Source: Atopobium massiliense (GTDB lineage Bacteria > Actinomycetota > Coriobacteriia > Coriobacteriales > Atopobiaceae). Taken from it: 64,000 bases of DNA. Shown here piece by piece: positions 1 through 64,000 of this stretch (the first letter of the stretch is position 1; every line of letters starts with the position of its first letter). Position numbers and translations under genes: made by a program. The notes beneath the pieces are model-generated. The model had not been told where the DNA came from, made no database searches, and saw only the letters and a program-made list of their open reading frames with translations. The stretch covers positions 117,630-181,629 of the forward strand of contig OPYK01000004.1 of the NCBI GenBank assembly GCA_900343135.1, written 5' to 3'.

Positions 1-520
1 CACCAGAAAACTCATGCGGATAGCGTGATGCATATGAACTATCGAGGCCTACCTGCTCCATTACTTCAAGAACACGTGCCATTCGCTCCTGGGGTGTATG
101 ATAGCTGCGCGCAATATCGATAGGTTCAGCAATAATATCGGCAACACTCATACGCGGATTAAGCGAGCTATACGGATCTTGAAAAATAAGTTTTAGGGCT
201 CTACGTGCACGAATAAGATCCTTACCGGCAAGCGTTGTAACATCGCTTCCCTGCAGCAAAACAGAACCACTTGTCGGTTCACAAAGCCGCAAAATGCATT
301 TCCCCGTGGTAGATTTTCCACAGCCGCTCTCGCCTACAATCGCAAACGTTTCGCCACGATGAACATCAAACGACACATCTTCAAGCGCATGAACAACGCT
401 CTGCGTGCGCGAGAATAATGAACGCCGAATTGGATAGTGCTTCGTGAGATTGCGCACACTAAGTATTACGTCAGACGTGGTATGTGCGCTGGTTGTAGCT
501 GCTTGCGCATTAGTTTTCAT
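1..520 (-). CDS. oppF: Oligopeptide ABC transporter ATPase OppF, partial at left edge
   Basis: This is the ATPase subunit of a peptide importer, energising the OppB/OppC permease from the cytoplasmic face. The visible N-terminal 173 residues hold a Walker A motif (GESGCGKST) preceded by the typical Opp/Dpp-F opening with a linker around residues 15-40, the Q-loop region (LIFQDPYSSLNPRM, typical of DppF/OppF), and the start of the ABC signature (YPHEFSGG) exactly at the window edge. Walker B and the C-terminal Opp domain lie outside. The ATG overlaps the end of oppD by 11 bases, so translation is probably coupled. It is the last visible gene of the oppABCDF operon. Substrate could also be dipeptides. 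Confidence 0.9.
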   Translation of the reverse strand, partial: MKTNAQAATTSAHTTSDVILSVRNLTKHYPIRRSLFSRTQSVVHALEDVSFDVHRGETFAIVGESGCGKSTTGKCILRLCEPTSGSVLLQGSDVTTLAGKDLIRARRALKLIFQDPYSSLNPRMSVADIIAEPIDIARSYHTPQERMARVLEVMEQVGLDSSYASRYPHEFSG

Positions 521-1679
521 GGCTATCTCCTTCCCAAACGTCTGAATACTTCCAGCAGCGCACTTCATGATGAGTCTGCTGTCCTACCTGTTGCATCTGC
601 GGTTTTTTGGTTTTACAAATCTCACGCGCAAACGGACACCGTGGATGAAATGGACAGCCTTCTGGCATTGCGTTTAGCATGGGCACCGAGCCTGGTATGG
701 CGTAGAGCTCCTCCTGCTTAGATTCAAACGTTGGAATTGAATCGATAAGACCCTGCGTGTACGGATGAAGCGGTTTTGCAAACAAATCGGCTGCGCGCGT
801 ATATTCAACGGTGTGACCTGCATACATAACGAGCACCCAATCGGCCATTTCACTTACCACACCCATATCGTGCGTAATAAGCATAATGGCTGTACCATGC
901 GTTGTTTTAAGACGGTCAAGCAACTGTAAAATTTGCGCCTGAATGGTAACGTCGAGTGCGGTTGTTGGTTCATCGCAAATGAGAAGTTCAGGTTCACATG
1001 CAAGTGCCATGGCAATCATAATGCGCTGCCGCATACCACCGGAAAGCTCGTGTGGATAACTTGCGTACACCTTTTCGGGTGCAGGAATACCTACCTGCGA
1101 CAACATATCAAGCGCACGCAGGCGCGCCGCGCGTTTGTCCATACGTGGATTATGCGCAAGGATTGCCTCACGTATTTGATTGCCTGCACTCATCACAGGA
1201 TTAAGTGACGTCATCGGCTCCTGAAAAATCATGCCAATGCGCTTGCCACGGTAGGATTGCCGCTCTTTTGCAGTTTTATGAGTGATGTCCTCGCCCTGAA
1301 AGCGTATAGAACCGCAGGTAAGCTTAGCTGGCGGTGTGGGCAACAAGCCCATAATAGCAAGCGCACTCATCGACTTTCCGCAACCGCTCTCACCTACCAC
1401 GGCAAGGGTTTCACCGGCACGCATGCGTACGTGTACCTGCTGTAGAGCAGGGAGCTGTTGCTTATCTGAAAACAATGTAACGTTCACATTATCAAGTTCA
1501 AGAAGCGGCACATCTGCAGATGCGCATGATGCCCCCGAAGATTGAACTTGAACCTGCTTTTCCACCGAAGAAGCACTCGAAGTGGCATGTGTGCCATCAG
1601 ACGCGTTAGGGGCACAGCTATCCTGAACTTGTGCAGGTAAATGCTTGTGTTCATGCAATATGCGAAGTAATGAAGCCAT
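510..1679 (-). CDS. oppD: Oligopeptide ABC transporter ATPase OppD
   Basis: This is the second ATPase of the peptide importer. After about 60 poorly conserved, Ser/Ala/Val-Gln-rich residues, the ABC domain shows Walker A (GESGCGKS), the Q-loop ([12 protein letters not shown]), the signature [10 protein letters not shown], Walker B ([12 protein letters not shown]) and the His switch (LITHD). The C-terminus carries the oligopeptide-type cysteine cluster ([10 protein letters not shown]...C) that in some family members holds an Fe-S cluster. I chose the ATG that follows AGGAGG by five bases rather than a GTG two codons upstream. The 389-residue length exceeds the usual 320-350 because of the N-terminal extension. 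It lies 9 bases after oppC. Confidence 0.93.
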
Positions 1680-1688
1680 ACGCACCTC

Positions 1689-2528
1689 CTATTGCTTAAG
1701 CTTGGGATCGAGCGCATCACGCAAGGCATCGCCAAGCAAATTAAAGGCCATGACCGTGATAATAATGGCAATACCAGGGATAACGCTGTAATACGTGTGT
1801 GATTGAATATAGGGTTGTGCAGCAGAAATCATCTGCCCCCAACTTGACAAGGGCGGCTGCACACCAAGACCCAAAAACGACAAGGTTGCCTCGGACAAAA
1901 TAGCACTCGGAATGCCAAGCGTAGACACCACAATAAACGTGGAAACGCAATTTGGCAGAAGGTGTTTCATAATAATGCGCCATGATTTGCCGCCGCTTAA
2001 TATGCACGACTGAATGTATTCAGCACGCTTTATGTGCATTACATCGCCGCGAATAAGACGCGCAGTTGATGTCCACATTAACAAGCCAAGCGCAATATAC
2101 AAATTAACAAGACCGGGTCCCATTACAAAAATGATGAGCATGGCAAACAGCAAAAAAGGAAAGCTCGAAAACACTTGGATGATAAATGAAATAATCGCGT
2201 CAACACGGCCACCCATATAACCAGCAAAAACACCAGCAAAAAAGCCAATCACCAAAGCGATACCTTGTGCGACAACGCCGCACGACAAAGAAATACGGCA
2301 GCCATAGATAATGCGCGAACAAATGTCACGCCCAAACTCGTCCGTACCAAAAATATGCTGAGCGCTTGGAGCCTGTAGCTTGGATGAAAGTTGCTGCACA
2401 TCAGGGTTATACGGTGCCAGCACGTCAGCAAAGACGGCAATAAACACGAGAAATACGATAATGCCCAGGCAGCACACTCCCAGTTTGTTTGTAAGAAAAC
2501 GCTTTCGCGAAGATGCCCAATACCCCAT
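1689..2528 (-). CDS. oppC: Oligopeptide ABC transporter permease OppC
   Basis: This is an inner-membrane permease subunit of the peptide importer. The 279-residue protein begins with a short cytoplasmic stretch and a first membrane segment, then the characteristic OppC/DppC sequence APYNPDVQQLS and FGTDEFGRDICSRIIYG. Five further hydrophobic segments follow, and the EAA loop reads SEATLSFLGLGVQPPLSSWG. The ATG preceded by AGGAGG at seven bases is preferred over a GTG two codons upstream. The gene starts two bases after the oppB stop codon, consistent with a single mRNA. Confidence 0.93.
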   Translation of the reverse strand: MGYWASSRKRFLTNKLGVCCLGIIVFLVFIAVFADVLAPYNPDVQQLSSKLQAPSAQHIFGTDEFGRDICSRIIYGCRISLSCGVVAQGIALVIGFFAGVFAGYMGGRVDAIISFIIQVFSSFPFLLFAMLIIFVMGPGLVNLYIALGLLMWTSTARLIRGDVMHIKRAEYIQSCILSGGKSWRIIMKHLLPNCVSTFIVVSTLGIPSAILSEATLSFLGLGVQPPLSSWGQMISAAQPYIQSHTYYSVIPGIAIIITVMAFNLLGDALRDALDPKLKQ

Positions 2529-2530
2529 CG

Positions 2531-3466
2531 TCACTCCTCCTTGTCTTTAGCTAACCGAATGCGTGGATCAACCACGGTATACAACACATCTACCAGCAGA
2601 TATACAAACACACATAGGATTGAAATATACATAACAACGCCCTCAATAAGCGGCAAATCGCGCGCAGTGATCGCATCGAGAATGAGCTTGCCCATGCCTG
2701 GCATCGCGAATACCGATTCGGTAATAAGCGATCCACATAAAATGTCGCCAAGCTGAGCTCCCGCGATGGTGATAATAGGAATGAGCGCGCAGCGAAGACC
2801 GTGGCAGATAATGATACGCACGCCGCTTAGACCCTTCGCCGCAGCAGTGCGCATAAAGTCTTGCCCTAACTGATCTACCATGGCTGTGCGGGTAACACGC
2901 GCAATACTGGCAGCATAGCGACACGACAATGCGCAGGTAGGAAGCACAAAACTAAGAGCGGTTTTTACGCCCGACAAAGGAAACCACCGCAAGTTGAGCG
3001 CAAAAATAATTTGAATAACAATTGCCACCCAAAATGACGGAGCGGAAATACCAAACACCGCAAGTGACATAAGCGCTCGGTCGATGGCTTTGCCGTGATA
3101 TACCGCAGCGCACACGCCAACTCCAATGCCAACAACAAGGGCAACTATATACGAAGAAAGCGCTAACGTAAGGGTTACAACCAGCGCTTTTGCAATGAGC
3201 GCCGACACAGGTTTATGCTGCGTGTACGACTCACCAAAATCGCCGTGCACAAGCTTGGCAAACCACTGCGTGTACTGCTCAAGCACGGGTTTATCGAGCC
3301 CCATAGAATGGCGCACCTGCTCAACGGTGGCATCGTCGGCATTATCGCCCATCATAATACGCACGGGATCCCCGGGCACGATGTTCAAAACAAAAAATGT
3401 AATGGCAGAGATACACAGCACAACCGCAAACGCTTGAAGAATGCGTTTAACGAGGTAATCTCTCAT
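2531..3466 (-). CDS. oppB: Oligopeptide ABC transporter permease OppB
   Basis: This is the partner permease of OppC. The 311 residues start with the family opening (MRDYLVKRILQAFAVVLCISAITFFVLNIVPGDP is the usual DppB/OppB layout), followed by the phrase MGLDKPVLEQYTQW and an EAA loop (RTAAAKGLSGVRI). About six hydrophobic segments are visible. The ATG chosen lies five bases after GGAGG; an in-frame ATG farther upstream has no such site. The gap to oppA, about 210 bases, contains a hairpin and a perfect palindrome that may set the ratio of binding protein to permease. Confidence 0.93.
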   Translation of the reverse strand: MRDYLVKRILQAFAVVLCISAITFFVLNIVPGDPVRIMMGDNADDATVEQVRHSMGLDKPVLEQYTQWFAKLVHGDFGESYTQHKPVSALIAKALVVTLTLALSSYIVALVVGIGVGVCAAVYHGKAIDRALMSLAVFGISAPSFWVAIVIQIIFALNLRWFPLSGVKTALSFVLPTCALSCRYAASIARVTRTAMVDQLGQDFMRTAAAKGLSGVRIIICHGLRCALIPIITIAGAQLGDILCGSLITESVFAMPGMGKLILDAITARDLPLIEGVVMYISILCVFVYLLVDVLYTVVDPRIRLAKDKEE

Positions 3467-3482
3467 GTTGACCTCCCCTCCA

Positions 3483-3498
3483 TACAACGTACGTTGTA
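3483..3498. promoter_or_regulatory. Perfect 16-base palindrome in the oppB leader
   Basis: TACAACGTACGTTGTA is a perfect palindrome 17 bases upstream of the oppB start codon, next to its ribosome binding site. It could be the site of a dimeric regulator or an RNA hairpin over the leader. The same half-site, CAACGTACG, recurs as an inverted repeat near 12374. No regulator is identified. Confidence 0.4.
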
Positions 3499-3556
3499 CA
3501 TGTCAACTGATATTGAACTTTGTGTATGAAATTGAACTTTGCGAAATATTGAACAA

Positions 3557-3586
3557 AAGCCAGGAAGCTCCATCACCTCCTGGCTT
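3557..3586 (-). terminator. Intercistronic hairpin between oppA and oppB
   Basis: Nine-base perfect arms (AAGCCAGGA and TCCTGGCTT) flank a 12-base loop and are followed, in the direction of oppA transcription, by four T residues. The stem is a plausible partial terminator or mRNA stabiliser, a common device to make more binding protein than permease. A T run on the opposite side means it could also work on the plus strand, but no plus-strand gene ends here. Confidence 0.55.
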
Positions 3587-3680
3587 GCGTTTTTGCATAT
3601 CTATGATTGAGAACTTACACTCGAAGCTCATGGGAGCGCATGACACGCACGGCACGCGCGTGTTACATGCACATGTTCAA

Positions 3681-5312
3681 TTAGCCTTCTGTAGTGTAGT
3701 TTGGATCGGTTGTATCAATATCCACTTCAAACGTGTGATAAATCAAGTTACCAACCCGCGCATTCTTTACATACGATTTAGCAGCAAAAACGCCCTTTGT
3801 CCAAAATAGTGGCAGTGTTGCAACATCTTGACGCGTAAGAAGTTCATCTGCCCTACGATACAAACTCTCACGCTCGTGTTCATCACGAGAAACACGCGCT
3901 TTATCAAGAAGCTTGTCAAACTCAGGATTGTTGTAGAACGATGATTTCTTTGCAGAAGCGCTACTGTGGAAGTACGAATACATGTGGTTGTCACCATCGG
4001 CATACAACGGGTACCATTGCAGCAATGTAACCTGCAAGTTGCCCTGGGTCCAGTCTTGACTCCAAGCACCGTTGTCCTCAATTTGAACATCAAGTTCAAC
4101 GCCAATCTTTGACCAGTAGCCCTGAATTGCAACAAGTTCTTTTTGGCTAAGACCCTGGCGCGTCTTTGCCGAAAGTTTAAGATGCGACACGCCCGCTTGT
4201 TCAAGCAGCGCTTTTGCCTTTTCAGGATTATATTCAAACGGCGGCTGATCTTTAAGTGAACCCGGCGTTTGCGGTGCCAGCCAACCAGATGCAACAGTTC
4301 CAGAACCGTTATACAGAGTATCGAGCATTTCTTGACGATTGATAGCAAGCGAAAGTGCCTGGCGTACACGCTGGTCGGTAAGACCAAAGCCCTCTTTAAG
4401 GTTGAGGTTTACAAAGTCAACACCCAACTGATCGTAGTAGTGAATATCGTCTTTCACTGCCGGATCTTCTAGCAGCTGCGTAAGGCTGTTAGCAGGCACG
4501 TTACAAAAGTCAATATCGCCATTTTTGTATGCAAGAATACAGGTATTTGGGTCGTCGTAATACTTGTAGTGAATTTCATCAAGCAGGGGCTTGTCGCCGT
4601 AATAATCTTCAAACGCAGCCAAAACAACTTCGGTTGAATCGTCGTTTGAAACCAACTTATAGCGACCGGTACCAATAAGGTTGGTACCCTGACCCCATGT
4701 TTGACCAGCCTTTTCGCACGCATCCTTTGGGAAGATTTCTGCATACGAAATACCAAGGTTTTTAACAAACGTTACGCCGGGCTCTTTAAGGATGAACGTA
4801 AAGTGCGTATCATCCTGAATTTGAATACCCTTAAGCTCCTTTGTTTTGCCTGCTAGCATGTCGTCTGCACCAAGGATTTGAGCATACAGTGATGTAGATT
4901 TACCTGCAGTTTCGGGAAGGAACATGCGCTCGAAGGTGTACTTAACATCGGCTGATGTAAGTTTTGAACCATCGTGAAACACAACACCGCTACGAAGTTC
5001 GCATGGCAGTGTTACGCAGTCGTCATTAAACGTCGGTATAGAAACCAACAGCTGGGGCACAAGTTCATTATCTTCTGTCCAGCGCAACAGCGGTTCAGTT
5101 ACCGAGTCGGCAATTGATGCGGATGCAGATGTGTTACTGCGCTGCATGTCCAAACCCTGCTTTGCATTTGCTTGGCCAAAACGCAGGATTTTCTTCTTTG
5201 CAGTGCTGCCGCCTTCAGCCTCGCCACAAGCAGTAAGCATAGCTGAAGCGGCAAAGCCGCCTAGAGTGACAGCTGATGCCTTGAGGAAACTTCGACGAGA
5301 AACTGATTCCAT
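3681..5312 (-). CDS. oppA: Peptide-binding lipoprotein OppA (SBP family 5)
   Basis: This is the extracellular solute-binding lipoprotein that captures peptides for the downstream OppBCDF transporter. The 543-residue product opens with a twin-arginine-like signal (SRRSFLKASAVTLGGFAASAM) and a lipobox ending LTAC, so it is predicted to be lipid-anchored at the cysteine near residue 31. The mature part has the SBP_bac_5 layout: LRSGVVFHDGSKLTSADVKYTFERM, a central IGTGRYKLV and FNNNPEFD-like C-terminal blocks. I start at the ATG after AAAGGTGG; the longer reading has no signal at its N-terminus. It is the first gene of the operon and is read divergently from trmB. Confidence 0.92.
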   Translation of the reverse strand: MESVSRRSFLKASAVTLGGFAASAMLTACGEAEGGSTAKKKILRFGQANAKQGLDMQRSNTSASASIADSVTEPLLRWTEDNELVPQLLVSIPTFNDDCVTLPCELRSGVVFHDGSKLTSADVKYTFERMFLPETAGKSTSLYAQILGADDMLAGKTKELKGIQIQDDTHFTFILKEPGVTFVKNLGISYAEIFPKDACEKAGQTWGQGTNLIGTGRYKLVSNDDSTEVVLAAFEDYYGDKPLLDEIHYKYYDDPNTCILAYKNGDIDFCNVPANSLTQLLEDPAVKDDIHYYDQLGVDFVNLNLKEGFGLTDQRVRQALSLAINRQEMLDTLYNGSGTVASGWLAPQTPGSLKDQPPFEYNPEKAKALLEQAGVSHLKLSAKTRQGLSQKELVAIQGYWSKIGVELDVQIEDNGAWSQDWTQGNLQVTLLQWYPLYADGDNHMYSYFHSSASAKKSSFYNNPEFDKLLDKARVSRDEHERESLYRRADELLTRQDVATLPLFWTKGVFAAKSYVKNARVGNLIYHTFEVDIDTTDPNYTTEG

Positions 5313-5841
5313 CTTAGTCCACCTTTCGAACGAGTTACATATACAATAAAGCACGGGATCGTGCGTTAGTTCATAAAGCTTAACATCTATTCAGCTTTGT
5401 GTAACGTAGCATTTGAAAAATAAGAGTCCTTGAAATAATTGATTAATATTTGAAACCATTCTGAAACAGTTTGCACAAAGAATTCCGACGTATATGCAGG
5501 TTTAATGGTTAACAACGTGTATTATATGAAACCATTATGTAAAACTGAACATGATAATTGAACTTATGGTATAGGGGCTCAATTATCAGCTACGTGCTAC
5601 TCGCAGTGCAAAACCGGATACCTACGAACTTATAATTTCGCACTTTTATTGGATATAAAAGTTTGAACATACCGCAGCGCCACATGCACTGCTGATGGAT
5701 GTAACTCTGCATACGTCGCACTCATCTTTGAGCTTTTTGCGCGCGCGGCTACATCCATACTATACTAAACAGCGAACGTTGCAGGTATCCAACGCATATT
5801 CCTGCACGCACACACGCACGCGCCTACACGAAGGATTTTCT
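5313..5841. other. Divergent intergenic region between oppA and trmB
   Basis: This AT-rich stretch of about 530 bases must hold the promoters for the opp operon and the trmB-like gene. I see a repeated GAAACCATT (near 5452 and 5528), two TTGAAC words (5558 and 5663), and a ten-base perfect inverted repeat (TGATAATTGA at 5552 and TCAATTATCA at 5579). A long in-frame extension of trmB covers its right part, but it has no ribosome binding site and no conserved residues. No confident -35/-10 pair could be assigned. Confidence 0.4.
5552..5588. promoter_or_regulatory. Inverted repeat, possible operator
   Basis: The arms TGATAATTGA and TCAATTATCA are perfect over ten bases with a 17-base spacer. 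The position, mid-way between two divergent genes, suits an operator or a leader hairpin. There is no T run, so a terminator is unlikely. No protein is identified. Confidence 0.3.
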
Positions 5842-6678
5842 ATGCACGGCTTACACGCTCGACTTGGGAAAAATTTTAACCTCTATGATCGTCTTGTCCG
5901 CTATAACAAGGCAATCGTTGAAAATCCGAAACACATCCGTGGTCATTGGCGCCAGTGGTGTGCTCCGTGTACCTACGATGAGAAGCGCCAACGGTTCGTT
6001 CAATCGGCATTTCGTGAAGTTCATCTCGATCTTGGCTGCGGTAAGGGCAATTTTTGTGTTGATGCTGCATGCCGGCGCCCTGATGTCTTGTTTGTTGGCG
6101 TTGATGTTGAGCCGCTCTGCATAGCATATGCCGCGCAAAAAATTTGTGAAGGTAAGCTTTCTAATGCACTGGTATTTGGCGCACATTCGTCTCATATCAG
6201 CGATTTTTTTGCTCCTCAAGAAATCGATTACGTGTATCTCAACTTTCCCACACCGTTTCCGCGCAAAAAGCAGGCGCGCGAACGGCTCGTGTACCTCGAT
6301 AATCTCTTGCTGCTACGTAGCGTGTTATCACAGCAGGCGCGCGTAATGTTCAAAACAGACTCCTACCCACTCATGCAATTTGCCATTACGCAATTTGAAC
6401 GTGCGGGCTATCGCTGCATATGGTCGTCAAGCGATGCGCGAGCTGATAGACCACACGATCCATCGAGTTTATACGAGGAAAAACTCACCGCAAAGGGTGC
6501 ACGTGTCCTTGCACGCGAATATGAACTTTGCGACATTCCCAAAGACCTACCGCAAGTTGAACAACTAAGCCTGGTAGACTACCTACCACAGGATTTGGCA
6601 AACGTTTCATACGTTCCTCATGGTATGGAGGGCACGTTTGTTAACCTTATAAACTATGAGGCACATCGCACCCAGTAA
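5842..6678 (+). CDS. trmB: TrmB-like tRNA (guanine-N7)-methyltransferase
   Basis: This is predicted to methylate N7 of a guanine in tRNA (G46 in the TrmB family) with S-adenosylmethionine. The 278 residues contain the SAM motif I (HLDLGCGKGNF), an acidic motif II (FVGVDVEPLC), and the family signature region near residue 135 reading YLNFPTPFPRKKQARERLV. In canonical TrmB this is close to FxDPWPKKRHxKRR, so the DPWPKKRH core is eroded. The C-terminal FKTDSYPLMQFAITQFERAGY fits TrmB. I chose the ATG after GAAGGA. The methyltransferase fold is certain; the exact target is less so. Confidence 0.75.
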   Translation: MHGLHARLGKNFNLYDRLVRYNKAIVENPKHIRGHWRQWCAPCTYDEKRQRFVQSAFREVHLDLGCGKGNFCVDAACRRPDVLFVGVDVEPLCIAYAAQKICEGKLSNALVFGAHSSHISDFFAPQEIDYVYLNFPTPFPRKKQARERLVYLDNLLLLRSVLSQQARVMFKTDSYPLMQFAITQFERAGYRCIWSSSDARADRPHDPSSLYEEKLTAKGARVLAREYELCDIPKDLPQVEQLSLVDYLPQDLANVSYVPHGMEGTFVNLINYEAHRTQ

Positions 6679-6870
6679 GGCATTGCGCACAGGCACGCAA
6701 GGTGCGTAAATGAACAGGTAGTACTAGTCATTTACTCTCTTGTATACCGTTTTGATAGGCAATCTACCTGCGATTAAGCTCAGTTTGTGCATCTTGTTGA
6801 TACATCATTACGCAAATGCGTTTTTGACCTATACTTTAGAAAGATATGAACAAATACATACACATGTTGA

Positions 6871-8172
<1,302 letters not shown>

Positions 8173-8255
8173 TTGAACTAAGTTCAATTGTGAATTCATA
8201 CGCGTAAAAGTTCATGTATTGAACGTAACGATTACGCGCGCTTGCATTGCATGAT

Positions 8256-8294
8256 AAACCCCGCACATGGAAACACCACGTGCGGGGTTTTCTT
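8256..8294 (+). terminator. Rho-independent terminator of eno
   Basis: Eleven-base perfect arms (AAACCCCGCAC and GTGCGGGGTTT) with a 13-base loop are followed by a T-rich tail. It lies about 85 bases after the eno stop codon. Confidence 0.85.
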
Positions 8295-8393
8295 ATACAA
8301 CACACGCACCACCAACACAGACACGTGCATGAACAGCGCATCCATATGCATCAACTGTGATTGCTACGCTGCTACCATTGAACTAAACGATAC

Positions 8394-8449
8394 AAAAAAG
8401 CCCAAGTTTACTCCATGCATGTAGTGCATAGATGAACTTGGGCTTTTTT
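8394..8449. terminator. Bidirectional terminator between eno and the EIIA gene
   Basis: Fifteen-base perfect arms (AAAAAAGCCCAAGTT and AACTTGGGCTTTTTT) give T runs on both strands. The loop holds a further small inverted repeat (ATGCAT/TGCAT). It can stop readthrough from eno and ends the minus-strand EIIA gene about 55 bases past its stop codon. Confidence 0.85.
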
Positions 8450-8504
8450 CTCAACTTTTTGAACGTGCACGCCGGCGTGCTGGTATGTATTGTTGAACTA
8501 TACC

Positions 8505-8960
8505 TTACGCATCAAGGCCAGCATTAATACGTGCAGCGATAGATGCCGCATCGTTATCTGCAAGCGTTTCGGTTCTAAATGTTTCGTCCATGAGCATAAC
8601 AGCAACACGAGAAAGCAGCTGTAAGTGCGTTGTGCCAGCCTCCTGCGCAGGAACACACAGGGCAATAGCAGCACGAATAGGCTTGCCGTCGATGGTTTCC
8701 CATGCAACATTGCCAGCAAATTTAACAACAAGAACACCCGCTTTTTGAATGGCGTCGCATTTTGCGTGAGGAATGGCAAAACCATCCATCATACCTGTTG
8801 TGCCCTCTTTTTCGCGCGCTTTAAACGACTCGAGTACAGCAGCTTTATCAGTACCAATACCCAGCTCGCATGCCTTTGCAGCCAAAAATTCAAGCGCTTC
8901 GTCTACCGTTGTTGCCGGGTTATCCAAAAAAACACAGGACGCTTGTACAAAATCACTCAC
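8505..8960 (-). CDS. PTS fructose/mannitol-type EIIA protein
   Basis: This is a stand-alone phosphotransferase domain that accepts phosphate from HPr and passes it to an EIIB. The 151-residue protein is a complete PTS_EIIA type-2 domain; the active-site histidine is H65 in GFAIPHAKCDAI, and the C-terminal LLSRVAVMLMDETFR helix is typical. Translation starts at GTG, six bases after AAGGAGG. No EIIB or EIIC gene is next to it, so it either serves a transporter elsewhere or plays a regulatory part like PtsN. The partner HPr is encoded about 30 kb away in this window. Confidence 0.88.
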   Translation of the reverse strand: MSDFVQASCVFLDNPATTVDEALEFLAAKACELGIGTDKAAVLESFKAREKEGTTGMMDGFAIPHAKCDAIQKAGVLVVKFAGNVAWETIDGKPIRAAIALCVPAQEAGTTHLQLLSRVAVMLMDETFRTETLADNDAASIAARINAGLDA

Positions 8961-9281
8961 CAGGTGCCTCCTTCAAACGAACAAACCGTTACCTCTATTA
9001 TGCAACAAGTTTGGTTACGTGTGGGTTATATTCGTGTGATTAAAGACGGGCAAGATGCCGCCTTACATTTCCTACTGTATATGAGAATACCCATTTTGAG
9101 CAACGTTCAACCATGTACACTACTAAAAAACCACCAATGTAAACGCTCACCCAAATGCCCGCAAAACCAAGCACGTGTATACACCGATGCCGCGTGTGAA
9201 AATAATACATACGATGAATTTGCCAATGAATATTGATAAAATAAGGCAACACCATGTAATGCTAAGTATGAAGGGCACGCC
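8961..9281. other. Divergent gap upstream of the EIIA and M32 peptidase genes
   Basis: These roughly 320 bases separate two divergent genes and should contain both promoters. Apart from the two ribosome binding sites, I see no convincing promoter boxes, repeat or small gene here. Confidence 0.3.
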
Positions 9282-11213
9282 ATGAGCACACAACACACAT
9301 CATCAGAACGCACGCAAAAATTTAGTGTTAACGAAATACTAAAACAAATACAACAAGAGCAGCTAGAGCAGCTAAAACATACAAAACCATCAAGCGCGAG
9401 TGCTGACGTGACAACGCAAATTCCCGCTACAAACAACGCGACTAAACCTGAAGACAGCTCTCAAGCACATACGAAAAAAGCACCTGAGGCAAAAACTGAG
9501 GCACAACCTCAAGCAAAACCTCAAGCAAAACCTCAAGCAACCGCTACCAAGTCAGCACGAACAAGCGAGCAGGTAGACAAGGGCACGGCAGCACATGCAC
9601 AAGCCGCAAAACCAAACGCACAAGCAAGCACGCAACCAAATACAAAACCAAACACAAACCCAAACGAACAAGCACCAGTATCATTTAACGCGGCGCTTAC
9701 CAACCCAAAGGCCGATCTCGAAGCGCTCGACACACTCGAACGCACACTTGCAGCGTGGCGTTATGCAGCTGCCGAAATTGGTGGCCTTGGCATGTCTATC
9801 GACCCTGAAGGAGCCTCAACCGTCCGCGGCGACGTGCTTGCCAGCTTTGAACAACAACGCCGTGAGTTGCTGCTCAATCCTTCGACAACAGCGCTTCTTG
9901 ACCGCTTAAGCTGCCCTTCGGCTGTACTTACCGAACAGGCAACGATGCAGGTACGTGTACTTAAACAAGACATCAAAAAAATTGCCGGCGTACCGGTTTC
10001 GCTGGCGTCTGCATACCAAAAACTCCTCTGCGACGCTGATGCCGTGTGGCACCGCGCAAAAGCTCAAAACAACTGGGGCGCGTTTAGCGGCTATTTGGAG
10101 CAGATTATTGCACGCATGAAAGAAATTGCTCACACGAAAAACCCCGATGCCGACCCATACGATGTGTGGCTCAGCGAATTTGAAGACGGCCTGAATCAGG
10201 CGTATCTCGACGATATGTTTGAAAAGATAACTGCCTGCACAACACCTCTTATCGCGCAGATTGAACGCAAAAAGCAGCGCGGCTTTACCGTTACGCACGA
10301 TGTATTTAACGGTAAGTTTGATGAGCAGCGCCAATGGCAACTTGCCCGCGATTTGCTTAAACTCGAAGGGCTCGATCTTTCGCGCGTGTTGCTTATTCCA
10401 ACTGAGCACCCCTACTCCGAGGCACCGTCGTGTAGCTGGGGTATTATCGCAAGTCATGTGTACGAACACGACATTCTCTCTAACGTGTTTTCAATGTTTC
10501 ACGAGGGCGGTCACACCCTCTATGAGCTGGGTGTTAAGGACGATTATGAACGAACATCGCTTAAAGGCGGCACGTCATTTGGTATGCACGAAGCACAGTC
10601 GCGCTTTTTCGAAAATTACATCGCGCGCGACCGCTCATATATCCCCCACATTCTTGCGTGCATGACGAAGCATTTTCAAGGTCAGCTTGGTCGCGTAACG
10701 CCGAATCAGCTGTGGCGTGCAGCAAACGAAGTGCATCCCGAGGCTGTACGCTGCGATGCCGACGAGCTTACGTATTCTGCGCACATTATGATTCGCTATC
10801 AGCTTGAAAAGCGCCTGTTTAATGGATCGCTCAAGGTAGAAGACGTGCCCGATGCATGGAACAGCCTTACCCGTGAGCTTTTGGGCGTGGACGTGCCAGA
10901 TAATGCCCATGGTTGCCTGCAGGATATGCACTGGTCAAGTGGGTATATTGGCTACTTTGCAAGCTATGCATACGGCAACGTGATTGGCGCACAGCTGAGG
11001 CATCAAATGATGGAAGATGGCCTTATGTGGGATGCAATCTTGGCGTCGGGCGATATTCACCCCATTCGTCAATGGCTTAAAACCAACATTTGGCAATATG
11101 GTCGCTCAAAATCGACAATTGAACTTATGCAAGCAGCATGCCACGAACCTATTCGCACAGAATACTACCTCGACTACCTGCAAAAGAAGTTTACGTCGTT
11201 ATATAACCTGTAG
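9282..11213 (+). CDS. M32-family metallocarboxypeptidase with repetitive N-terminal extension
   Basis: A zinc carboxypeptidase (Taq/Pfu type) that removes C-terminal amino acids from peptides in the cytoplasm. The family signature is MFHEGGHTLYELGV with the HExxH at about residues 407-411, followed by the downstream glutamate helix (GMHEAQSRFFENYIARD) and the C-terminal SGYIGYFASYAYGNVIGAQL. The family is normally near 500 residues; this protein has 643. The first 135 or so are low-complexity, rich in Ala, Gln, Lys, Pro and Thr, and include a 12-base tandem repeat encoding KPQA units. GAAGGG lies just before the ATG. It heads a plus-strand group with dtd and mscL. Confidence 0.9.
   Translation: MSTQHTSSERTQKFSVNEILKQIQQEQLEQLKHTKPSSASADVTTQIPATNNATKPEDSSQAHTKKAPEAKTEAQPQAKPQAKPQATATKSARTSEQVDKGTAAHAQAAKPNAQASTQPNTKPNTNPNEQAPVSFNAALTNPKADLEALDTLERTLAAWRYAAAEIGGLGMSIDPEGASTVRGDVLASFEQQRRELLLNPSTTALLDRLSCPSAVLTEQATMQVRVLKQDIKKIAGVPVSLASAYQKLLCDADAVWHRAKAQNNWGAFSGYLEQIIARMKEIAHTKNPDADPYDVWLSEFEDGLNQAYLDDMFEKITACTTPLIAQIERKKQRGFTVTHDVFNGKFDEQRQWQLARDLLKLEGLDLSRVLLIPTEHPYSEAPSCSWGIIASHVYEHDILSNVFSMFHEGGHTLYELGVKDDYERTSLKGGTSFGMHEAQSRFFENYIARDRSYIPHILACMTKHFQGQLGRVTPNQLWRAANEVHPEAVRCDADELTYSAHIMIRYQLEKRLFNGSLKVEDVPDAWNSLTRELLGVDVPDNAHGCLQDMHWSSGYIGYFASYAYGNVIGAQLRHQMMEDGLMWDAILASGDIHPIRQWLKTNIWQYGRSKSTIELMQAACHEPIRTEYYLDYLQKKFTSLYNL
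9507..9542 (+). repeat. 12-base tandem repeat in the M32 peptidase gene
   Basis: Nearly three copies of CCTCAAGCAAAA lie in frame and encode Pro-Gln-Ala-Lys units of the N-terminal extension. Changes in copy number would alter the length without shifting the frame. Confidence 0.8.
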
Positions 11214-11325
11214 CCGCGAGCCGTGTGCTAGCCGCGGATCATACCGTTGTAAGCAAAAACCACACGTACAAACACGACTACCAAAAACCCATATAACGAG
11301 CGCAAAACGGACGCAAAGGAGACAG

Positions 11326-11781
11326 ATGAGGCTAGTATTACAGCGGGTGAGCACAGCAGATGTAGAAGTTGAAGGCACCTGTTGTGGCAGCTGCAGCATG
11401 GGGTACATGATTTTGGTGGGTATTGCACCTACGGATACGCGCGAAATTGTTGAGAAGATGTGGGAGAAAACAAAGCACCTGCGCGTGTTTGAAGACGAGC
11501 ACCAAAAAATGAATAAATCCCTGCTCGACGTAGGTGGAAGCATTCTTGCAATAAGCCAGTTTACGCTCTATGCAAACTGCCGCCATGGACGCAGGCCAAG
11601 TTTTACCGAAGCCGCGCGCCCCGACAGTGCCCGCGAGCTATACGACTATTTTTGTACGTGCATTCGCCGCGATGGCGTTGAACTGGATTGCGGCGTGTTT
11701 GGTGCAGATATGACCATTCATCTTACCTGTACAGGTCCGGTTACCATTATGCTCGACAGCAACGACGTGCTCAGTGCGTAG
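11326..11781 (+). CDS. dtd: D-aminoacyl-tRNA deacylase
   Basis: This enzyme hydrolyses D-amino acids (and glycine mischarged on tRNA-Ala) from tRNA, protecting translation. The 151-residue length is typical. Present are the opening MRLVLQRVSTADVEVEG, the catalytic-region motif SQFTLYANCRHGRRPSF, and the second motif TGPVTIMLDS. The first residue of the usual NSGPVT box is changed, but the GP pair that forms the cross-subunit cis-proline hook is kept. The start ATG follows AAAGGAG; a longer in-frame reading runs back into the peptidase gene and was rejected. Confidence 0.93.
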   Translation: MRLVLQRVSTADVEVEGTCCGSCSMGYMILVGIAPTDTREIVEKMWEKTKHLRVFEDEHQKMNKSLLDVGGSILAISQFTLYANCRHGRRPSFTEAARPDSARELYDYFCTCIRRDGVELDCGVFGADMTIHLTCTGPVTIMLDSNDVLSA

Positions 11782-11854
11782 CGCTCAAACTCATGCAAAC
11801 GCACGCAAACACGCACACACATCAAACGGCACCTACTCACTAGAAAGACCAAAA

Positions 11855-12292
11855 ATGAAGCAATTTTTTAAAGAGTTTAACGACTTTATCATGCGCGGCA
11901 ACGTTGTTGATATGGCAGTTGGTGTTATTATCGGTAGCGCATTTACCGCAATTGTAAATTCGCTGGTAAACAACATCATTTACCCAATCATTGCCTGCAT
12001 CACCGGTGGCGGCACTAATATCTACGGCCTCGTTGTGCCGGGCACTGCTATCGACTTTGGCGCTTTTTTAAGCGCAATTATCAACTTTGTTATCATTGCC
12101 TTTTTTATCTTTTTGATGGTAAAAGCACTCAACAAACTTGCAGCTAAAAGCAAAGATTTAGGGCTTATGAGCCACATGTCTCCCAAAGCCAAAGCGCACT
12201 GTCCGCTATGCCTTGAGCCAGTAGATACCAAGGCACAATATTGTCCGCACTGCACACAGGATATTCGCAGCATGGAAAAAGTGTACAAATAA
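11855..12292 (+). CDS. mscL: Large-conductance mechanosensitive channel with C-terminal zinc ribbon
   Basis: MscL opens under membrane tension to release solutes on osmotic downshock. Residues 1-100 are a full MscL: the amphipathic start MKQFFKEFNDFIMRGNVVDMAVGVIIGSAFTAIVNSLVNNI (first membrane segment), a periplasmic loop, and a second membrane segment (FLSAIINFVIIAFFIFLMVK). The usual cytoplasmic bundle is then followed by CPLC and CPHC pairs about 15 residues apart, a zinc-ribbon pattern not part of the E. coli-type channel. The ATG is preceded by AGAAAG. The gene stands about 70 bases after dtd. Confidence 0.93.
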   Translation: MKQFFKEFNDFIMRGNVVDMAVGVIIGSAFTAIVNSLVNNIIYPIIACITGGGTNIYGLVVPGTAIDFGAFLSAIINFVIIAFFIFLMVKALNKLAAKSKDLGLMSHMSPKAKAHCPLCLEPVDTKAQYCPHCTQDIRSMEKVYK

Positions 12293-12293
12293 C

Positions 12294-12374
12294 CACACGC
12301 CTAAGCTCTGCACGCGTGGACGTATGCACATTCAAGGGTCACGCAACAAAAACTCACACGCCTAAGCTCTGCAC
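12294..12374. repeat. Pair of 20-base direct repeats downstream of mscL
   Basis: CACACGCCTAAGCTCTGCAC occurs at 12294-12313 and again, identically, at 12355-12374. The copies are 61 bases apart. They lie between the convergent mscL and a small minus-strand gene. I see no transposase or integrase near them. Confidence 0.75.
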
Positions 12375-12399
12375 AACGTACGATTTATACCGTACGTTG
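12374..12399. promoter_or_regulatory. Inverted repeat CAACGTACG, possible hairpin
   Basis: Nine-base perfect arms surround an 8-base loop (ATTTATAC). There is no T run on either strand, so it may be a weak transcript end or a protein site. The half-site is the same as in the palindrome upstream of oppB. Confidence 0.35.
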
Positions 12400-12446
12400 C
12401 ACGTTAGGTACGCAAGTCGCCTATGCAAATTTGTGAGTGTATAACC

Positions 12447-12782
12447 TTATAAGATTGGTCGTCCGTGCTGAGCTTGTGCGAAAGCACGCTGCACGGCCGC
12501 AGTAATATGAGCGAGCATCGTTCGTGTGGAAGGATGCACCGGAGCGTCTGCTGCACGCTGAAATTGGTGGCAGACGTTATCGGTACGCAGATATTCATTG
12601 CCAAATGGATCGACTTTTGGTACAAGACCAGATGGCGTAAGCGCAAAATAGGCATCGGTACCAGTGTCGATATGAGGATTACCTAAGGTGTAACCCTTAG
12701 AGCATGTTGCTTGATACAATCCAGACTTTTTATTACGCATACAATTGCAAAAAACGCAATCTGAGCATGAAAACCCAGGCAT
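12447..12782 (-). CDS. Small Cys-rich protein of unknown function
   Basis: I do not recognise this 111-residue protein. Its N-terminus is rich in cysteine (FSCSDCVFCNC, then a fourth cluster ATCSKGY), which suggests a metal or Fe-S site. The middle has a charged, aromatic stretch (VDPFGNEYLRTDNVCHQF) and the C-terminus a predicted amphipathic helix. No signal peptide or membrane segment is seen. It lies downstream of the secreted nuclease gene on the same strand, separated by about 180 bases. The reading frame is open throughout and has plausible codon use, but a role cannot be assigned. Confidence 0.6.
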   Translation of the reverse strand: MPGFSCSDCVFCNCMRNKKSGLYQATCSKGYTLGNPHIDTGTDAYFALTPSGLVPKVDPFGNEYLRTDNVCHQFQRAADAPVHPSTRTMLAHITAAVQRAFAQAQHGRPIL

Positions 12783-12960
12783 AGCACGTCCTTAACAACC
12801 TACGTCACGCGCAGTGTACATTGTATACAGCGCAGATTGACGATGAATTTTATAACCTAAATGATTTTAGTAATTTGCGCCCAGGTTGCAATATCTTTTG
12901 TATGAGCTCCACATTCTATACATTGTCACCATAATTTGGCTCTATCAAAGCCGCTGCGGC

Positions 12961-13740
12961 TTATGTACGCTGGCAGAACGCCCCAGTATGATAGTCGATA
13001 TCATAGCCGTGTGCCGCATTATATACTTCTACCTCTTCATTTATAGACCCATCGGACGATAGCATGTCAACCACAACGCTCCGCGGAATGCACTCATCGT
13101 CCACGTAAAGCGGCGTAACAATATATTGAATGGTGCCCTGTGGATGCTGCACCAGCCAATTGCGACATACCGTTTCGCTATAGGCCATGCCACCCTGCTC
13201 GTTATTTGCACCAACGTTTTGCATACGCGTGCCGCACACCATGTTTTCACGCTGGTCAGGACCGCCAAGCGACTTTGCCAGCATGTGACTGCGATTCCAA
13301 AACCAGCCGTGATAAGGTCTACCACCAGGAATATCAATGCGAACTTTTTTGTTTTTACCCCAGCCCGAAGGCTCGCCCATATCAGCAGCACGCTCGCGCG
13401 CACTTCCCTGCTTCATCATGGCATACGTAACACACGCGCGCACGGGCAACGTGCGACCTTGCGCATCAAGCCCGCTCAAACGTATATCTCCAGGTTCAAG
13501 AGGCGTCTCAACGCACGCCGCACCAACATGCCGCACGTAATCGGGATACTGAAGCACGTTATACGACGTTGGCGCAGAAAGCCGCTCACCTGTGCGCTGC
13601 TGCACACTAACCGGCTGCCAGGACGCAGGCAATAAGCGTGCAAACGGCGTTGCGACTAGCGCAAACGACGCGAGAGCTAGCGTAGCTGCAAAGCTTAAGC
13701 GCGCTTTTCTTATGTGAGATGTTACGCGTGTATGTCTCAT
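12961..13740 (-). CDS. Secreted DNA/RNA non-specific endonuclease (EndA/Spd-like)
   Basis: A predicted extracellular or membrane-anchored nuclease that cleaves DNA without strong sequence preference. After a basic start and a hydrophobic signal or anchor (LSFAATLALASFALVATPFARLLP, residues 15-38), the ββα-metal core carries WNRSHMLAKSLGGPDQRENMVCGTRMQN; the NRSH histidine is the presumed general base and the downstream asparagine binds metal. Streptococcal Spd/EndA nucleases share the H-x-x-A-x-S-L-G-G layout. Its ATG has no strong ribosome binding site, and it lies 100 bases after the carrier-protein gene. It could feed on host DNA or take part in DNA uptake; neither is shown. Confidence 0.85.
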   Translation of the reverse strand: MRHTRVTSHIRKARLSFAATLALASFALVATPFARLLPASWQPVSVQQRTGERLSAPTSYNVLQYPDYVRHVGAACVETPLEPGDIRLSGLDAQGRTLPVRACVTYAMMKQGSARERAADMGEPSGWGKNKKVRIDIPGGRPYHGWFWNRSHMLAKSLGGPDQRENMVCGTRMQNVGANNEQGGMAYSETVCRNWLVQHPQGTIQYIVTPLYVDDECIPRSVVVDMLSSDGSINEEVEVYNAAHGYDIDYHTGAFCQRT

Positions 13741-13840
13741 GGCTGAAGAATTATATCAACAAGTATAAGCCTACGCACGCATAGCAGCTGTGCGCGCACG
13801 CAACGGCTGCACACGCGGGCTATCTGTTGACACTAGCGCG

Positions 13841-14083
13841 CTATTCGTTAGCCAGGCGCTGAATCATGGCACAAATGGCCTGCGCACTGTTAAAGTTTTC
13901 GGGAACGATGTCTTTTGCAGGAACCGAAACGTCAAATTCGTCATCAATAGCGCTAATAACTGCAAGAATATCAAACGAGTCGAGCACGCGGTTGTCAACC
14001 AGCTTATCTTCGGTAGCAAAATCTACTTCGTCATTAATATCTGAAAGCATTGCAATAACTGCATCAAGGGTAATATCGTCCAT
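13841..14083 (-). CDS. Acyl/aminoacyl carrier protein (DltC-like)
   Basis: An 80-residue phosphopantetheine carrier protein. The attachment serine is S36 in the DSF motif (NRVLDSFDILAV), and the acidic helix 2/helix 3 pattern (AIDDEFDVSVPAKDIVPENF) is typical of DltC and NRPS-type stand-alone carriers. The ATG is preceded by AGGAG. It sits directly after the decarboxylase gene and in the same direction as the adenylating enzyme, which would charge it with an amino acid. Fatty-acid ACP is less likely because no fab genes are near and the serine motif is DSF rather than DSL. Confidence 0.88.
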   Translation of the reverse strand: MDDITLDAVIAMLSDINDEVDFATEDKLVDNRVLDSFDILAVISAIDDEFDVSVPAKDIVPENFNSAQAICAMIQRLANE

Positions 14084-14129
14084 GAGTATCTCCTGAAGTT
14101 GTCTATAGAACACACCAATGCCGCAAACC

Positions 14130-15494
14130 TTAGGACATACAGGCGCAGTTTATTGAACTTGTATGAATCGGCTTGCGCACGCACACATAGTGCTCGGAAT
14201 CATAGTACAACACAACACTCGGCAATGTACGACTTAAAAATAAATACATAGCCTCGGTAACGGAATATGCCCCAATGTGTTGAAACGCCACCAAATCGCC
14301 CATTGCAAGCGATGCCTCAAACTCACGCACAAGCACATCTGCAGTAGTACACAGGCTACCGCACAGCGTCCACCTGCGCATTTGTCGCGCGGGTGCAGGA
14401 TTCGCTACGCCGCTGCCATCACATGCAGGCGACGCATCACCCGGCAGCACATCGATATGCGGGCACTTAAGTCCCATCATTTGTCCAAGATAGGCAACAT
14501 GGTTAATTCCGCCATCAATAAATGCATAATAACTATCGCTATCTGCGCCTTGTTTAACATCAACAATGCGTGAAACATAGGTGCCGCACGCACTTGCCAA
14601 AAAACGTCCCATTTCTATGCAGATATCAACCTTTTGTGCAAGCTTCTGCAAGAGTGGTGCAAGTTCACGCGCAGGCGCATATGTATCGCTCATATCATCA
14701 TCAACAAAATACGGATACGCCAAACCAGGACCATACTCCAGGAGCTGAGCGCGCCATCCATAGGTGTCATACAGCTCGTCGATAAAGTTTGACAAAAACG
14801 CAAGCTCTTTTTGCTGACGAGCAAGTTTTTTGCGTTGTGTACCCACAAAATAGTGAATGCCTACAAATTCAAGCAAAGGAAAGGTATCCCGCGCAGCAAT
14901 AAGCGCCTCAAGGTCGCTTTGAGCCATGCCAAACTGGCTTTTTGCATTAAGGCGAAGCAAAACAGGAACGCGGGAATACGCGAGCTCACCTGCAGCATGA
15001 AGCGTAGTAGCAACACGATTAATAGCCTCAAGCTGAAGCGGCGACTCCGCAGTAATTACCCCAACGTGATAAGAGAGCGCTACACGTATATCGTCTGGCT
15101 GTTTGCACACACCCGAATACACAATACGCGCGCCAGGAATATGCTGAGCTATGCAAATATCAAGCTCGCCTGGACTACAAACTTCGAGCTTGTAATGCTC
15201 GCTATGAGCGGCAGAAGTTAAAAACGGATTAGCTTTCATAGAATAGCACATGGATATACGCGCGGAGACGTTTACATCCGCAGAGCTCAAGATGTCCCTT
15301 GTTTTAGCTAAGCGTGCACGAAATGCCGGCACATTAAAGATGTACGTGGGTGTTGTATGCGTGCGGGCTATTTCCGTAAGACACGCAGCATCAATTGCCG
15401 CTTCGTGCGCAGAATCATCGTGAGCAGCGTCATGTTGAGCGGCAGCGGTATGAATAGGTACATTGTGAGCGGATACATCGTGTGCGGTTTTCAT
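14130..15494 (-). CDS. Fold-type III PLP-dependent amino acid decarboxylase (LysA/BtrK-like)
   Basis: A pyridoxal-phosphate enzyme of the diaminopimelate/ornithine decarboxylase family. The PLP lysine is in YSMKANPFL near residue 86. A phosphate/substrate loop reads EYGPGLAYPYF, EMGRFLASACG replaces the usual E-x-GR box, and the active-site cysteine is probably that in SLCTTADVL (usually CES-D). An N-terminal tail of about 35 residues is rich in His, Ala and Asp. Its neighbours are a carrier protein and an adenylating enzyme, so the substrate may be a carrier-bound amino acid, as for BtrK of butirosin synthesis. Free diaminopimelate or a basic amino acid remains possible. The start ATG follows AAGAGGAA. 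Confidence 0.85.
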   Translation of the reverse strand: MKTAHDVSAHNVPIHTAAAQHDAAHDDSAHEAAIDAACLTEIARTHTTPTYIFNVPAFRARLAKTRDILSSADVNVSARISMCYSMKANPFLTSAAHSEHYKLEVCSPGELDICIAQHIPGARIVYSGVCKQPDDIRVALSYHVGVITAESPLQLEAINRVATTLHAAGELAYSRVPVLLRLNAKSQFGMAQSDLEALIAARDTFPLLEFVGIHYFVGTQRKKLARQQKELAFLSNFIDELYDTYGWRAQLLEYGPGLAYPYFVDDDMSDTYAPARELAPLLQKLAQKVDICIEMGRFLASACGTYVSRIVDVKQGADSDSYYAFIDGGINHVAYLGQMMGLKCPHIDVLPGDASPACDGSGVANPAPARQMRRWTLCGSLCTTADVLVREFEASLAMGDLVAFQHIGAYSVTEAMYLFLSRTLPSVVLYYDSEHYVCVRKPIHTSSINCACMS

Positions 15495-15641
15495 AGTTCC
15501 TCTTCCATGTGTTAACCTTGCACAAACTGTGCCACGGTCGCGTATGCATACGAGCAGGTAGAAGGCAAGTACAGCAAAGCCAATCTACGCGCATCCCAAA
15601 CGCAAAACCCATGTCCAAACCCAAGGAGCCTAAATGAACTC

Positions 15642-17198
15642 CTACAGCTCAGCCAGTTTGTTTCTATCAACCTTACCATTTTTAGTAAGTGGCATCGCCG
15701 GCACGTTGTTTGTGGTATTTGGTATCATAAACGCAGGTAATAGCGTGTGCAGCGTATGCACAAGCTCATCTTTTTCGCAGGCACCAACATAGTATAAATG
15801 CAGGCGGTGCTTTTTACTATCGTACAAGCAAATTGCCTGCTCAACACCAGAAACAGACGTGGCAGCAGCCTCAATATCCCCAAGCTCAATGCGATGACCT
15901 AAGTGCTTTATCTGAAAATCTTTACGTGATGCATATACTAAGTTGTGTGCATCATCAAAATACGCCATGTCGCCCGTCCGATACACCCGCTCTAACCAGC
16001 GCGTATGCAGCGGATTTTGAACAAACGCCGCAGCTGTTTTTTCGCTATCGGCAAAATACCCAAGCCCCACTGCCCTGCCGGCAACACAAATTTCGCCCTG
16101 GCAATGCGGCTCGCTAATTTCTTGATTGTTTTCATCAAGCAGGTAGATGCGCTCATTATCAAACGCATGACCCATGGGGATAACTTCGTTATTTTCGTAA
16201 GGACGATCAACAATAAAATAAGCGCAGTTGCACGTAATTTCGGTAGGCCCATACAAATTTACAAACATGCAAGTATCCGCCATGTACGACTGCCATTTGC
16301 GCAGCTGCTTGGGCGGCATAACCTCACCCGAAAACATAACGCGACGAATGGTAGTTGGGCACGCATATTCAAACCCGTTCATAATTGATACAAAACACAG
16401 CGCACTTACCGCCCATACCAGCACCGTTACGCGGTGCTCGATAAGGTAATCCATGAGTTTTGTGGGAATGCTAAAGTATTCGCGCGGAATAATAACGAGC
16501 GTAGCACCAAGATACCAACACGAATAAATGTCTTTTACCGAAACGTCAAAATCGAACGGCGCTTGATTGGCAAAAATATCGTTTGACGCAAGCTCAAATG
16601 TTGACGTAAACACGGGAATAAAATCGAGCACGGAGCTATGCGCTATCACAACGCCTTTGGGTGTTCCGGTACTTCCACTCGTAAAGTTTACATACATAGG
16701 GTCAACGTCGCACATCTGCGCACGTACGCAGGCAAGCTCTAAGGATAGCGGCTGTGTACATTGACGCGCACACACAGTCTGAGAAGGCAAACACGAAAGG
16801 TTTACAACATCACTCAACGCTACGACACGATACGCAGTGTTGGCAAGCGCAGCTTGCAGCGTTTCTACCAAATCGTCTTGTGCAACAACAAGAACAGGAT
16901 CGAGCGTTTCAATACAATGTTTTGTGCGCGCTGTAGGTTGGCGCGTATCTAATATCGAATAAAAATCGCCTGCATACAGCACAGCACACATGCCGACAAG
17001 CGCTCGAACGCTTTTCTCGAGATAAAACGCAACAGCACGCCTCGGCGTTGCATGATACGTTGTAATGAGTTTTTGACCACTAGCTTGTGCTGCACAAAGA
17101 AGTTGTGCATAGGTAAGTGCCTCATGCGGATCTAACGCCGCAACATGGATTGGATACTGAGCAGCAGATGCTTCAAGCCACTGTAGCACGGATTTCAT
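15642..17198 (-). CDS. Amino acid adenylating enzyme (DltA/NRPS A-domain-like ligase)
   Basis: This ANL-superfamily enzyme is predicted to activate an amino acid with ATP and load it onto the neighbouring carrier protein. The 518 residues show the core motifs in order: FTSGSTGTPKGVV (near residue 169), FDFDVSVKDIY with the aspartate that binds the amino group in A-domains, NLYGPTE, YRTGDMAYF, and the C-terminal KNGKVDR lysine. The length and stand-alone form resemble DltA. I prefer the ATG spaced from GAAGGA over one two codons upstream. It leads a minus-strand unit with the decarboxylase (147-base gap) and the carrier protein. Amino acid identity cannot be read reliably. Confidence 0.87.
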   Translation of the reverse strand: MKSVLQWLEASAAQYPIHVAALDPHEALTYAQLLCAAQASGQKLITTYHATPRRAVAFYLEKSVRALVGMCAVLYAGDFYSILDTRQPTARTKHCIETLDPVLVVAQDDLVETLQAALANTAYRVVALSDVVNLSCLPSQTVCARQCTQPLSLELACVRAQMCDVDPMYVNFTSGSTGTPKGVVIAHSSVLDFIPVFTSTFELASNDIFANQAPFDFDVSVKDIYSCWYLGATLVIIPREYFSIPTKLMDYLIEHRVTVLVWAVSALCFVSIMNGFEYACPTTIRRVMFSGEVMPPKQLRKWQSYMADTCMFVNLYGPTEITCNCAYFIVDRPYENNEVIPMGHAFDNERIYLLDENNQEISEPHCQGEICVAGRAVGLGYFADSEKTAAAFVQNPLHTRWLERVYRTGDMAYFDDAHNLVYASRKDFQIKHLGHRIELGDIEAAATSVSGVEQAICLYDSKKHRLHLYYVGACEKDELVHTLHTLLPAFMIPNTTNNVPAMPLTKNGKVDRNKLAEL

Positions 17199-17564
17199 AT
17201 GCATCCTTCATCGTGCAAAATAGCAGGTAAGGCGCGCTCAAGTAATTCAGCCATCTAGCTAAAACAACGTATTGGCACTACCTGCTTATAAACTAACCAA
17301 TAAACACAACAAAGCGCATGAGTTACCATGCCCAACGATAATTTCATGCGCTTATGCGTTCATTTCATTATGACAAAGGCTCTTGCATCATGCAAATTTT
17401 TACGAGTAATCATCACATTTGCGCACAGGCAAGCCTGCAAATGCCGTATGCTTATATCACGGCACAGCTCAACAATGCTGCTGTGGTACACACAACCACA
17501 CGCCACAGGGGCCGTCCATCGAAACGCGCAAAACCGCTGCTACAACCACACGATAAGGATGCTC
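17199..17564. other. Divergent gap between the adenylating enzyme and helicase genes
   Basis: These about 365 bases lie between divergent genes. They contain a ten-base perfect inverted repeat (AAGCGCATGA at 17312 and TCATGCGCTT at 17344). The helicase frame stays open leftwards from its start, but the extension lacks a ribosome binding site and conserved sequence. Promoters for both genes should be here; none is clear. Confidence 0.35.
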
Positions 17565-20240
17565 ATGTACACAACCACGCCACAAACCTCAAACCATGAC
17601 GCGCGCACAAAAGCAGATGCAGCTGCTACAGATGCGCCATGCTCATCACTACTCGATTTTTTATACAACGTGGACACTGAAAAAGATAACAGCAATGATA
17701 CCGCTGCTGATAGTGGCACTAATAACAGTGAATTTGTACCAAAAGACCTGGACGATGCACTTGAATGGTATATGAACTGGGCGCATGAACGTGGCATTGA
17801 TTTGTGGGATCACCAGATAGATGCTTTGCTTAGTATAGCAAGTGGTAACCACGTTATTTTAGGTACGCCAACCGGTTCGGGAAAGTCGATGGTTGCAATT
17901 GGTATGGCGTTTTTTTGCTTGTGCCAAGATCGCGTTATGTATTACACTGCACCTATAAAAGCCCTGGTAAGCGAGAAGTTTTTTAATCTTGTTGATTTGT
18001 TTGGCAAAGATTTGGTTGGCATGATAACGGGTGACGTGGTAATTAACAGTAGCGCACCCATTATCTGCTGTACCGAAGAAATTTTAGCAATGGATGCACT
18101 GCGCTGGGGTACAGACTCAGACATTTCGTATGTGTGTATGGATGAATTCCATTATTTTGGCGACTCGGCGCGCGGCTGGGCGTGGCAAGTACCGCTGCTT
18201 ACCCTTCCCAACACGCAGTTTTTACTTATGAGTGCCACACTGGGTGATACATCAGCTATACAAGCACAGCTAGAACGCGACACCACGCGCAGCTGTGATT
18301 GTATTTCTCATGCAAAACGACCCGTTGAGCTTGTGTATAGCTACGTGACGTCGCCCCTTGAAGTAACAGTTATACAAGCCCTGCAAGAGCACAAAGCGCC
18401 CATGTACATTGTTCATTTTGCACAAGACCAGGCACATAAAAGTGCGCAGGCGTTAAGCTGCTTATCACTTATTACACCCGAACAAAAAGCTGCTATTAAA
18501 CAGCAGATTGCACGCGTACGCTTTACAACTGCATTTGGCGTTACATTAAAGCGCCTGTTGTTATGCGGTGTTGGCATTCATCATGCAGGTATGCTGCCTC
18601 GCTATCGCCTGTGCGTTGAGCGCTTGTCGCAAAAGGGCTTGCTTCCTGTTATTTGCGGAACCGACACCTTGGGCGTGGGAATTAACGTGCCTATTCACAC
18701 GGTAATTTTTAGCGCGCTGGCTAAGTTTGATGGGCGGCGTGCCCGTTTGCTACGTGCACGCGAGTTCCATCAAATTGCAGGTAGAGCAGGTAGAGCGGGG
18801 TTTGATAGCGAAGGTGTTGTGTATGCACTGGCAACGCCATACGAAATTGAACGCTTAAAAGCGCAGGCTAAGGCGGCGGGCGATCCGCGAAAACTACGGC
18901 GTATTAAAGTGCCAACGCCTCCTGAAGGATATGTAAGCTGGAATAAAAACACGTTTGAAACGCTTATTGCCAAAGAACCCGAGGTGCTGCATGCACATCT
19001 TAAGATTACACATGCATTTATACTCTCGCAAATGGAGCAACAAGGCGACGCGTACCAGCGCATTGTGGATATTATTATGCGCTCGCTTCAAACGGACGAA
19101 CAAAAACAAAAGCTTATTGCCCGTGCGCAAGAAATTATTGCCACACTGCTCGACGGCGGTGTAATTGAGCGTATACCGGCCGATCCCAACGACGTATGGG
19201 GCAAAGCTCAGTATCAATGCTCAGTTGAGATGCCCGAAGACTTTGCATTAGACCAGCCACTTTCACCCTTTGTGCTTGCTGCACTTGAGCTACTCGACAA
19301 AAACGATCCTCATTATGCACTAGACGTGGTGTCGCTGGTGGAGTCGTCGCTTGATAATCCGGTGCAAATTATGAAGATGCTCGAGCGACAGGCGCGCGAC
19401 CGTGCATGGGCAGAAATGAAAATGCAAGGTATTGACTACGAAGAACGCATGGAGCGCATCGAAGAGGTTACATATGACCAGCCCCTGTGCGACCTTATTA
19501 GCAGCGCATATGAACACTATTGCGAAAAAGTTCCCTGGGCGCGCGACTTTTTGCCACATCCAAAGTCGATTGTGCGCTTAATGGTTGAAAGTGGCGCGAA
19601 TTTTAAGGGGTTTGTGCAGCAGATTAATGTTTCTCGGAGCGAGGGGTTGCTGCTGCGGTATTTAAGCGACGCATGGCGCGTACTTGAGCGCACAATTCCA
19701 TCCGAAGCAAAAACAGAAGAACTCGAAGCCATTACATCGTGGCTGCATCTTATTGTGCGCACAACCGATTCATCGCTTATTGACGAATGGGATGGCACTG
19801 TAACAAACGAGGCTGATGTAGAGGCGCCGTCTTTGCACGAGAGCATCGTACAAGATAGGCGTGGCCTGCAGATTCTTATTCATAACGCGCTGTTTGCACG
19901 CGTGCGTGCGGCAGCTTCGCGCGATATAGATGCCCTTAATACGCTCGACGGTGCGTGGGGTTGGTATGGCAGAGTTTGGCAGGCGTTTCTCGACACCTAT
20001 TACCAGGAGCACGAATACATCCTGCTTGATGGGAATGCGCGCTCTAATGCCTATATTGTATTTGATGAGAGCGAAGAAGAAACCCGCCACTGCTGGCATG
20101 TGCGTCAGATATTGAAGGACGAAGACGACGATTGCGATTTTGCGATTGTGGCTGATGTAGATATTGTTGCCACGCAACAAACAGGAGAGCTTACCTGCAC
20201 GGCATATCGTGCGTGCAGCATAGATGAGCTGGTAGGCTAA
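17565..20240 (+). CDS. Ski2-like DEAD/DEAH helicase with DUF3516-type C-terminus
   Basis: A superfamily 2 helicase probably acting on RNA. The 891 residues hold motif I (GTPTGSGKS, near residue 102), motif Ia (APIKALVSEKF), motif II (DEFHYFGD), motif III (SATLGD), and in the second RecA domain HHAGMLPRYR, GTDTLGVGINVP and QIAGRAGRAG. The remaining ~400 residues match the layout of actinobacterial helicases that end in DUF3516, including YEHYCEKVPWARDFLPHPKSIVRLM. I start at the ATG after AAGGA; upstream in-frame ATGs lack a site. It is monocistronic. Related proteins are mycobacterial HelY-type helicases, whose exact role is still uncertain. Confidence 0.88.
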   Translation: MYTTTPQTSNHDARTKADAAATDAPCSSLLDFLYNVDTEKDNSNDTAADSGTNNSEFVPKDLDDALEWYMNWAHERGIDLWDHQIDALLSIASGNHVILGTPTGSGKSMVAIGMAFFCLCQDRVMYYTAPIKALVSEKFFNLVDLFGKDLVGMITGDVVINSSAPIICCTEEILAMDALRWGTDSDISYVCMDEFHYFGDSARGWAWQVPLLTLPNTQFLLMSATLGDTSAIQAQLERDTTRSCDCISHAKRPVELVYSYVTSPLEVTVIQALQEHKAPMYIVHFAQDQAHKSAQALSCLSLITPEQKAAIKQQIARVRFTTAFGVTLKRLLLCGVGIHHAGMLPRYRLCVERLSQKGLLPVICGTDTLGVGINVPIHTVIFSALAKFDGRRARLLRAREFHQIAGRAGRAGFDSEGVVYALATPYEIERLKAQAKAAGDPRKLRRIKVPTPPEGYVSWNKNTFETLIAKEPEVLHAHLKITHAFILSQMEQQGDAYQRIVDIIMRSLQTDEQKQKLIARAQEIIATLLDGGVIERIPADPNDVWGKAQYQCSVEMPEDFALDQPLSPFVLAALELLDKNDPHYALDVVSLVESSLDNPVQIMKMLERQARDRAWAEMKMQGIDYEERMERIEEVTYDQPLCDLISSAYEHYCEKVPWARDFLPHPKSIVRLMVESGANFKGFVQQINVSRSEGLLLRYLSDAWRVLERTIPSEAKTEELEAITSWLHLIVRTTDSSLIDEWDGTVTNEADVEAPSLHESIVQDRRGLQILIHNALFARVRAAASRDIDALNTLDGAWGWYGRVWQAFLDTYYQEHEYILLDGNARSNAYIVFDESEEETRHCWHVRQILKDEDDDCDFAIVADVDIVATQQTGELTCTAYRACSIDELVG

Positions 20241-20277
20241 GCGCACGATGCACACTGCGTTATAGATGCACGCAGCG

Positions 20278-21528
20278 TTATAGGTGCACGTGATGCTGCT
20301 CTTCGAACTTTTTTTCTTCGATAACAAACCCGGGATCGGTTGGAGATACAAGCTCGTCTTTACCTGTTTTTGGATCGTGATGATGGAATAGCACGGGCTC
20401 GAACAGCTTGAGTTTAAGGGTAAACGCAAGCGAGATAATAAACAGCGCCACAAAAATGGCGATACGCGGCAGCACTTCTACCTGCGTAATTACGTAGGTA
20501 CCACAGCACAAAAGCGCGGTCCAAGCGTAAATGATAAGCACGGCTTGGCGCTGATCGAAGCCTTTGTGAATAAGGCGGTGATGAATGTGTCCCTGGTCGG
20601 CCTGGCCTACACTCACATGCGCACGGCGGCGGCGAACGATTGCCGAAAAGGTATCGATAATAGGAATTCCCGAAATAATAAGTGGTACAAGAATGGTAGT
20701 AAGACCAGCTACACGCGTTACGCTCAACAGGGTGATAACACCCATGACAAAGCCCATGAGAAGCGATCCGCAATCGCCCAAGAAAATAGACGCGGGGTGA
20801 AAATTGTACTTAAGAAAGGCAAGCGAGCAGCCAGCAAGCGTAATGGCAAGCGAAGCTGCATCGAGGCGACCTGCCATAACCGAAAGCAAAAACATGGTTG
20901 CGCTTACCAAAAAAGTAACGCCTGAAGCTAAGCCATCAAGACCGTCGATAAGGTTAAAAATATTAACGTATGCAACAAGATACAGCACGGTAATTGGGTA
21001 GGCTATCCAGCCTAAATAGAGCGCATCACCGGTAAGAGGATGCACAATAACACCGATAACAAGCCCGCCGGCAACAGGAAATATGCATGAAATGAGCTGA
21101 CCTATAAACTTGTGAAGCGGGCGCAAATGATAGATGTCGTCGATAACACCCGTGATAAAAATGCTTACCAACCCCAAAAGAATAAGCGGGTAATGCATGT
21201 ATGCAAATGAATGTGCTGGAAGAAAGGACTGCGTCCAGCCAAGGCAAACAATGCCTACATAGTGCACGCAAAGCGCCACAATAATGCCCATAAAAATGGC
21301 AATACCACCCATACGCGGAATGGGTGTGTTGTTAACGCGACGCTTACCGGGGTAATCGATGCTCCCCACATGCCACGCAATGCGCTTTGCTAACGGCGTA
21401 ACAACCAGCACAACCACGGCCGCAGTAAAAAACAGCACGGCTGCTATAAGCGCAAATTCACAAGAAAGATTTGAAGACAGCTGCGCTGCAAGAGTGAGGC
21501 GTGCATGACATAAAAGCTGGCTGTGCAT
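20278..21528 (-). CDS. UDP-HexNAc:undecaprenyl-phosphate sugar-1-phosphate transferase (WecA/TagO-type)
   Basis: A polytopic membrane enzyme that moves a sugar-1-phosphate, usually GlcNAc-1-P, to undecaprenyl phosphate and so starts a cell-wall glycopolymer. The 416-residue protein has about 11 membrane segments and the family motifs: PIPRMGGIAIF, the DD pair in GVIDDIYHLRP, NIFNLIDGLDGLASG, SIFLGDCGSLLMGF, and the HIHHRL box that marks the WecA/TagO branch over MraY. A charged tail of about 45 residues follows the last segment. The ribosome binding site (AAAGGAG) is rather far from the ATG, about 12 bases. It may supply the polymer that the Dlt-like genes modify, which is inference. Confidence 0.88.
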   Translation of the reverse strand: MHSQLLCHARLTLAAQLSSNLSCEFALIAAVLFFTAAVVVLVVTPLAKRIAWHVGSIDYPGKRRVNNTPIPRMGGIAIFMGIIVALCVHYVGIVCLGWTQSFLPAHSFAYMHYPLILLGLVSIFITGVIDDIYHLRPLHKFIGQLISCIFPVAGGLVIGVIVHPLTGDALYLGWIAYPITVLYLVAYVNIFNLIDGLDGLASGVTFLVSATMFLLSVMAGRLDAASLAITLAGCSLAFLKYNFHPASIFLGDCGSLLMGFVMGVITLLSVTRVAGLTTILVPLIISGIPIIDTFSAIVRRRRAHVSVGQADQGHIHHRLIHKGFDQRQAVLIIYAWTALLCCGTYVITQVEVLPRIAIFVALFIISLAFTLKLKLFEPVLFHHHDPKTGKDELVSPTDPGFVIEEKKFEEQHHVHL

Positions 21529-21699
21529 GCTCGTTCAAATCTCCTTTACGTTGGCTTCGGACTTGCGTGTATGCGAGTTCACATGTGCGCGGTTGCGGTT
21601 GCGAACTCATATATGCGCGTTCACATATACCTATAAGTTTGCATGATTGCCGCGTTTTATTCAAGCCTGTTTTATTAATTTGAAATGACGTATAGTATA

Positions 21700-21850
21700 G
21701 CTAGCGCTCTTCCATAGCACAACTGGGTGAACCGACACGCGTTTTGAGGGAGCTCAAATTTCGTCTGTAGTACAGGTATCCTTCCTAGTTAAGGAAGCTG
21801 GAACAAGCGATGAGAGCACCCACCTGTATAGAAGGTGGGTTCATTTCGCG
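21700..21850 (+). ncRNA. Probable structured small RNA, 6S-like
   Basis: An orphan transcript is suggested by a -10-like TATAGT just upstream (21691), a long-range closing stem (GCTCT at 21706 with AGAGC at 21813; TCC with GGA), a strong internal hairpin (CTTCCT/AGGAAG at 21781-21797), and a terminator with arms CCCACC/GGTGGG followed by TTCATTT. Its length of about 150 bases and closed-bubble-hairpin layout resemble 6S RNA, and the conserved-looking GAACAAGCGATGAGAGC stretch supports an RNA gene. Family assignment is from layout only, and the strand is chosen from the terminator. Confidence 0.5.
21819..21847 (+). terminator. Terminator of the 6S-like RNA
   Basis: CCCACC at 21819 pairs with GGTGGG at 21834 around a small loop, followed by TTCATTT. 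The T run is short but only on the plus strand. Confidence 0.6.
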
Positions 21851-21957
21851 CCTATGGAGGAGCGTGTTTTATTATGTCATTGTGGTGCCGGTATGGCGCT
21901 CGTATGTCGGCGTTGTGGGACTCGTGTGGAGCTCTCACAAAAACGCGTAAGCTACAC

Positions 21958-21995
21958 AAAAAACCTGCAGATGGCAAGCCGCCTGCAGGTTTATG
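21958..21995 (-). terminator. Terminator of the infC-rpmI-rplT operon
   Basis: Arms AAACCTGCAG and CTGCAGGTTT with a 12-base loop are followed on the minus strand by a run of T. It starts about 50 bases past the rplT stop codon. Confidence 0.85.
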
Positions 21996-22042
21996 TATGT
22001 GCTTATATGTGCTTATATGCACTTATCTACACAATGTGAAGC

Positions 22043-22399
22043 TTATGCAAGTGCCTTTTTAGCTACTTCGGCAAGATCGGCAAAGGTTGCTTCGTCTTCG
22101 TAAGCAATTTGAGCCAATACTTTACGGTCGAGCTCAACACCAGCAAGCTTTAAGCCGTGCATAAAGGTGCTGTAGGAAAGACCATTTACGCGAGCTGCGG
22201 CGTTAATACGCTGAATCCACAAACCACGAATCTCACGTTTCTTTGTACGACGATCGCGATATGCATATTGGAGTGAGTGTTGTACCTGCTCTTTCATACC
22301 ACGGAAGGTACGAGAACCAACACCGTAGTAACCCTTTGAGCGCTCTACCAATGTTTGACGCTTTTTGCGACCCGCCATTGCGCGTTTTACACGTGCCAT
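22043..22399 (-). CDS. rplT: 50S ribosomal protein L20
   Basis: L20 binds 23S rRNA early in 50S assembly. The 118-residue protein matches the family over its whole length: [26 protein letters not shown], the basic middle [24 protein letters not shown], and [16 protein letters not shown] precedes the ATG. It is the last gene of infC-rpmI-rplT. In other bacteria L20 represses this operon by binding the leader mRNA; a leader with a terminator is present upstream of infC here. Confidence 0.98.
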
Positions 22400-22446
22400 A
22401 TCAAATCAACTCCTTGATTTCTTGTTACAGACGCACGGGGCGCCAA

Positions 22447-22641
22447 CTAGTTACCCATACGCTGCGATACGTTGTGCGAATCGGCAGCAGTAAGAACAGC
22501 TTCCTTGCGGAAACCACGAATACGCTTTTGAGACTTCTTGGTAAGAATGTGGCTCTTAAATGCTTTAGCACGCATAATCTTGCCAGTACCAGTACGGCGA
22601 AAACGCTTTGCCGAACCTTTATGAGTTTTCATTTTAGGCAT
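22447..22641 (-). CDS. rpmI: 50S ribosomal protein L35
   Basis: L35 is a small basic 50S protein. The 64-residue sequence is standard: [22 protein letters not shown], then [16 protein letters not shown]. It sits between infC and rplT with short gaps, the usual order. Codon use is that of a highly expressed gene. Confidence 0.98.
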
Positions 22642-22657
22642 GACGTATCAATCTCCT

Positions 22658-23242
22658 TTAACTCTCGTTACTGCGTGAGCTTGGCTCTTCGTTTGCAGTT
22701 GACGTTTGTTCCTTCTCGTTAAAAGCGCCTTTAATGGGTGCAACAAGCATGTGCATGTTACGGCCTTCCATTTTTGGCTGCTGCTCAACCGTTGCATACG
22801 GCTTGAGATCGGCTGCCAAGCGCTCTAACACGTTAAGACCTTGCTCGGGGTGAGCCATTTCGCGACCACGGAACATAATGGTTACCTTAACGCGTGCACC
22901 CCGCTTAAGAAAACGCATAACGTGGTTTTTCTTGGTGGTGTAATCGCCCACATCGATCTTTGGACGAAACTTCATTTCCTTAACCTCAACCTTAACCTGC
23001 TTTTTGCGCGCAAGTTTTGCTTTGCGGTCTTGGTCGTATTTGAATTTACGATAGTCCATTACCTTGCAAACAGGAGGTTCTGCTCCTGGTGCAATTTCTA
23101 CAAGATCGAGGTTTTGTTCATCGGCAATACGCTGTGCATCGCGAATACCAAACAATCCAAGCTGCGATCCGTCTACACCAATAAGGCGGCAGGTACGCGC
23201 AGTAATCTCTTCATTGATGCGCGTATCATCATTCTTGGCTAT
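22658..23242 (-). CDS. infC: Translation initiation factor IF-3, with non-canonical ATA start
   Basis: IF-3 keeps ribosomal subunits apart and checks start codons. The conserved N-terminus (DTRINEEITARTCRLIGVDGSQLGLFGIRDA) extends well upstream of the first ATG, which would remove about 29 conserved residues. In this frame a TAG stop is met only two codons before ATA-GCC-AAG, and no ATG, GTG or TTG lies between. A GGAAGG site stands eight bases before the ATA. I therefore place the start at ATA, giving 194 residues. In E. coli infC starts at AUU and IF-3 represses its own synthesis because of it; ATA could serve the same loop here. Both the N- and C-terminal domains are complete. Confidence 0.9.
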   Translation of the reverse strand: MAKNDDTRINEEITARTCRLIGVDGSQLGLFGIRDAQRIADEQNLDLVEIAPGAEPPVCKVMDYRKFKYDQDRKAKLARKKQVKVEVKEMKFRPKIDVGDYTTKKNHVMRFLKRGARVKVTIMFRGREMAHPEQGLNVLERLAADLKPYATVEQQPKMEGRNMHMLVAPIKGAFNEKEQTSTANEEPSSRSNES

Positions 23243-23556
23243 CTTCTACACCTTCCCTTCATCGCGTGTATCGTTTATGTGCTGCAGTGCTACGGGAATG
23301 TGCAGCCGCGGCTTTTGCGCGGCATAAAAAAACCCGACATAAGGTCAGGCACAAATATGGCTGATACGCCATAGCAACTGTTGTACTTGACCAGGTAGCA
23401 GCCCTGCGGCGCCAAACGAGGTGAGAGCATATGCTCTGCTTAACATACACATGGTACGATAATTTATTGTAGCAAACAAGGTTAGTGCAGCGTATGCGTA
23501 CGAATATCATAAAGTGCGCATAAGTTGGTACCACATTGCCTGCTGAACAATAAAAA
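23243..23556 (-). promoter_or_regulatory. Leader region of the infC operon
   Basis: Between the tRNA gene and infC lie about 310 bases with no gene. On the minus strand they contain a TACAAT -10-like box near 23465, a 14-base palindrome (AGAGCATATGCTCT, near 23423) and a terminator hairpin 80 bases before infC. This arrangement fits an attenuated leader such as the L20-controlled leader of Bacillus. The controlling ligand here is not established. Confidence 0.5.
23326..23350 (-). terminator. Leader terminator (attenuator) upstream of infC
   Basis: On the minus strand, CCTGAC pairs with GTCGGG around a five-base loop and is followed by seven T residues. It precedes infC rather than following a gene on the same strand. 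The tRNA-Leu gene ends about 200 bases further upstream, so it could also stop tRNA readthrough. Confidence 0.65.
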
Positions 23557-23643
23557 TGGTGCCCGAGGTGAGACTCGAACTCACACTCTGTTGCCAGAAA
23601 TGGATTTTGAGTCCATCGCGTCTGCCAATTCCACCACTCGGGC
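23557..23643 (-). tRNA. tRNA-Leu (anticodon CAA)
   Basis: The 87-base sequence folds as a class II tRNA. The acceptor stem is GCCCGAG/CTCGGGC, followed by discriminator A and an encoded CCA. The D arm contains GGAATTGGCAGAC, the anticodon stem ATGGA/TCCAT surrounds the loop CTCAAAA with anticodon CAA, the long variable arm is TTCTGGCAACAGAG, and the T arm holds GTTCGAGTC. It decodes UUG. A T5 run follows the CCA. Confidence 0.95.
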
Positions 23644-23769
23644 ACAATCTTGAGCACGTACATGTGCAGAAAAGAAATATAGCACAGATGCGCACGCTAT
23701 GCAAGTACAGATGCGCACACATAAAACTACGCACATACGCGCGCATAGCATATAGGTGCAACAGTTTGC

Positions 23770-24480
23770 TTATTGCAAATCCTGCAAAAATGGATTTGAT
23801 GCAAGCTCTTTATACAGCCGCGAAAGATTGCCATGACCAGGGAAAATGTGTGATTGTGGGTCGAGCTCGGTAATAATACGTTTAAGTGATGTACGCATGG
23901 TGCGCTCATCGCCACCCGGCAGATCGCAGCGACCAATGCTACCTTGGAAGAGCACATCACCCGTAAATACCAAACCAGCTGCCTTTTTTTGGCCAACAAA
24001 TATGCAGCTACCGGGCGTATGTCCGGGCACGTGCATAACGCGAAACGATGCTGAACCCAAATCAAGCTCCATGCCATCGGTTAAATAAAAATCGGCTGCA
24101 GGCGCATTTGCTTCAAATACATACCCAAAATCGTCGGGACCTGCCGCATGCCGCGCACGCTCTTCATCGGGCTGGCAAATACCATATTGACCGCCACATG
24201 CCTCGCGAAGGCGCGCAACACCGCCCGTATGATCGTTGTGACCATGCGTTGCCACAATGTAGCGAATTTCCATATCTGCAGGTATCTGCTGCGCAATCTC
24301 AACGCCCTGGTCGCCGGGGTCGATAATAATACCCACACGCTTGCCATTGTCTTGCGCTTCGTACAAATAACAATTTGTTTGAAGAGGACCTACAATAAAT
24401 CCTTGCAGCTCAAGGAGGGGTTCGTGCAAGGATGCGTTCTCTTGAGCAGCATCGTGGGAAGCTTGGGTATCTTGAGGCAT
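23770..24480 (-). CDS. Metallo-beta-lactamase-fold hydrolase (glyoxalase II-like)
   Basis: A cytoplasmic metal hydrolase of the GloB/YcbL type. The 236-residue protein has GPLQTNCYL, the metal motif ATHGHNDHTGG, VMHVPGHTPGS, FTGDVLFQGSIGRCDLPGGD and FPGHG, in the usual order, so both metal sites are complete. The substrate is probably a thioester but is not known for stand-alone YcbL-type enzymes. The second of two close ATGs fits the AAAGG site better. It lies downstream of relA, a common pairing in Gram-positive bacteria and actinobacteria. Confidence 0.9.
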   Translation of the reverse strand: MPQDTQASHDAAQENASLHEPLLELQGFIVGPLQTNCYLYEAQDNGKRVGIIIDPGDQGVEIAQQIPADMEIRYIVATHGHNDHTGGVARLREACGGQYGICQPDEERARHAAGPDDFGYVFEANAPAADFYLTDGMELDLGSASFRVMHVPGHTPGSCIFVGQKKAAGLVFTGDVLFQGSIGRCDLPGGDERTMRTSLKRIITELDPQSHIFPGHGNLSRLYKELASNPFLQDLQ

Positions 24481-24546
24481 GTGCATATCCTTTCTTTTGC
24501 AGCGTGTATATCAGGTTTATACCGCAAAACGGCCATACCATTCACA

Positions 24547-27081
24547 CTACATATGCTTTTTTAAATCGTTTCCGCCCTCGCCCGGCAAAATACGACGTGC
24601 ATCGAATACCGAATTTACGCGTTTTACCGATGAGAGCAATGATGAGAGCTTAGATGCGTCCGAAATAGCAAGCAAAAACCTCATGCGCACGTAGCCGTGG
24701 GCTGATGTTTGCGTTGCAGCAGATAGAATGTTGTTTCCGGCTTCACAAAGCGTTGTTGTAACATCCTTTAACAGCCCCATGCGGTCTGACGCTTCAACCA
24801 CAATTTCAACCTGAAATTCTGTTGCGCCCGAGGTGTCCCACTCAACCGCAATCATGCGCTCGGGGTGCATCATCAGGCCTTTTTCATTAGGACACGTAGT
24901 TCTGTGCACCGAAACACCACGACCGCGCGTGATAAATCCCACAATTGAATCGCCAGCAACGGGATTGCAACAGTGAGCCAAATGAACGAGCAGGTCGGGG
25001 TCGCCTTTTACTACAACGCCACAGTTGGTTTGGCGGCGTCGGCGCTTAAGCGTTGGAATCGTTTGTGGAACAAGCGGCAAATCGTCGGCAATCGCGCGCT
25101 CTTTTTCGAGCTGTTTGGCTTCACGCTGGTCTTTTTGAGTGGTGTCTTCTTCGATAATGGCAACGATCTTATTGCAAACCTGTTTTACGGAAATTTTTCC
25201 GGAACCAACCGACGCCAGCAAATCCTCACTGCGCACAAAATCAAACTGTTCACAGGCGCGCTCAAGTGCCTTGGTAACGCGGGTTGTTGATATACCATAG
25301 CCGTGTTTGCGCAGCTCATGGCCAAGATCGCTACGTCCTTGTTCGGCATCATCGGTTCTTGAAAGCGTTGAGAAATACTTTCTCACTTTTGCTTTTGCCG
25401 AAGGCGTGGTGCATACATGGAGCCAATCGTGGCTCGGACGTGCATTTTTGTTGGTGAGCACTTCAATGCGGTCGCCGTTTTGCAGTCTGTAGGTAAGCGG
25501 TACCACCGATCCGTTAATCTTTGCGCCAACACAGTGATTCCCAACTTCGGTATGCACCGCATAGGCAAAGTCAAGCGGCGTTGCATCACGACGTAAATTG
25601 ATAACCTCGCCTTTTGGTGTGAACACAAAAATCTCGTCCTCAAACAAATCGAGGCGCAGGTTGTTCATAAACTCATGCGGATCGTCGAGATCGTCGTCTA
25701 CTGTCCAGTCGAGACTCTTACGTATCCAGTTAATTTGCGAGTCGATTTCCTTTTCGTCGCGGCTCATTTTTCCCTGACTTGAACCCGACTTTTTGTACAG
25801 CCAGTGCGCGGCGATACCGTATTCAGCCTGAGAATGCATTTCGTAGGTGCGAATTTGAATTTCGATAGGACGAGCATCAATACCAATAACCGTTGTGTGA
25901 AGCGAACGGTAGCCGTTTGGCTTTGGCATGGCAATGTAATCCTTAAAACGCCCAGGTAGAGGGTGCCAAATAGTGTGCACGCTAGCAAGTGCAGAATAGC
26001 AATCGCCCACCGTCTTGGTAAGCACGCGAATAGCAATAAGATCGTAGATATCGTTAAAGTTTTTATCTTTACGAATCATTTTTTGATAAATTGACCACAG
26101 GTGCTTTGGCCTTCCCTGAATGGAAACGCCCTGCATACCAACGCGTGCAAGTTCATCTTCGAGAATGTGAATGGTAGACGTGATGTTTTGTTCGCGCTGT
26201 GCACGTGATTGCTGTACCATGCGTGCAATGCGCTGGTATTCATCATGATCGAGGTACAAAAACGCGAGGTCTTCGAGCTCCCATTTAATGGACGAGATAC
26301 CCAACCGGTCGGCAAGTGGCGCATACACGTCGCGTGTTTCTTTTGCCTTAAACGTTCGGCGATTCTCGGGAAGCGCCGCTAACGTGCGCATATTGTGCAA
26401 GCGGTCGGCCAGCTTAATGATAATAACGCGAATATCTTTCGACATCGCAAGAAACATTTTACGCAAGTTAAGCGCCTGCTTTTCGTCCATCGAACTCACT
26501 TCGATAGACGTAAGCTTAGTTACGCCGTCTACCAGCTCACGCACCGTGTAGCCAAAACGCTCCTCAATGTCGTCGAGCGTTGCACTTGTGTCTTCTACCG
26601 TATCATGCAAAATAGCAGAGCAAATGGAGTCTTCATCCATGTGCAAATCTTTTGCCAAAATAAATGCCACTTCAACGGGGTGATTGATGTAGGGCTCCCC
26701 CGATTGGCGGCGCTGATCTTTGTGAGCAGCTGATGCAAAATCGTACGCTTCGTCGATACGCGCAAGCGCAGTAGATCCAAGATAATGCGCACAAATTGAA
26801 CGCAGTGCACGCCAGTTATCCGCCTGCGGCACGCCGTGTTTGCGCACGTATGGTGCGGGTGGCATATCAGCCGCCTCGCGTTTTGCGGGTGGTATTGCTT
26901 CGGGTGCGGCTGCTACAGACGCTGCAGGCGTGGGCGCTGGTGCAGCGCTGGCGGCAGGCGCTGGGTGCGCTGGTATGGCAGCATCCTGCGGCGCTGACAT
27001 GTGTTCTGTTGCACGCACGGGCGTCTCATCGCTCATCGGTACAGACGAGCGTGTCTGGCGGGTTGAATCATCTGTCATCAT
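24547..27081 (-). CDS. relA: Bifunctional (p)ppGpp synthetase/hydrolase Rel
   Basis: Rel makes and degrades (p)ppGpp in the stringent response. After an Ala/Pro-rich head of about 80 residues the domains follow in order: HD hydrolase (HPVEVAFIL, AILHDTVEDT near residue 160, KLADRLHNMRT), synthetase (RKDKNFNDIYDLIAIRV near residue 340, YRSLHTTVIG), TGS (EIFVFTPKGEVINLRRDATPLDFAY), a linker with the conserved HCCNPV region, and a C-terminal ACT (VEASDRMGLLKDVTTTL). Intact HD residues and the RxKD-like box point to a bifunctional, GTP-preferring enzyme. The ATG overlaps the recJ-helicase stop codon as ATGA, so translation is coupled. Confidence 0.95.
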   Translation of the reverse strand: MMTDDSTRQTRSSVPMSDETPVRATEHMSAPQDAAIPAHPAPAASAAPAPTPAASVAAAPEAIPPAKREAADMPPAPYVRKHGVPQADNWRALRSICAHYLGSTALARIDEAYDFASAAHKDQRRQSGEPYINHPVEVAFILAKDLHMDEDSICSAILHDTVEDTSATLDDIEERFGYTVRELVDGVTKLTSIEVSSMDEKQALNLRKMFLAMSKDIRVIIIKLADRLHNMRTLAALPENRRTFKAKETRDVYAPLADRLGISSIKWELEDLAFLYLDHDEYQRIARMVQQSRAQREQNITSTIHILEDELARVGMQGVSIQGRPKHLWSIYQKMIRKDKNFNDIYDLIAIRVLTKTVGDCYSALASVHTIWHPLPGRFKDYIAMPKPNGYRSLHTTVIGIDARPIEIQIRTYEMHSQAEYGIAAHWLYKKSGSSQGKMSRDEKEIDSQINWIRKSLDWTVDDDLDDPHEFMNNLRLDLFEDEIFVFTPKGEVINLRRDATPLDFAYAVHTEVGNHCVGAKINGSVVPLTYRLQNGDRIEVLTNKNARPSHDWLHVCTTPSAKAKVRKYFSTLSRTDDAEQGRSDLGHELRKHGYGISTTRVTKALERACEQFDFVRSEDLLASVGSGKISVKQVCNKIVAIIEEDTTQKDQREAKQLEKERAIADDLPLVPQTIPTLKRRRRQTNCGVVVKGDPDLLVHLAHCCNPVAGDSIVGFITRGRGVSVHRTTCPNEKGLMMHPERMIAVEWDTSGATEFQVEIVVEASDRMGLLKDVTTTLCEAGNNILSAATQTSAHGYVRMRFLLAISDASKLSSLLSSVKRVNSVFDARRILPGEGGNDLKKHM

Positions 27082-30000
27082 GAATCTCTTTCGTTTATGT
27101 GCTCGCCGCAATGCGGAACTATAGGCTTTTGAATCCTATCTAAAAGCTGCGCACACGTGGCCGTTTGTGCCCAGCTACTAAAATGTTCAAAAGCATCCCA
27201 CATTCGTATACCTTCAACATATCGTAATGATTTTTCAAGCATAACACGATTTGGGTTTTTCACCATCGATATACGATAATACACGTTGTCGCGTTCAGCT
27301 TGGGGGCACGAAGCTGCAGGTTCAACTTCGTCGGCATGTTCAAGTTGAACAGGTGCGACAGCAGGTTCAAGTTCAAGTTCAGGTTCAGGTTCAAGTTCAA
27401 CTTTGGGTTCACGCTGTGCGGAATGATGATCTGTAGGTGCCGACCATGTTTGTTCATACGAAATAATACCAACGTCGCGCAAAATTGCCAAACATTGTTC
27501 AATACAAGAAACCGACAGCGCTCCCACCGACACATGAGCGCGAATATCAGCCAAAATGTCACTAATGTGCAGCGTAATATGCCACGATGCGTCGCCAACG
27601 CTGCACGCATGCGGAAACGTACTATCGTTTCGCTGACACATGCTGGCAAGCGCCTGATATACAACAGCAACTTCACTGCGACTTGGCGTTGTGGTAGACA
27701 AAATGAACGAATTGCTATGGGCATCAGCCTGCGTATACAGCGTATAGATGGTTGCCGGCTTGCCATCGCGCCCTGCACGACCGCTCATTTGATTAAGATC
27801 GGTAAACGAAAATGGGAGATGGTACAGCACCACCGCGCGGATATCGGGGATGTTTACACCCTCACCAAATGCCGATGTAGCAACAATGCAATACACGTCG
27901 TCACTGCGAAATGCCCGCTCAACCCGCTGGCGCGCAAGACGCGTAAGGCCAGCATGATAAAATGCAATACGCGGCGCATACTCGGGCAGTTTATGGCGAA
28001 GCATTACCACCAGCTCCTGAGCACATGCGCGAGAGTTAACATATACAACCATTTTTTCGCCATGAGAAACAAGTTGGGTTAGCTGCGTGCGACGATGCCG
28101 TGAGTTGTGCATATCAACAACATCAAGATTAGTGCGCACATGACTATCTACCAGCACATGTTCAGTATTAATAGAAAGCACCTGACACACTTCTTGAGCA
28201 TCGGCATCGTTCATTGTTGCACTTAGTGCAATGCAGGTTGGATTATTAAGCTGTTCAAGCACAGCAGGCATGTCAAGATAAGCCGTGTGCGCGCCTGCTT
28301 TTGCAGCGGCAATGTGATGTGCTTCGTCAAACACAATAAACCCAACGTTATGCGCAAAATCTGCCGTATGAATTGCCAGATACTCGGGCGTTGTCATAAC
28401 AATGTCAACGGTGCCGTTAACCATTTCGTCCATTATGCGCGCACGCTCATCGGGCAGCGTAGCACCACAAAGCATGCGCACGCGAACGCCAAAATGGTCG
28501 CACACGTCACTTAAGTGATAATACTGATCGTTTGCCAGCGCACGAAGTGGATACACAAAAATGCTCATGGTATGCGCGCATAACGCACAAATAAGGGCAT
28601 GTACCTGGAAAATGAGGGATTTTCCGCGGCCGGTTGCCATAACACACATGCATGACGTGTTTTGAGCAAGAAGATCGATAGCGCGCTGCTGCACCGGATG
28701 GAGCGTATGGGTGCCAATAAGCTGATTTAACACAAATTGCGAGACGTTGGCGCGGCTCATACGGGCAAGTTCAGATCGAATGGAGTGCGCAATGTCGCTA
28801 TCGGAAAGCTGACTGAGGGGCGTCGTGTGTGCAGACGTGCTTGGCAGCGATAACAGCGACGACGCAGCACACAACCGACCATTGTGGTGAACATCACTCG
28901 CTTCAGCTGGACAGGCTGCAGCAGTGCTCGCGACTGCCGATGCAACACTCGCAGCTGCATCAGCACTCATAGATGCGCTATATGCTGCAGGCTGCACCAT
29001 AAGATCGGGCATGAGACTACCATATGCACACGAATCACAATCGCCAGCACACAGGCTTCGCACACTGGAAAGCATGTGTGCATCCATATGTTCAAGTAGC
29101 GGATGCGCCTCATAGCGATGCACGCTGCCGTCTGGCAATTGCTGCACAATATCTTGAACAATAAGCTTAGGTTTTATGCGCCCTTGCCAGGTTTCATTGC
29201 TTGCACTAAACACAATATCAACCGGCTTGGTGTTTGCCATAAGCTCGTCGATATGCGCCGCTCGAAACAAAATAGCATCAAGCCGGGCTTTGCCTTGCAC
29301 AGCTACAAAGCGTAAGTGGTTTCCCTGGGAGCCAACTTTTGCTTTGTTTTTCATAATTACGCCGCGCGCTGCAAAGAGGGGCCGCTCGTTTCCCTTACCA
29401 AAGGGCTGCATAATTTCAAGTGAGTCGAGCGATTGCACAGTAATTTCGTTTAATGAAACAACCGCAGAAATTTCGTCGGTGTCGTCGAATTGTTCTGCGG
29501 GCAACGCGTTCATGTACGCTTGAAGGCGGGCGCGAAACGCGTCAAGCGCATCTGCAGCGCAGGTAATACCCACTGCACCTTGGTGTCCCCCAAAGCGCTC
29601 AAGCACATCAGAGCAGCTCTGCACGGCAGCAAACAAATCGATGGAGCCTGCCGTTCTCCCCGACCCTTTAGCCACACCATCCTGAATTGAACACACAATG
29701 CACGGCACATGATAGCGACGTTGCAGGCGCGCAGCAACAATGCCTTTTACGCCTTCTGCCCAATCGACGCCCGCAACAACCAGCACACGCTCGTTTTTAT
29801 ACATGCGTTCTGCTTGTTCAAGAGCCTGTTGAGTAACCTCGACTTCTTTTTCTTTGCGCAGCGTATTTACGGCTTCAAGCTGCGATGCCAAGCTAAACGC
29901 ATCGCTTAATCTATCGGCGCACAGCACATGATATGCAACCATCGTGCTATCCATACGACCAGCAGCATTGAGGCGCGGAATAAGCGAAAACGGCAACTCT

Positions 30001-30845
30001 TCCGAGGTAACGCTATGAATATCAATGCCGCTTACCCGTGCAAGGGCGAGCAAACCCGGGGTGCGCGTATAGTGGAGCCGCTCCAATCCCGCGGTAACGA
30101 TTGCTCTGTTTTCGCAGGTAAGCTCCATCATATCAGCAAGCGTGCCTAAGGCTGCAAACTCAAGATAATCTTTCCAAAGCGAGGGATTGCCGCACGCGGC
30201 ACCAAGCGCACACACCAGCTTGAGAGCAACACCTACGCCCGCCAAATCGTATGAGGGGCACGTTACATCGAGCTTGGGATTACACACTTCATCGATCGCG
30301 GGTACAAGATTATCTGGTTCGTGATGATCGGTTACCACTACATCAACGCCGCGGCTACGCAACCACTCAACCTCAGAAGTTGCAGAAATACCGTTGTCAA
30401 CCGTAATAATAAGCTGCGCGGGAGTTTCATTAAGCAGGCGCGTAAGCGCAGCTACAGATAGGCCGTAGCCTTCATGAGTTCGATTTGGAATAAAGGGCGT
30501 AACCGTTGCGCCAAGTGCGGTGAGTGCCTGCGTAAGTAAACACGTGCTGGTAATGCCGTCAACGTCAAAATCGCCAAACACAGCGATGCGCTCATGTGCC
30601 TTAAGCGCAGCCCGTATGCGCTGGACAGCAGCGTGCATACCCGGTATGCAATACGGGTCTTCCCAATCGCGTTCAATATCGGCACTTAAATAGGTTTGAA
30701 CATCGTAAGGATCGGATTTGCCGCGCGATACAAGAACACGTGCAACCAACCGTGGAAGGTTGCACGCGCGCATAAGCGTTGTTTCTTCATTGGACGACTG
30801 CGGAAGAATAGTCCACCTTGTATGATGCTGAAACGCGGCGCTCAT
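27078..30845 (-). CDS. recJ: RecJ exonuclease fused to a RecQ-like helicase
   Basis: One 1255-residue polypeptide joins two DNA-repair enzymes. Residues ~1-570 are RecJ: FGDFDVDGITSTCLL (DHH motif I), TVDNGISA, TDHHEPD, the GVGVALKL block, GSGRTAGSIDL and FGGHQGAVGI, ending in an OB domain. After a Ser/Ala linker, residues ~690-1110 are an SF2 helicase: HPVQQRAIDLL, ATGRGKS (Walker A near 737), DEAH, ALSATM, ATSAFGEGVNIP and QMSGRAGRDG. RecQ usually has GTGAGKS-type and DEAH boxes, so the match is good. A Glu/Leu/Pro repeat lies near residues 1145-1160. The start is coupled to secF with a weak ribosome binding site. Confidence 0.92.
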   Translation of the reverse strand: MSAAFQHHTRWTILPQSSNEETTLMRACNLPRLVARVLVSRGKSDPYDVQTYLSADIERDWEDPYCIPGMHAAVQRIRAALKAHERIAVFGDFDVDGITSTCLLTQALTALGATVTPFIPNRTHEGYGLSVAALTRLLNETPAQLIITVDNGISATSEVEWLRSRGVDVVVTDHHEPDNLVPAIDEVCNPKLDVTCPSYDLAGVGVALKLVCALGAACGNPSLWKDYLEFAALGTLADMMELTCENRAIVTAGLERLHYTRTPGLLALARVSGIDIHSVTSEELPFSLIPRLNAAGRMDSTMVAYHVLCADRLSDAFSLASQLEAVNTLRKEKEVEVTQQALEQAERMYKNERVLVVAGVDWAEGVKGIVAARLQRRYHVPCIVCSIQDGVAKGSGRTAGSIDLFAAVQSCSDVLERFGGHQGAVGITCAADALDAFRARLQAYMNALPAEQFDDTDEISAVVSLNEITVQSLDSLEIMQPFGKGNERPLFAARGVIMKNKAKVGSQGNHLRFVAVQGKARLDAILFRAAHIDELMANTKPVDIVFSASNETWQGRIKPKLIVQDIVQQLPDGSVHRYEAHPLLEHMDAHMLSSVRSLCAGDCDSCAYGSLMPDLMVQPAAYSASMSADAAASVASAVASTAAACPAEASDVHHNGRLCAASSLLSLPSTSAHTTPLSQLSDSDIAHSIRSELARMSRANVSQFVLNQLIGTHTLHPVQQRAIDLLAQNTSCMCVMATGRGKSLIFQVHALICALCAHTMSIFVYPLRALANDQYYHLSDVCDHFGVRVRMLCGATLPDERARIMDEMVNGTVDIVMTTPEYLAIHTADFAHNVGFIVFDEAHHIAAAKAGAHTAYLDMPAVLEQLNNPTCIALSATMNDADAQEVCQVLSINTEHVLVDSHVRTNLDVVDMHNSRHRRTQLTQLVSHGEKMVVYVNSRACAQELVVMLRHKLPEYAPRIAFYHAGLTRLARQRVERAFRSDDVYCIVATSAFGEGVNIPDIRAVVLYHLPFSFTDLNQMSGRAGRDGKPATIYTLYTQADAHSNSFILSTTTPSRSEVAVVYQALASMCQRNDSTFPHACSVGDASWHITLHISDILADIRAHVSVGALSVSCIEQCLAILRDVGIISYEQTWSAPTDHHSAQREPKVELEPEPELELEPAVAPVQLEHADEVEPAASCPQAERDNVYYRISMVKNPNRVMLEKSLRYVEGIRMWDAFEHFSSWAQTATCAQLLDRIQKPIVPHCGEHINERDS
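27365..27400. repeat. Six-copy hexamer array (GTTCAA/GTTCAG) in the recJ-helicase gene
   Basis: Six consecutive six-base units on the plus strand encode the LEPEPELELEP stretch of the C-terminal linker. A change in unit number keeps the reading frame. Confidence 0.85.
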
Positions 30846-30853
30846 AGCTGCAG

Positions 30854-31960
30854 CTATTCAATATCTGAGCTGTTATGTGCAGCAGATGTATCGGTATGTT
30901 CAACAGGCGTAGGCGAGTCATCTTGAACTTCTTGAACTTCAAGAACTTCTTGAAGTTCGTCGTGTGCGGACGCAGGTTGAACTTCCTGAGCGTTTTGATC
31001 CTTGGTAACGCGAGTAGCAGATGCGGCAGCTTTCTTTGCCGCGCGATCCTTTGCCTCAAGCTTTGCCCAATGCTTTTCTCTCGTTTTCCACATGGCAAGC
31101 AGCGGCGATGCAACACCAAAGCTCGACCACGTACCCAACAGCTCACCTATGAGCATAGCAAGTGCAAAGTCTTTAAGGGTTTCGCCACCCAAGATAAGCA
31201 TGATGCACACCGGTACCACCGATGTAATGGTGGTATTAATAGTACGCACAATAACTTCGTTAATTGAGAAGTTGCAAATTTGATAGTACGTAACGTGTAC
31301 ACCGTCGTGCAGGTGTTTTGCGTTTTCGTCCATACGGTTAAATTCAACAACCGTGTCGTAGAGCGAGTAACCCATAATAGTAAGCAGCGCAGCAACAACA
31401 TTTGGCGTAATAGCAACCTGTGCCCACGCATAAATACCAAGCGTAATAACTAAGTCGTGCATAAGAGCAAGCACGGCAGTAATAGACATTTTAAACTCGT
31501 AACGCAGCGATACATACGCAATAATAAGCACAATCGCAATACCAAAAGCAAATGCCGATGCACGGGTAATGTCCTGACCCCAGTCGGGGCCGATGGTAGT
31601 TACCGTGTACGATTTGTCGGGCAAGCCAAGACTTTGACCTGCTTTAGCTGCATGATCGTTAGCAACGTTTGGATCGGTTGTTTCGCTTCGTACCAAAAAT
31701 CCACTACCCGATTCGCTTTGTGTTGTTTGAACAACAGGATCGGTTTCGCCTGCAGCACTAAGCGCGCTACGCATTTGGTCGATAGTTACCTCACCGGTAT
31801 TGTGAAAATCGATGGTTGTACCACCCTGAAACTCAATACCAAACACCAAACCGCGTACAACAAGCCCAATAACAGCCAAAATAACAAGGACACACGAAAT
31901 ACCGAGAAACACACGGCGATGCGGAATAAATTGAAGTTCACGCTTAAAATGACTACGCAT
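30854..31960 (-). CDS. secF: Protein translocase subunit SecF
   Basis: SecF with SecD uses proton-motive force to help protein export through SecYEG. The 368 residues include the first membrane segment and periplasmic opening (LVFGIEFQGGTTIDFHNTG), YVSLRYEFKMSITAVLALMHDLVITLGIYA, and GYSLYDTVVEFNRMDEN with the conserved D-x-x-V-x-x-D/N-R pattern, giving six membrane segments. The C-terminal tail of about 70 residues is charged and contains a nine-base DNA repeat (LQEVLEVQEVQ). The start overlaps the secD end by eight bases and is spaced from GGAGG. Confidence 0.95.
   Translation of the reverse strand: MRSHFKRELQFIPHRRVFLGISCVLVILAVIGLVVRGLVFGIEFQGGTTIDFHNTGEVTIDQMRSALSAAGETDPVVQTTQSESGSGFLVRSETTDPNVANDHAAKAGQSLGLPDKSYTVTTIGPDWGQDITRASAFAFGIAIVLIIAYVSLRYEFKMSITAVLALMHDLVITLGIYAWAQVAITPNVVAALLTIMGYSLYDTVVEFNRMDENAKHLHDGVHVTYYQICNFSINEVIVRTINTTITSVVPVCIMLILGGETLKDFALAMLIGELLGTWSSFGVASPLLAMWKTREKHWAKLEAKDRAAKKAAASATRVTKDQNAQEVQPASAHDELQEVLEVQEVQDDSPTPVEHTDTSAAHNSSDIE
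30922..30957. repeat. Nine-base tandem repeat in the secF tail
   Basis: Four units related to CTTGAACTT (two exact, two with one or two changes) encode repeated Glu-Val-Gln/Leu triplets. The unit length preserves the frame. Confidence 0.75.
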
Positions 31961-33551
31961 GGTGAGCACCCTCCGTTTGAGTTGACTTGGTTGGTGATGG
32001 TTGAGGCATTGTATCTGCAGCTACATGACTTGTTTTGCCATTTGCTGCAGATGCTGTGGCTGCAAGTTTCTTTTTCTTATCGTCGAGAGCTTGCTGCAGG
32101 TCTTGATCGACACCCCACAGGTACGGATGCTTTTCGATAACAGATTGTGCAAGCAGGCGCAAGGCTGGCGCCTTAAAGAAGAACATGGTGGCAATATCGC
32201 ACACAATACCAAGTGCCAAGGTTAAACCAAAGCCCTTAACAGCACCAACAGCAAAGAAGAACAGGGCAAGCGCTGTTACCATGGTAACGGCATCGGCATC
32301 AAGTGACGTCATAATACCGTGTTTAGAACCCGAAATAGCAGCTTGTTTTACACTTTTGCCCATGCGGATTTCTTCGCGAAAACGCTCAAGCACTAAGATG
32401 GATGAGTCGGCAGCGGAGCCGGTGGTAAGTACGATACCGGCAAGACCGGGAAGTGTAAGAGCAAATGCGCCAAAGTGCGAAAGAAGCGCAAGAAGACCAA
32501 GGTACAAAATAGAAAATACGGCAAGTGAACCCATCGTAAGAAAGCCGAGGGCGCGGTAGAACAAAAACAGATACACCACAACGGCGCAGGCACCAATAGC
32601 AATGGCAACAACACCCTGATTAAGCGAGTCTTGTCCCAGCGTAGGACCAACAACACGGCTTTCCGAGTAGGTAAGCTTAACGGGAAGCGAGCCAGAGTCG
32701 AGCATCGTTTTGAGGTCTTTTGCTTCTTCTACCGAAAAATTACCTGTAATAGACACTTCACCTTTGTTAATAACCGACTGCACAACAGGCGCCGATTTTA
32801 CCTTGCCGTCGAGCGCAATGGCAATACGACCCTTTATAGGTGCAAGTTCTTTAGTAACGTCGGCAAATTTTTTGGTGCCTTCCTCGTCAAAGGTAATGTT
32901 AACTGAATAGCCGCCTTTGGCTGAGTTGGTATTTTGCGAGATAGCCGTTTTTACAATGTGCGAGCCGTCCAAAAACGACTTATACGTTTTTTCTTTAAGC
33001 TGCACGTTTTCAGCACCATTGTTGAGTTTAAGCAATGCATCGGCATCGCCAATTTGGTCGAGACGAGCAAATTCGAGCTTACCTGTTTGGCCTATGGTTT
33101 TAATGGCCGATTCGGCATCGGTAGCACCCGGAATTTGCACCAAAATGGAGTGTGAACCCTGCTGTTGAACGGTTGCCTCAGAGGCACCAAGTGCATTAAC
33201 ACGGTTTTGTACAATGGCAGTAGCTATTGCCATGTCCTCAGACGAAGGCTCGGAGCCATCGGGCTTAGACGCGTTCATAATAACCGACACGCCGCCCTGA
33301 ATATCAAGACCTTTGGTGATTTTTGAGTTTAGAGGCGTAAAACCAACAATTGCAACAGCGCACACAATAACGAGGAGGACAAGCGATGACACCCATCTGC
33401 GAATATGCGGCGTCATGCTGCGACGACTTGTTCGCCTTTGTGAGCCTGCGCTACGTGACGCTGATTGTGTTTGGCGCCGCTTTGATGTGCGAGGATTCGA
33501 CCAACGCGAAAAGCCAGAAGCAGCTTTTGGGTCGTTATTTGACTTTGGCAT
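31953..33551 (-). CDS. secD: Protein translocase subunit SecD
   Basis: The SecF partner, 532 residues. A basic N-terminal tail of about 50 residues precedes the first membrane segment, then the P1 region with GLDIQGGVSVIMNA, a large periplasmic part (RVNALGASEATVQQQGSHSILVQIPG), and the five-segment membrane domain with GIVLTTGSAADSSILVLERFREEIRMGKS. In the last motif the more usual GMAVDANVLIFERIREE has become TTGSAADSSILVLERFREE; the loss of the usual DAN-like aspartate position is partly made up by AADSS, a variant worth noting. AAAGG is eight bases before the ATG. No yajC gene is adjacent. Confidence 0.93.
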   Translation of the reverse strand: MPKSNNDPKAASGFSRWSNPRTSKRRQTQSASRSAGSQRRTSRRSMTPHIRRWVSSLVLLVIVCAVAIVGFTPLNSKITKGLDIQGGVSVIMNASKPDGSEPSSEDMAIATAIVQNRVNALGASEATVQQQGSHSILVQIPGATDAESAIKTIGQTGKLEFARLDQIGDADALLKLNNGAENVQLKEKTYKSFLDGSHIVKTAISQNTNSAKGGYSVNITFDEEGTKKFADVTKELAPIKGRIAIALDGKVKSAPVVQSVINKGEVSITGNFSVEEAKDLKTMLDSGSLPVKLTYSESRVVGPTLGQDSLNQGVVAIAIGACAVVVYLFLFYRALGFLTMGSLAVFSILYLGLLALLSHFGAFALTLPGLAGIVLTTGSAADSSILVLERFREEIRMGKSVKQAAISGSKHGIMTSLDADAVTMVTALALFFFAVGAVKGFGLTLALGIVCDIATMFFFKAPALRLLAQSVIEKHPYLWGVDQDLQQALDDKKKKLAATASAANGKTSHVAADTMPQPSPTKSTQTEGAHHA

Positions 33552-33608
33552 ACACACTGCCTTTCATATATGAGCAAAGCCCCTATGTATAACTACGATA
33601 ACTGTATA

Positions 33609-33640
33609 AGTATACTATGAATGTACCAGTATCTTCACAA
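33609..33640 (-). promoter_or_regulatory. Possible secDF promoter
   Basis: On the minus strand TTGTGA (-35) is followed after 17 bases by TAGTAT, overlapping TATACT. It lies 60-90 bases upstream of secD. Assignment is by eye. Confidence 0.35.
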
Positions 33641-33748
33641 GGTTTATAGCATACGCACATTAGCCTGCAGGGCGCACGGCAAGTGCGGGGTGCACGTACA
33701 AGCGCACGTACCAGCGTAAAAGGCCACACCGCGCGCGGGCGGAACGCG

Positions 33749-35248
33749 TTAAACCGTTACATCAAAGCGCGTATACGACGTATCGGGCGAATCGGGTGAT
33801 GTAGGACGCGCGCGCACAATAAGCGAGTATGTGCCCGGCTGAGACGGCGTCCAGCGAACCACAGGATTACTGCTCCAATCGCGAATCACGTGATAATTTG
33901 CATCCTTAGAAAAGGATCGCGCGCTGCGTTGTGTTGGGTGCAGCACTGCTTCTTGTGCGGTGAGCTTTTTTGCAAGTACCTGCCACTCAACCTTGGAAAA
34001 CGGCGAAGCAATACTGGTAATATAGCCAGTAAACATACCGTTTTCAACCTTTTGCGCAACCCTGGTTAGAAACACACCCGGAAGCGTGTGCATCATCGTG
34101 TTCCACTCATCGTAGGTATAAAACATGCTCGCACGTGTCGCACACGCTGCATCATAATCGTCTTGTGCAACAAGCGGCAATAACAGCTGCGTTAAGCGGG
34201 TTGAACCGGTGGTACGCACATGTTCAGAGTCATAAAAATCAGTTGGTTTTGCACGATATGCAGGATCTTTTACCATGTTGCTATCCACATAAAGCGCCTG
34301 ATACGAGCGGGCAATTGCTTCGAGTTTTTTCATATGCTCAGGGTAGGCAGAACCAAATGATGCTAGCTCATATGCTTGGTGTGGCGCAATAACAACGGTA
34401 AGTTTAATGCCCTTATCGTGGCAATATGCACAAATTGCCTCATATTCACGGAGAAATTCGTCCGAAAAATCACGCATGGTGATTGGCGTTACGTTCATAT
34501 TATTTTCGGTAAGAATTTGATGTGACGAATAGTTTGCAAATCCATACCCAAAATAATGCCAATACGGATAGCGAGACGCTGCCGCGCGCGCACGGCTTTG
34601 ATGGGAGGTTATAGCCGCAATGTTGTTTGGCACATTGGGGAGCCCATCAATGTGATAGGTCCATTTAGCTAAATATTGAATAGAAGCAGGCTTAAGAATG
34701 GTATCGCTACATATAACCGACTGCCACACATCACTAAGCCAGCGCAAAGGCTGGCGCGACGCATAACTGGCAACACTAAAAAGCGAATGCACCTTGAGGT
34801 TTATATTAGGATCGGGCATAAACGTTTCGGCACGTACCCCAACTATTGCCTCGCGCACACCCTTTTCTTCATACGCTTGCTTAATACTCTCAAGACTATC
34901 ATGAAGGCTTTGATACGGAACAGACGTATTATATATCGTTTTATGGGTTTGTTTACTTAATATCGTGGGGTCGATAGCGCGCTCGGCAAACGATGAGCCG
35001 GTAATAATTGTTTGTACCTGCCTCGCTGCAACAAAGTCGTCCCAGCTAATCATTGACCACGACGAATATGGCATGATGATACGCAGCAAGCACGCGTTCA
35101 TGCAAATAACAGCTAGGAAAAAACACACAGCGCATACTGCACGTTTAAGCACACGCAGTGCAAAACACGGCGTCTGTTTGGGCGTAGGCGCAGACGTGTT
35201 GGTAGATGTAATAACGGGCGTTTCTGCAGGCGTTTTAGTAGTTTGCAT
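33749..35248 (-). CDS. SGNH-hydrolase-like membrane protein paired with MBOAT (DltD/AlgX-type role)
   Basis: A 499-residue protein with a Thr/Pro-rich N-tail, one membrane segment (ALRVLKRAVCAVCFFLAVICMNACLL), and an extracellular SGNH-type domain. The block I serine is in TIITGSSFAERAI, a block III/IV-like VIAPHQAY follows, and the catalytic Asp/His pair is in FYDSEHVRTTGSTRL (near residues 352-356). The last ~60 residues look like a β-sandwich (VVRWTPSQPGTYSLIVRAR). It overlaps the MBOAT gene by 14 bases, the pairing seen for DltB/DltD and alginate acetylation systems. It probably transfers or edits an acyl group on a surface polymer. GGGGGG is seven bases before the ATG chosen. Confidence 0.78.
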   Translation of the reverse strand: MQTTKTPAETPVITSTNTSAPTPKQTPCFALRVLKRAVCAVCFFLAVICMNACLLRIIMPYSSWSMISWDDFVAARQVQTIITGSSFAERAIDPTILSKQTHKTIYNTSVPYQSLHDSLESIKQAYEEKGVREAIVGVRAETFMPDPNINLKVHSLFSVASYASRQPLRWLSDVWQSVICSDTILKPASIQYLAKWTYHIDGLPNVPNNIAAITSHQSRARAAASRYPYWHYFGYGFANYSSHQILTENNMNVTPITMRDFSDEFLREYEAICAYCHDKGIKLTVVIAPHQAYELASFGSAYPEHMKKLEAIARSYQALYVDSNMVKDPAYRAKPTDFYDSEHVRTTGSTRLTQLLLPLVAQDDYDAACATRASMFYTYDEWNTMMHTLPGVFLTRVAQKVENGMFTGYITSIASPFSKVEWQVLAKKLTAQEAVLHPTQRSARSFSKDANYHVIRDWSSNPVVRWTPSQPGTYSLIVRARPTSPDSPDTSYTRFDVTV

Positions 35249-36812
35249 ACATAAACCCCCCTTGCGTTTTAGTAACGGCAATAGCAAGAAGCACGAGCGC
35301 GCCTAAGATAAGGTACATACCATAACGCCATATAACGTGCTTAGTGCAAATAAAAGAAGCTACATCAATGCCCCGCTCAGAGAACACACTTGTGCAAAAC
35401 ACAAGTACGCAGCCAATGCATGCAAGTGTAAATACAATCCTATTCCCATACAAAATTCTAGCGAGCTGCGAAGCAAACGCGTTAGCATTAAAAGCAAAAA
35501 CCGTGCGAGTAAGCGCAGCTATACTCAAATTAGGGTCGACAATTCTATCAAAGTACCAACCAATATTCACTACAATAAAGGTACGCACGATGCTAAACAC
35601 GTAATAGCTGCGGCTTTTAAGGTTAATGTGCAGAGCCGATGCCAGCATTTCACAATACGGACGGAGCATATCGGAAAGCGCAATTACAACACCGTTATAA
35701 AGCCCCCACCACACAAAGTGAATTTCTGGTCCATGCCATATACCCACGAGCAAAAACACCACAACGTTGGCAATACCTGCAGGTACCGTGCGACCAAGAT
35801 GCGTTGTGGTATGGCGATGCACAAACTTACCCAGCCGCTTCATGCAGTTTGTAAGTGCAAATGGGTAAAAAATGTAATCTTTCATCCATAAGCCAAGCGA
35901 AATGTGCCAGCGGCGCCAAAAATCGGCAAGCGACACCGAAAAATAGGGCTGGCGAAAGTTTGGTTGCATGGTAATACCCAGCATCTGCGATGATGCCCGC
36001 ACCATATCGATACCACCCGAAAAGTCGCCATACTGCTGAGCTGAATAGAGCAAAATGCCAAACGCAACAACCGACCCAGCATAGGTTGACGGGTTGGCGT
36101 CGAGAATAGTTGCAATAATACCAACGAGGCAATCGGCAATAACGTATTTTTTGAGTAAGCCATACATAAACAGCAGCGACGCAGGTGCAAAATGCGTATC
36201 GCTTGCCTTGTGATAGGCAAATAACTGCGGAGCCATAGCATCGTAGCGGTTAATTGGTCCTTGCACAAGCTGCGGAAAATAAGTGAGGTAGCAGGCATAC
36301 TTTGCTATATTATGCTCAGGTGTGTATTTTTGGTTGTACACATCAATAACATACGAAAGCGCAGAAAACGTATAAAACGAAATGCCGAGTGGCAAAAGCA
36401 GCCCCAAACTGTGCGGGCTTTTTTCGAACGAAAGATAATAGGCAAGCGTGTTCCAATATTTGAGGTAACACAGCGTGGCAATCATGCATGCAATGGCAAC
36501 ACATAACACAACGCGTTTGCGCAGGTTGCGGCTTTGTTTGTACGCCTTTTTTTCGCTGCGGTTGGTAAGCGTTTTTACATGCGCATGTGTAGCTGCGTCG
36601 ATGCATTCAAGCACACGGGCGGCAGCGTAGCTAATAATCATCGTTGCTACAACATAACCAAGCGTAGAAATGCTACCAATTAATGCATAAAATATGAGTG
36701 AGAATACAAGGATAACAATCCACTGTCCGCGTTTAAACAGCCGACCCGCTGCATAATATACGCAAACCAGTGCAAGCATAAACAGTATGTATGCAATAGA
36801 AAGAAAGTTCAC
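35235..36812 (-). CDS. MBOAT-family membrane O-acyltransferase (DltB/AlgI-like)
   Basis: A 525-residue polytopic membrane protein with about 10-11 hydrophobic segments. MBOAT signatures are GISFYTFSALSYVIDVY, YLTYFPQLVQGPI, QQYGDFSGGIDMVRASSQMLG, DFWRRWHISLGLWMKDYIFYP and the catalytic-histidine block LVGIWHGPEIHFVWWGLYNG. The family passes an acyl group from an intracellular donor to an extracytoplasmic polymer; DltB uses D-alanyl carrier, AlgI/PatA acetyl. Start is a GTG with GAGGA about nine bases upstream. With the SGNH gene it sits between tgt and secD, where yajC would be expected. Donor and acceptor cannot be read from sequence. Confidence 0.88.
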   Translation of the reverse strand: MNFLSIAYILFMLALVCVYYAAGRLFKRGQWIVILVFSLIFYALIGSISTLGYVVATMIISYAAARVLECIDAATHAHVKTLTNRSEKKAYKQSRNLRKRVVLCVAIACMIATLCYLKYWNTLAYYLSFEKSPHSLGLLLPLGISFYTFSALSYVIDVYNQKYTPEHNIAKYACYLTYFPQLVQGPINRYDAMAPQLFAYHKASDTHFAPASLLFMYGLLKKYVIADCLVGIIATILDANPSTYAGSVVAFGILLYSAQQYGDFSGGIDMVRASSQMLGITMQPNFRQPYFSVSLADFWRRWHISLGLWMKDYIFYPFALTNCMKRLGKFVHRHTTTHLGRTVPAGIANVVVFLLVGIWHGPEIHFVWWGLYNGVVIALSDMLRPYCEMLASALHINLKSRSYYVFSIVRTFIVVNIGWYFDRIVDPNLSIAALTRTVFAFNANAFASQLARILYGNRIVFTLACIGCVLVFCTSVFSERGIDVASFICTKHVIWRYGMYLILGALVLLAIAVTKTQGGFMYANY

Positions 36813-37042
36813 CTAAAGCCATCCTCACACCACATGATGGTGCACGAACATTCGCGCACGGTTTTATGTATCGATGTTGTAGCGTACACCACATATACGT
36901 GCAGTAAAAGCGCCAATACGTAAAGCAGCGAATTTACGCAGAAAGAGTTAAATATTTTCACAGCTTACACACCTGCTGCCCACAAACATCAATATGAGCT
37001 GATAGCAGCCCATTTATGGGGAGCTCACGCGTGCAAACAACG

Positions 37043-38314
37043 CTACACGCGATTGTCGGCGCCCGCGCTCGCGTTCATGTGGTAGTGCTTAAGTCGCAGG
37101 TCATCAGCGGTATGCGTGGCATTCCAATCGTCTAAAAATGCTTTATAACTGCCGTCGATAATAGCTTGGCGCGCATGCTGCATGGTTTCGAGCAAAAAGT
37201 AAATGTTATGCATTGACAGCAAAATGGAACCTAACATTTCGTGCTGACGGACCAAATGACCAATGTAGCTGCGGGTATAGCACTCCGTACACACCGGACA
37301 GCTGCAGCGCTCATCAAGCGGGATATCGGCAGTAATGTGCTCGGCATTTTTAAGATTAAGGCGTCCTTCGTGCGAAAATGCAGTACCCATCCGCGCGGTA
37401 CGTGTTGGCAACACGCAGTCAAACATGTCAACCCCAACACCCACGGCACGCACAAGCGTGGTTGGATTGCCCACGCCCATCAGGTAACGCGGCTTGTTTT
37501 TTGGCATATAATCGCTGCACAAAGGTGCAAGCGATTCGAACATGGTGGCATGATCCTCGCCCACCGAGTAGCCGCCAATGCCATACCCAATAAAATCGGC
37601 AATTTGCTCAAGCTGCTGAATGCTTTTAATGCGCAAATCGAGATGCATACCTCCTTGCACAATACCAAATAACGCCTGGTCAGGCTTGGTGTGAGCCTTC
37701 CAGCAACGCTCTGCCCATGCACTCGAAAGATTAACAGCACGCTCAACATACGATTTTTCGGCCGGATAACCCGGGCATTGATCGAGCTGCATAACAATAT
37801 CGGCACCGAGCTTTTGAGCAATCTCCATGTTCGATTCGGGCGTCCAGTACACGTAGCTGCCGTCGTAATCAACCGCCTTAAAACGCACGCCATCACGGGA
37901 AAGTTTTACAAATTCGCCATGACTAAACACCTGAAAGCCGCCAGAATCGGTAAGGATTGGCTTGTGCCAATGCATAAACTTGTGAAGACCGCCCATCTTT
38001 GCAATTAAATCGGCACCAGGGCGCATCGATAGATGATAGGTGTTTGCCAAAATAATTTTTGCGCCAAGCTCATCAACAATTGAGGGAAGCAAGCCTTTTA
38101 CCGTTGCTTTTGTACCCACCGGCATAAAAATTGGCGTGGGAATATCACCGTGCGGCGTGTGAAGTATACCGGCACGCGCCTGCGTATTTGGATCGGTAGC
38201 AATAACTTCATAGCTAAAGGAAGACGAAGGCGCAACGGTGGATGCGCGACCCGCAGCGCCTGCAGCGCCTGCAGCGGCAGAAGAAGAAAAAGCGGTGGTA
38301 GAAGTAGTAGTCAT
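37043..38314 (-). CDS. tgt: tRNA-guanine transglycosylase
   Basis: Tgt exchanges guanine-34 of GUN tRNAs for preQ1 in queuosine synthesis. The 423 residues include an Ala/Ser-rich head of about 35, then TPHGDIPTPIFMPVGTKATVKGL, LTDSGGFQVFS with a catalytic aspartate, LDQCP, GIVQGG, GGYSVGE, MGVGNP and VDMFDCVLPTRTARMG with the nucleophile aspartate, and the zinc site CSCPVCTECYTRSYIGHL. AAGGG precedes the ATG. The next enzyme of the pathway, QueA, is encoded 2 kb upstream on the same strand. No preQ1 synthesis gene is in the window. Confidence 0.96.
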   Translation of the reverse strand: MTTTSTTAFSSSAAAGAAGAAGRASTVAPSSSFSYEVIATDPNTQARAGILHTPHGDIPTPIFMPVGTKATVKGLLPSIVDELGAKIILANTYHLSMRPGADLIAKMGGLHKFMHWHKPILTDSGGFQVFSHGEFVKLSRDGVRFKAVDYDGSYVYWTPESNMEIAQKLGADIVMQLDQCPGYPAEKSYVERAVNLSSAWAERCWKAHTKPDQALFGIVQGGMHLDLRIKSIQQLEQIADFIGYGIGGYSVGEDHATMFESLAPLCSDYMPKNKPRYLMGVGNPTTLVRAVGVGVDMFDCVLPTRTARMGTAFSHEGRLNLKNAEHITADIPLDERCSCPVCTECYTRSYIGHLVRQHEMLGSILLSMHNIYFLLETMQHARQAIIDGSYKAFLDDWNATHTADDLRLKHYHMNASAGADNRV

Positions 38315-38447
38315 GCATATCCCTTACGATTAGTACACTACAATTGGCAAGATGAGTGAGGTTGGAAAGAGTGGTGAGACGAGCGAGATGCGGAAGCGAT
38401 GATGCGCGCCGCTCTGCACACGCTCATGCGAGCGGTGCGCGATACAC

Positions 38448-38486
38448 AAAAACCCCGTGTTACCTCAACGGTACATACGGGGTTTT
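38448..38486 (-). terminator. Terminator of ptsH
   Basis: Arms AAAACCCCGT and ACGGGGTTTT pair around an 18-base loop, with T runs available on both strands. It lies 20-60 bases past the ptsH stop codon. Confidence 0.85.
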
Positions 38487-38506
38487 GCAAAACATGTACG
38501 AGTATG

Positions 38507-38788
38507 TTACTCGCTAAAGAGCAATTCGCTACCGTCTTTAATCTCAAGAAGTGCTTTAAGAGCTTCTTGCTCGTCAGCACCATCGCAGCTAATTTCTACT
38601 TTAGTGCCTGTACCCAAACCAGCAGCCAAAATCATCATGATAGATTTTGCGTTAACGGGATCGGTGCCCTTGTCAACATTTGCAATTTTAACGTCGCACG
38701 AAAAACCCTTGGCAACTTGAACAAATTGTGAAGCTGGACGAGCGTGAAGACCTGTGGCGCTTGCAATAGTAACTTGCTTTGAAAGCAT
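38507..38788 (-). CDS. ptsH: HPr phosphocarrier protein
   Basis: HPr carries phosphate from enzyme I to the EIIA proteins of the PTS. The 93-residue protein has the active histidine H15 in ATGLHARPASQF and a regulatory serine (S49) in NAKSIMMILAAGLGTG, equivalent to Ser46 of Firmicutes HPr, so HPr-kinase control is possible if that enzyme exists. AAAGGAG precedes the ATG. It is monocistronic with its own terminator; enzyme I is not adjacent. It may phosphorylate the EIIA encoded near 8.7 kb. Confidence 0.96.
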   Translation of the reverse strand: MLSKQVTIASATGLHARPASQFVQVAKGFSCDVKIANVDKGTDPVNAKSIMMILAAGLGTGTKVEISCDGADEQEALKALLEIKDGSELLFSE

Positions 38789-38942
38789 GACGCACTCCTT
38801 TTTACGTATAAGAGAATGAACCTCTTGTAATTAGGTATTATTAGAACTAACTTATACTATCAAACATTATTTAGCTTTGCGAAGTAAAAATCATGAATTT
38901 GGTGTACCGTTTATAGAAGCACCAAACCAGTTAGGAGCAGCC

Positions 38943-40277
38943 ATGTCAACGTTGCCGCATACTTCACACACCACCACGCAAACGCAGACTCATGATGAGC
39001 ATGATGCAGAAACCGCTCACAAGTCTCTGAGAAAATCGTTAAATGCGCAGCTACCCGATATAGCAAGCGAGAAAACCGATGCTGCTGCAGGCGCGCTTAG
39101 CCAGGGTGCGCAGAAGGTTATGCGTCATGCAAACCACGCAGCGAAGGCAACCGGCAACTCGTTTTTGGCAGGCATGCGCGCGTTTAAAGCAGTGTACAAA
39201 GCAAAAAAACTAGCACAAGATGCACAAAATCAACTTAAAGAACTTCAAACACAACTTAAAACAAGCACCGACAGTTATGAGCGGCGTGTGTACATAGAAC
39301 AGCATTACACACAGCTGGTAGATGAGTACACGCAAACAAAGGAGCACGAGCAAACAGCGCTTGCAAGTGCGCAAGAAAAACGCAACCTAATGCAAGAAAA
39401 GTGCACGCAAAGTCAAGATGCCCTGCAAGCCATGAAAGCAAAACATAAAGAGGAACTTTTTCCCTTTCGTGAGCTTATGGAAAACACAAAAGGAAGAGGC
39501 GACGATGCGGCAAAAGCACTGGCAGACGCGCGGCGCCTACTCAAAACAAATGAGCAGCTCTTAGCAGCCGCAACCAAACGCCGCGATCAGCGTATTGCTG
39601 CCGCGCAGCAATCACTCGACAGCGCTCAAGAGCGCCTGCAGCGCATTCGTGCAGGTATTGACCAGCTCAATGCCGATCCGTCTTGTAATCTTTCGGTAAA
39701 AACACAAATGCAAAGCGAAGCGGTGGTAGAGAAGGCGCACCTCGATAAGGCAAAAATTGACTTAACGCGCATTACAAGCGCAGCGCAAGAAGACATATCC
39801 TCAGCATCTGCCCTGGTAGAAAGCTCAAAAAAAGGCGTAGAAGTTGCCGAGGTGCAAGCACGCGCACTTAAACAAAAAGCCGATGCACACAGAAGCGAGT
39901 ATGAGCGCCTGTATAAAGAGCGCTACGACAAAGAGCAGGCATTGCAAGCAGAAATTACCGCCATGCAAACCACGCTCGAGGCGCTTGATAACGACATAAC
40001 GAAGGCAACACAAACAATTGCGCAGCAAGAAAAAAAGCTCGACGAAGCACACGACGTGCATGCCACGCCCGAGCTTACAAAAAACTTGCACGCGCAAATT
40101 CAGCAAGAAACGCAGCTCGTAGCAGGTGCGAAGGCACGTGCCGAAAAGCTCGAACGTCGCGCGCAAGCAATTGTTCAGCATACGCGCAGGTACCGCCTGA
40201 TATCCGTACTGTGCATTATTGTGGCAGTGCTTATTGTTATAGGCATTGTGTGGCTTATACGCACGGTAATGCACTAA
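38943..40277 (+). CDS. Tail-anchored coiled-coil protein of unknown function
   Basis: I do not recognise a family. The 444-residue protein begins with a Thr/His-rich stretch, then long charged heptad-like helices from about residue 75 to 415, full of Lys, Gln, Glu and Ala (for example KKLAQDAQNQLKELQTQLKT and ERLQRIRAGIDQLNADPS). It ends in one hydrophobic segment (LISVLCIIVAVLIVIGIVWLI), which predicts a membrane-tethered rod in the cytoplasm. GGAG is five bases before the ATG. It runs opposite to its neighbours ptsH and queA, breaking the tRNA-modification cluster. A structural, chromosome-linked or stress role is possible, none supported. Confidence 0.75.
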   Translation: MSTLPHTSHTTTQTQTHDEHDAETAHKSLRKSLNAQLPDIASEKTDAAAGALSQGAQKVMRHANHAAKATGNSFLAGMRAFKAVYKAKKLAQDAQNQLKELQTQLKTSTDSYERRVYIEQHYTQLVDEYTQTKEHEQTALASAQEKRNLMQEKCTQSQDALQAMKAKHKEELFPFRELMENTKGRGDDAAKALADARRLLKTNEQLLAAATKRRDQRIAAAQQSLDSAQERLQRIRAGIDQLNADPSCNLSVKTQMQSEAVVEKAHLDKAKIDLTRITSAAQEDISSASALVESSKKGVEVAEVQARALKQKADAHRSEYERLYKERYDKEQALQAEITAMQTTLEALDNDITKATQTIAQQEKKLDEAHDVHATPELTKNLHAQIQQETQLVAGAKARAEKLERRAQAIVQHTRRYRLISVLCIIVAVLIVIGIVWLIRTVMH

Positions 40278-40305
40278 TACGCGGACGGCGCGCCTACAGC
40301 CCAAC

Positions 40306-40341
40306 AGTACCTATAGTACCTATAGTACCTATAGTACCTAA
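40306..40341. repeat. Nine-base tandem repeat between convergent genes
   Basis: Four head-to-tail copies of AGTACCTAT (the last ending in A) lie between the 3' ends of the coiled-coil gene and queA. The next bases (ACCTACAGC, ACCTAAAGC) look like decayed further copies. Confidence 0.85.
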
Positions 40342-40362
40342 AGAACCTACAGCTTACAGCAC

Positions 40363-41526
40363 CTAAAGCATAATCATGGCGTCGCCAAACGACAAAAAGC
40401 GATAGTTGTGCTCAATGGCCTTTGCGTACGCATCCATAATTTGATCGCGCGATGCAAACGACGATACCATCATCATAAGCGTTGAGCGCGGTACATGAAA
40501 ATTAGTAACCATGCAGTCTACAACATGCCAGGTATATCCAGGCATAATGTATAAACTTGTTGTTGCATTGGCGCGCGCAACAATGTCACCATGCCCACAT
40601 ACAGCCGCAGCATCAGGACAGGTTTCAAAGCGCTGTGCGCACACTGGTGGCGCAGCACACGCGCAGGTAGTGTCAAACGCACTTTCAAGCGACCGCACCG
40701 ACGTAGTGCCAATGGCAATAACGCGTTTACCTGCAGCTTTAGTGGCATGAACAGCATCTACAACATCTTGCGGCACGTGATAGCGCTCGGTGTGCATTTC
40801 GTGCTGGGTGGGATCGTCCTCTTCTACCAGGCGAAACGTGTCAATGCCCACCTCAAGTTCAACCGTTTTCCACTGCACGCCTTTTTGTTTAATACGCTCG
40901 ATAAGCTCATTGGTAAAATGCAGCCCGGCTGTAGGAGATGCCGCCGAATGCTCTTCGTGCATAGAATACACCGTTTGATACTTTTCGGGATCGCCCTCAT
41001 AGCGCGTAATGTATGGCGGCAGGGGCACATGACCTGCCTTGTGGATGGCGCTATCCAGCGAAAGTCCTGTTGCAGGGGTAAATTTAACAAGCCTGCCACC
41101 ACGGTTTTCTTCGATAAAATCGAGCATGCGCGCAGTTAACACCACAGGAGCCGAATCGGGTGCGTGAAGGCCGCCTTCGCGATACTCAAGACGCACGCCC
41201 GGCTTCATACGACGCCCCGGATTTACCAAGCACTCCCAAATGCTACCCATCGGATCTAAATCTTCGCGACGGCGCAACAGCAGCGTTTCGCAGGTAATGC
41301 CCGACGGTTTCTTTTTTCCAATAAGACGCGCAGGTAGCACCCGTGTTTTATTGGCAACAATTAAATCGCCTTCGTTAACATAGTCGATAATGTCAAAAAA
41401 ATGTTTATGCTCGATAGCGCCCGTATCTCGGTGTAACACGAGCAATTTGCACGAATCGCGCGGTGTTACGGGTGCTTGTGCAATATGGTCTTCGGGTAGT
41501 TCGTAATCAAAATCGTCAGTGCGCAC
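40363..41526 (-). CDS. queA: S-adenosylmethionine:tRNA ribosyltransferase-isomerase
   Basis: QueA builds epoxyqueuosine on preQ1-modified tRNA using the ribosyl part of SAM. The family blocks are present: MRTDDFDYELPEDHIAQAP, GDLIVANKTRVLPARL, SAASPTAGLHFTNELIERIK, VGIDTFRLV, HTERYHVP, AIGTTSVRSLES, TNFHVPRSTLMMMVSSFA and YRFLSFGDAMIM. I chose a GTG start eight bases after AGGAG, giving 387 residues. Between SLES and the next block there is an unusual insertion of about 30 residues with five cysteines (TCACAAPPVC, CPDAAAVCG). Tgt acts before it and is encoded nearby. Confidence 0.94.
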   Translation of the reverse strand: MRTDDFDYELPEDHIAQAPVTPRDSCKLLVLHRDTGAIEHKHFFDIIDYVNEGDLIVANKTRVLPARLIGKKKPSGITCETLLLRRREDLDPMGSIWECLVNPGRRMKPGVRLEYREGGLHAPDSAPVVLTARMLDFIEENRGGRLVKFTPATGLSLDSAIHKAGHVPLPPYITRYEGDPEKYQTVYSMHEEHSAASPTAGLHFTNELIERIKQKGVQWKTVELEVGIDTFRLVEEDDPTQHEMHTERYHVPQDVVDAVHATKAAGKRVIAIGTTSVRSLESAFDTTCACAAPPVCAQRFETCPDAAAVCGHGDIVARANATTSLYIMPGYTWHVVDCMVTNFHVPRSTLMMMVSSFASRDQIMDAYAKAIEHNYRFLSFGDAMIML

Positions 41527-41571
41527 GACCACATCTCCTGGTAATTGTGGAATAATAAACAACAAGTTTTT

Positions 41572-41600
41572 TTGAATTCTGCATTCACATACAATATATG
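41572..41600 (+). promoter_or_regulatory. Possible promoter of the MetRS-like gene
   Basis: TTGAAT and TATATG are separated by 17 bases, about 110 bases upstream of the start codon. Between it and the gene lies GTACGTACACGTAC, an inverted repeat. By eye only. Confidence 0.35.
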
Positions 41601-41711
41601 CAGGCTGAACTCATGCAAAGTACGTACACGTACCATTCGTATGCATTTTTGTACATACAACGTACTCATTACACGTACTTATGCATCATACTACAGATGA
41701 GGAATTTCTTT

Positions 41712-43829
41712 ATGAGTCACGCAGGTTTTTCTAACAGCGCGCAAGCACCGAGCCGCGCACACACGTCAACCTCCTTCCATGCAGGTACTACTCCTGCGCG
41801 GGGGCTTAGTGCCTCAAAGCAGGCGCAGCGCATGACGTTTCCAAAACGTGCAGTTATTACCTGCGGCATGCCCTACGGCAACAAAAATCTACATTTTGGA
41901 CACATTGGCGGCGTGTTTGTGCCGGCAGATTTCTTTGCACGTTTTATGCGTGACCGCATTGGCGCCGAGAATGTGGTGTTTGTATCGGGCACCGATTGCT
42001 TTGGCTCCCCCATTATGGAAGGTCATCGCAAGCGTGAGCAGCAAGGCTACACGGGATCGATTCTCGACTACGTAAAAGAAAACCATAACGCGCAAAAAGC
42101 AGCCCTTGATGCGTATGGTATATCGCTTAATTTGTACCTGGGAAGTGGCCTTGAGCCGGCGGCACACATCCATCAAGAGCTTACCTATCGCGTGCTTGAA
42201 CGCCTGCACAGCCGCGGATACCTCACCAAACGCTCAACCAAACAATTTTTTGACACAACATATAACCAGCTGCTTAATGGTAGACAGGTTATTGGTCGCT
42301 GCCCTGTGCGCGGCTGCAAGTCGGAAAAAGCCTACGCCGATGAGTGTGACCTTGGTCACCAATTCGACCCCGAAGAGCTTATAGCTCCTATATCGCAGCT
42401 GAGCAATACCACGCCTGAACTGCGCTATGTTGACAACTGGTACTTTGATTTGCCACGTTTTCAGCATGAACTCGAAGATCTATGCACCACCTGGGACAAT
42501 GACGCCCTAGTACGCGACGTGGTAAGCCAAACTGTACGCGAATCGCTTGCTGCGCCGGTCATGTACATTCAGGACAAATTCCGCAACGCGTTTAATAGCG
42601 TTGCAGACACGCTGCCGCAGCATACTGTTTGCGAAGCGCAAAAAGGACAACAATCGTTTTCTGTGTGCTTTGGCAATTGGGAAGATCGCGATTGTGCGCG
42701 TGGCATTCTTGAGGACGCTCATATACGGTTTAGAACAGGCAAAACGCTCCTGCCGTTTCGCATTACGGGCAACATTAGCTGGGGTGTAAAAGCACCCACG
42801 CTCGAAAACACCGACGGTCTTACTGTGTGGTGCTGGCCTGAAAGCCTGTGGGCGCCTATTTCCTTTACGCAAACAGCGCTTGAGCTCGACAAAGCTCAAA
42901 CAAATCCGCAGCTATCCACCCATGATTGGAAACAGTGGTGGTGCAGCGACGATAGTAACGTGTACCAGTTTATGGGTCAGGACAATATTTACTTTTATTG
43001 TGTGGCGCAACCGGCAATTTGGCAGGCGCTTGATTGGGGCTTAACCAACGACATTCCTGTTGCAAATTATCATATTTTGTTTATGAACAAAAAGGCATCG
43101 AGCTCTAGCGACATTAAGCCACCCATGGCAGCCGAGCTTTTGGATTCGTACAAAAACTGGCAATTACGTGCGCATTGGCTCTCGCTTGCACTCGATACTA
43201 AAGCCGTGAGCTTTTCGCCCAAGGCCTTTGATACGTCGTGTAGTCATGTTGATAAACAAACCGGCATGCCCGTTGCAGTTAAAGACGACCCCCGCGTAAG
43301 CGATCCCGCGCTTAAAGAGACAGCGTTTTTAACGAACATCTTTAACCGCTTGGCACGCAGCTGTTTTTATGGCGCACAAAAGAGCACCAATGGTTGCCTG
43401 CCTGGTGTAGATGCCGATGCACTTACAAAAGAAACATGCACGGATGCACTTATTGCATTTGAAACCGAAGCAGGTCTTACGCATGCACACAGCGCGCTCG
43501 CACACGCAGAAGAGCTTGTACGCTGGGCAAATAAGCGTTGGGGCGATGACGCAAAGGCGGCTGTCACCGCAGGCGACGACCATGCATACGCCCAAGCACT
43601 TGCCAATGCATTTTATTGTTTACGTGCAGGAACGCTCATGCTTCACCCCTGTGTATATGAACAGTGCGAAACCATTGCGCAGATGATGAACTTTGATGCA
43701 CAGCTGTTCTTCTCGTGGGAATATGCCTTTATTGGACCCTACGAACTTGCACAGTTATGTGGACATCGTGCAGAAGAGCATCAACTGCAGCATATAGAGC
43801 CGCGCTTCGACTTTTTTAAGAAAGCGTAA
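41712..43829 (+). CDS. Methionyl-tRNA synthetase-like protein lacking KMSKS
   Basis: A class I synthetase of the MetG type, 705 residues. The HIGH motif is HFGHIGG (near residue 62), the zinc knuckle is CPVRGCKSEKAYADECDLGH, and the MetRS phrases FDPEELIAPISQLSNTTPELR, DNWYFDLPRF, ITGNISWGVKAP and MGQDNIYFY are clear. Where KMSKS belongs (near residue 460) the sequence reads NKKASSSSDIKPP, so the two catalytic lysines are not both kept. The ~200-residue C-terminus resembles the anticodon-binding part. It may be the main MetRS or a diverged paralog; a search for a second metG is needed to tell. GAGGA precedes the ATG. Confidence 0.8.
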   Translation: MSHAGFSNSAQAPSRAHTSTSFHAGTTPARGLSASKQAQRMTFPKRAVITCGMPYGNKNLHFGHIGGVFVPADFFARFMRDRIGAENVVFVSGTDCFGSPIMEGHRKREQQGYTGSILDYVKENHNAQKAALDAYGISLNLYLGSGLEPAAHIHQELTYRVLERLHSRGYLTKRSTKQFFDTTYNQLLNGRQVIGRCPVRGCKSEKAYADECDLGHQFDPEELIAPISQLSNTTPELRYVDNWYFDLPRFQHELEDLCTTWDNDALVRDVVSQTVRESLAAPVMYIQDKFRNAFNSVADTLPQHTVCEAQKGQQSFSVCFGNWEDRDCARGILEDAHIRFRTGKTLLPFRITGNISWGVKAPTLENTDGLTVWCWPESLWAPISFTQTALELDKAQTNPQLSTHDWKQWWCSDDSNVYQFMGQDNIYFYCVAQPAIWQALDWGLTNDIPVANYHILFMNKKASSSSDIKPPMAAELLDSYKNWQLRAHWLSLALDTKAVSFSPKAFDTSCSHVDKQTGMPVAVKDDPRVSDPALKETAFLTNIFNRLARSCFYGAQKSTNGCLPGVDADALTKETCTDALIAFETEAGLTHAHSALAHAEELVRWANKRWGDDAKAAVTAGDDHAYAQALANAFYCLRAGTLMLHPCVYEQCETIAQMMNFDAQLFFSWEYAFIGPYELAQLCGHRAEEHQLQHIEPRFDFFKKA

Positions 43830-43889
43830 GCGCGCGAAGACGCAGATATAAGCGCACACAACACAATTACAACGAGGAACGTGTTACTC

Positions 43890-44654
43890 ATGAGTATTCA
43901 ACCAATTTGCATGCATGCCGATGTATGCAACCCTTCACACAACAGCAGCAAGAATGCAGCTACAACAACACCGCTCAGCCGGAGGCGCTTTGTACGCGGC
44001 GTACTAGGAGCTGCAACTTCAGTAATGGCGCTCGGTGCAGCGGGCACGCTTTTTGGCTGCAGTGGTGGCGCGCCCGCAAACAATTCTTCAAACCAATCGG
44101 ACGCGCCCGATGCCGAAAAGCCGAGTTTACTTACAAAACCGCTGGATAATGCCTATAACAAAGGCCTTCACTATGCGGACCTCATCATTGAAAATCTAGG
44201 AAGTGTGCGCATACAGCTTAATGCAACGATTGCGCCAATTACCGTAAGCAACTTTGCCGATTTAGCTGAATCAAAATTTTACGACGGCCTTACCTTCCAT
44301 CGTATTATCAAAGATTTTATGGCACAAGGCGGCGATCCAAAGGGCGATGGAACGGGCGGTGCGCCCCGCAAAATTCACGGTGAATTTAGTAATAATAACG
44401 AGGTAAACCCCATTCTTCACAGGCGCGGCACCATATCAATGGCGCGCGGACAAAACCCCGATTCGGCAAGTTCACAATTTTTTATTTGCTTTAAGGACGT
44501 ACCGTCACTCGATGGCAAATATGCGGCATTTGGCCAGGTAGTAGATGGTATGGATCTGATAGATAAGCTTGCTTCTGTAGCACCAGACGCAAAAGACGGC
44601 GCTGTGCCAAAAGACAAGCAACCAAAAATAACATCTATTCGCATGATTGATTAA
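43890..44654 (+). CDS. Cyclophilin-type peptidyl-prolyl isomerase lipoprotein
   Basis: A predicted secreted, lipid-anchored proline isomerase that may help exported proteins fold. The 254 residues start with a long n-region, a twin-arginine-like SRRRFVRGVLGAATSVMAL segment and a lipobox ending FGC. The cyclophilin domain follows a Ser/Asn-rich spacer: TVSNFADLAE, FYDGLTFHRIIKDFMAQGGDP, GTISMARGQNPDSASSQFFIC and AAFGQVVDGMDLID are canonical, including the catalytic arginine in FHRI. An ATG is preferred over a GTG three codons upstream for spacing to GAGGA. It lies just after the MetRS-like gene. Confidence 0.92.
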   Translation: MSIQPICMHADVCNPSHNSSKNAATTTPLSRRRFVRGVLGAATSVMALGAAGTLFGCSGGAPANNSSNQSDAPDAEKPSLLTKPLDNAYNKGLHYADLIIENLGSVRIQLNATIAPITVSNFADLAESKFYDGLTFHRIIKDFMAQGGDPKGDGTGGAPRKIHGEFSNNNEVNPILHRRGTISMARGQNPDSASSQFFICFKDVPSLDGKYAAFGQVVDGMDLIDKLASVAPDAKDGAVPKDKQPKITSIRMID

Positions 44655-44670
44655 GCGCACACAAATGCAG

Positions 44671-45438
44671 CTACGCACGACCAAGGCAGTGTTCTTTAAG
44701 TTGTGCAACGCTGTACACAACAACATCTGCACCAGCAGCCTCAAGTTCACCTTGAGGTGCCGTGTTGCCATAATACACGCCAATCGACGCCACATTGCAG
44801 GCTTTTGCCGCTTCTATATCGTAGCGCCTATCGCCCACCATTACCACGCGCGCAGGATTTACCCCAAGCGTGCGTATAACCTGTGCAAGTATCTGCGCTT
44901 TTGGTTCGTCCTCATCACTCATTTTTCCCCGTGCGCACGAAAAGAGCTGCTCGGCGCCATTATCTTGCAGCGCATGATGCAGCATGGTATTGCGTTTAGA
45001 ACTTGCAACGCCAAGCAGCACGCCTGCCTTATTAAGCGCCGCCAAAAGCTCGTGCATGCCGTCGAAAAGCGGCCAAGCCTCCACGCCAAGATTAGTATAA
45101 ATAGCGCGGTATTCTGCGGTAATTTCGCGTGCTTCTTTATCTGAATATCCAAATACAATGCTAAATGCCTGAGGAAATGCAGGACCGATAAGCTGTGCTA
45201 AGTCGGCATAGCGCTCAGGTGCCAAGTTATGATGCGCAAGCACGCGCTTTGCAATAGCAATAATTTTGTCTTTTGTATTAGCAAGCGTGCCGTCAAAATC
45301 AAAAATAACAGCGTCATACGGCAGCTCATGGCTACTCGCGTATGCAGGCGCATTACCCCTGGTAGAAGGTGCTGATGTTGGTGAAGATAATGAAAAAGTC
45401 GTGGTAGATGATGGTTTGGGTGCCGTGGTAAAAGCCAT
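44671..45438 (-). CDS. HAD-family phosphatase (phosphoglycolate phosphatase-like)
   Basis: A cytoplasmic haloacid-dehalogenase hydrolase of subclass I. After a Ser/Thr-rich head of about 38 residues come motif I (VIFDFDGTLANTKD, nucleophile near residue 44), a helical cap (DLAQLIGPAFPQAFSIVFG), motif II (LGVASSK), motif III lysine (DEPKAQIL) and motif IV (VMVGDRRYDIEAA). The order matches Gph/YjjG-type enzymes; substrate is not set by sequence. It ends 16 bases from the end of the convergent isomerase gene. Confidence 0.88.
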   Translation of the reverse strand: MAFTTAPKPSSTTTFSLSSPTSAPSTRGNAPAYASSHELPYDAVIFDFDGTLANTKDKIIAIAKRVLAHHNLAPERYADLAQLIGPAFPQAFSIVFGYSDKEAREITAEYRAIYTNLGVEAWPLFDGMHELLAALNKAGVLLGVASSKRNTMLHHALQDNGAEQLFSCARGKMSDEDEPKAQILAQVIRTLGVNPARVVMVGDRRYDIEAAKACNVASIGVYYGNTAPQGELEAAGADVVVYSVAQLKEHCLGRA

Positions 45439-45580
45439 TATGCCGTGTTCCTTTCGCAAATGTGTGCATGCACAGTACACGTGCAATTTTCGCACAAATT
45501 AGCGCTGCACACTTTATTTTTACATCAGTTTGGATGAGAATAGAACTGACAATTACCTAACCCATACGAAAGGAATATGC

Positions 45581-46342
45581 ATGGCTCAAGATACAATGAC
45601 CCTTGTTATTATCCGACATGGCGAAAGCGAATGGAACAAGCTTAACTTGTTTACCGGTTGGACCGACGTAGATCTTACCGAGCAAGGTCACAAGGAAGCC
45701 TGCGAAGGCGGTCGCGCGCTTAAAGCAGCTGGTTATGACTTTGATATTTGCTATACGTCGTTGCTTAAGCGTGCTATTCACACACTTAACCATGTTCTCG
45801 ACGAAATGGACCGAAACTGGCTTCCTGTGTATAAAACCTGGCGCTTAAATGAGCGTCACTACGGTGCACTTCAGGGTCTTAACAAAGCAAAGGCTGCAGA
45901 AGAGCACGGTGAGCAGCAGGTTAAAATTTGGCGTCGTTCGTTTGACGTTCAGCCTCCTGCGCTTACCCCTGGCGACGAGCGCGATCCACACACGCAGGAC
46001 ATGTTCCGCGATGTTCCACAAGAAGATCTTCCTTACACTGAGTGCCTTAAAGACACCATTGCGCGTGCATGGCCTTATTTTGAGGAAACCATTAAACCAC
46101 AAATGTTGGCAGGTAAACGCGTACTTATCGCTGCTCACGGCAACTCGCTACGTGCGCTGGTTATGCAGTTTGAGCACCTTACGCCTGAGCAAATTCTTGA
46201 GGTAAACATTCCAACTGGTATTCCATGCGCTTACACGTTTGACAAAGACTGGAATATTTTGGACAAACACTACATTGGCGATCCTGCGGTAATCGAAGCT
46301 AAGATTAACGCTGTTGCCAACCAGGGCAAAGCCAAAAAATAG
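45581..46342 (+). CDS. gpmA: 2,3-bisphosphoglycerate-dependent phosphoglycerate mutase
   Basis: GpmA interconverts 3- and 2-phosphoglycerate in glycolysis. The 253-residue protein matches throughout: LVIIRHGESEWNKLNLFTGWTDVDLTEQG with the phospho-histidine RHG, YTSLLKRAIHT, WRLNERHYGALQGLNKA, and LIAAHGNSLRALV. Start ATG follows AAAGGA. It is monocistronic with a strong terminator. Together with eno in this window it covers two steps of lower glycolysis. Codon use is that of a highly expressed gene. Confidence 0.97.
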   Translation: MAQDTMTLVIIRHGESEWNKLNLFTGWTDVDLTEQGHKEACEGGRALKAAGYDFDICYTSLLKRAIHTLNHVLDEMDRNWLPVYKTWRLNERHYGALQGLNKAKAAEEHGEQQVKIWRRSFDVQPPALTPGDERDPHTQDMFRDVPQEDLPYTECLKDTIARAWPYFEETIKPQMLAGKRVLIAAHGNSLRALVMQFEHLTPEQILEVNIPTGIPCAYTFDKDWNILDKHYIGDPAVIEAKINAVANQGKAKK

Positions 46343-46410
46343 TGTGATGTAATGCGACGTTTGCGCGGATGCGCGCTATGAGCGTTGTACTACCATACTG
46401 TGCTGCTACG

Positions 46411-46441
46411 ATGCAGGTACCATGCGGTACCTGCATTTTTT
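46411..46441 (+). terminator. gpmA terminator made of an inverted GCAGGTA pair
   Basis: Arms ATGCAGGTAC and GTACCTGCAT (ten bases, perfect) around a six-base loop are followed by six T residues. Both arms contain the heptamer that is over-represented in this window. Confidence 0.9.
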
Positions 46442-46465
46442 ACCCTTATTTACGCCTCCGAAAAA

Positions 46466-46490
46466 AGTTCAATTAAGGAGTTCAATTAAG
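46466..46490. repeat. Tandem 12-base direct repeat upstream of nox
   Basis: AGTTCAATTAAG occurs twice with one base between, about 90 bases upstream of the nox start codon. The 13-base period puts the copies on nearly the same helix face only loosely. It may be a regulator site. Confidence 0.5.
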
Positions 46491-46576
46491 ACCAGAAACC
46501 TGAAAGAACTTCTCCACAAACGAACGTCACAACCCGCTTACAATAACACTATATATCACATAAAAGGAGGCTCATT

Positions 46577-47917
46577 ATGGCAAAAGTTGCTGTAATTGGA
46601 TGTACACATGCTGGTGTTTTTGCCACCCGCTCAATTTTGCAAGCACACCCCGATTGGCAGGTGCACGTATTTGAGCGCAACGACACCGTATCATTTTTGT
46701 CCTGCGGTATTGCATTATGGATTGGTGATCATGTAAGTGATCCACAAAAAATGTTCTACAGCTCTCCTGCAGCGCTTGAAGGCGAAGGCGCGCACGTTCA
46801 CATGAAAACCAATGTAACGTCGGCAAACGCAAAAACAAAGCACGTATGCTGGGAAGACCTTACTACACACGAAACGTTTGAAGACGATTTTGACTATTTG
46901 GTCGTTACCACTGGCTCTAAACCTGTTGTTCCACATTTGCCTGGTATCGACAGCAAAAAAGTGCTGCTATGCAAAAACTGGGATAATGCAAAACAAATTA
47001 AAGAAGCATGCAAAGATGCAAAATCGGTTGTTGTTATTGGTGCAGGGTACATTGGCGCCGAGCTTGCTGAACAGCTCAGCGAAACAAACCATGATGTTGT
47101 GCTGGTGGATGGTTTTAGCCGCGTACTTGCAAAGAATTTCGACAAAGAAATTACCGATCAAATTGAAAAAGCCTACGTTGATCACGGTGTAACGCTTGCA
47201 TTGGGTCAAAACGTAACAAGTTTTGAAGAAACCAACGATGGCATTTGTGTTCACACCGAAAAAGGATCCTACACAGCCGATTGCGCTATTTTGGGTGTTG
47301 GCTTTTTGCCACGCACCGATTTGTTTGACGGCCAGCTCGATATGATTAAAAATGGCGCCATTCGCGTAGACAACTACATGCGCACATCGGTACCTGGTGT
47401 ATTTGCTGCGGGCGACTCTGCAACAATTACCTTTAACCCAACCGGCAAAGAAGACTACATTCCTCTGGCAACAAATGCCGTGCGTCAGGCTCTTGTTATT
47501 GGTCCAAACCTCGTACAACCCACCGTTGCGTACGCAGGCACGCAAGCAACAAGCGCGGTGCAGCTGTATGAATACTCCATGAGCGCCACCGGTCTTACCA
47601 AAGAAGGCGGCAAGGTGCGCGGTCTTGAACTAGAAAGCACCACCGTACAAGAAAACTATCGTCCCGAGTTCATGCTTTCTACCGAGCCGGTATGGGCAAC
47701 CTTAGTATGGGATCCACGAACACGCGAAATTAAGGGCGCACAGTTCTTCTCAACACACGACGACGTAGCGCAAGCAGCAAACGTAGTGTCGGTTGCCATT
47801 GCAAACCACATGACCATCGACCAGTTGGCATCGGTTGATTTGCTCTTCCAACCCAACTTTACCAACCCGGTAAACTACATTGGTTCGGTTGCCATGAAAG
47901 CTGCTGCTCAGGCATAG
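46577..47917 (+). CDS. nox: NADH oxidase (FAD-dependent, probably water-forming)
   Basis: Nox reoxidises NADH with oxygen, protecting an anaerobe and balancing redox. The 446 residues have an N-terminal FAD fold (VAVIGCTHAGVFA), the redox cysteine in SFLSCGIALWIG (C43 or so; one cysteine as in Nox and CoA-disulfide reductase, not two), the NAD fold VVVIGAGYIGAELAE, GVFAAGDSATI and a C-terminal dimer domain. GGAGG sits before the ATG. The family includes NADH peroxidase and CoA-disulfide reductase; the start VIGCTHAG and the motif around the cysteine favour Nox. It is transcribed alone. Confidence 0.9.
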   Translation: MAKVAVIGCTHAGVFATRSILQAHPDWQVHVFERNDTVSFLSCGIALWIGDHVSDPQKMFYSSPAALEGEGAHVHMKTNVTSANAKTKHVCWEDLTTHETFEDDFDYLVVTTGSKPVVPHLPGIDSKKVLLCKNWDNAKQIKEACKDAKSVVVIGAGYIGAELAEQLSETNHDVVLVDGFSRVLAKNFDKEITDQIEKAYVDHGVTLALGQNVTSFEETNDGICVHTEKGSYTADCAILGVGFLPRTDLFDGQLDMIKNGAIRVDNYMRTSVPGVFAAGDSATITFNPTGKEDYIPLATNAVRQALVIGPNLVQPTVAYAGTQATSAVQLYEYSMSATGLTKEGGKVRGLELESTTVQENYRPEFMLSTEPVWATLVWDPRTREIKGAQFFSTHDDVAQAANVVSVAIANHMTIDQLASVDLLFQPNFTNPVNYIGSVAMKAAAQA

Positions 47918-48000
47918 TGTGCGCACGCACAACTACGGACGTACAACTACGGATGCACAACCGTAGACGAGCACGCTACCCGCACTGCAAACGCAAAAAG

Positions 48001-48037
48001 AAAACCGCTGATCATTGCACAGATGACCAGCGGTTTT
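48001..48037. terminator. Terminator between nox and the flavodoxin gene
   Basis: Arms AAAACCGCTG and CAGCGGTTTT give T runs in both directions. It lies in the convergent gap and can serve both genes. Confidence 0.85.
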
Positions 48038-48105
48038 TATATACAATCATGTGGCGCGAGCAAAGAAGCTCCGCAAACACGCAGCGCGAAAGCTCAAAGC
48101 GTCAT

Positions 48106-48510
48106 TTATGCGCTTAGTTTTTCACCTGCGGCAGCAAGCGCTTCAAGTGCTTCGTCGTCGGGCTCAAGATTTGCGATAACGGTTTCGATAACATTGGCAC
48201 CTGCATCTTCTGCATTGCTCTTCCAAGTGTCCATCCACTCACCTGTGCCCCAGTCGTATGAACCAAAGAGCACAAACGGCTTGTCGCCGGCCTCGGCAAC
48301 AACGTCGTTAAACATCTCTTCGAAATCGGGGTCGAGCTCTTCGGCACCCATAGCAGGGCAGCCAAATGCAAATGCATCATAATCTGCTGCCTGGTCGGCG
48401 CTAAATGATGTCCACTCAATTGGTTCGCAACCAGCAGCCTCAGCCAATGCGTTTGCCATAGCCTCGGTGTTACCCGTTTGGCTCCAGTAAACAACTGCTA
48501 CTTTACTCAT
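48106..48510 (-). CDS. Flavodoxin
   Basis: A 134-residue FMN electron carrier. The FMN phosphate loop is SQTGNTEAMANAL, followed by GCPAMGAEELD and the 90s loop FGSYDWGTGEW with an aromatic residue that stacks on the flavin. The length matches short-chain clostridial-type flavodoxins. Translation begins at the ATG after GGAGG; a longer in-frame reading has no site. It is monocistronic, opposite to nox. Its electron partner cannot be inferred. Confidence 0.93.
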   Translation of the reverse strand: MSKVAVVYWSQTGNTEAMANALAEAAGCEPIEWTSFSADQAADYDAFAFGCPAMGAEELDPDFEEMFNDVVAEAGDKPFVLFGSYDWGTGEWMDTWKSNAEDAGANVIETVIANLEPDDEALEALAAAGEKLSA

Positions 48511-48923
48511 GTGAATCCTCCCTATTATGTGCGCATGAACGGACAATACATGCGCTTTTAACACCAAAATATACACTGACTATACCCTATATAGTCCCTT
48601 CCAAACAGTGTAATGCGTATATCCTACAATATTTTTTTCGTTCATAAAAGTATCTCGTGTGTAATTCTTGTTTAGCCGTAAGGCACGTGAAGGTTACTTG
48701 AAGATGAGCACACGCGGGCGTGTAGCGGTTTTTATTCAACATACCACACGGCAACAAAACACCACATAAAACCATATACCATGCACGCACAATGACACAC
48801 AGCGCGTAATATCTACCGATTACGGAATAGTTATAAAATCACATGATTGCACGCCGCTAAAACAGATAAAGTTATAACGATGTGTCGAACACTTCTCTAT
48901 GTGTTTTCGAGATTGAGGTGGAT
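48511..48923. other. Divergent gap between the flavodoxin gene and galM
   Basis: About 410 bases with no gene. On the minus-strand side GACTATA and TATAGTC form a seven-base inverted repeat at 48578-48596, about 70 bases upstream of the flavodoxin start and next to a TATATT box, so it may be an operator. On the plus-strand side a small hairpin (ACACG/CGTGT at 48710-48723) is followed by T5, and a TATAAA box lies near 48832 upstream of galM. Confidence 0.4.
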
Positions 48924-50048
48924 ATGATTAGAACAGGTATTTTGGGCACGTTGCCAAACGGGCTTCTTGCACATACGTACACACTCATCGATGAAGACGT
49001 TTCGGTTACAATCAGCAACTGGGGCGCAACCATCCTTTCCATTAAAACGCCTGATACGTATGGCAATGTTCGCGATATCGCATTGGGTTTTGATAACCTT
49101 GCGGGCTACACGGGCAAAAACCCTGCGTTTTATGGTGCGAGCATAGGTCCGGTGTGCAACCGCAGCGATAATGCAGAAATTATATTCAACAATGAAACCT
49201 ATAAGCTCGAGCAAAACGACGGTCCTACGCTGCAAAATAACCTTCATTCCAGCATTACTCATGGCCTGCATAAACGCTTGTGGGGTGCAAAAATCGACCG
49301 TGAGCACAACGCCGTTGTAATGAGTGTATCGCTTGAGAATGGCGAGCTTGGCTTACCGGGCGAGCGTACGTTTACCGCACGATTTGAACTTTCGTCCCTT
49401 AACGCCACTCACCAGCAGCTTCGTGTTTCATACACATGCACCACCAATAAACCAACGTTTGTAAATATGACCAATCACACCTACTTTAACCTCGCTGGTC
49501 ACGACGCTGGATCTGTGCTCAATCACGAAATGCGCATTTACGCCGATAAGTTTTTGCCTATTCGCGAGGACAGTGTTTCGGAAGGCAGCATTCTCGACGT
49601 TGCTGAAACGCCGTTCGATTTTAGGCACGCACACGCAATTGGCGATACAATTCATGCGCAAAACATGCAGCTCACCCGCGCGCGCGGCTATGACCATTGT
49701 TTTTGCATTAACGGCTATACCAATAACACCACGCTAAGAAGTGCCCTTAATGCACGCGACCCCAAAACGGGAAGACACTTGCACATTGCTATAAGTGCTC
49801 CCGGTGGTCACTTTTACACAGGCAACTGGCTCGATGATGAGCATGCAAAAGATGGCGCCAACTACAAGCCGCAAAGTGGTTTTGCCTTTGAGCCTGAGTT
49901 TTATCCCGATTGCTCGCATCACCCTTCATGGCCGCAGCCAACGTGCACGCCACAGAAGCCCTATTGCTCAACCATTGTGTATACATTCTCGCATGACATG
50001 CTTGATGAGGAAGAAGCGCTGCTGCAAGACAGTATTTATGACATGTAA
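48924..50048 (+). CDS. galM: Aldose 1-epimerase (galactose mutarotase)
   Basis: GalM interconverts α- and β-D-galactose so that GalK can act on the α form. The 374-residue protein keeps the catalytic histidine in VNMTNHTYFNLAG (near residue 183) and the base glutamate in SGFAFEPEFYPD (near 321), plus ISNWGATILSIKTPD at the start. The ATG follows GAGGTG by three to five bases. It heads galM-galK-galT, transcribed together, which gives the Leloir route to glucose-1-phosphate and UDP-galactose. No galE is in the window. Confidence 0.95.
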   Translation: MIRTGILGTLPNGLLAHTYTLIDEDVSVTISNWGATILSIKTPDTYGNVRDIALGFDNLAGYTGKNPAFYGASIGPVCNRSDNAEIIFNNETYKLEQNDGPTLQNNLHSSITHGLHKRLWGAKIDREHNAVVMSVSLENGELGLPGERTFTARFELSSLNATHQQLRVSYTCTTNKPTFVNMTNHTYFNLAGHDAGSVLNHEMRIYADKFLPIREDSVSEGSILDVAETPFDFRHAHAIGDTIHAQNMQLTRARGYDHCFCINGYTNNTTLRSALNARDPKTGRHLHIAISAPGGHFYTGNWLDDEHAKDGANYKPQSGFAFEPEFYPDCSHHPSWPQPTCTPQKPYCSTIVYTFSHDMLDEEEALLQDSIYDM

Positions 50049-50156
50049 GGATGCAACAATGATGTAAGGCGTCGCGCGCACATGTATAACCTGGCACATG
50101 ACGCACCTGGCGCACCACAACCACCACAACCCACCTGCTACAGAAAGGAAACCACC

Positions 50157-51365
50157 ATGCCACAACTAACCCAAACGAAGGAAATTGCAGCTACCGAGCG
50201 CGTGTTTAATGAGCATTTTGGCGATAATACCAATGATCGCCGTCTGCACGTACACGCACCCGGCCGCTCAGAAATTGCCGGCAACCACACCGATCACGAA
50301 GGTGGGCACGTTATCGCAGGTGCACTTAACGTTGCAATTACTGGTATTTGCGCAGCTAACGGTACCGATACAATTCGCGTTGTGTCAGAAGGCTTCGATC
50401 CTTTTGAAATTACCATAGGCGATCTTGATGTTCACGCCGACGAGCACCTTACCACAACAAGTTTAGTGCGTGGCATGGCGCACCAACTGGTTGCAACCGG
50501 CAGAACACCACAGGGTTTTGATATTGCAATGACGAGCACGGTTCCTGGTGGAAGTGGTCTTTCGTCATCGGCTGCCTGCGAAGCAGCACTTGGACGCTGC
50601 ATGGAAGCGCTCTGGGAAGGCCCCAGTATCTCTCCTATTGAACTTGCACTCAGCAGTCAAAAAACGGAAAACGATTACTTTGGTAAACCCTGCGGACTTA
50701 TGGATCAGCTTGCCGTGTGCTTGGGCGGTCTTGCATTTATGAACTTTGAGGATCCGGCACATCCTCAATTTGAACGCTTAGGGTTCAATTTTGAAGATGA
50801 CGGCTATGCATTATGCCTGGTAAACGTAGGTAGCGACCATGTTCAATTTACGGATGAGTATGCGGCAGTGCCAACGGAAATGCAGGATGTTGCACGCGCA
50901 TTTGGTAAGACACGTTTGTGCGAAGTTGAACCTTCTGCATTTAACGCGCGCGTTGTTGAACTTCGCGAGAAACTCGGCGATCGCTGCTTGCTGCGCGCTA
51001 TTCACTACTGGTATGAAAATGGCTTGGTAGATAGCCGCTGGCAAGCGCTTCAAGCAAACGACATTGCTGCATTTTTGGATCTTACACGCAAATCGGGCGC
51101 AAGTTCGGGCATGTACCTGCAAAACGTTTCCACCGCAGGCGCCTATCAGCCAGCCATGCTTGCACTTGGTTTGGCCGAGCATATCTTAGCAGGTAAGGGT
51201 GCTATCCGTATTCACGGTGGCGGTTTTGGCGGTTCAATTCAGTGCTTTGTTCCCCTTGCACAAGTTGATAACTTTATTGAACAAATGGATGCATGGTTTG
51301 GCCAGGGTGCAGCACTGCGTTATGCCATTGCCGATAAAGGAGCTTATGCACAATGGCTCAACTAA
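50157..51365 (+). CDS. galK: Galactokinase
   Basis: GalK phosphorylates α-D-galactose with ATP. The 402-residue GHMP kinase shows the galactose signature as GRSEIAGNHTDHEGG (usually GRVNLIGEHTDY; the changes keep the key H-T-D), the P-loop-like GGSGLSSSAA (near residue 132), a catalytic aspartate in PCGLMDQLA, and GGGFGGSIQ at the C-terminus. AAAGGA precedes the ATG. It follows galM by about 110 bases and overlaps galT by 13. Confidence 0.95.
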   Translation: MPQLTQTKEIAATERVFNEHFGDNTNDRRLHVHAPGRSEIAGNHTDHEGGHVIAGALNVAITGICAANGTDTIRVVSEGFDPFEITIGDLDVHADEHLTTTSLVRGMAHQLVATGRTPQGFDIAMTSTVPGGSGLSSSAACEAALGRCMEALWEGPSISPIELALSSQKTENDYFGKPCGLMDQLAVCLGGLAFMNFEDPAHPQFERLGFNFEDDGYALCLVNVGSDHVQFTDEYAAVPTEMQDVARAFGKTRLCEVEPSAFNARVVELREKLGDRCLLRAIHYWYENGLVDSRWQALQANDIAAFLDLTRKSGASSGMYLQNVSTAGAYQPAMLALGLAEHILAGKGAIRIHGGGFGGSIQCFVPLAQVDNFIEQMDAWFGQGAALRYAIADKGAYAQWLN

Positions 51366-53188
51366 CATCCCCCACATCTAGCACAGTTCAAGTTCAAAAG
51401 AACGACAAAGAAGTTCAATCTGTACGCGCACGTGCGCAGATTGTACGCGATGTAGAAACGCTCGTCGACTACGCTCTGCTATGTAACCTCATTCAACCCG
51501 GCGACAAAATTTGGGCATTTAACAGCATTTGTTCATGTATTGGCGAAGTTGAAGCCGCACCTGAGGAATTGTGGCTTACCACAATAAAGCAGAATGCAAG
51601 CGCAGACATAACCATAGACACGTTTCCAATTGAAGCGCATTTAACAAAACTTGCGCAGGTTGCCATTGCAAACCACAAAGAAGAAGACACGCCAAGCGGA
51701 CGCGATCGTGTTGCAGTGAACATTATTGGCATGCTCATGCCACGCCCAAGCACGGTTTCAGACACGTTTATGCAGCTTATGCACTCAAAAGGTTCGGCTG
51801 CAGCGTGCGCGTATCTGTACACGCTTTCATGCCAAACATGCTACGTGCGAAAAGAAGCCATTGCGCGCAACCTTGCATGGACGTCGACCATTGATGGCAA
51901 TGAACTTGAGATAACAATTAACCTCTCAAAGCCCGAAAAAGATCCAAAAGCGATTGCTGCTGCAGGAAGCGCACCACAAGGTGAGCGCTACCCTGCCTGC
52001 CAGCTTTGCATTCAAAACGAAGGCTTTGCAGGACGCAGCGCTGCGGCTGCTGGCGGCGCGCACCCTGCTCGCAATAACCTGCGCATCATCCCCCTTACGC
52101 TTGGCGGCGAGCGCTGGGGTTTTCAGTATAGCCCGTATGCCTACTTTAGCGAGCACAGCATTGTTATGAGTGCTAGTCACCGCCCCATGCACATCGATAC
52201 CTCGGCATTTTCTAATTTACTTGAATTTGTTGACACCTTTGATGCCTACATGATTGGTTCAAACGCCGATTTACCCATTGTGGGTGGTTCAATTTTAAGC
52301 CACGACCACTATCAAACGGGTTTGCACGTATTTCCGCTGATGAAAGCCCCTACCAGACGTTGTGTTGCGCTGGCAGGGTATAACGGTGTTGCAGCAGAAG
52401 AACTCATATGGCCGCTTAGTACCATTCGCTTAACGGCGTGCTCAAAAGATGAACTTATACGTGCAGCAACGCACGTGCTTGATACATGGAAAGCGTATAA
52501 CGATCAAGAAGCGGGCGTAGTTGCCTATGATAGCGATGGCACGCGCCACAACACCATAACGCCTATTGCACGTAAGGTGCCGGCATCGTCGATACGCGAT
52601 GAAGTTGCTGCGATATGCAGCACAGAGCACGATGCCACTGCAGCTCAAACAGTGTATGAACTCTACCTTGCGCTGCGCTGCAACGTTACAAGCAAAGAGC
52701 ACCCGCTGGGTGTGTTTCACCCGCATGCGGAATATCACCACATTAAAAAAGAAAATATTGGCCTTATTGAAGTAATGGGACTTGCAATTTTGCCAGCGCG
52801 CCTTAAGAGCGAGCTGCACGATTTGTGCGATGTGCTCGAAACTGCGCAAAACGAAGGCCTGTTTAATAAGGCTGCGCACGAAAACGCTGACGCAAACACT
52901 GATGCAGAAACGCAGGCACACGTAGCAGCAGATACGGTGTATGCCCGCTGCATAGAAAAACCAAGCTGCAACCTCCATGCAGCGTGGGCACGCGACATTG
53001 CAACACGCATTTACCACAAACGGCAAAGCGAGCATAAGGCAGCGTATTCGCGAGATGAGCTTGAGGCTCTTCTTCGAGAAGAAACGTCGCAGGTATTTTG
53101 GGATGTACTCGAAAACGCTGGCGTGTTTAAGCTAACGTCTGATGGCTTTGCGCAATTTGATGCGTTTGTTGATGCAGTAAATAAGTAG
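51353..53188 (+). CDS. galT: Galactose-1-phosphate uridylyltransferase, class II, enlarged
   Basis: GalT exchanges UMP between UDP-glucose and galactose-1-phosphate. The sequence is the class II (Firmicutes-type) form: YPACQLCIQNEGF, RIIPLTLGGERWGFQYSPYAYFSEHSIVMS, and the active-site block GGSILSHDHYQTGLHVFPL near residues 310-325. Family members have about 490-500 residues; this one has 611, with extra sequence at the N-terminus, near the middle (AIAAAGSAPQGE) and in an Ala/Asp/Asn-rich C-terminal insertion near residue 510. The start overlaps galK, with AAGGAG about eleven bases upstream. It is the last gene of the operon. Confidence 0.92.
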   Translation: MAQLTSPTSSTVQVQKNDKEVQSVRARAQIVRDVETLVDYALLCNLIQPGDKIWAFNSICSCIGEVEAAPEELWLTTIKQNASADITIDTFPIEAHLTKLAQVAIANHKEEDTPSGRDRVAVNIIGMLMPRPSTVSDTFMQLMHSKGSAAACAYLYTLSCQTCYVRKEAIARNLAWTSTIDGNELEITINLSKPEKDPKAIAAAGSAPQGERYPACQLCIQNEGFAGRSAAAAGGAHPARNNLRIIPLTLGGERWGFQYSPYAYFSEHSIVMSASHRPMHIDTSAFSNLLEFVDTFDAYMIGSNADLPIVGGSILSHDHYQTGLHVFPLMKAPTRRCVALAGYNGVAAEELIWPLSTIRLTACSKDELIRAATHVLDTWKAYNDQEAGVVAYDSDGTRHNTITPIARKVPASSIRDEVAAICSTEHDATAAQTVYELYLALRCNVTSKEHPLGVFHPHAEYHHIKKENIGLIEVMGLAILPARLKSELHDLCDVLETAQNEGLFNKAAHENADANTDAETQAHVAADTVYARCIEKPSCNLHAAWARDIATRIYHKRQSEHKAAYSRDELEALLREETSQVFWDVLENAGVFKLTSDGFAQFDAFVDAVNK

Positions 53189-53264
53189 GCAGTGCTGCTG
53201 GCAGACAACGCGCGCGTGAGCGGTGCTGCGTGATGCATACCAACCACCGTATGCACAATATACT

Positions 53265-53303
53265 AATGCAGGTAGACACCAATGGCATCTACCTGCATTT
53301 TTA
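53265..53303 (+). terminator. galT terminator made of an inverted GCAGGTA pair
   Basis: Twelve-base perfect arms (AATGCAGGTAGA and TCTACCTGCATT) around an 11-base loop are followed by TTTATT. It closes the galMKT operon and, like the gpmA terminator, is built from two opposite copies of the frequent heptamer. Confidence 0.9.
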
Positions 53304-53387
53304 TTACCGCATAATGCTAACAACACGCTCATGCACGTGCTGCTTCACAAACGCCCTGCTCCACAAACGTGCACGAACAGAAACAGC

Positions 53388-55922
53388 TTATTTTCCGTAC
53401 GCGGTTAGCGCAGCAAGCACGGCGTCTTTATTTGCATCAATAAACGCAGCTTTACCAGCGATAAGCGTAATGTCCATATCAATTTCGCGACCCAAGCCTG
53501 GCTGCGGACGTTTTGGCTCAAAGAATTCGGTAAACTCGGCAAGGCGCTCATGCGTATGGAACGCGCGGGCTGTTGCCTCAATAAACATCGTAAACTCCAT
53601 GTCGCCGCCAACCGTTGCCTCAAGCCACTGCCAATTGGTGCGCAGCCAATTCCACGCAAGCTGCTGCGCATCATCGTTATCAAGAAGAAGCGCATACCAC
53701 AGGCGCAAATCTTGCGGCTTAATAATATCCGCGCAGATAAACGCCTTAAGAATCGATTCAATGTGAGCGGTGTTTTTGCTGGCACACACGGCAGCGCACA
53801 CATCGCTCTTAAAGTGTGCATCAGCTGTGTGCTGGTAGGCATCCATAAGCGCGCCAAAAAGCTCGTCGTTGCCATAATGCTGCACTTCATTTTTAAGCAC
53901 AAGCGCACGAACATCGGCGCACAGCTGCAAAAGTTCGGTTTTATGATCCACATACATATCGTGAAGTGCGCAAATAGTGTCCTTATCCTGGCCATACAGC
54001 GCCATCGCAAGTGCACATGGACGCGTAAGCGCATCGTCAACAGGCTCGCCTTCGCGCGGGCTTACCCCAAGACGCGCAACGCTCTCATGCGCAAGCTCGC
54101 GTGCATATGCCTGGAGCTGCTGCTCGTGCGCAGATCCGCTTTCAACAAAGCTGTCAAGCGTACGTACAAGCTCATGAATGCTGCGCTGCACAATGTACGA
54201 GGAGCTGTGTGCAAGCGTGCGCGCAAGCGGCATACACGCAGCCAGCGATACCTTGCCTGCTTTTGCAAGAAGCTGCATGTCCTGCAACAATTGGAGCTGG
54301 TCGATGTGAGAAAGTGTATCGATGTGCTGGGCAATATCAGAAAGAAGTGCATCGTCGTAGTGAATTACCGCATGCGTGTTGTTGCCCACGTTAAGACGTA
54401 AAGGCGTGCCGGCCTGTGCGCGGGTTTCTTTGTAGGAATTAATGCTGCAGTGCTTTTCGCTCATAATAGCAGGCACAACGTCCCAGTTAGACGCTAGCGG
54501 AATTTGCCAGAGGCGCTGCTTGTCCTCATGCTCTCCAATGAAGAATTGCTGCTGCTCAATCTGAACGGTATCTTTCTCAAGACGTACAGAAATAACGGGG
54601 TAACCAGGCTGCTCAAGCCACGTTTCCATAATGGCGCCCACGTTAAAACCGCTCGCCTGTTCAAGCGCGTGCCACAAATCGGCACCCTCGGCATTACCAT
54701 ATCCGTGAGCCTCAAAATAGGCTTTAAGGCCGTTACGCAGCGCTTCATCACCCACAAGCGCACGCACCATAACAAGCAGGCGCGCACCTTTGGCGTACAC
54801 GATAGCACTGTCAAAAATCGCATCGATTTCTGCCGGATCTTCAACCATTACGTGCACCGACTGCACACCATCGGTTGCATCGCGGGCAAGTGCCAGCGGC
54901 GGCTCCGATGCCTGGAAGGCCTCCCAAATTTTCCACGTAGGCTCAAGCGCGTCGATAGCCACGTACTCCATCATATTGGCAAACGACTCATTAAGCCACA
55001 GGTTATCCCACCATTTCATGGTAACAAGGTCGCCAAACCATTGGTGCGCAAGCTCGTGCGCAATAACGTTCGCCACACGCTGCTTGTTTGGCAGCGAGCT
55101 GTTATCGGGGTCGAGCAGCATGTACGCCTCACGATAGGTAACCAAACCCCAGTTTTCCATCGCACCCGCCGAAAAATCGGGCAGCGCAATTTGGTAGGAA
55201 TGCTCAAGTGGATAGGGCGTGTGGTAAAAATCTTCGTAAAAATCAATGCAGCGCGTTGCAATGTCAAGGGCAAAGTCGAGCTCTTTTGGCTGGTGTGCTT
55301 TTGTTGAGAATACGCCAATCTCAACACCGCTGGCAGTGCGTGCAAACTTAGACTGCAACTCACCTAGCGCAAATGCAAGCAGGTAGGTTGACATGCGCAC
55401 CGTTTGCTTAAACGTGTGAATGCCGTTTGTGCACGACACTTCGGGCTGATTTGAAATAACGGTTTCGCCTGGTTTTTCGTCAAAACGAATAGAAAGCGTA
55501 AACGTTGCTTTTGCACTCGGCTCATCAACACACGGAAATGCTTCGCGCGCAAAGGTGGTTTCGAATTGAGTGCTTACCAGCTGTTTTTTAACGCCATCGT
55601 GCGTGTAATACGAAGGATAAATGCCCATCATCATATCGGTAAGAGGAGCGCTAAAGGCAACGTCAATCTGCGTGGCGCCCGTGGTATAGCCTTCGATGGT
55701 AAGGGTTTGAGTGTCATCGGAGCTGGTATACGTGCAGGCTTTGCCATCTTGCTTAACGCTCGTAATGGTAAGGTAGCGCTGGTTGAGCGCAAACGTTGAG
55801 GTATTTGCCGTACCTGTGATGTGTACTTCGCCCGAAAAACGCTTTGTTTCTCGGTTTATGTCGAGAAAAATATCGTAGTGTTCAGGAACAAACGCATCTA
55901 AGAGCCGCTGTGGTGTGGACAT
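53388..55922 (-). CDS. pepN: M1-family metalloaminopeptidase (aminopeptidase N)
   Basis: PepN removes N-terminal residues from peptides in the cytoplasm, completing breakdown of imported peptides. The 844 residues hold the exopeptidase motif GAMEN, the zinc motif HELAHQWFGDLVTMKWWDNLWLNE with its distal glutamate, the tyrosine transition-state region (VYAKGARLLV), and the ERAP1-like helical C-terminus. I chose an ATG nine bases after AAAGGA over one three codons upstream. No signal peptide is present. It is monocistronic and convergent with galT. Confidence 0.95.
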   Translation of the reverse strand: MSTPQRLLDAFVPEHYDIFLDINRETKRFSGEVHITGTANTSTFALNQRYLTITSVKQDGKACTYTSSDDTQTLTIEGYTTGATQIDVAFSAPLTDMMMGIYPSYYTHDGVKKQLVSTQFETTFAREAFPCVDEPSAKATFTLSIRFDEKPGETVISNQPEVSCTNGIHTFKQTVRMSTYLLAFALGELQSKFARTASGVEIGVFSTKAHQPKELDFALDIATRCIDFYEDFYHTPYPLEHSYQIALPDFSAGAMENWGLVTYREAYMLLDPDNSSLPNKQRVANVIAHELAHQWFGDLVTMKWWDNLWLNESFANMMEYVAIDALEPTWKIWEAFQASEPPLALARDATDGVQSVHVMVEDPAEIDAIFDSAIVYAKGARLLVMVRALVGDEALRNGLKAYFEAHGYGNAEGADLWHALEQASGFNVGAIMETWLEQPGYPVISVRLEKDTVQIEQQQFFIGEHEDKQRLWQIPLASNWDVVPAIMSEKHCSINSYKETRAQAGTPLRLNVGNNTHAVIHYDDALLSDIAQHIDTLSHIDQLQLLQDMQLLAKAGKVSLAACMPLARTLAHSSSYIVQRSIHELVRTLDSFVESGSAHEQQLQAYARELAHESVARLGVSPREGEPVDDALTRPCALAMALYGQDKDTICALHDMYVDHKTELLQLCADVRALVLKNEVQHYGNDELFGALMDAYQHTADAHFKSDVCAAVCASKNTAHIESILKAFICADIIKPQDLRLWYALLLDNDDAQQLAWNWLRTNWQWLEATVGGDMEFTMFIEATARAFHTHERLAEFTEFFEPKRPQPGLGREIDMDITLIAGKAAFIDANKDAVLAALTAYGK

Positions 55923-56143
55923 GGAGCACATTCCTTTCGTAGTATGTGTGTGGATGCATCACGTCCGCGCAGCTGTACGGGGTTGCATGGCTGTGCAGAT
56001 TTGCCTGGCTAGCACGTGCATGATGCAGCGCTTCTATTGTAATAAATATGCATACAGCGCTGCATACCGTTAAGAAAAATTCAATAAATGCGCTGATATA
56101 CGCAGGGTATGTAAATTTTTATTCTGGCGCAGCAACGCGCACA

Positions 56144-57475
56144 TCAAAATACAAACCGCATTTCTGTACCTTGGCCAAGCTCACTTGTTACATCAATTGT
56201 TGCCGAATGAATATCGGCTATATGCTTTACAATCGCAAGACCCAGCCCGGTGCCTCCCGTTTGGCGGGCGTGCGACTTATCCACACGGTAAAAGCGCTCA
56301 AAGATACGAGATTGCTCAGCGGCCGGAATGCCAATGCCGGTGTCTTTTACCACCACTGTTGGCCTTGTATGCTCAATAAGAACCCGCACGCTCACGCTAC
56401 CAGCCTCTTTGTTATACGTAAGCGCGTTTTGAATTAAATTTTCAAGCATTTCACACAAAAGCGCGTAGTTGCCCTGCACGCGCACCGATATGCCGCTGCA
56501 CGTTAACTGTAAGCCCCGCTGCGCGGCAATGGGCTGCAACGCCTGCGTAGTTTCGCGTGCCAACATAAGCAAATCAACTTCTTCAAACGTACGCGGAAAT
56601 TCGGGACGATCAAGCTCAGATAGACGAATAATGTCGCACACAAGCGACAGCAGCCGATGCGAATTTTCCCTGATTTGCGCAGCTACATGCACAGCTTCTT
56701 CTGCATCAACCATCTTATTTTCGATAAGCTCGGCATACCCGCTGATTGCCGTAATGGGTGTTTTAAGCTCGTGTGTTACATTTGCCGTAAAATCTTGACG
56801 ACTCTTTGCAGCAAGAAGAATTTTTTCGTGCTGCTCGCGCATTGTTCGTATAAAAGGTTCCAGCTCTTTATACACTGGCGTTGTGGGCGGCAAATCGTAA
56901 CTTTTTGCAAGAGCATCGAGGTGTTTAAGCACGTCACGGGTAAGATACCTACCTACAAACACACAAATAAGAAACACAACCAAAACAATGGCTCCAACAA
57001 TGGGCAGCGTGGCTAAAAAGATGTCGGCAACAGTTTGCACATGCATAGAAAGGCGAACGATAGTGCCGTTATCCAGCAGCACGGCATAGTAATAGGTATC
57101 ACAATGTGACGTTGCAGAATGACGCGTGCTTTCACCTTGGCCTTTATGAAGCGCGTCTTGAATTTCGGGTCGATTAAGATGGTTTGTCATTGAGTGCTCG
57201 TCAACATCATTATCAAATAACACCTGGCCATCTGTACGTATCCACGTCATGCGCAAATTATTGGTATCAAGCGACCCATACAGGCGCTTAAGCGATGATG
57301 CATCCTGAGCGTGCGTTAATACATCGTTTGTGCAGATAAGGTGTGCCTCAACACGGATATCGTGTTTGATTTGCTCAAAAAAGATGCGGTAAAATACGCC
57401 CGTTAGTGCACACGTACACAACACGAGCGCTAAGCACGAAATAATGGCCACATGCAGACTGATTTTCTTTTTCAT
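56144..57475 (-). CDS. phoR: Phosphate-type sensor histidine kinase (PhoR-like)
   Basis: A membrane sensor kinase. The 443 residues have a first membrane segment (LHVAIISCLALVLCTCALTG), an extracellular domain of about 120 residues, a second segment (FLATLPIVGAIVLVVFLICVFVG), a short linker, and the kinase core: H box FTANVTHELKTP (His near residue 235), N box NLIQNALTYN, G1 DTGIGIP and G2 GGTGLGLAIV. It starts four bases after the regulator gene and closes the pst-pho group, so phosphate limitation is the likely signal. There is no PAS domain visible. PhoR is therefore assigned on context more than on sequence. Confidence 0.85.
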   Translation of the reverse strand: MKKKISLHVAIISCLALVLCTCALTGVFYRIFFEQIKHDIRVEAHLICTNDVLTHAQDASSLKRLYGSLDTNNLRMTWIRTDGQVLFDNDVDEHSMTNHLNRPEIQDALHKGQGESTRHSATSHCDTYYYAVLLDNGTIVRLSMHVQTVADIFLATLPIVGAIVLVVFLICVFVGRYLTRDVLKHLDALAKSYDLPPTTPVYKELEPFIRTMREQHEKILLAAKSRQDFTANVTHELKTPITAISGYAELIENKMVDAEEAVHVAAQIRENSHRLLSLVCDIIRLSELDRPEFPRTFEEVDLLMLARETTQALQPIAAQRGLQLTCSGISVRVQGNYALLCEMLENLIQNALTYNKEAGSVSVRVLIEHTRPTVVVKDTGIGIPAAEQSRIFERFYRVDKSHARQTGGTGLGLAIVKHIADIHSATIDVTSELGQGTEMRFVF

Positions 57476-57479
57476 AGCA

Positions 57480-58190
57480 CTACCCTACAGAGGTGGTATC
57501 GTTTGATTTTACGCAATACCCAACGCCACGTACCGTTTGCACGTAGCAGGCGGCATCACCGAGCTTTTGCCGCAGCGTTTTAATATGCATGTCAACCGTT
57601 CTGCTTTCGCCCTCATAATCAAAGCCCCACACCGCTTGCATAAGCATGTCACGTGTAAACACCAGTCCCTCGTGCAACATAAGATAGTGCAGCAAATCGT
57701 ATTCCTTGTGCGTTAGATTAACGGGCTCATCGTGGACGCACACAAAATGACGCGCGGGATCGAGCATAATTGCACCTACACGGCACATTGAGTACTTATC
57801 GGCAGGCATTTGTGCAGGTGTTTGTGCACGACGCAAGAGTGCGCGGATACGGGAGAGCAACTCCATAACGGAAAATGGCTTGCGAATATAATCGTCCGCA
57901 CCGTTATCGAGCCCGCGTATCATATCCATTTCGGTGGTTTTTGCAGTAAGCATAATAATTGGAATGTGCGACCATTGGGGATTGCTTCGTAAGGTTCGCG
58001 TAATAGCGTTGCCGTCGGCGTCGGGCAGCATAATGTCGAGTAAAATGAGCTGCGGTGTGCGTGTTTTAAGCGCAGCAAAAAAATCGGCAGCACACGAGAA
58101 AGCCTGCACGTCATAATTGCTATTTTTAAGGGCAATGAGTTCAATTTCTTGAATACTTACATCGTCTTCAACAACATAGATACACTCCAT
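57480..58190 (-). CDS. phoB: OmpR/PhoB-family response regulator
   Basis: A transcription factor controlled by the adjacent kinase. The 236-residue protein has the receiver acid pair (VVEDD), the phosphorylation aspartate D52 in LLDIMLPD, the conserved lysine in YIRKPFS, and a C-terminal winged helix with LTHKEYDLLHYLMLHEGLVFTRDMLMQAVWGFDYEGESRTVDMHIKTLRQKL in family order. The ATG at GGAG spacing five is preferred to a GTG two codons earlier. The neighbourhood with pstSCAB suggests PhoB/PhoP, and an 11-base repeat upstream of pstS is a likely target. Confidence 0.88.
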   Translation of the reverse strand: MECIYVVEDDVSIQEIELIALKNSNYDVQAFSCAADFFAALKTRTPQLILLDIMLPDADGNAITRTLRSNPQWSHIPIIMLTAKTTEMDMIRGLDNGADDYIRKPFSVMELLSRIRALLRRAQTPAQMPADKYSMCRVGAIMLDPARHFVCVHDEPVNLTHKEYDLLHYLMLHEGLVFTRDMLMQAVWGFDYEGESRTVDMHIKTLRQKLGDAACYVQTVRGVGYCVKSNDTTSVG

Positions 58191-58232
58191 CGACACACTC
58201 CATGCTCGTACATACTCACGCTCTAACCAAAC

Positions 58233-59102
58233 CTAACCAAACCGCCCCATAACGTAATCGGCACAGCGCTCATCATGAGGCTCATAAAACAGCTGGTAGG
58301 TGCGGTTAAGTTCAACCATCTCACCCAAAAGGAAAAACGCTGTATAGTCGGACACACGCGCCGCCTGCTGCATATTGTGCGTAACAATAACAACAGTATA
58401 GTGTTCCTTAAGACTTACGATAAGCTCTTCAATTTTAGCAGTTGATATGGGATCGAGCGCGCTTGTTGGCTCATCCATAAGCAGCACTTCTGGCTCAACG
58501 GCAAGCGCACGCGCAATACATAAACGCTGCTGCTGGCCGCCTGAGAGGCTGAGTGCCGAGTCGTGTAGATGGTCTTTTACCTCGTTATAAATAGCCGCGC
58601 GCTGCAAGCTTTGCGTAACAATGGCATCCAAACTGCTCTTTTTGGTAATGCCGTGCACACGCGGGCCATAGTCAACGTTGTCATAAATGCTCATTGGAAA
58701 GGGATTTGGCTGCTGAAACACCATGCCAACACGCTTACGCAGACGCATAAGGTTACACGTTGGCGCATAAATATCCTCGCCATCAAGAAGTACGTTTCCG
58801 CTGATACGCGCCATGGAAACCGTGTCGTTCATCCTGTTAAGGCAGCGCAAAAATGTACTTTTACCACAACCCGAAGGTCCAATAAGCGCAAGTACGCTGT
58901 GATTGTAAATGTCGAGCGTAATGTTTTGGAGCGCATGTGTAGCCCCGTAATACATATTGAGATTAGCAATATGCATTTTTGTGGATGGCTGCGCACATGG
59001 CGCGGGAGCTTCTTGCACAGACGACGCTAAACTTTGAACTTTCTGCGCTCCTGAATGCGTGTCTTGCGCACATGTTGGTTGTGTTTTTGTAAAGAATGTC
59101 AT
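58233..59102 (-). CDS. pstB: Phosphate ABC transporter ATPase PstB
   Basis: PstB powers high-affinity phosphate uptake. The 289 residues start with about 40 non-conserved residues, then [19 protein letters not shown], Walker [10 protein letters not shown], the PstB-specific [11 protein letters not shown] and [18 protein letters not shown], signature LSGGQQQR, and Walker [18 protein letters not shown] precedes the ATG at about ten bases. It is the fourth gene of pstSCAB. No phoU follows; the regulator gene comes directly after. Confidence 0.96.
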
Positions 59103-59162
59103 ACGATTTGAACCTTTCTTAGGCTGCTTTTATGCTGAAAGAAAGCGTATAGGCAGGCAGTA

Positions 59163-60101
59163 CTACGAAGTTTGCAGAGTTCTTGAACTGGTGCGCGCTA
59201 TAAGCGCGTGAGTTGCCACATTGATAAGCAGCGTAAACACAAGAAGAATGCAAGCGATGCCAAATGCTGTTGTAAAATCACCCTGACTTGTAGCACTTAG
59301 ATAAAGCTGCACAGTGAGAGTTCCACCCGATGCAAACAATTTTGAAAAGAGCGCACCTATGCTGTGCGGCAGGAGTTTTGCACTCCCCGCTGTAAAGAGC
59401 AGCGCGGCCGATTCGGCAACAATGCGGCCAAGCGCCAAGATAACGCCCGTTACTATAGACGGTGCTGCCACGGGTAACAAAATGGTGCGAATAGTATGCC
59501 ATTTACCTGCACCTAAGCCAAAAGCGCCAAGCTTATAGCCCTGGGGCACACACGCAAGCGCCTCTTGCGTATTGCGCGTAATAAGCGGAAGAACCATTAA
59601 CACAAGTGTTAGTGCGCCGCACAAAAGACTATATCCAAGCCGAAGGACTTGTCCAAAAAATAGCATGCCAAATAAACCAAAAATAATAGAAGGAATGCCG
59701 GCAAGAACATCGGTAGCAAAATCTATAACGCGCACGAGCCTTTTGTTGCCCGCGTATTCTTGCAGGTAAATGGCACTACCAACGCCGAGAGGTACAGCGA
59801 TAGCAAGTGTTGCCACAACAATGATAATCGTATTGATAATATTTCCTGCAACGCCTACCGTACCTTTACGCAAAGACGTACTGCAGGTAATAAATTCGAG
59901 ATTAAGGGCAGGCAATCCCTGCGACAGCACATAGCCAATCATGCCTACCAGCAAAAGCACAATGAGTGCTGCTGATACATACACAAATGCATATACGGTG
60001 AAATCTGTAGCTTTAACAGCAAGCTCGTGTGACACGTGTGGTGTTCGCACGGCAGTGGGTACGTGGATGTTGGTAGGCGCACAGACAGTGTTATTCTCCA
60101 T
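59163..60101 (-). CDS. pstA: Phosphate ABC transporter permease PstA
   Basis: A membrane subunit of the phosphate transporter. The 312-residue protein has an unusual N-terminal tail of about 30 residues, six hydrophobic segments, and the PstA phrases GIPSIIFGLFGMLFFG, LTLVLMVLPLITRNTQEALACVP and the EAA loop GAFGLGAGKWHTIRTILLPVAAPSIVTGVILALGR. The start overlaps the end of pstC by 11 bases. Membrane topology agrees with the family. Confidence 0.95.
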   Translation of the reverse strand: MENNTVCAPTNIHVPTAVRTPHVSHELAVKATDFTVYAFVYVSAALIVLLLVGMIGYVLSQGLPALNLEFITCSTSLRKGTVGVAGNIINTIIIVVATLAIAVPLGVGSAIYLQEYAGNKRLVRVIDFATDVLAGIPSIIFGLFGMLFFGQVLRLGYSLLCGALTLVLMVLPLITRNTQEALACVPQGYKLGAFGLGAGKWHTIRTILLPVAAPSIVTGVILALGRIVAESAALLFTAGSAKLLPHSIGALFSKLFASGGTLTVQLYLSATSQGDFTTAFGIACILLVFTLLINVATHALIARTSSRTLQTS

Positions 60102-61002
60102 AGCAATGCTTCTTTCGTTTTGTGAGTAGTACGATGCTATTTATGCAGATAATAAACGCATACAGTACAACACCTACAGCAAACAGTGCTTCTTTATGAA
60201 GCCCCTGCGCATAGCTCATTTCGCTTACCAGCTGGGTTGTGAGCAGGCGCACCGAAGCAAACGGAAAAGGCAGGTTAACGCCACCACCAGCCACCATGCT
60301 AATTGCCATAGCTTCACCAAGTGCTCGACCAACGCCTAACACAACTGCTGCAAAAATACCCGATTTAGCTGCAGGGTTAACAACTTTTATGATTGTTTGT
60401 ATGCGCGTAGCGCCGAGTGCATACGACGAGGCACGAAGCAATGCAGGTACCGAACGAAGCGCCGACACACTCATGCCTATCATGGTTGGAAGCACCATAA
60501 CCACAAGCACGCATATGCACGCAAGCATATTAGAACCACCGGAATATTGATGCGCTGGATTATTGTTGTATATGACGAGCTCAGCACGGTACAGCAAAGG
60601 GCACAGCACAACCATTCCCACCAAACCATATATTACGGAGGGAATTCCAGCTAACAGCTCTATAAAGCTACTTACGATTGCTGCAATACGCGCAGGTGCA
60701 AGCTCCGTTATGTAAATTGAAACGGCGATGCTCAACGGCAAGCCAATACAAACACTTACTGCCGTTGCAAGTGCTGATGCAAGAATGATATAGCCTATAC
60801 CAAATGCAGGTGGATTTGTTGTTGGACTCCACTGAACACCGCACAACATATTGCCAATACCGATGTGCATAAGTGCTGGCAGACCGCTTATTAAAATGTA
60901 TATGCTTATTGAGGCAACCGCGAGCACCGCGATACACGCGCACGCTGCGCACACAGTTTGAGCAGCATGTTCTTGCGCATGTTGTTTTTGATGCAGAAGC
61001 AT
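60091..61002 (-). CDS. pstC: Phosphate ABC transporter permease PstC
   Basis: The second membrane subunit for phosphate uptake. Six membrane segments are seen in 303 residues, with ELLAGIPSVIYGLVGMVVL, VMVLPTMIGMSVSALRSVP and the loop ASSYALGATRIQTIIKVVNPAAKSGIFAAVVLGVGRALGEAMAISMVAG. GAAGG stands six bases before the ATG, 13 bases after pstS. Confidence 0.95.
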   Translation of the reverse strand: MLLHQKQHAQEHAAQTVCAACACIAVLAVASISIYILISGLPALMHIGIGNMLCGVQWSPTTNPPAFGIGYIILASALATAVSVCIGLPLSIAVSIYITELAPARIAAIVSSFIELLAGIPSVIYGLVGMVVLCPLLYRAELVIYNNNPAHQYSGGSNMLACICVLVVMVLPTMIGMSVSALRSVPALLRASSYALGATRIQTIIKVVNPAAKSGIFAAVVLGVGRALGEAMAISMVAGGGVNLPFPFASVRLLTTQLVSEMSYAQGLHKEALFAVGVVLYAFIICINSIVLLTKRKKHCYGE

Positions 61003-61015
61003 GTGTCACCTTCTA

Positions 61016-61909
61016 CTATGCAGCTGCGTCTGACTTAGCTGGCATAACACCGGCGCGTTTTATAGTTTGTATACCTTCGTCAGATTTGATGTATGAAAAC
61101 CAGGCTTGTACCAGCGCCGATTGTTCGGATACCGCTCCTTTAGTAGCCATAATAAACGGACGCACAAGCGGATACTGCTGCGAAGCAATAGTGTCTGCCG
61201 TTGGAGCTACACCATCAAGTACGAGCGCGTTTACCGAGTTAGAGAGCGCATCGAGCGAAATATAGCCAATTGCACCTGGTGTTGACGCTACTTTTGCAAG
61301 GACAGCTCCTGTTGAATCAAGCTCTTGAGCATACACGCAGCTATTTTTAACATCAACAAGCTCTTCAAATGCACTGCGAGTGCCCGAAGCATTTTCGCGA
61401 CCGATGACCACAATAGCTGCATCTTGTGCACCTAAATTCTTCCAAGAAGTAACCGACCTCGTAAAAATTTGCTTAAGTTGATCTTTTGTAACGCTTGTGC
61501 AGGTATTCGCCTTGTTAACAACCACTGCAATACCATCGAGCGCCACCACATTGCCAACAATGCCCGAGGTTTTTTCGGCTTGAGAAAGTTCGCGCGAGCT
61601 ATTAGCGATGTCGCACAAGCCATTAGTAAGCGACTCGATGCCAGCGCTTGAGCCTGTGTATTCAACCGAAACGTGCACGTTGGGGTATGTATTCATGAAA
61701 CCTTCGCTCAGCGCTTCGCACACCTTTTCCATTGACGTGCTACCAGCAAGCGAAATATTTCCTTGCAGATTTGAGCTAGAAGTATCCGCAGTGTTCTGAT
61801 TGGTTGTTGAGCATGCTGTTAATGCTAGTCCAGCAGCGCTGACCAATAGACTGGCTCCCAGGCGGCATACGTGACGGCGAGTAATATAGTGTGTCGTATA
61901 GTGTGACAT
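61016..61909 (-). CDS. pstS: Phosphate-binding lipoprotein PstS
   Basis: PstS captures phosphate at the cell surface for PstCAB. The 297 residues begin with an RR-containing signal (TRRHVCRLGASLLVSAAGLALTAC) and a lipobox cysteine, then SLAGSTSMEKVCEALSEGF, VEYTGSSAGIESLTNGLCDIANSSREL, and IGRENASGTRSAFEELV, all with phosphate-contacting serines, threonines and arginine of the family. GGAG is five bases before the ATG. It starts the pst-pho operon; a Pho-box-like repeat lies 90-130 bases upstream. Confidence 0.94.
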   Translation of the reverse strand: MSHYTTHYITRRHVCRLGASLLVSAAGLALTACSTTNQNTADTSSSNLQGNISLAGSTSMEKVCEALSEGFMNTYPNVHVSVEYTGSSAGIESLTNGLCDIANSSRELSQAEKTSGIVGNVVALDGIAVVVNKANTCTSVTKDQLKQIFTRSVTSWKNLGAQDAAIVVIGRENASGTRSAFEELVDVKNSCVYAQELDSTGAVLAKVASTPGAIGYISLDALSNSVNALVLDGVAPTADTIASQQYPLVRPFIMATKGAVSEQSALVQAWFSYIKSDEGIQTIKRAGVMPAKSDAAA

Positions 61910-62245
61910 GTGTTCTCCTACTTGTTTTGTTGCTGCGTTATGACGTTACACTGCACGCAGCTTGGACTTCTGTGTTTATCTTTATGCTACTAAGCACGTG
62001 TAAAGTGCAGGAATTCATTAGGTAAAATTTTGGTAAAGTTGCGCAAGAAAAACGCTGCGCAAATAGCAAAGTTGGTGCTTGTACATAACAGAAGTTGCTG
62101 CATAAACTCAAAAATGTGTAATTGTTATTGCAGGTTCCTTGTCAATAGATTTAAGGAAATAGTATAAAATATTAGCAATATCAACACATAAGACAAGATT
62201 TCTGCCTTGTCTGACGAAATCATCTATATGCAAGTTAGGAGCGCT
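61910..62245. other. Divergent regulatory gap upstream of pstS
   Basis: These ~335 bases contain the promoters of pstS and of the unknown plus-strand gene. The clearest element is the 11-base repeat described separately; the rest is AT-rich (for example TATAAAATATTAGCAATAT near 62162), which could hold the plus-strand -10 region. Confidence 0.4.
61999..62038 (-). promoter_or_regulatory. Pho-box-like 11-base repeat upstream of pstS
   Basis: On the plus strand TGTAAAG at 61999, GGTAAAA at 62021 and GGTAAAG at 62032 lie at exact multiples of 11 bases; a weaker unit (GGAATTC) fills 62010. Read towards pstS these are YTTTACC units, similar in form and spacing to the PhoB/PhoP direct repeats of E. 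coli, Bacillus and Streptomyces (GTTCACC in the last). The site lies where an activator should bind. Confidence 0.6.
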
Positions 62246-63541
62246 ATGAAACGTCGTGTTTTAGCACTCATTGCCTGTGTGGTGGTTTGCAGCGCATTGT
62301 TTGCTCTTTTCTATTTCTTTAAGCCCGCAAATACTATGAGTGCCCAAGACTTTAGTACTAAAGGACAAGCACTTGCCATACAGCTAAATAGCATTTACAT
62401 TGCAGGTGACACGAGTCTTACTCCAAAAACTGGATACATGGTACTTGCTGATCCTTCGGGCAATATCCGTGCATTTCAAAGTGGCAAGATGGATTCTGCA
62501 AAACCCATATGGACACAAGCTGGCATCTTTTATGGTGGTTCTAAGCATGAGTTTTTTACCAATGAAGATGGCACCAAAGCTCTTTCTCGTGATATCACGC
62601 CACAAATAGAATATGCCCGCTATCCACGTAACAACGGGCAAGGGTCTATAACATTCTATGGAGAGGGAGGGACTCCTGAAGGCTACAAACAGCCCGTTCT
62701 ATTAGGGGATTCAGAAAAAACCGAAAGTATTGATGTACATGGTGCATATATGAGTATGGGAGTGTGTGAAGATACACTCTATGCGGTGACACAAACTAAA
62801 TACGCTCCTAATCTTTTTGACCAGGCAAAAGAAAACTACCAAAGCCATGCCGGTGTATCAGATGAAGAACTTGCAAAGATAGAAAACTTCGACGTTTTAG
62901 TTCAGGTCTATCCAGCAAATCATCCTCAAAACCCACAGGTACTTGAAAGTATCCCATACCGTAGGGGCATTGTACATGCTCATACATGCTATCAGCGCCT
63001 ACATGACAGCATCTATCTTTTAAGTTTTAAATTTGATTATCCAGAAGCTGAACCTGGTGACGGTAAGGATCCTAGAGCAGGGCACGCTGTTTTAGAGGAG
63101 TGGAACCTTAAAGATCATTCATATCGCATAATTGATGTAGTAGATAAGAAAGGTAATTTTATTGATTTAAATCAAGGAGTTTGCAGAGGAAGAGGTATCT
63201 TACATGACACCAAATGTTATTATCTCTTACCTGGTGCCAACGTGTACTCAATTGACATAACAACAGGTGTTGGTGAACATCTCTATACGTTCGAAGATCT
63301 TCCTGATGGAAAAGAATATATTGATTTTGATATAACGCCGTCTGCGGTGTATTGTCTTATAAGTGGAAAGGACAAAAATGATCCTCTCGATTTTTCACGG
63401 TATGTATTTAAAACCGGCACATACGAACACCTTTTTGATGTAAGTAGCTTAGTCGAATATCGTAAAAATAATGTACGCATTAGTGGCATTGCCGTAAATC
63501 CCTTATGGGAGGAATCACTGAATGTGCAGGCAGGTTCCTAA
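62246..63541 (+). CDS. Membrane-anchored extracytoplasmic protein of unknown function
   Basis: I do not recognise a family. The 431-residue protein has a basic start and one hydrophobic segment (VLALIACVVVCSALFALFYFF), which anchors it or acts as an uncleaved signal. The rest is predicted outside the cell, rich in aromatic residues, Asp and Gly, with repeated β-strand-like stretches (YMVLADPSGNIRAFQSG, CYYLLPGANVYSIDITTGVGEHLYTF, VYCLISGKDKN) suggesting a β-propeller. AGGAG precedes the ATG. It shares its control region with pstS, so phosphate control is possible. Codon use is more AT-rich than its neighbours. Confidence 0.75.
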   Translation: MKRRVLALIACVVVCSALFALFYFFKPANTMSAQDFSTKGQALAIQLNSIYIAGDTSLTPKTGYMVLADPSGNIRAFQSGKMDSAKPIWTQAGIFYGGSKHEFFTNEDGTKALSRDITPQIEYARYPRNNGQGSITFYGEGGTPEGYKQPVLLGDSEKTESIDVHGAYMSMGVCEDTLYAVTQTKYAPNLFDQAKENYQSHAGVSDEELAKIENFDVLVQVYPANHPQNPQVLESIPYRRGIVHAHTCYQRLHDSIYLLSFKFDYPEAEPGDGKDPRAGHAVLEEWNLKDHSYRIIDVVDKKGNFIDLNQGVCRGRGILHDTKCYYLLPGANVYSIDITTGVGEHLYTFEDLPDGKEYIDFDITPSAVYCLISGKDKNDPLDFSRYVFKTGTYEHLFDVSSLVEYRKNNVRISGIAVNPLWEESLNVQAGS

Positions 63542-63588
63542 ACTGATTTGTGGTTTTGACACACATAATACAGGTGTTGATCTTATAA

Positions 63589-63629
63589 AAGATGGCTTTC
63601 CTGTAATGGGAGAGCCATCTTACTTTTTC
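63589..63629 (+). terminator. Terminator of the unknown membrane protein gene
   Basis: Arms AAGATGGCT and AGCCATCTT surround a 15-base loop and are followed by a T5 tract. It lies 50 bases after the stop codon. Confidence 0.8.
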
Positions 63630-63670
63630 CTTCTTGTTATTTGTGTAACGCGTACACATGTATTCCCACA

Positions 63671-63709
63671 AAAAAATTGCCGCTATGCAGGTGCACTGCG
63701 GCAACAGTA
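63671..63709 (-). terminator. Terminator-like hairpin facing the right-edge gene
   Basis: TTGCCGC and GCGGCAA pair around a 14-base loop; on the minus strand the stem is followed by a run of T. It would end transcription coming from the partial gene at the right edge. Confidence 0.6.
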
Positions 63710-63762
63710 ATTGCTCTTCTGACTTCTTTTTGTTGGAGCGAGAAAACCAAGCTAGATGCACG

Positions 63763-63842
63763 AAAGCAGGCGCTAAAGAGCTGTTTTGATTTGGAGTTTC
63801 GCTTTAGCGCACTCCAAAATCAAAACTGCGTGCGCCTGCTTT
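63763..63842. repeat. Composite inverted repeat with alternative pairings
   Basis: Outer arms AAAGCAGGCGC and GCGCCTGCTTT (11 bases) enclose inner arms GTTTTGATTTGGAGT and ACTCCAAAATCAAAAC, perfect but for one missing T. Inside, GCGCTAAAG at 63771 and CTTTAGCGC at 63802 can pair in a competing way. The element ends 13 bases from the stop codon of the right-edge gene. Confidence 0.75.
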
Positions 63843-63854
63843 GAATACATAAAC

Positions 63855-64000
63855 CTATTTCTTAGGAGCGGCGTACCACTTGATTTCCTCTTTAATCCAG
63901 CCGTCTTTCACCATCTTTGCAATCTCGTCTGGATCTGATGTGTAATGGTGGTAGTACTTCTTTGCATACGGGTTGTACATGCTGTATACAGGCACAGTGC
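63855..64000 (-). CDS. C-terminus of a DUF5648-type secreted repeat protein, partial
   Basis: Only the last 48 codons are inside the window. They read VPVYSMYNPYAKKYYHHYT, then DEIAKMVKDGWIKEEIKWYAAPKK. This matches the repeat often found at the ends of secreted hydrolases and surface proteins in Gram-positive bacteria (vYRLYNPNsGeHhYT...GWkyEGiaWya, the DUF5648 pattern). The main catalytic or binding part lies beyond the edge. Its product is probably extracellular. Confidence 0.7.
   Translation of the reverse strand, partial: TVPVYSMYNPYAKKYYHHYTSDPDEIAKMVKDGWIKEEIKWYAAPKK

Follow-up and report, generated by a model that had tools for sequence, protein, structure and literature searches.

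The heptamer TACCTGC (GCAGGTA on the other strand) is about three times as frequent in the sampled part of the Atopobium massiliense genome as the codons of its genes explain, and it is the core of an asymmetric motif of about 15 bp, approximately TYTACCTGC-D-NN-WWT. From its sequence properties we suggest, at somewhat less than even confidence, that this motif could be an uptake-signal-type tag for the recognition of self-DNA. The window, i.e. the whole analysed stretch of 64,000 nucleotides, contains exactly 53 copies on the two strands, where the original prediction had counted about 53, and its list of positions was correct except that 18778 should read 18777. There are 42 copies in called genes and 11 between genes, and the sites are:

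50..56, plus strand, TACCTGC core
1092..1098, plus strand, TACCTGC core
1314..1320, minus strand, TACCTGC core
1434..1440, plus strand, TACCTGC core
1633..1639, minus strand, TACCTGC core
2933..2939, minus strand, TACCTGC core
4901..4907, plus strand, TACCTGC core
5781..5787, minus strand, TACCTGC core, outside called genes
6765..6771, plus strand, TACCTGC core, outside called genes
9569..9575, minus strand, TACCTGC core
9947..9953, minus strand, TACCTGC core
11175..11181, plus strand, TACCTGC core
15548..15562, minus strand, full motif TYTACCTGCDNNWWT, core 15554..15560, outside called genes
15733..15739, minus strand, TACCTGC core
16139..16145, minus strand, TACCTGC core
17223..17229, minus strand, TACCTGC core, outside called genes
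17279..17285, plus strand, TACCTGC core, outside called genes
18585..18591, minus strand, TACCTGC core
18777..18783, minus strand, TACCTGC core, in tandem with 18786..18792 at a 9-bp step
18786..18792, minus strand, TACCTGC core
20192..20198, plus strand, TACCTGC core
20477..20491, plus strand, full motif TYTACCTGCDNNWWT, core 20479..20485
22283..22289, plus strand, TACCTGC core
23189..23195, minus strand, TACCTGC core, outside called genes
24278..24284, minus strand, TACCTGC core
29559..29565, minus strand, TACCTGC core
30114..30120, minus strand, TACCTGC core
33977..33983, plus strand, TACCTGC core
35015..35021, plus strand, TACCTGC core
35774..35780, plus strand, TACCTGC core, forming the palindrome TACCTGCAGGTA by overlap with 35779..35785
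35779..35785, minus strand, TACCTGC core
39651..39657, minus strand, TACCTGC core
40186..40192, minus strand, TACCTGC core
40663..40669, minus strand, TACCTGC core
40726..40740, plus strand, full motif TYTACCTGCDNNWWT, core 40728..40734
41290..41296, minus strand, TACCTGC core
41330..41336, minus strand, TACCTGC core
41781..41787, minus strand, TACCTGC core
41858..41864, plus strand, TACCTGC core
46109..46115, minus strand, TACCTGC core
46413..46434, plus strand, inverted TACCTGC pair, intrinsic terminator after the PGAM-type gene 45530-46342, followed by a T-run
46413..46419, minus strand, terminator arm, TACCTGC core
46428..46434, plus strand, terminator arm, TACCTGC core
51114..51120, plus strand, TACCTGC core
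51189..51195, minus strand, TACCTGC core
53089..53095, minus strand, TACCTGC core
53268..53296, plus strand, inverted TACCTGC pair, terminator between galT (plus) and a pepN-type gene (minus)
53268..53274, minus strand, terminator arm, TACCTGC core
53288..53302, plus strand, full motif TYTACCTGCDNNWWT in the galT terminator, core and terminator arm 53290..53296
55379..55385, minus strand, TACCTGC core
59504..59510, plus strand, TACCTGC core
59756..59770, minus strand, full motif TYTACCTGCDNNWWT, core 59762..59768
59883..59889, minus strand, TACCTGC core
60443..60449, minus strand, TACCTGC core, outside called genes
61499..61505, minus strand, TACCTGC core

The size of the excess depends on the null. 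Dinucleotide shuffles of the window give 7.5 +/- 2.7 copies and reach 53 in 0 of 100 cases, which agrees with the chance figure of about 8 given earlier; the seven-fold excess claimed from it is nevertheless rejected as an effect size, since stricter nulls shrink it. An order-2 Markov model expects 13.0 copies in the window, and in a 353-kb sample of the genome that includes the window, 243 copies stand against 72, 132 and 160 for orders 2, 3 and 4. A codon-aware null that keeps codons and codon junctions gives 245 against 76, or 3.2-fold (overlaps between gene segments count double, hence 245 and not 243). The explanation by codon pairs is rejected as well, as shuffles keeping the protein, the codon pool and the bases at codon junctions leave an excess; the claim that codon bias alone is insufficient has thus survived the in-frame test that had been named for it. 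When two neighbouring bases on each side are also fixed, 1.7-fold remains (190 vs 110), which we read as a lower bound because this harsher shuffle freezes most copies of the motif. The context of the word was described only partly correctly: ACCTGC is preceded by T in 53 of 100 cases, and C follows TACCTG in 53 of 76. Every single-base variant of TACCTGC is at most 2.17-fold enriched.

The genic copies of the window fall 5/5/10 in the sense and 11/1/10 in the antisense frames. In the 353 kb, TACCTGC is the only one of 8,170 7-mers that is enriched in five of the six frame and orientation classes, the sixth having 2 copies only, and in 200 kb of held-out DNA it is again the only one, of 8,097. 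It is also enriched in intergenic DNA. The 1.55-Mb genome contains 1,025 copies and 201 of the reversed word, and both the density (0.66/kb, the next being 0.39/kb) and the ratio to the reversed word (5.1, the next being 3.1) are the highest among the 140 family genomes searched.

Around the core, positions -2, -1, +7 and +10 to +12 rise above frame-matched controls, and beyond them only -6 stands out slightly (chi 12.2). The full motif is enriched 29-fold in the sample (18 vs 0.58) and 14-fold in held-out DNA (5 vs 0.30), where the looser T.TACCTGCD..WWT reaches 15-fold (10 vs 0.60). Copies with wrong flanks are 1.2- to 2.6-fold enriched, and two such classes stay at 2.3- to 2.6-fold in the held-out DNA, which counts against the uptake reading. 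For an uptake sequence one expects a core of about 9-12 bp with an extended flank; what we find is a 7-bp core with weaker flank positions out to +12.

Both of the terminator hairpins that had been predicted are real. The one at 46413-46434, behind a gene with a His_Phos_1 (PGAM-type) domain, has -20.4 kcal/mol (z -6.9), and the one at 53268-53296, behind galT, has -20.0 kcal/mol (z -5.6), each with a T-run. A general enrichment of inverted pairs does not follow from them, with 4 opposite-orientation pairs at most 45 bp apart where about 3.4 are expected.

A look for uptake genes, which had been suggested as a check, identified comEA-comEC-holA, dprA and a Tad pilus locus by domain match. Transformation of Micrococcus luteus depends on a Tad locus (PMC6668835). 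The genome also has adjacent AddB-like (1,241 aa) and AddA-like (1,357 aa, UvrD and nuclease) genes, and PDDEXK_1 (AddAB-type) genes occur in 16 of the 16 genomes checked, 15 of them over the cut-off. Gene presence does not discriminate, because relatives that lack both motifs have ComEC, PDDEXK_1 and T2SSE genes too.

Comparison with related genomes, another check proposed at the outset, revealed that many relatives carry a different dispersed and strand-neutral motif, TGNCGAGAAGNNC, which is absent from the A. massiliense genome. It is longer and gapped, lies on both strands, and is limited to part of the genera; measured in three genomes, CGAGAAG..C or CCGAGAAA..C exceeds the null 4- to 57-fold. 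In nine relatives with this other motif TACCTGC is still about 2-fold enriched (rank 7 of 8,191 words), which is not what a simple switch of dialect predicts. The relatives were sampled partly by raw counts and contig sizes, so that their pooled figures do not represent a random sample of the family; one stretch, of G018 (L074), was left out. The strong form of the TACCTGC motif was found in one genome only. A second candidate, G005 with 44 matches to the full motif, was rejected and is not counted as support because 14 of 22 matches, counted by eye in 20 stretches, fall in repeated elements of two kinds with matching inverted ends, and G027, rich in TACCTGC by raw count, is only 1.5-fold over its own null. 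In G072 the word TGGCGAA occurs 59 times against 20.7 in genes and 17 against 4.7 between genes; nothing clear was seen in its flanks there, and it may be another dialect.

The main competitor, which we regard as rather unlikely, is that the AddAB of this lineage has GCAGGTA, together with GCTGGTAG, as its Chi site, a signal for recombination that protects chromosomal ends and loads RecA. It fits an over-represented 7-mer, the adjacent AddB-like and AddA-like genes, the parallel enrichment of GCTGGTAG (43 vs about 10 in genes), which is one base away from the E. coli GCTGGTGG, the likeness of GCWGGTAG to GCTGGTGG, and the PDDEXK_1 genes found alongside the weakly conserved TACCTGC of relatives. 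On the other hand, 20 of the 43 genic GCTGGTAG copies lie in one frame class (1.9 expected), and 0.66/kb is a high density for a 7-mer Chi. Flanks out to +12 matter here, with chi up to 38.8; the same test on E. coli Chi (67 genic copies) gives no flank signal, with a maximum of 7.3, and an excess of about 2-fold. The E. coli site is also skewed 57:20 in an equal-sized sample. The strand test that had been proposed found no overall skew for TACCTGC: 125 of 243 copies are on the majority gene strand in the 353 kb and 176 of 371 with the held-out part included, although the held-out copies alone lean to the minority gene strand (51/128, p 0.03), and orientations are mixed by direct count on contig C7. 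This cannot alone decide against Chi, because several known Chi sites have no strand skew; according to PMC5959072, those of B. subtilis, S. aureus and H. influenzae are not significantly skewed.

We consider it improbable that the motif is bound by an abundant protein, chromosome-organising or regulatory, spread along the nucleoid. An asymmetric site of about 15 bp with an A/T tract would suit a protein binding double-stranded DNA, and intergenic DNA has the higher density (0.93 vs 0.64 per kb), but most of the copies are genic and spread over five of six frame classes. There is only a slim chance that the word is raised without selection, as a by-product of mutation or repair such as the methylation-linked bias that has been proposed for cyanobacterial HIP1. 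HIP1 is likewise highly repeated, and in several frames, but it is a palindrome and TACCTGC is asymmetric. Effects of neighbouring bases do increase other words as well: TATCGA is 2.4-fold enriched in genes, where four of six classes show it, and has 38 copies against 20.9 in intergenic DNA, and TGCCGAT is 3.3-fold enriched against a simple synonymous null. Yet only three 6-mers and one 7-mer reach five of six classes, each of them a part of the TACCTGC motif, and the preferences at +10 to +12 are distant from the core. KOPS, which guide FtsK to the terminus, also take the form of dispersed, short, asymmetric words like this one; they are polar, and the strand counts above, as well as those on the G-rich strand of two relatives (41:43 and 17:18), make a KOPS-like function highly improbable.

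The self-DNA tag is the explanation that we favour. In this single-membrane bacterium the Tad/ComEA uptake apparatus would bind tagged DNA preferentially; such DNA would enter through ComEC and then be recombined, and the tag would accumulate by biased uptake. In many related genera TGNCGAGAAGNNC would have the same role. The motif resembles the USS of Haemophilus and other Pasteurellaceae in having a short core dispersed on both strands, in genes and some terminators, at several hundred copies per Mb, and in its A/T-rich tract downstream of the core, which the USS has too. It differs in that the USS core is 9 bp and not 7, and the excess of known uptake sequences, the USS among them, is very large, far above 3.2-fold. 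The spacing here is random (CV 1.07-1.11, no more even than expected), the host has a single membrane and a Tad instead of a type IVa pilus, and the uptake function is a predicted one. As with the DUS dialects of Neisseriaceae, the motifs are broadly alike in kind but differ between related genera; unlike those dialects, the two motifs here are more than a single letter apart, and relatives with the other motif also have the weaker one. More tentatively, the single-membrane actinobacteria of this order could run uptake-signal dialects of their own on Tad pili and ComEA/ComEC, with TGNCGAGAAGNNC in many genera of the family, replaced by TYTACCTGC-D-NN-WWT here.

A narrow literature search found no paper on such a motif or on competence in this group. 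If the motif were Chi instead, the group would gain a candidate recombination signal. If it is a self-DNA tag, it would be the first outside two Gram-negative families, and the dialect system, if true, a third and independent origin of self-DNA recognition in transformation. A dispersed and codon-independent dialect motif would predict transformation in this actinobacterial group, and the evolution of self-DNA discrimination would become testable beyond the Gram-negatives.

Counted on both strands, the window holds 53 copies of the heptamer TACCTGC/GCAGGTA, which is the number of the original prediction, and the places given for it were also right except that a single coordinate was off by one base. 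The seven-fold excess claimed for it arose because the null was of low order: an order-2 Markov model expects 13.0 copies in the window, a 353-kb sample of the genome (window included) holds 243 copies where orders 2, 3 and 4 expect 72, 132 and 160, and a codon-aware null shrinks the excess of the core to 3.2-fold. The whole assembly (1,548,103 bp, 16 contigs) contains the heptamer 1,025 times and its reversed form 201 times, and in a family-wide search of 140 genomes its density is the highest by far, 0.66 per kb, the next being 0.39.

Genes were called with a simple script, and in the codon null synonymous codons were swapped between positions matched for amino acid and for adjacent bases, so that proteins, codon pool and junction dinucleotides were preserved; counts were split by three frames and two orientations. 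In the genes of the 353-kb sample 190 copies were seen against about 64-68 expected, and between genes 55 against 13.2. TACCTGC is the sole 7-mer among 8,170 that is enriched in five of the six classes, the sixth holding 2 copies, and in the held-out 200 kb of the same genome it once more stands alone among 8,097 words in reaching five classes (127 copies in total against 40). Only three 6-mers have five enriched classes, CAGGTA, ACCTGC and AGGTAG, and each is a piece of the motif. TATCGA, a word unrelated to it, reaches four, and neighbour effects therefore act elsewhere in the genome too; under a harsher shuffle the excess of TACCTGC falls to 1.7-fold. That codon bias alone is insufficient, as had been proposed, is borne out by the survival of the excess under the codon- and junction-preserving shuffle. 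The signal is real. Its size falls short of the claim, but its kind is more secure: it is independent of codons, present on both strands, and has an extended asymmetric motif.

The flanks of real copies were compared, frame by frame, with those of copies arising in shuffled genes, and with the intergenic background. The strongest departure is T at +12 (chi 38.8), and there are others at -2 (T, 22.0), +10 and +11 (A/T, 19.2 and 16.8), +7 (C avoided, 15.8) and -1 (C, 13.5); position -6 reaches 12.2 and all remaining ones stay below 8. In the 353-kb sample the core alone is enriched 3.2-fold, the core with the upstream flank 6.9-fold, with the downstream tract 9.2-fold, and the full motif 29-fold (18 against 0.58, with flanks picked on the same data), while copies with wrong flanks are enriched 1.5-1.8-fold. 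Because the flanks were picked on the discovery data, the held-out figures matter: T.TACCTGCD..WWT has 10 copies against 0.60, the full motif 5 against 0.30, and the wrong-flank classes are 1.2- to 2.6-fold. Genome-wide the full pattern has 69 matches and the reversed pattern 2, and the core is sharp, with a maximum of 2.17-fold among all 21 one-base variants.

The majority gene strand holds 125 of the 243 copies in the sample and 51 of 128 in the held-out stretches, a mild opposite lean (p 0.03); combined it holds 176 of 371 (p 0.35), in line with the two orientations noticed originally. Gaps between copies are random in pattern (CV 1.07-1.11). The longest stretch free of the word in the 353-kb sample, 11.9 kb, spans the 3' half of an open frame of 4,361 aa (contig C6, stretch L020, 4553-17638, minus strand). 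Two inverted heptamer pairs had also been described as terminators, and both hairpins of the window are indeed good intrinsic terminators. Two hairpins by themselves do not make pairing a general feature, and pairs are not clearly in excess: there are 4 of opposite orientation within 45 bp where about 3.4 would be expected, and three of the four lie between genes. These hairpins, and other features noticed in the window, are:

46413-46434, hairpin after the PGAM-type gene
53268-53296, hairpin after galT
1494, 1542, 3513, 3532, 27369, 27393, 30923-30977, 51390 and 51411, some of the 23 copies of a second over-represented word, AAGTTCAA/TTGAACTT
27078-30845, minus strand, a 1,255-aa frame whose first half matches RecJ and whose second half matches RecQ, an apparent recJ-recQ fusion

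In the 353-kb sample the second word has 39 copies against 1.6 between genes and 86 against 19-30 within them, often arrayed in steps of 6-21 bp, and looks like an operator array or a short repeat family, not a dispersed tag.

A conserved function such as Chi is the serious rival explanation of TACCTGC, though less likely than an uptake tag. In 350 kb from E. coli K-12 put through the identical pipeline, GCTGGTGG (Chi) ranks fifth of 30,202 8-mers (2.1-fold in genes, 3.2-fold between genes), so the test detects Chi. It is unlike TACCTGC in three respects: the 67 copies in genes give no flank signal (largest chi 7.3), the leading-strand skew is 57:20, and only two of six classes are enriched. 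Skew by itself is not decisive, since PMC5959072 gives the skew of Chi in B. subtilis, S. aureus and H. influenzae as not significant, and Pseudomonas Chi as even between the strands of P. fluorescens. AddB- and AddA-like genes are present in the genome, and the main reason for retaining Chi is a weak family-wide TACCTGC signal. When nine relatives with a CGAGAA motif are pooled, TACCTGC comes seventh among 8,191 words and is the highest not overlapping that motif, at about 1.95-fold (226 against 120 in genes, 61 against 26.7 between genes); in six others, among them G038, which also has CGAGAAG, it is 1.4-fold and ranks 293. A flank score trained on A. massiliense is raised at the intergenic copies of the relatives (t 4.9 for the nine and 2.7 for the six), where the control was any random site and composition may supply part of the rise, and is barely raised in genes (t 2.2 and 0.4).

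We tentatively infer that an uptake tag is the single reading that best accounts for the flanks, the strands, the machinery and the parallel motif of the relatives. Domain matches place comEA (SLBB and helix-hairpin-helix) beside comEC and holA, and also give dprA and a Tad locus. The Tad locus has an SAF/RcpC (CpaB-like) gene, whose RcpC match itself is under the cut-off, a ParA-type ATPase (CpaE-like by place), TadA, two T2SSF (TadB/C-type) genes and a TadE-like gene; the one T2SSE match of the genome is of Tad type by size and neighbours. Transformation of Micrococcus luteus needs a Tad locus, according to PMC6668835. Of 40 genomes 38 have ComEC, and of 80 genomes 79 have T2SSE; their presence therefore does not discriminate.

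Fifteen other genomes were sampled at 46-400 kb each. In the mechanical scan the top word is CGAGAAG or one overlapping it in G010, G014, G003, G017, G064, G009 and G032 (in the last with two classes only); in G038 it is second, after the overlapping GCCGAGA, and in G022 third, as CCGAGAA. No clear dispersed word emerged at this sample size in G026, G027, G037, G034 and G042. The CGAGAAG-type word is the sole one of 6,904 enriched in all six classes in G003, and the sole one of 7,815 with five in G017. The motif extends further: C occupies +9 in 64-89% of copies (position +10 if numbered from CCGAGAA), and G fills -2 in about 56-60% and T fills -3 in about 40-54% in G010, G014 and G038. Gapped forms were measured in three genomes: CGAGAAG..C and TG.CGAGAAG..C are 12- and 30-fold in G010 and 3.8- and 9-fold in G003, and CCGAGAAA..C is 57-fold in G009. 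Majority gene strand counts are 80:71 (G010), 32:32 (G038), 49:31 (G009) and, in the opposite direction, 46:45 (G014); the G-rich strand is slightly short of copies in G017 (141 of 323, p 0.03) and holds 59 of 134 in G064. Copies in G032 are more evenly spaced than chance would give (CV 0.60, where a simple calculation expects about 0.9 after a 60-bp cut), and not clearly so in the other relatives examined. Opposite pairs in G038 number 8 against about 0.8, three of those shown being near-copies of one another.

Repeated elements with matching inverted ends and a conserved TCTACCTGCRNTTATATAA...TGCAAYCAA were also noticed in G005 (L151-L170); two copies folded with z -5.7 and -1.1, and nine stretches gave a single weak Rfam match, mir-6536, far under the cut-off. 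In G072 (L123-L127) TGGCGAA/TTCGCCA is raised in genes (59 against 20.7) and between them (17 against 4.7), and is possibly another dialect.

CGAGAARNNC is at least twice its reversed control in 35 of 49 family genomes, A. massiliense being counted among the 49, and at least three times with at least 0.5 per kb in 22; the ratio is below 1.5 in seven, among them A. massiliense (0.79). In 110 other genomes of the phylum its density, judged by eye, is near or under 0.3 per kb. The CGAGAAG-type motif of the relatives is the stronger case, and a better place for experiments than the genome with TACCTGC.
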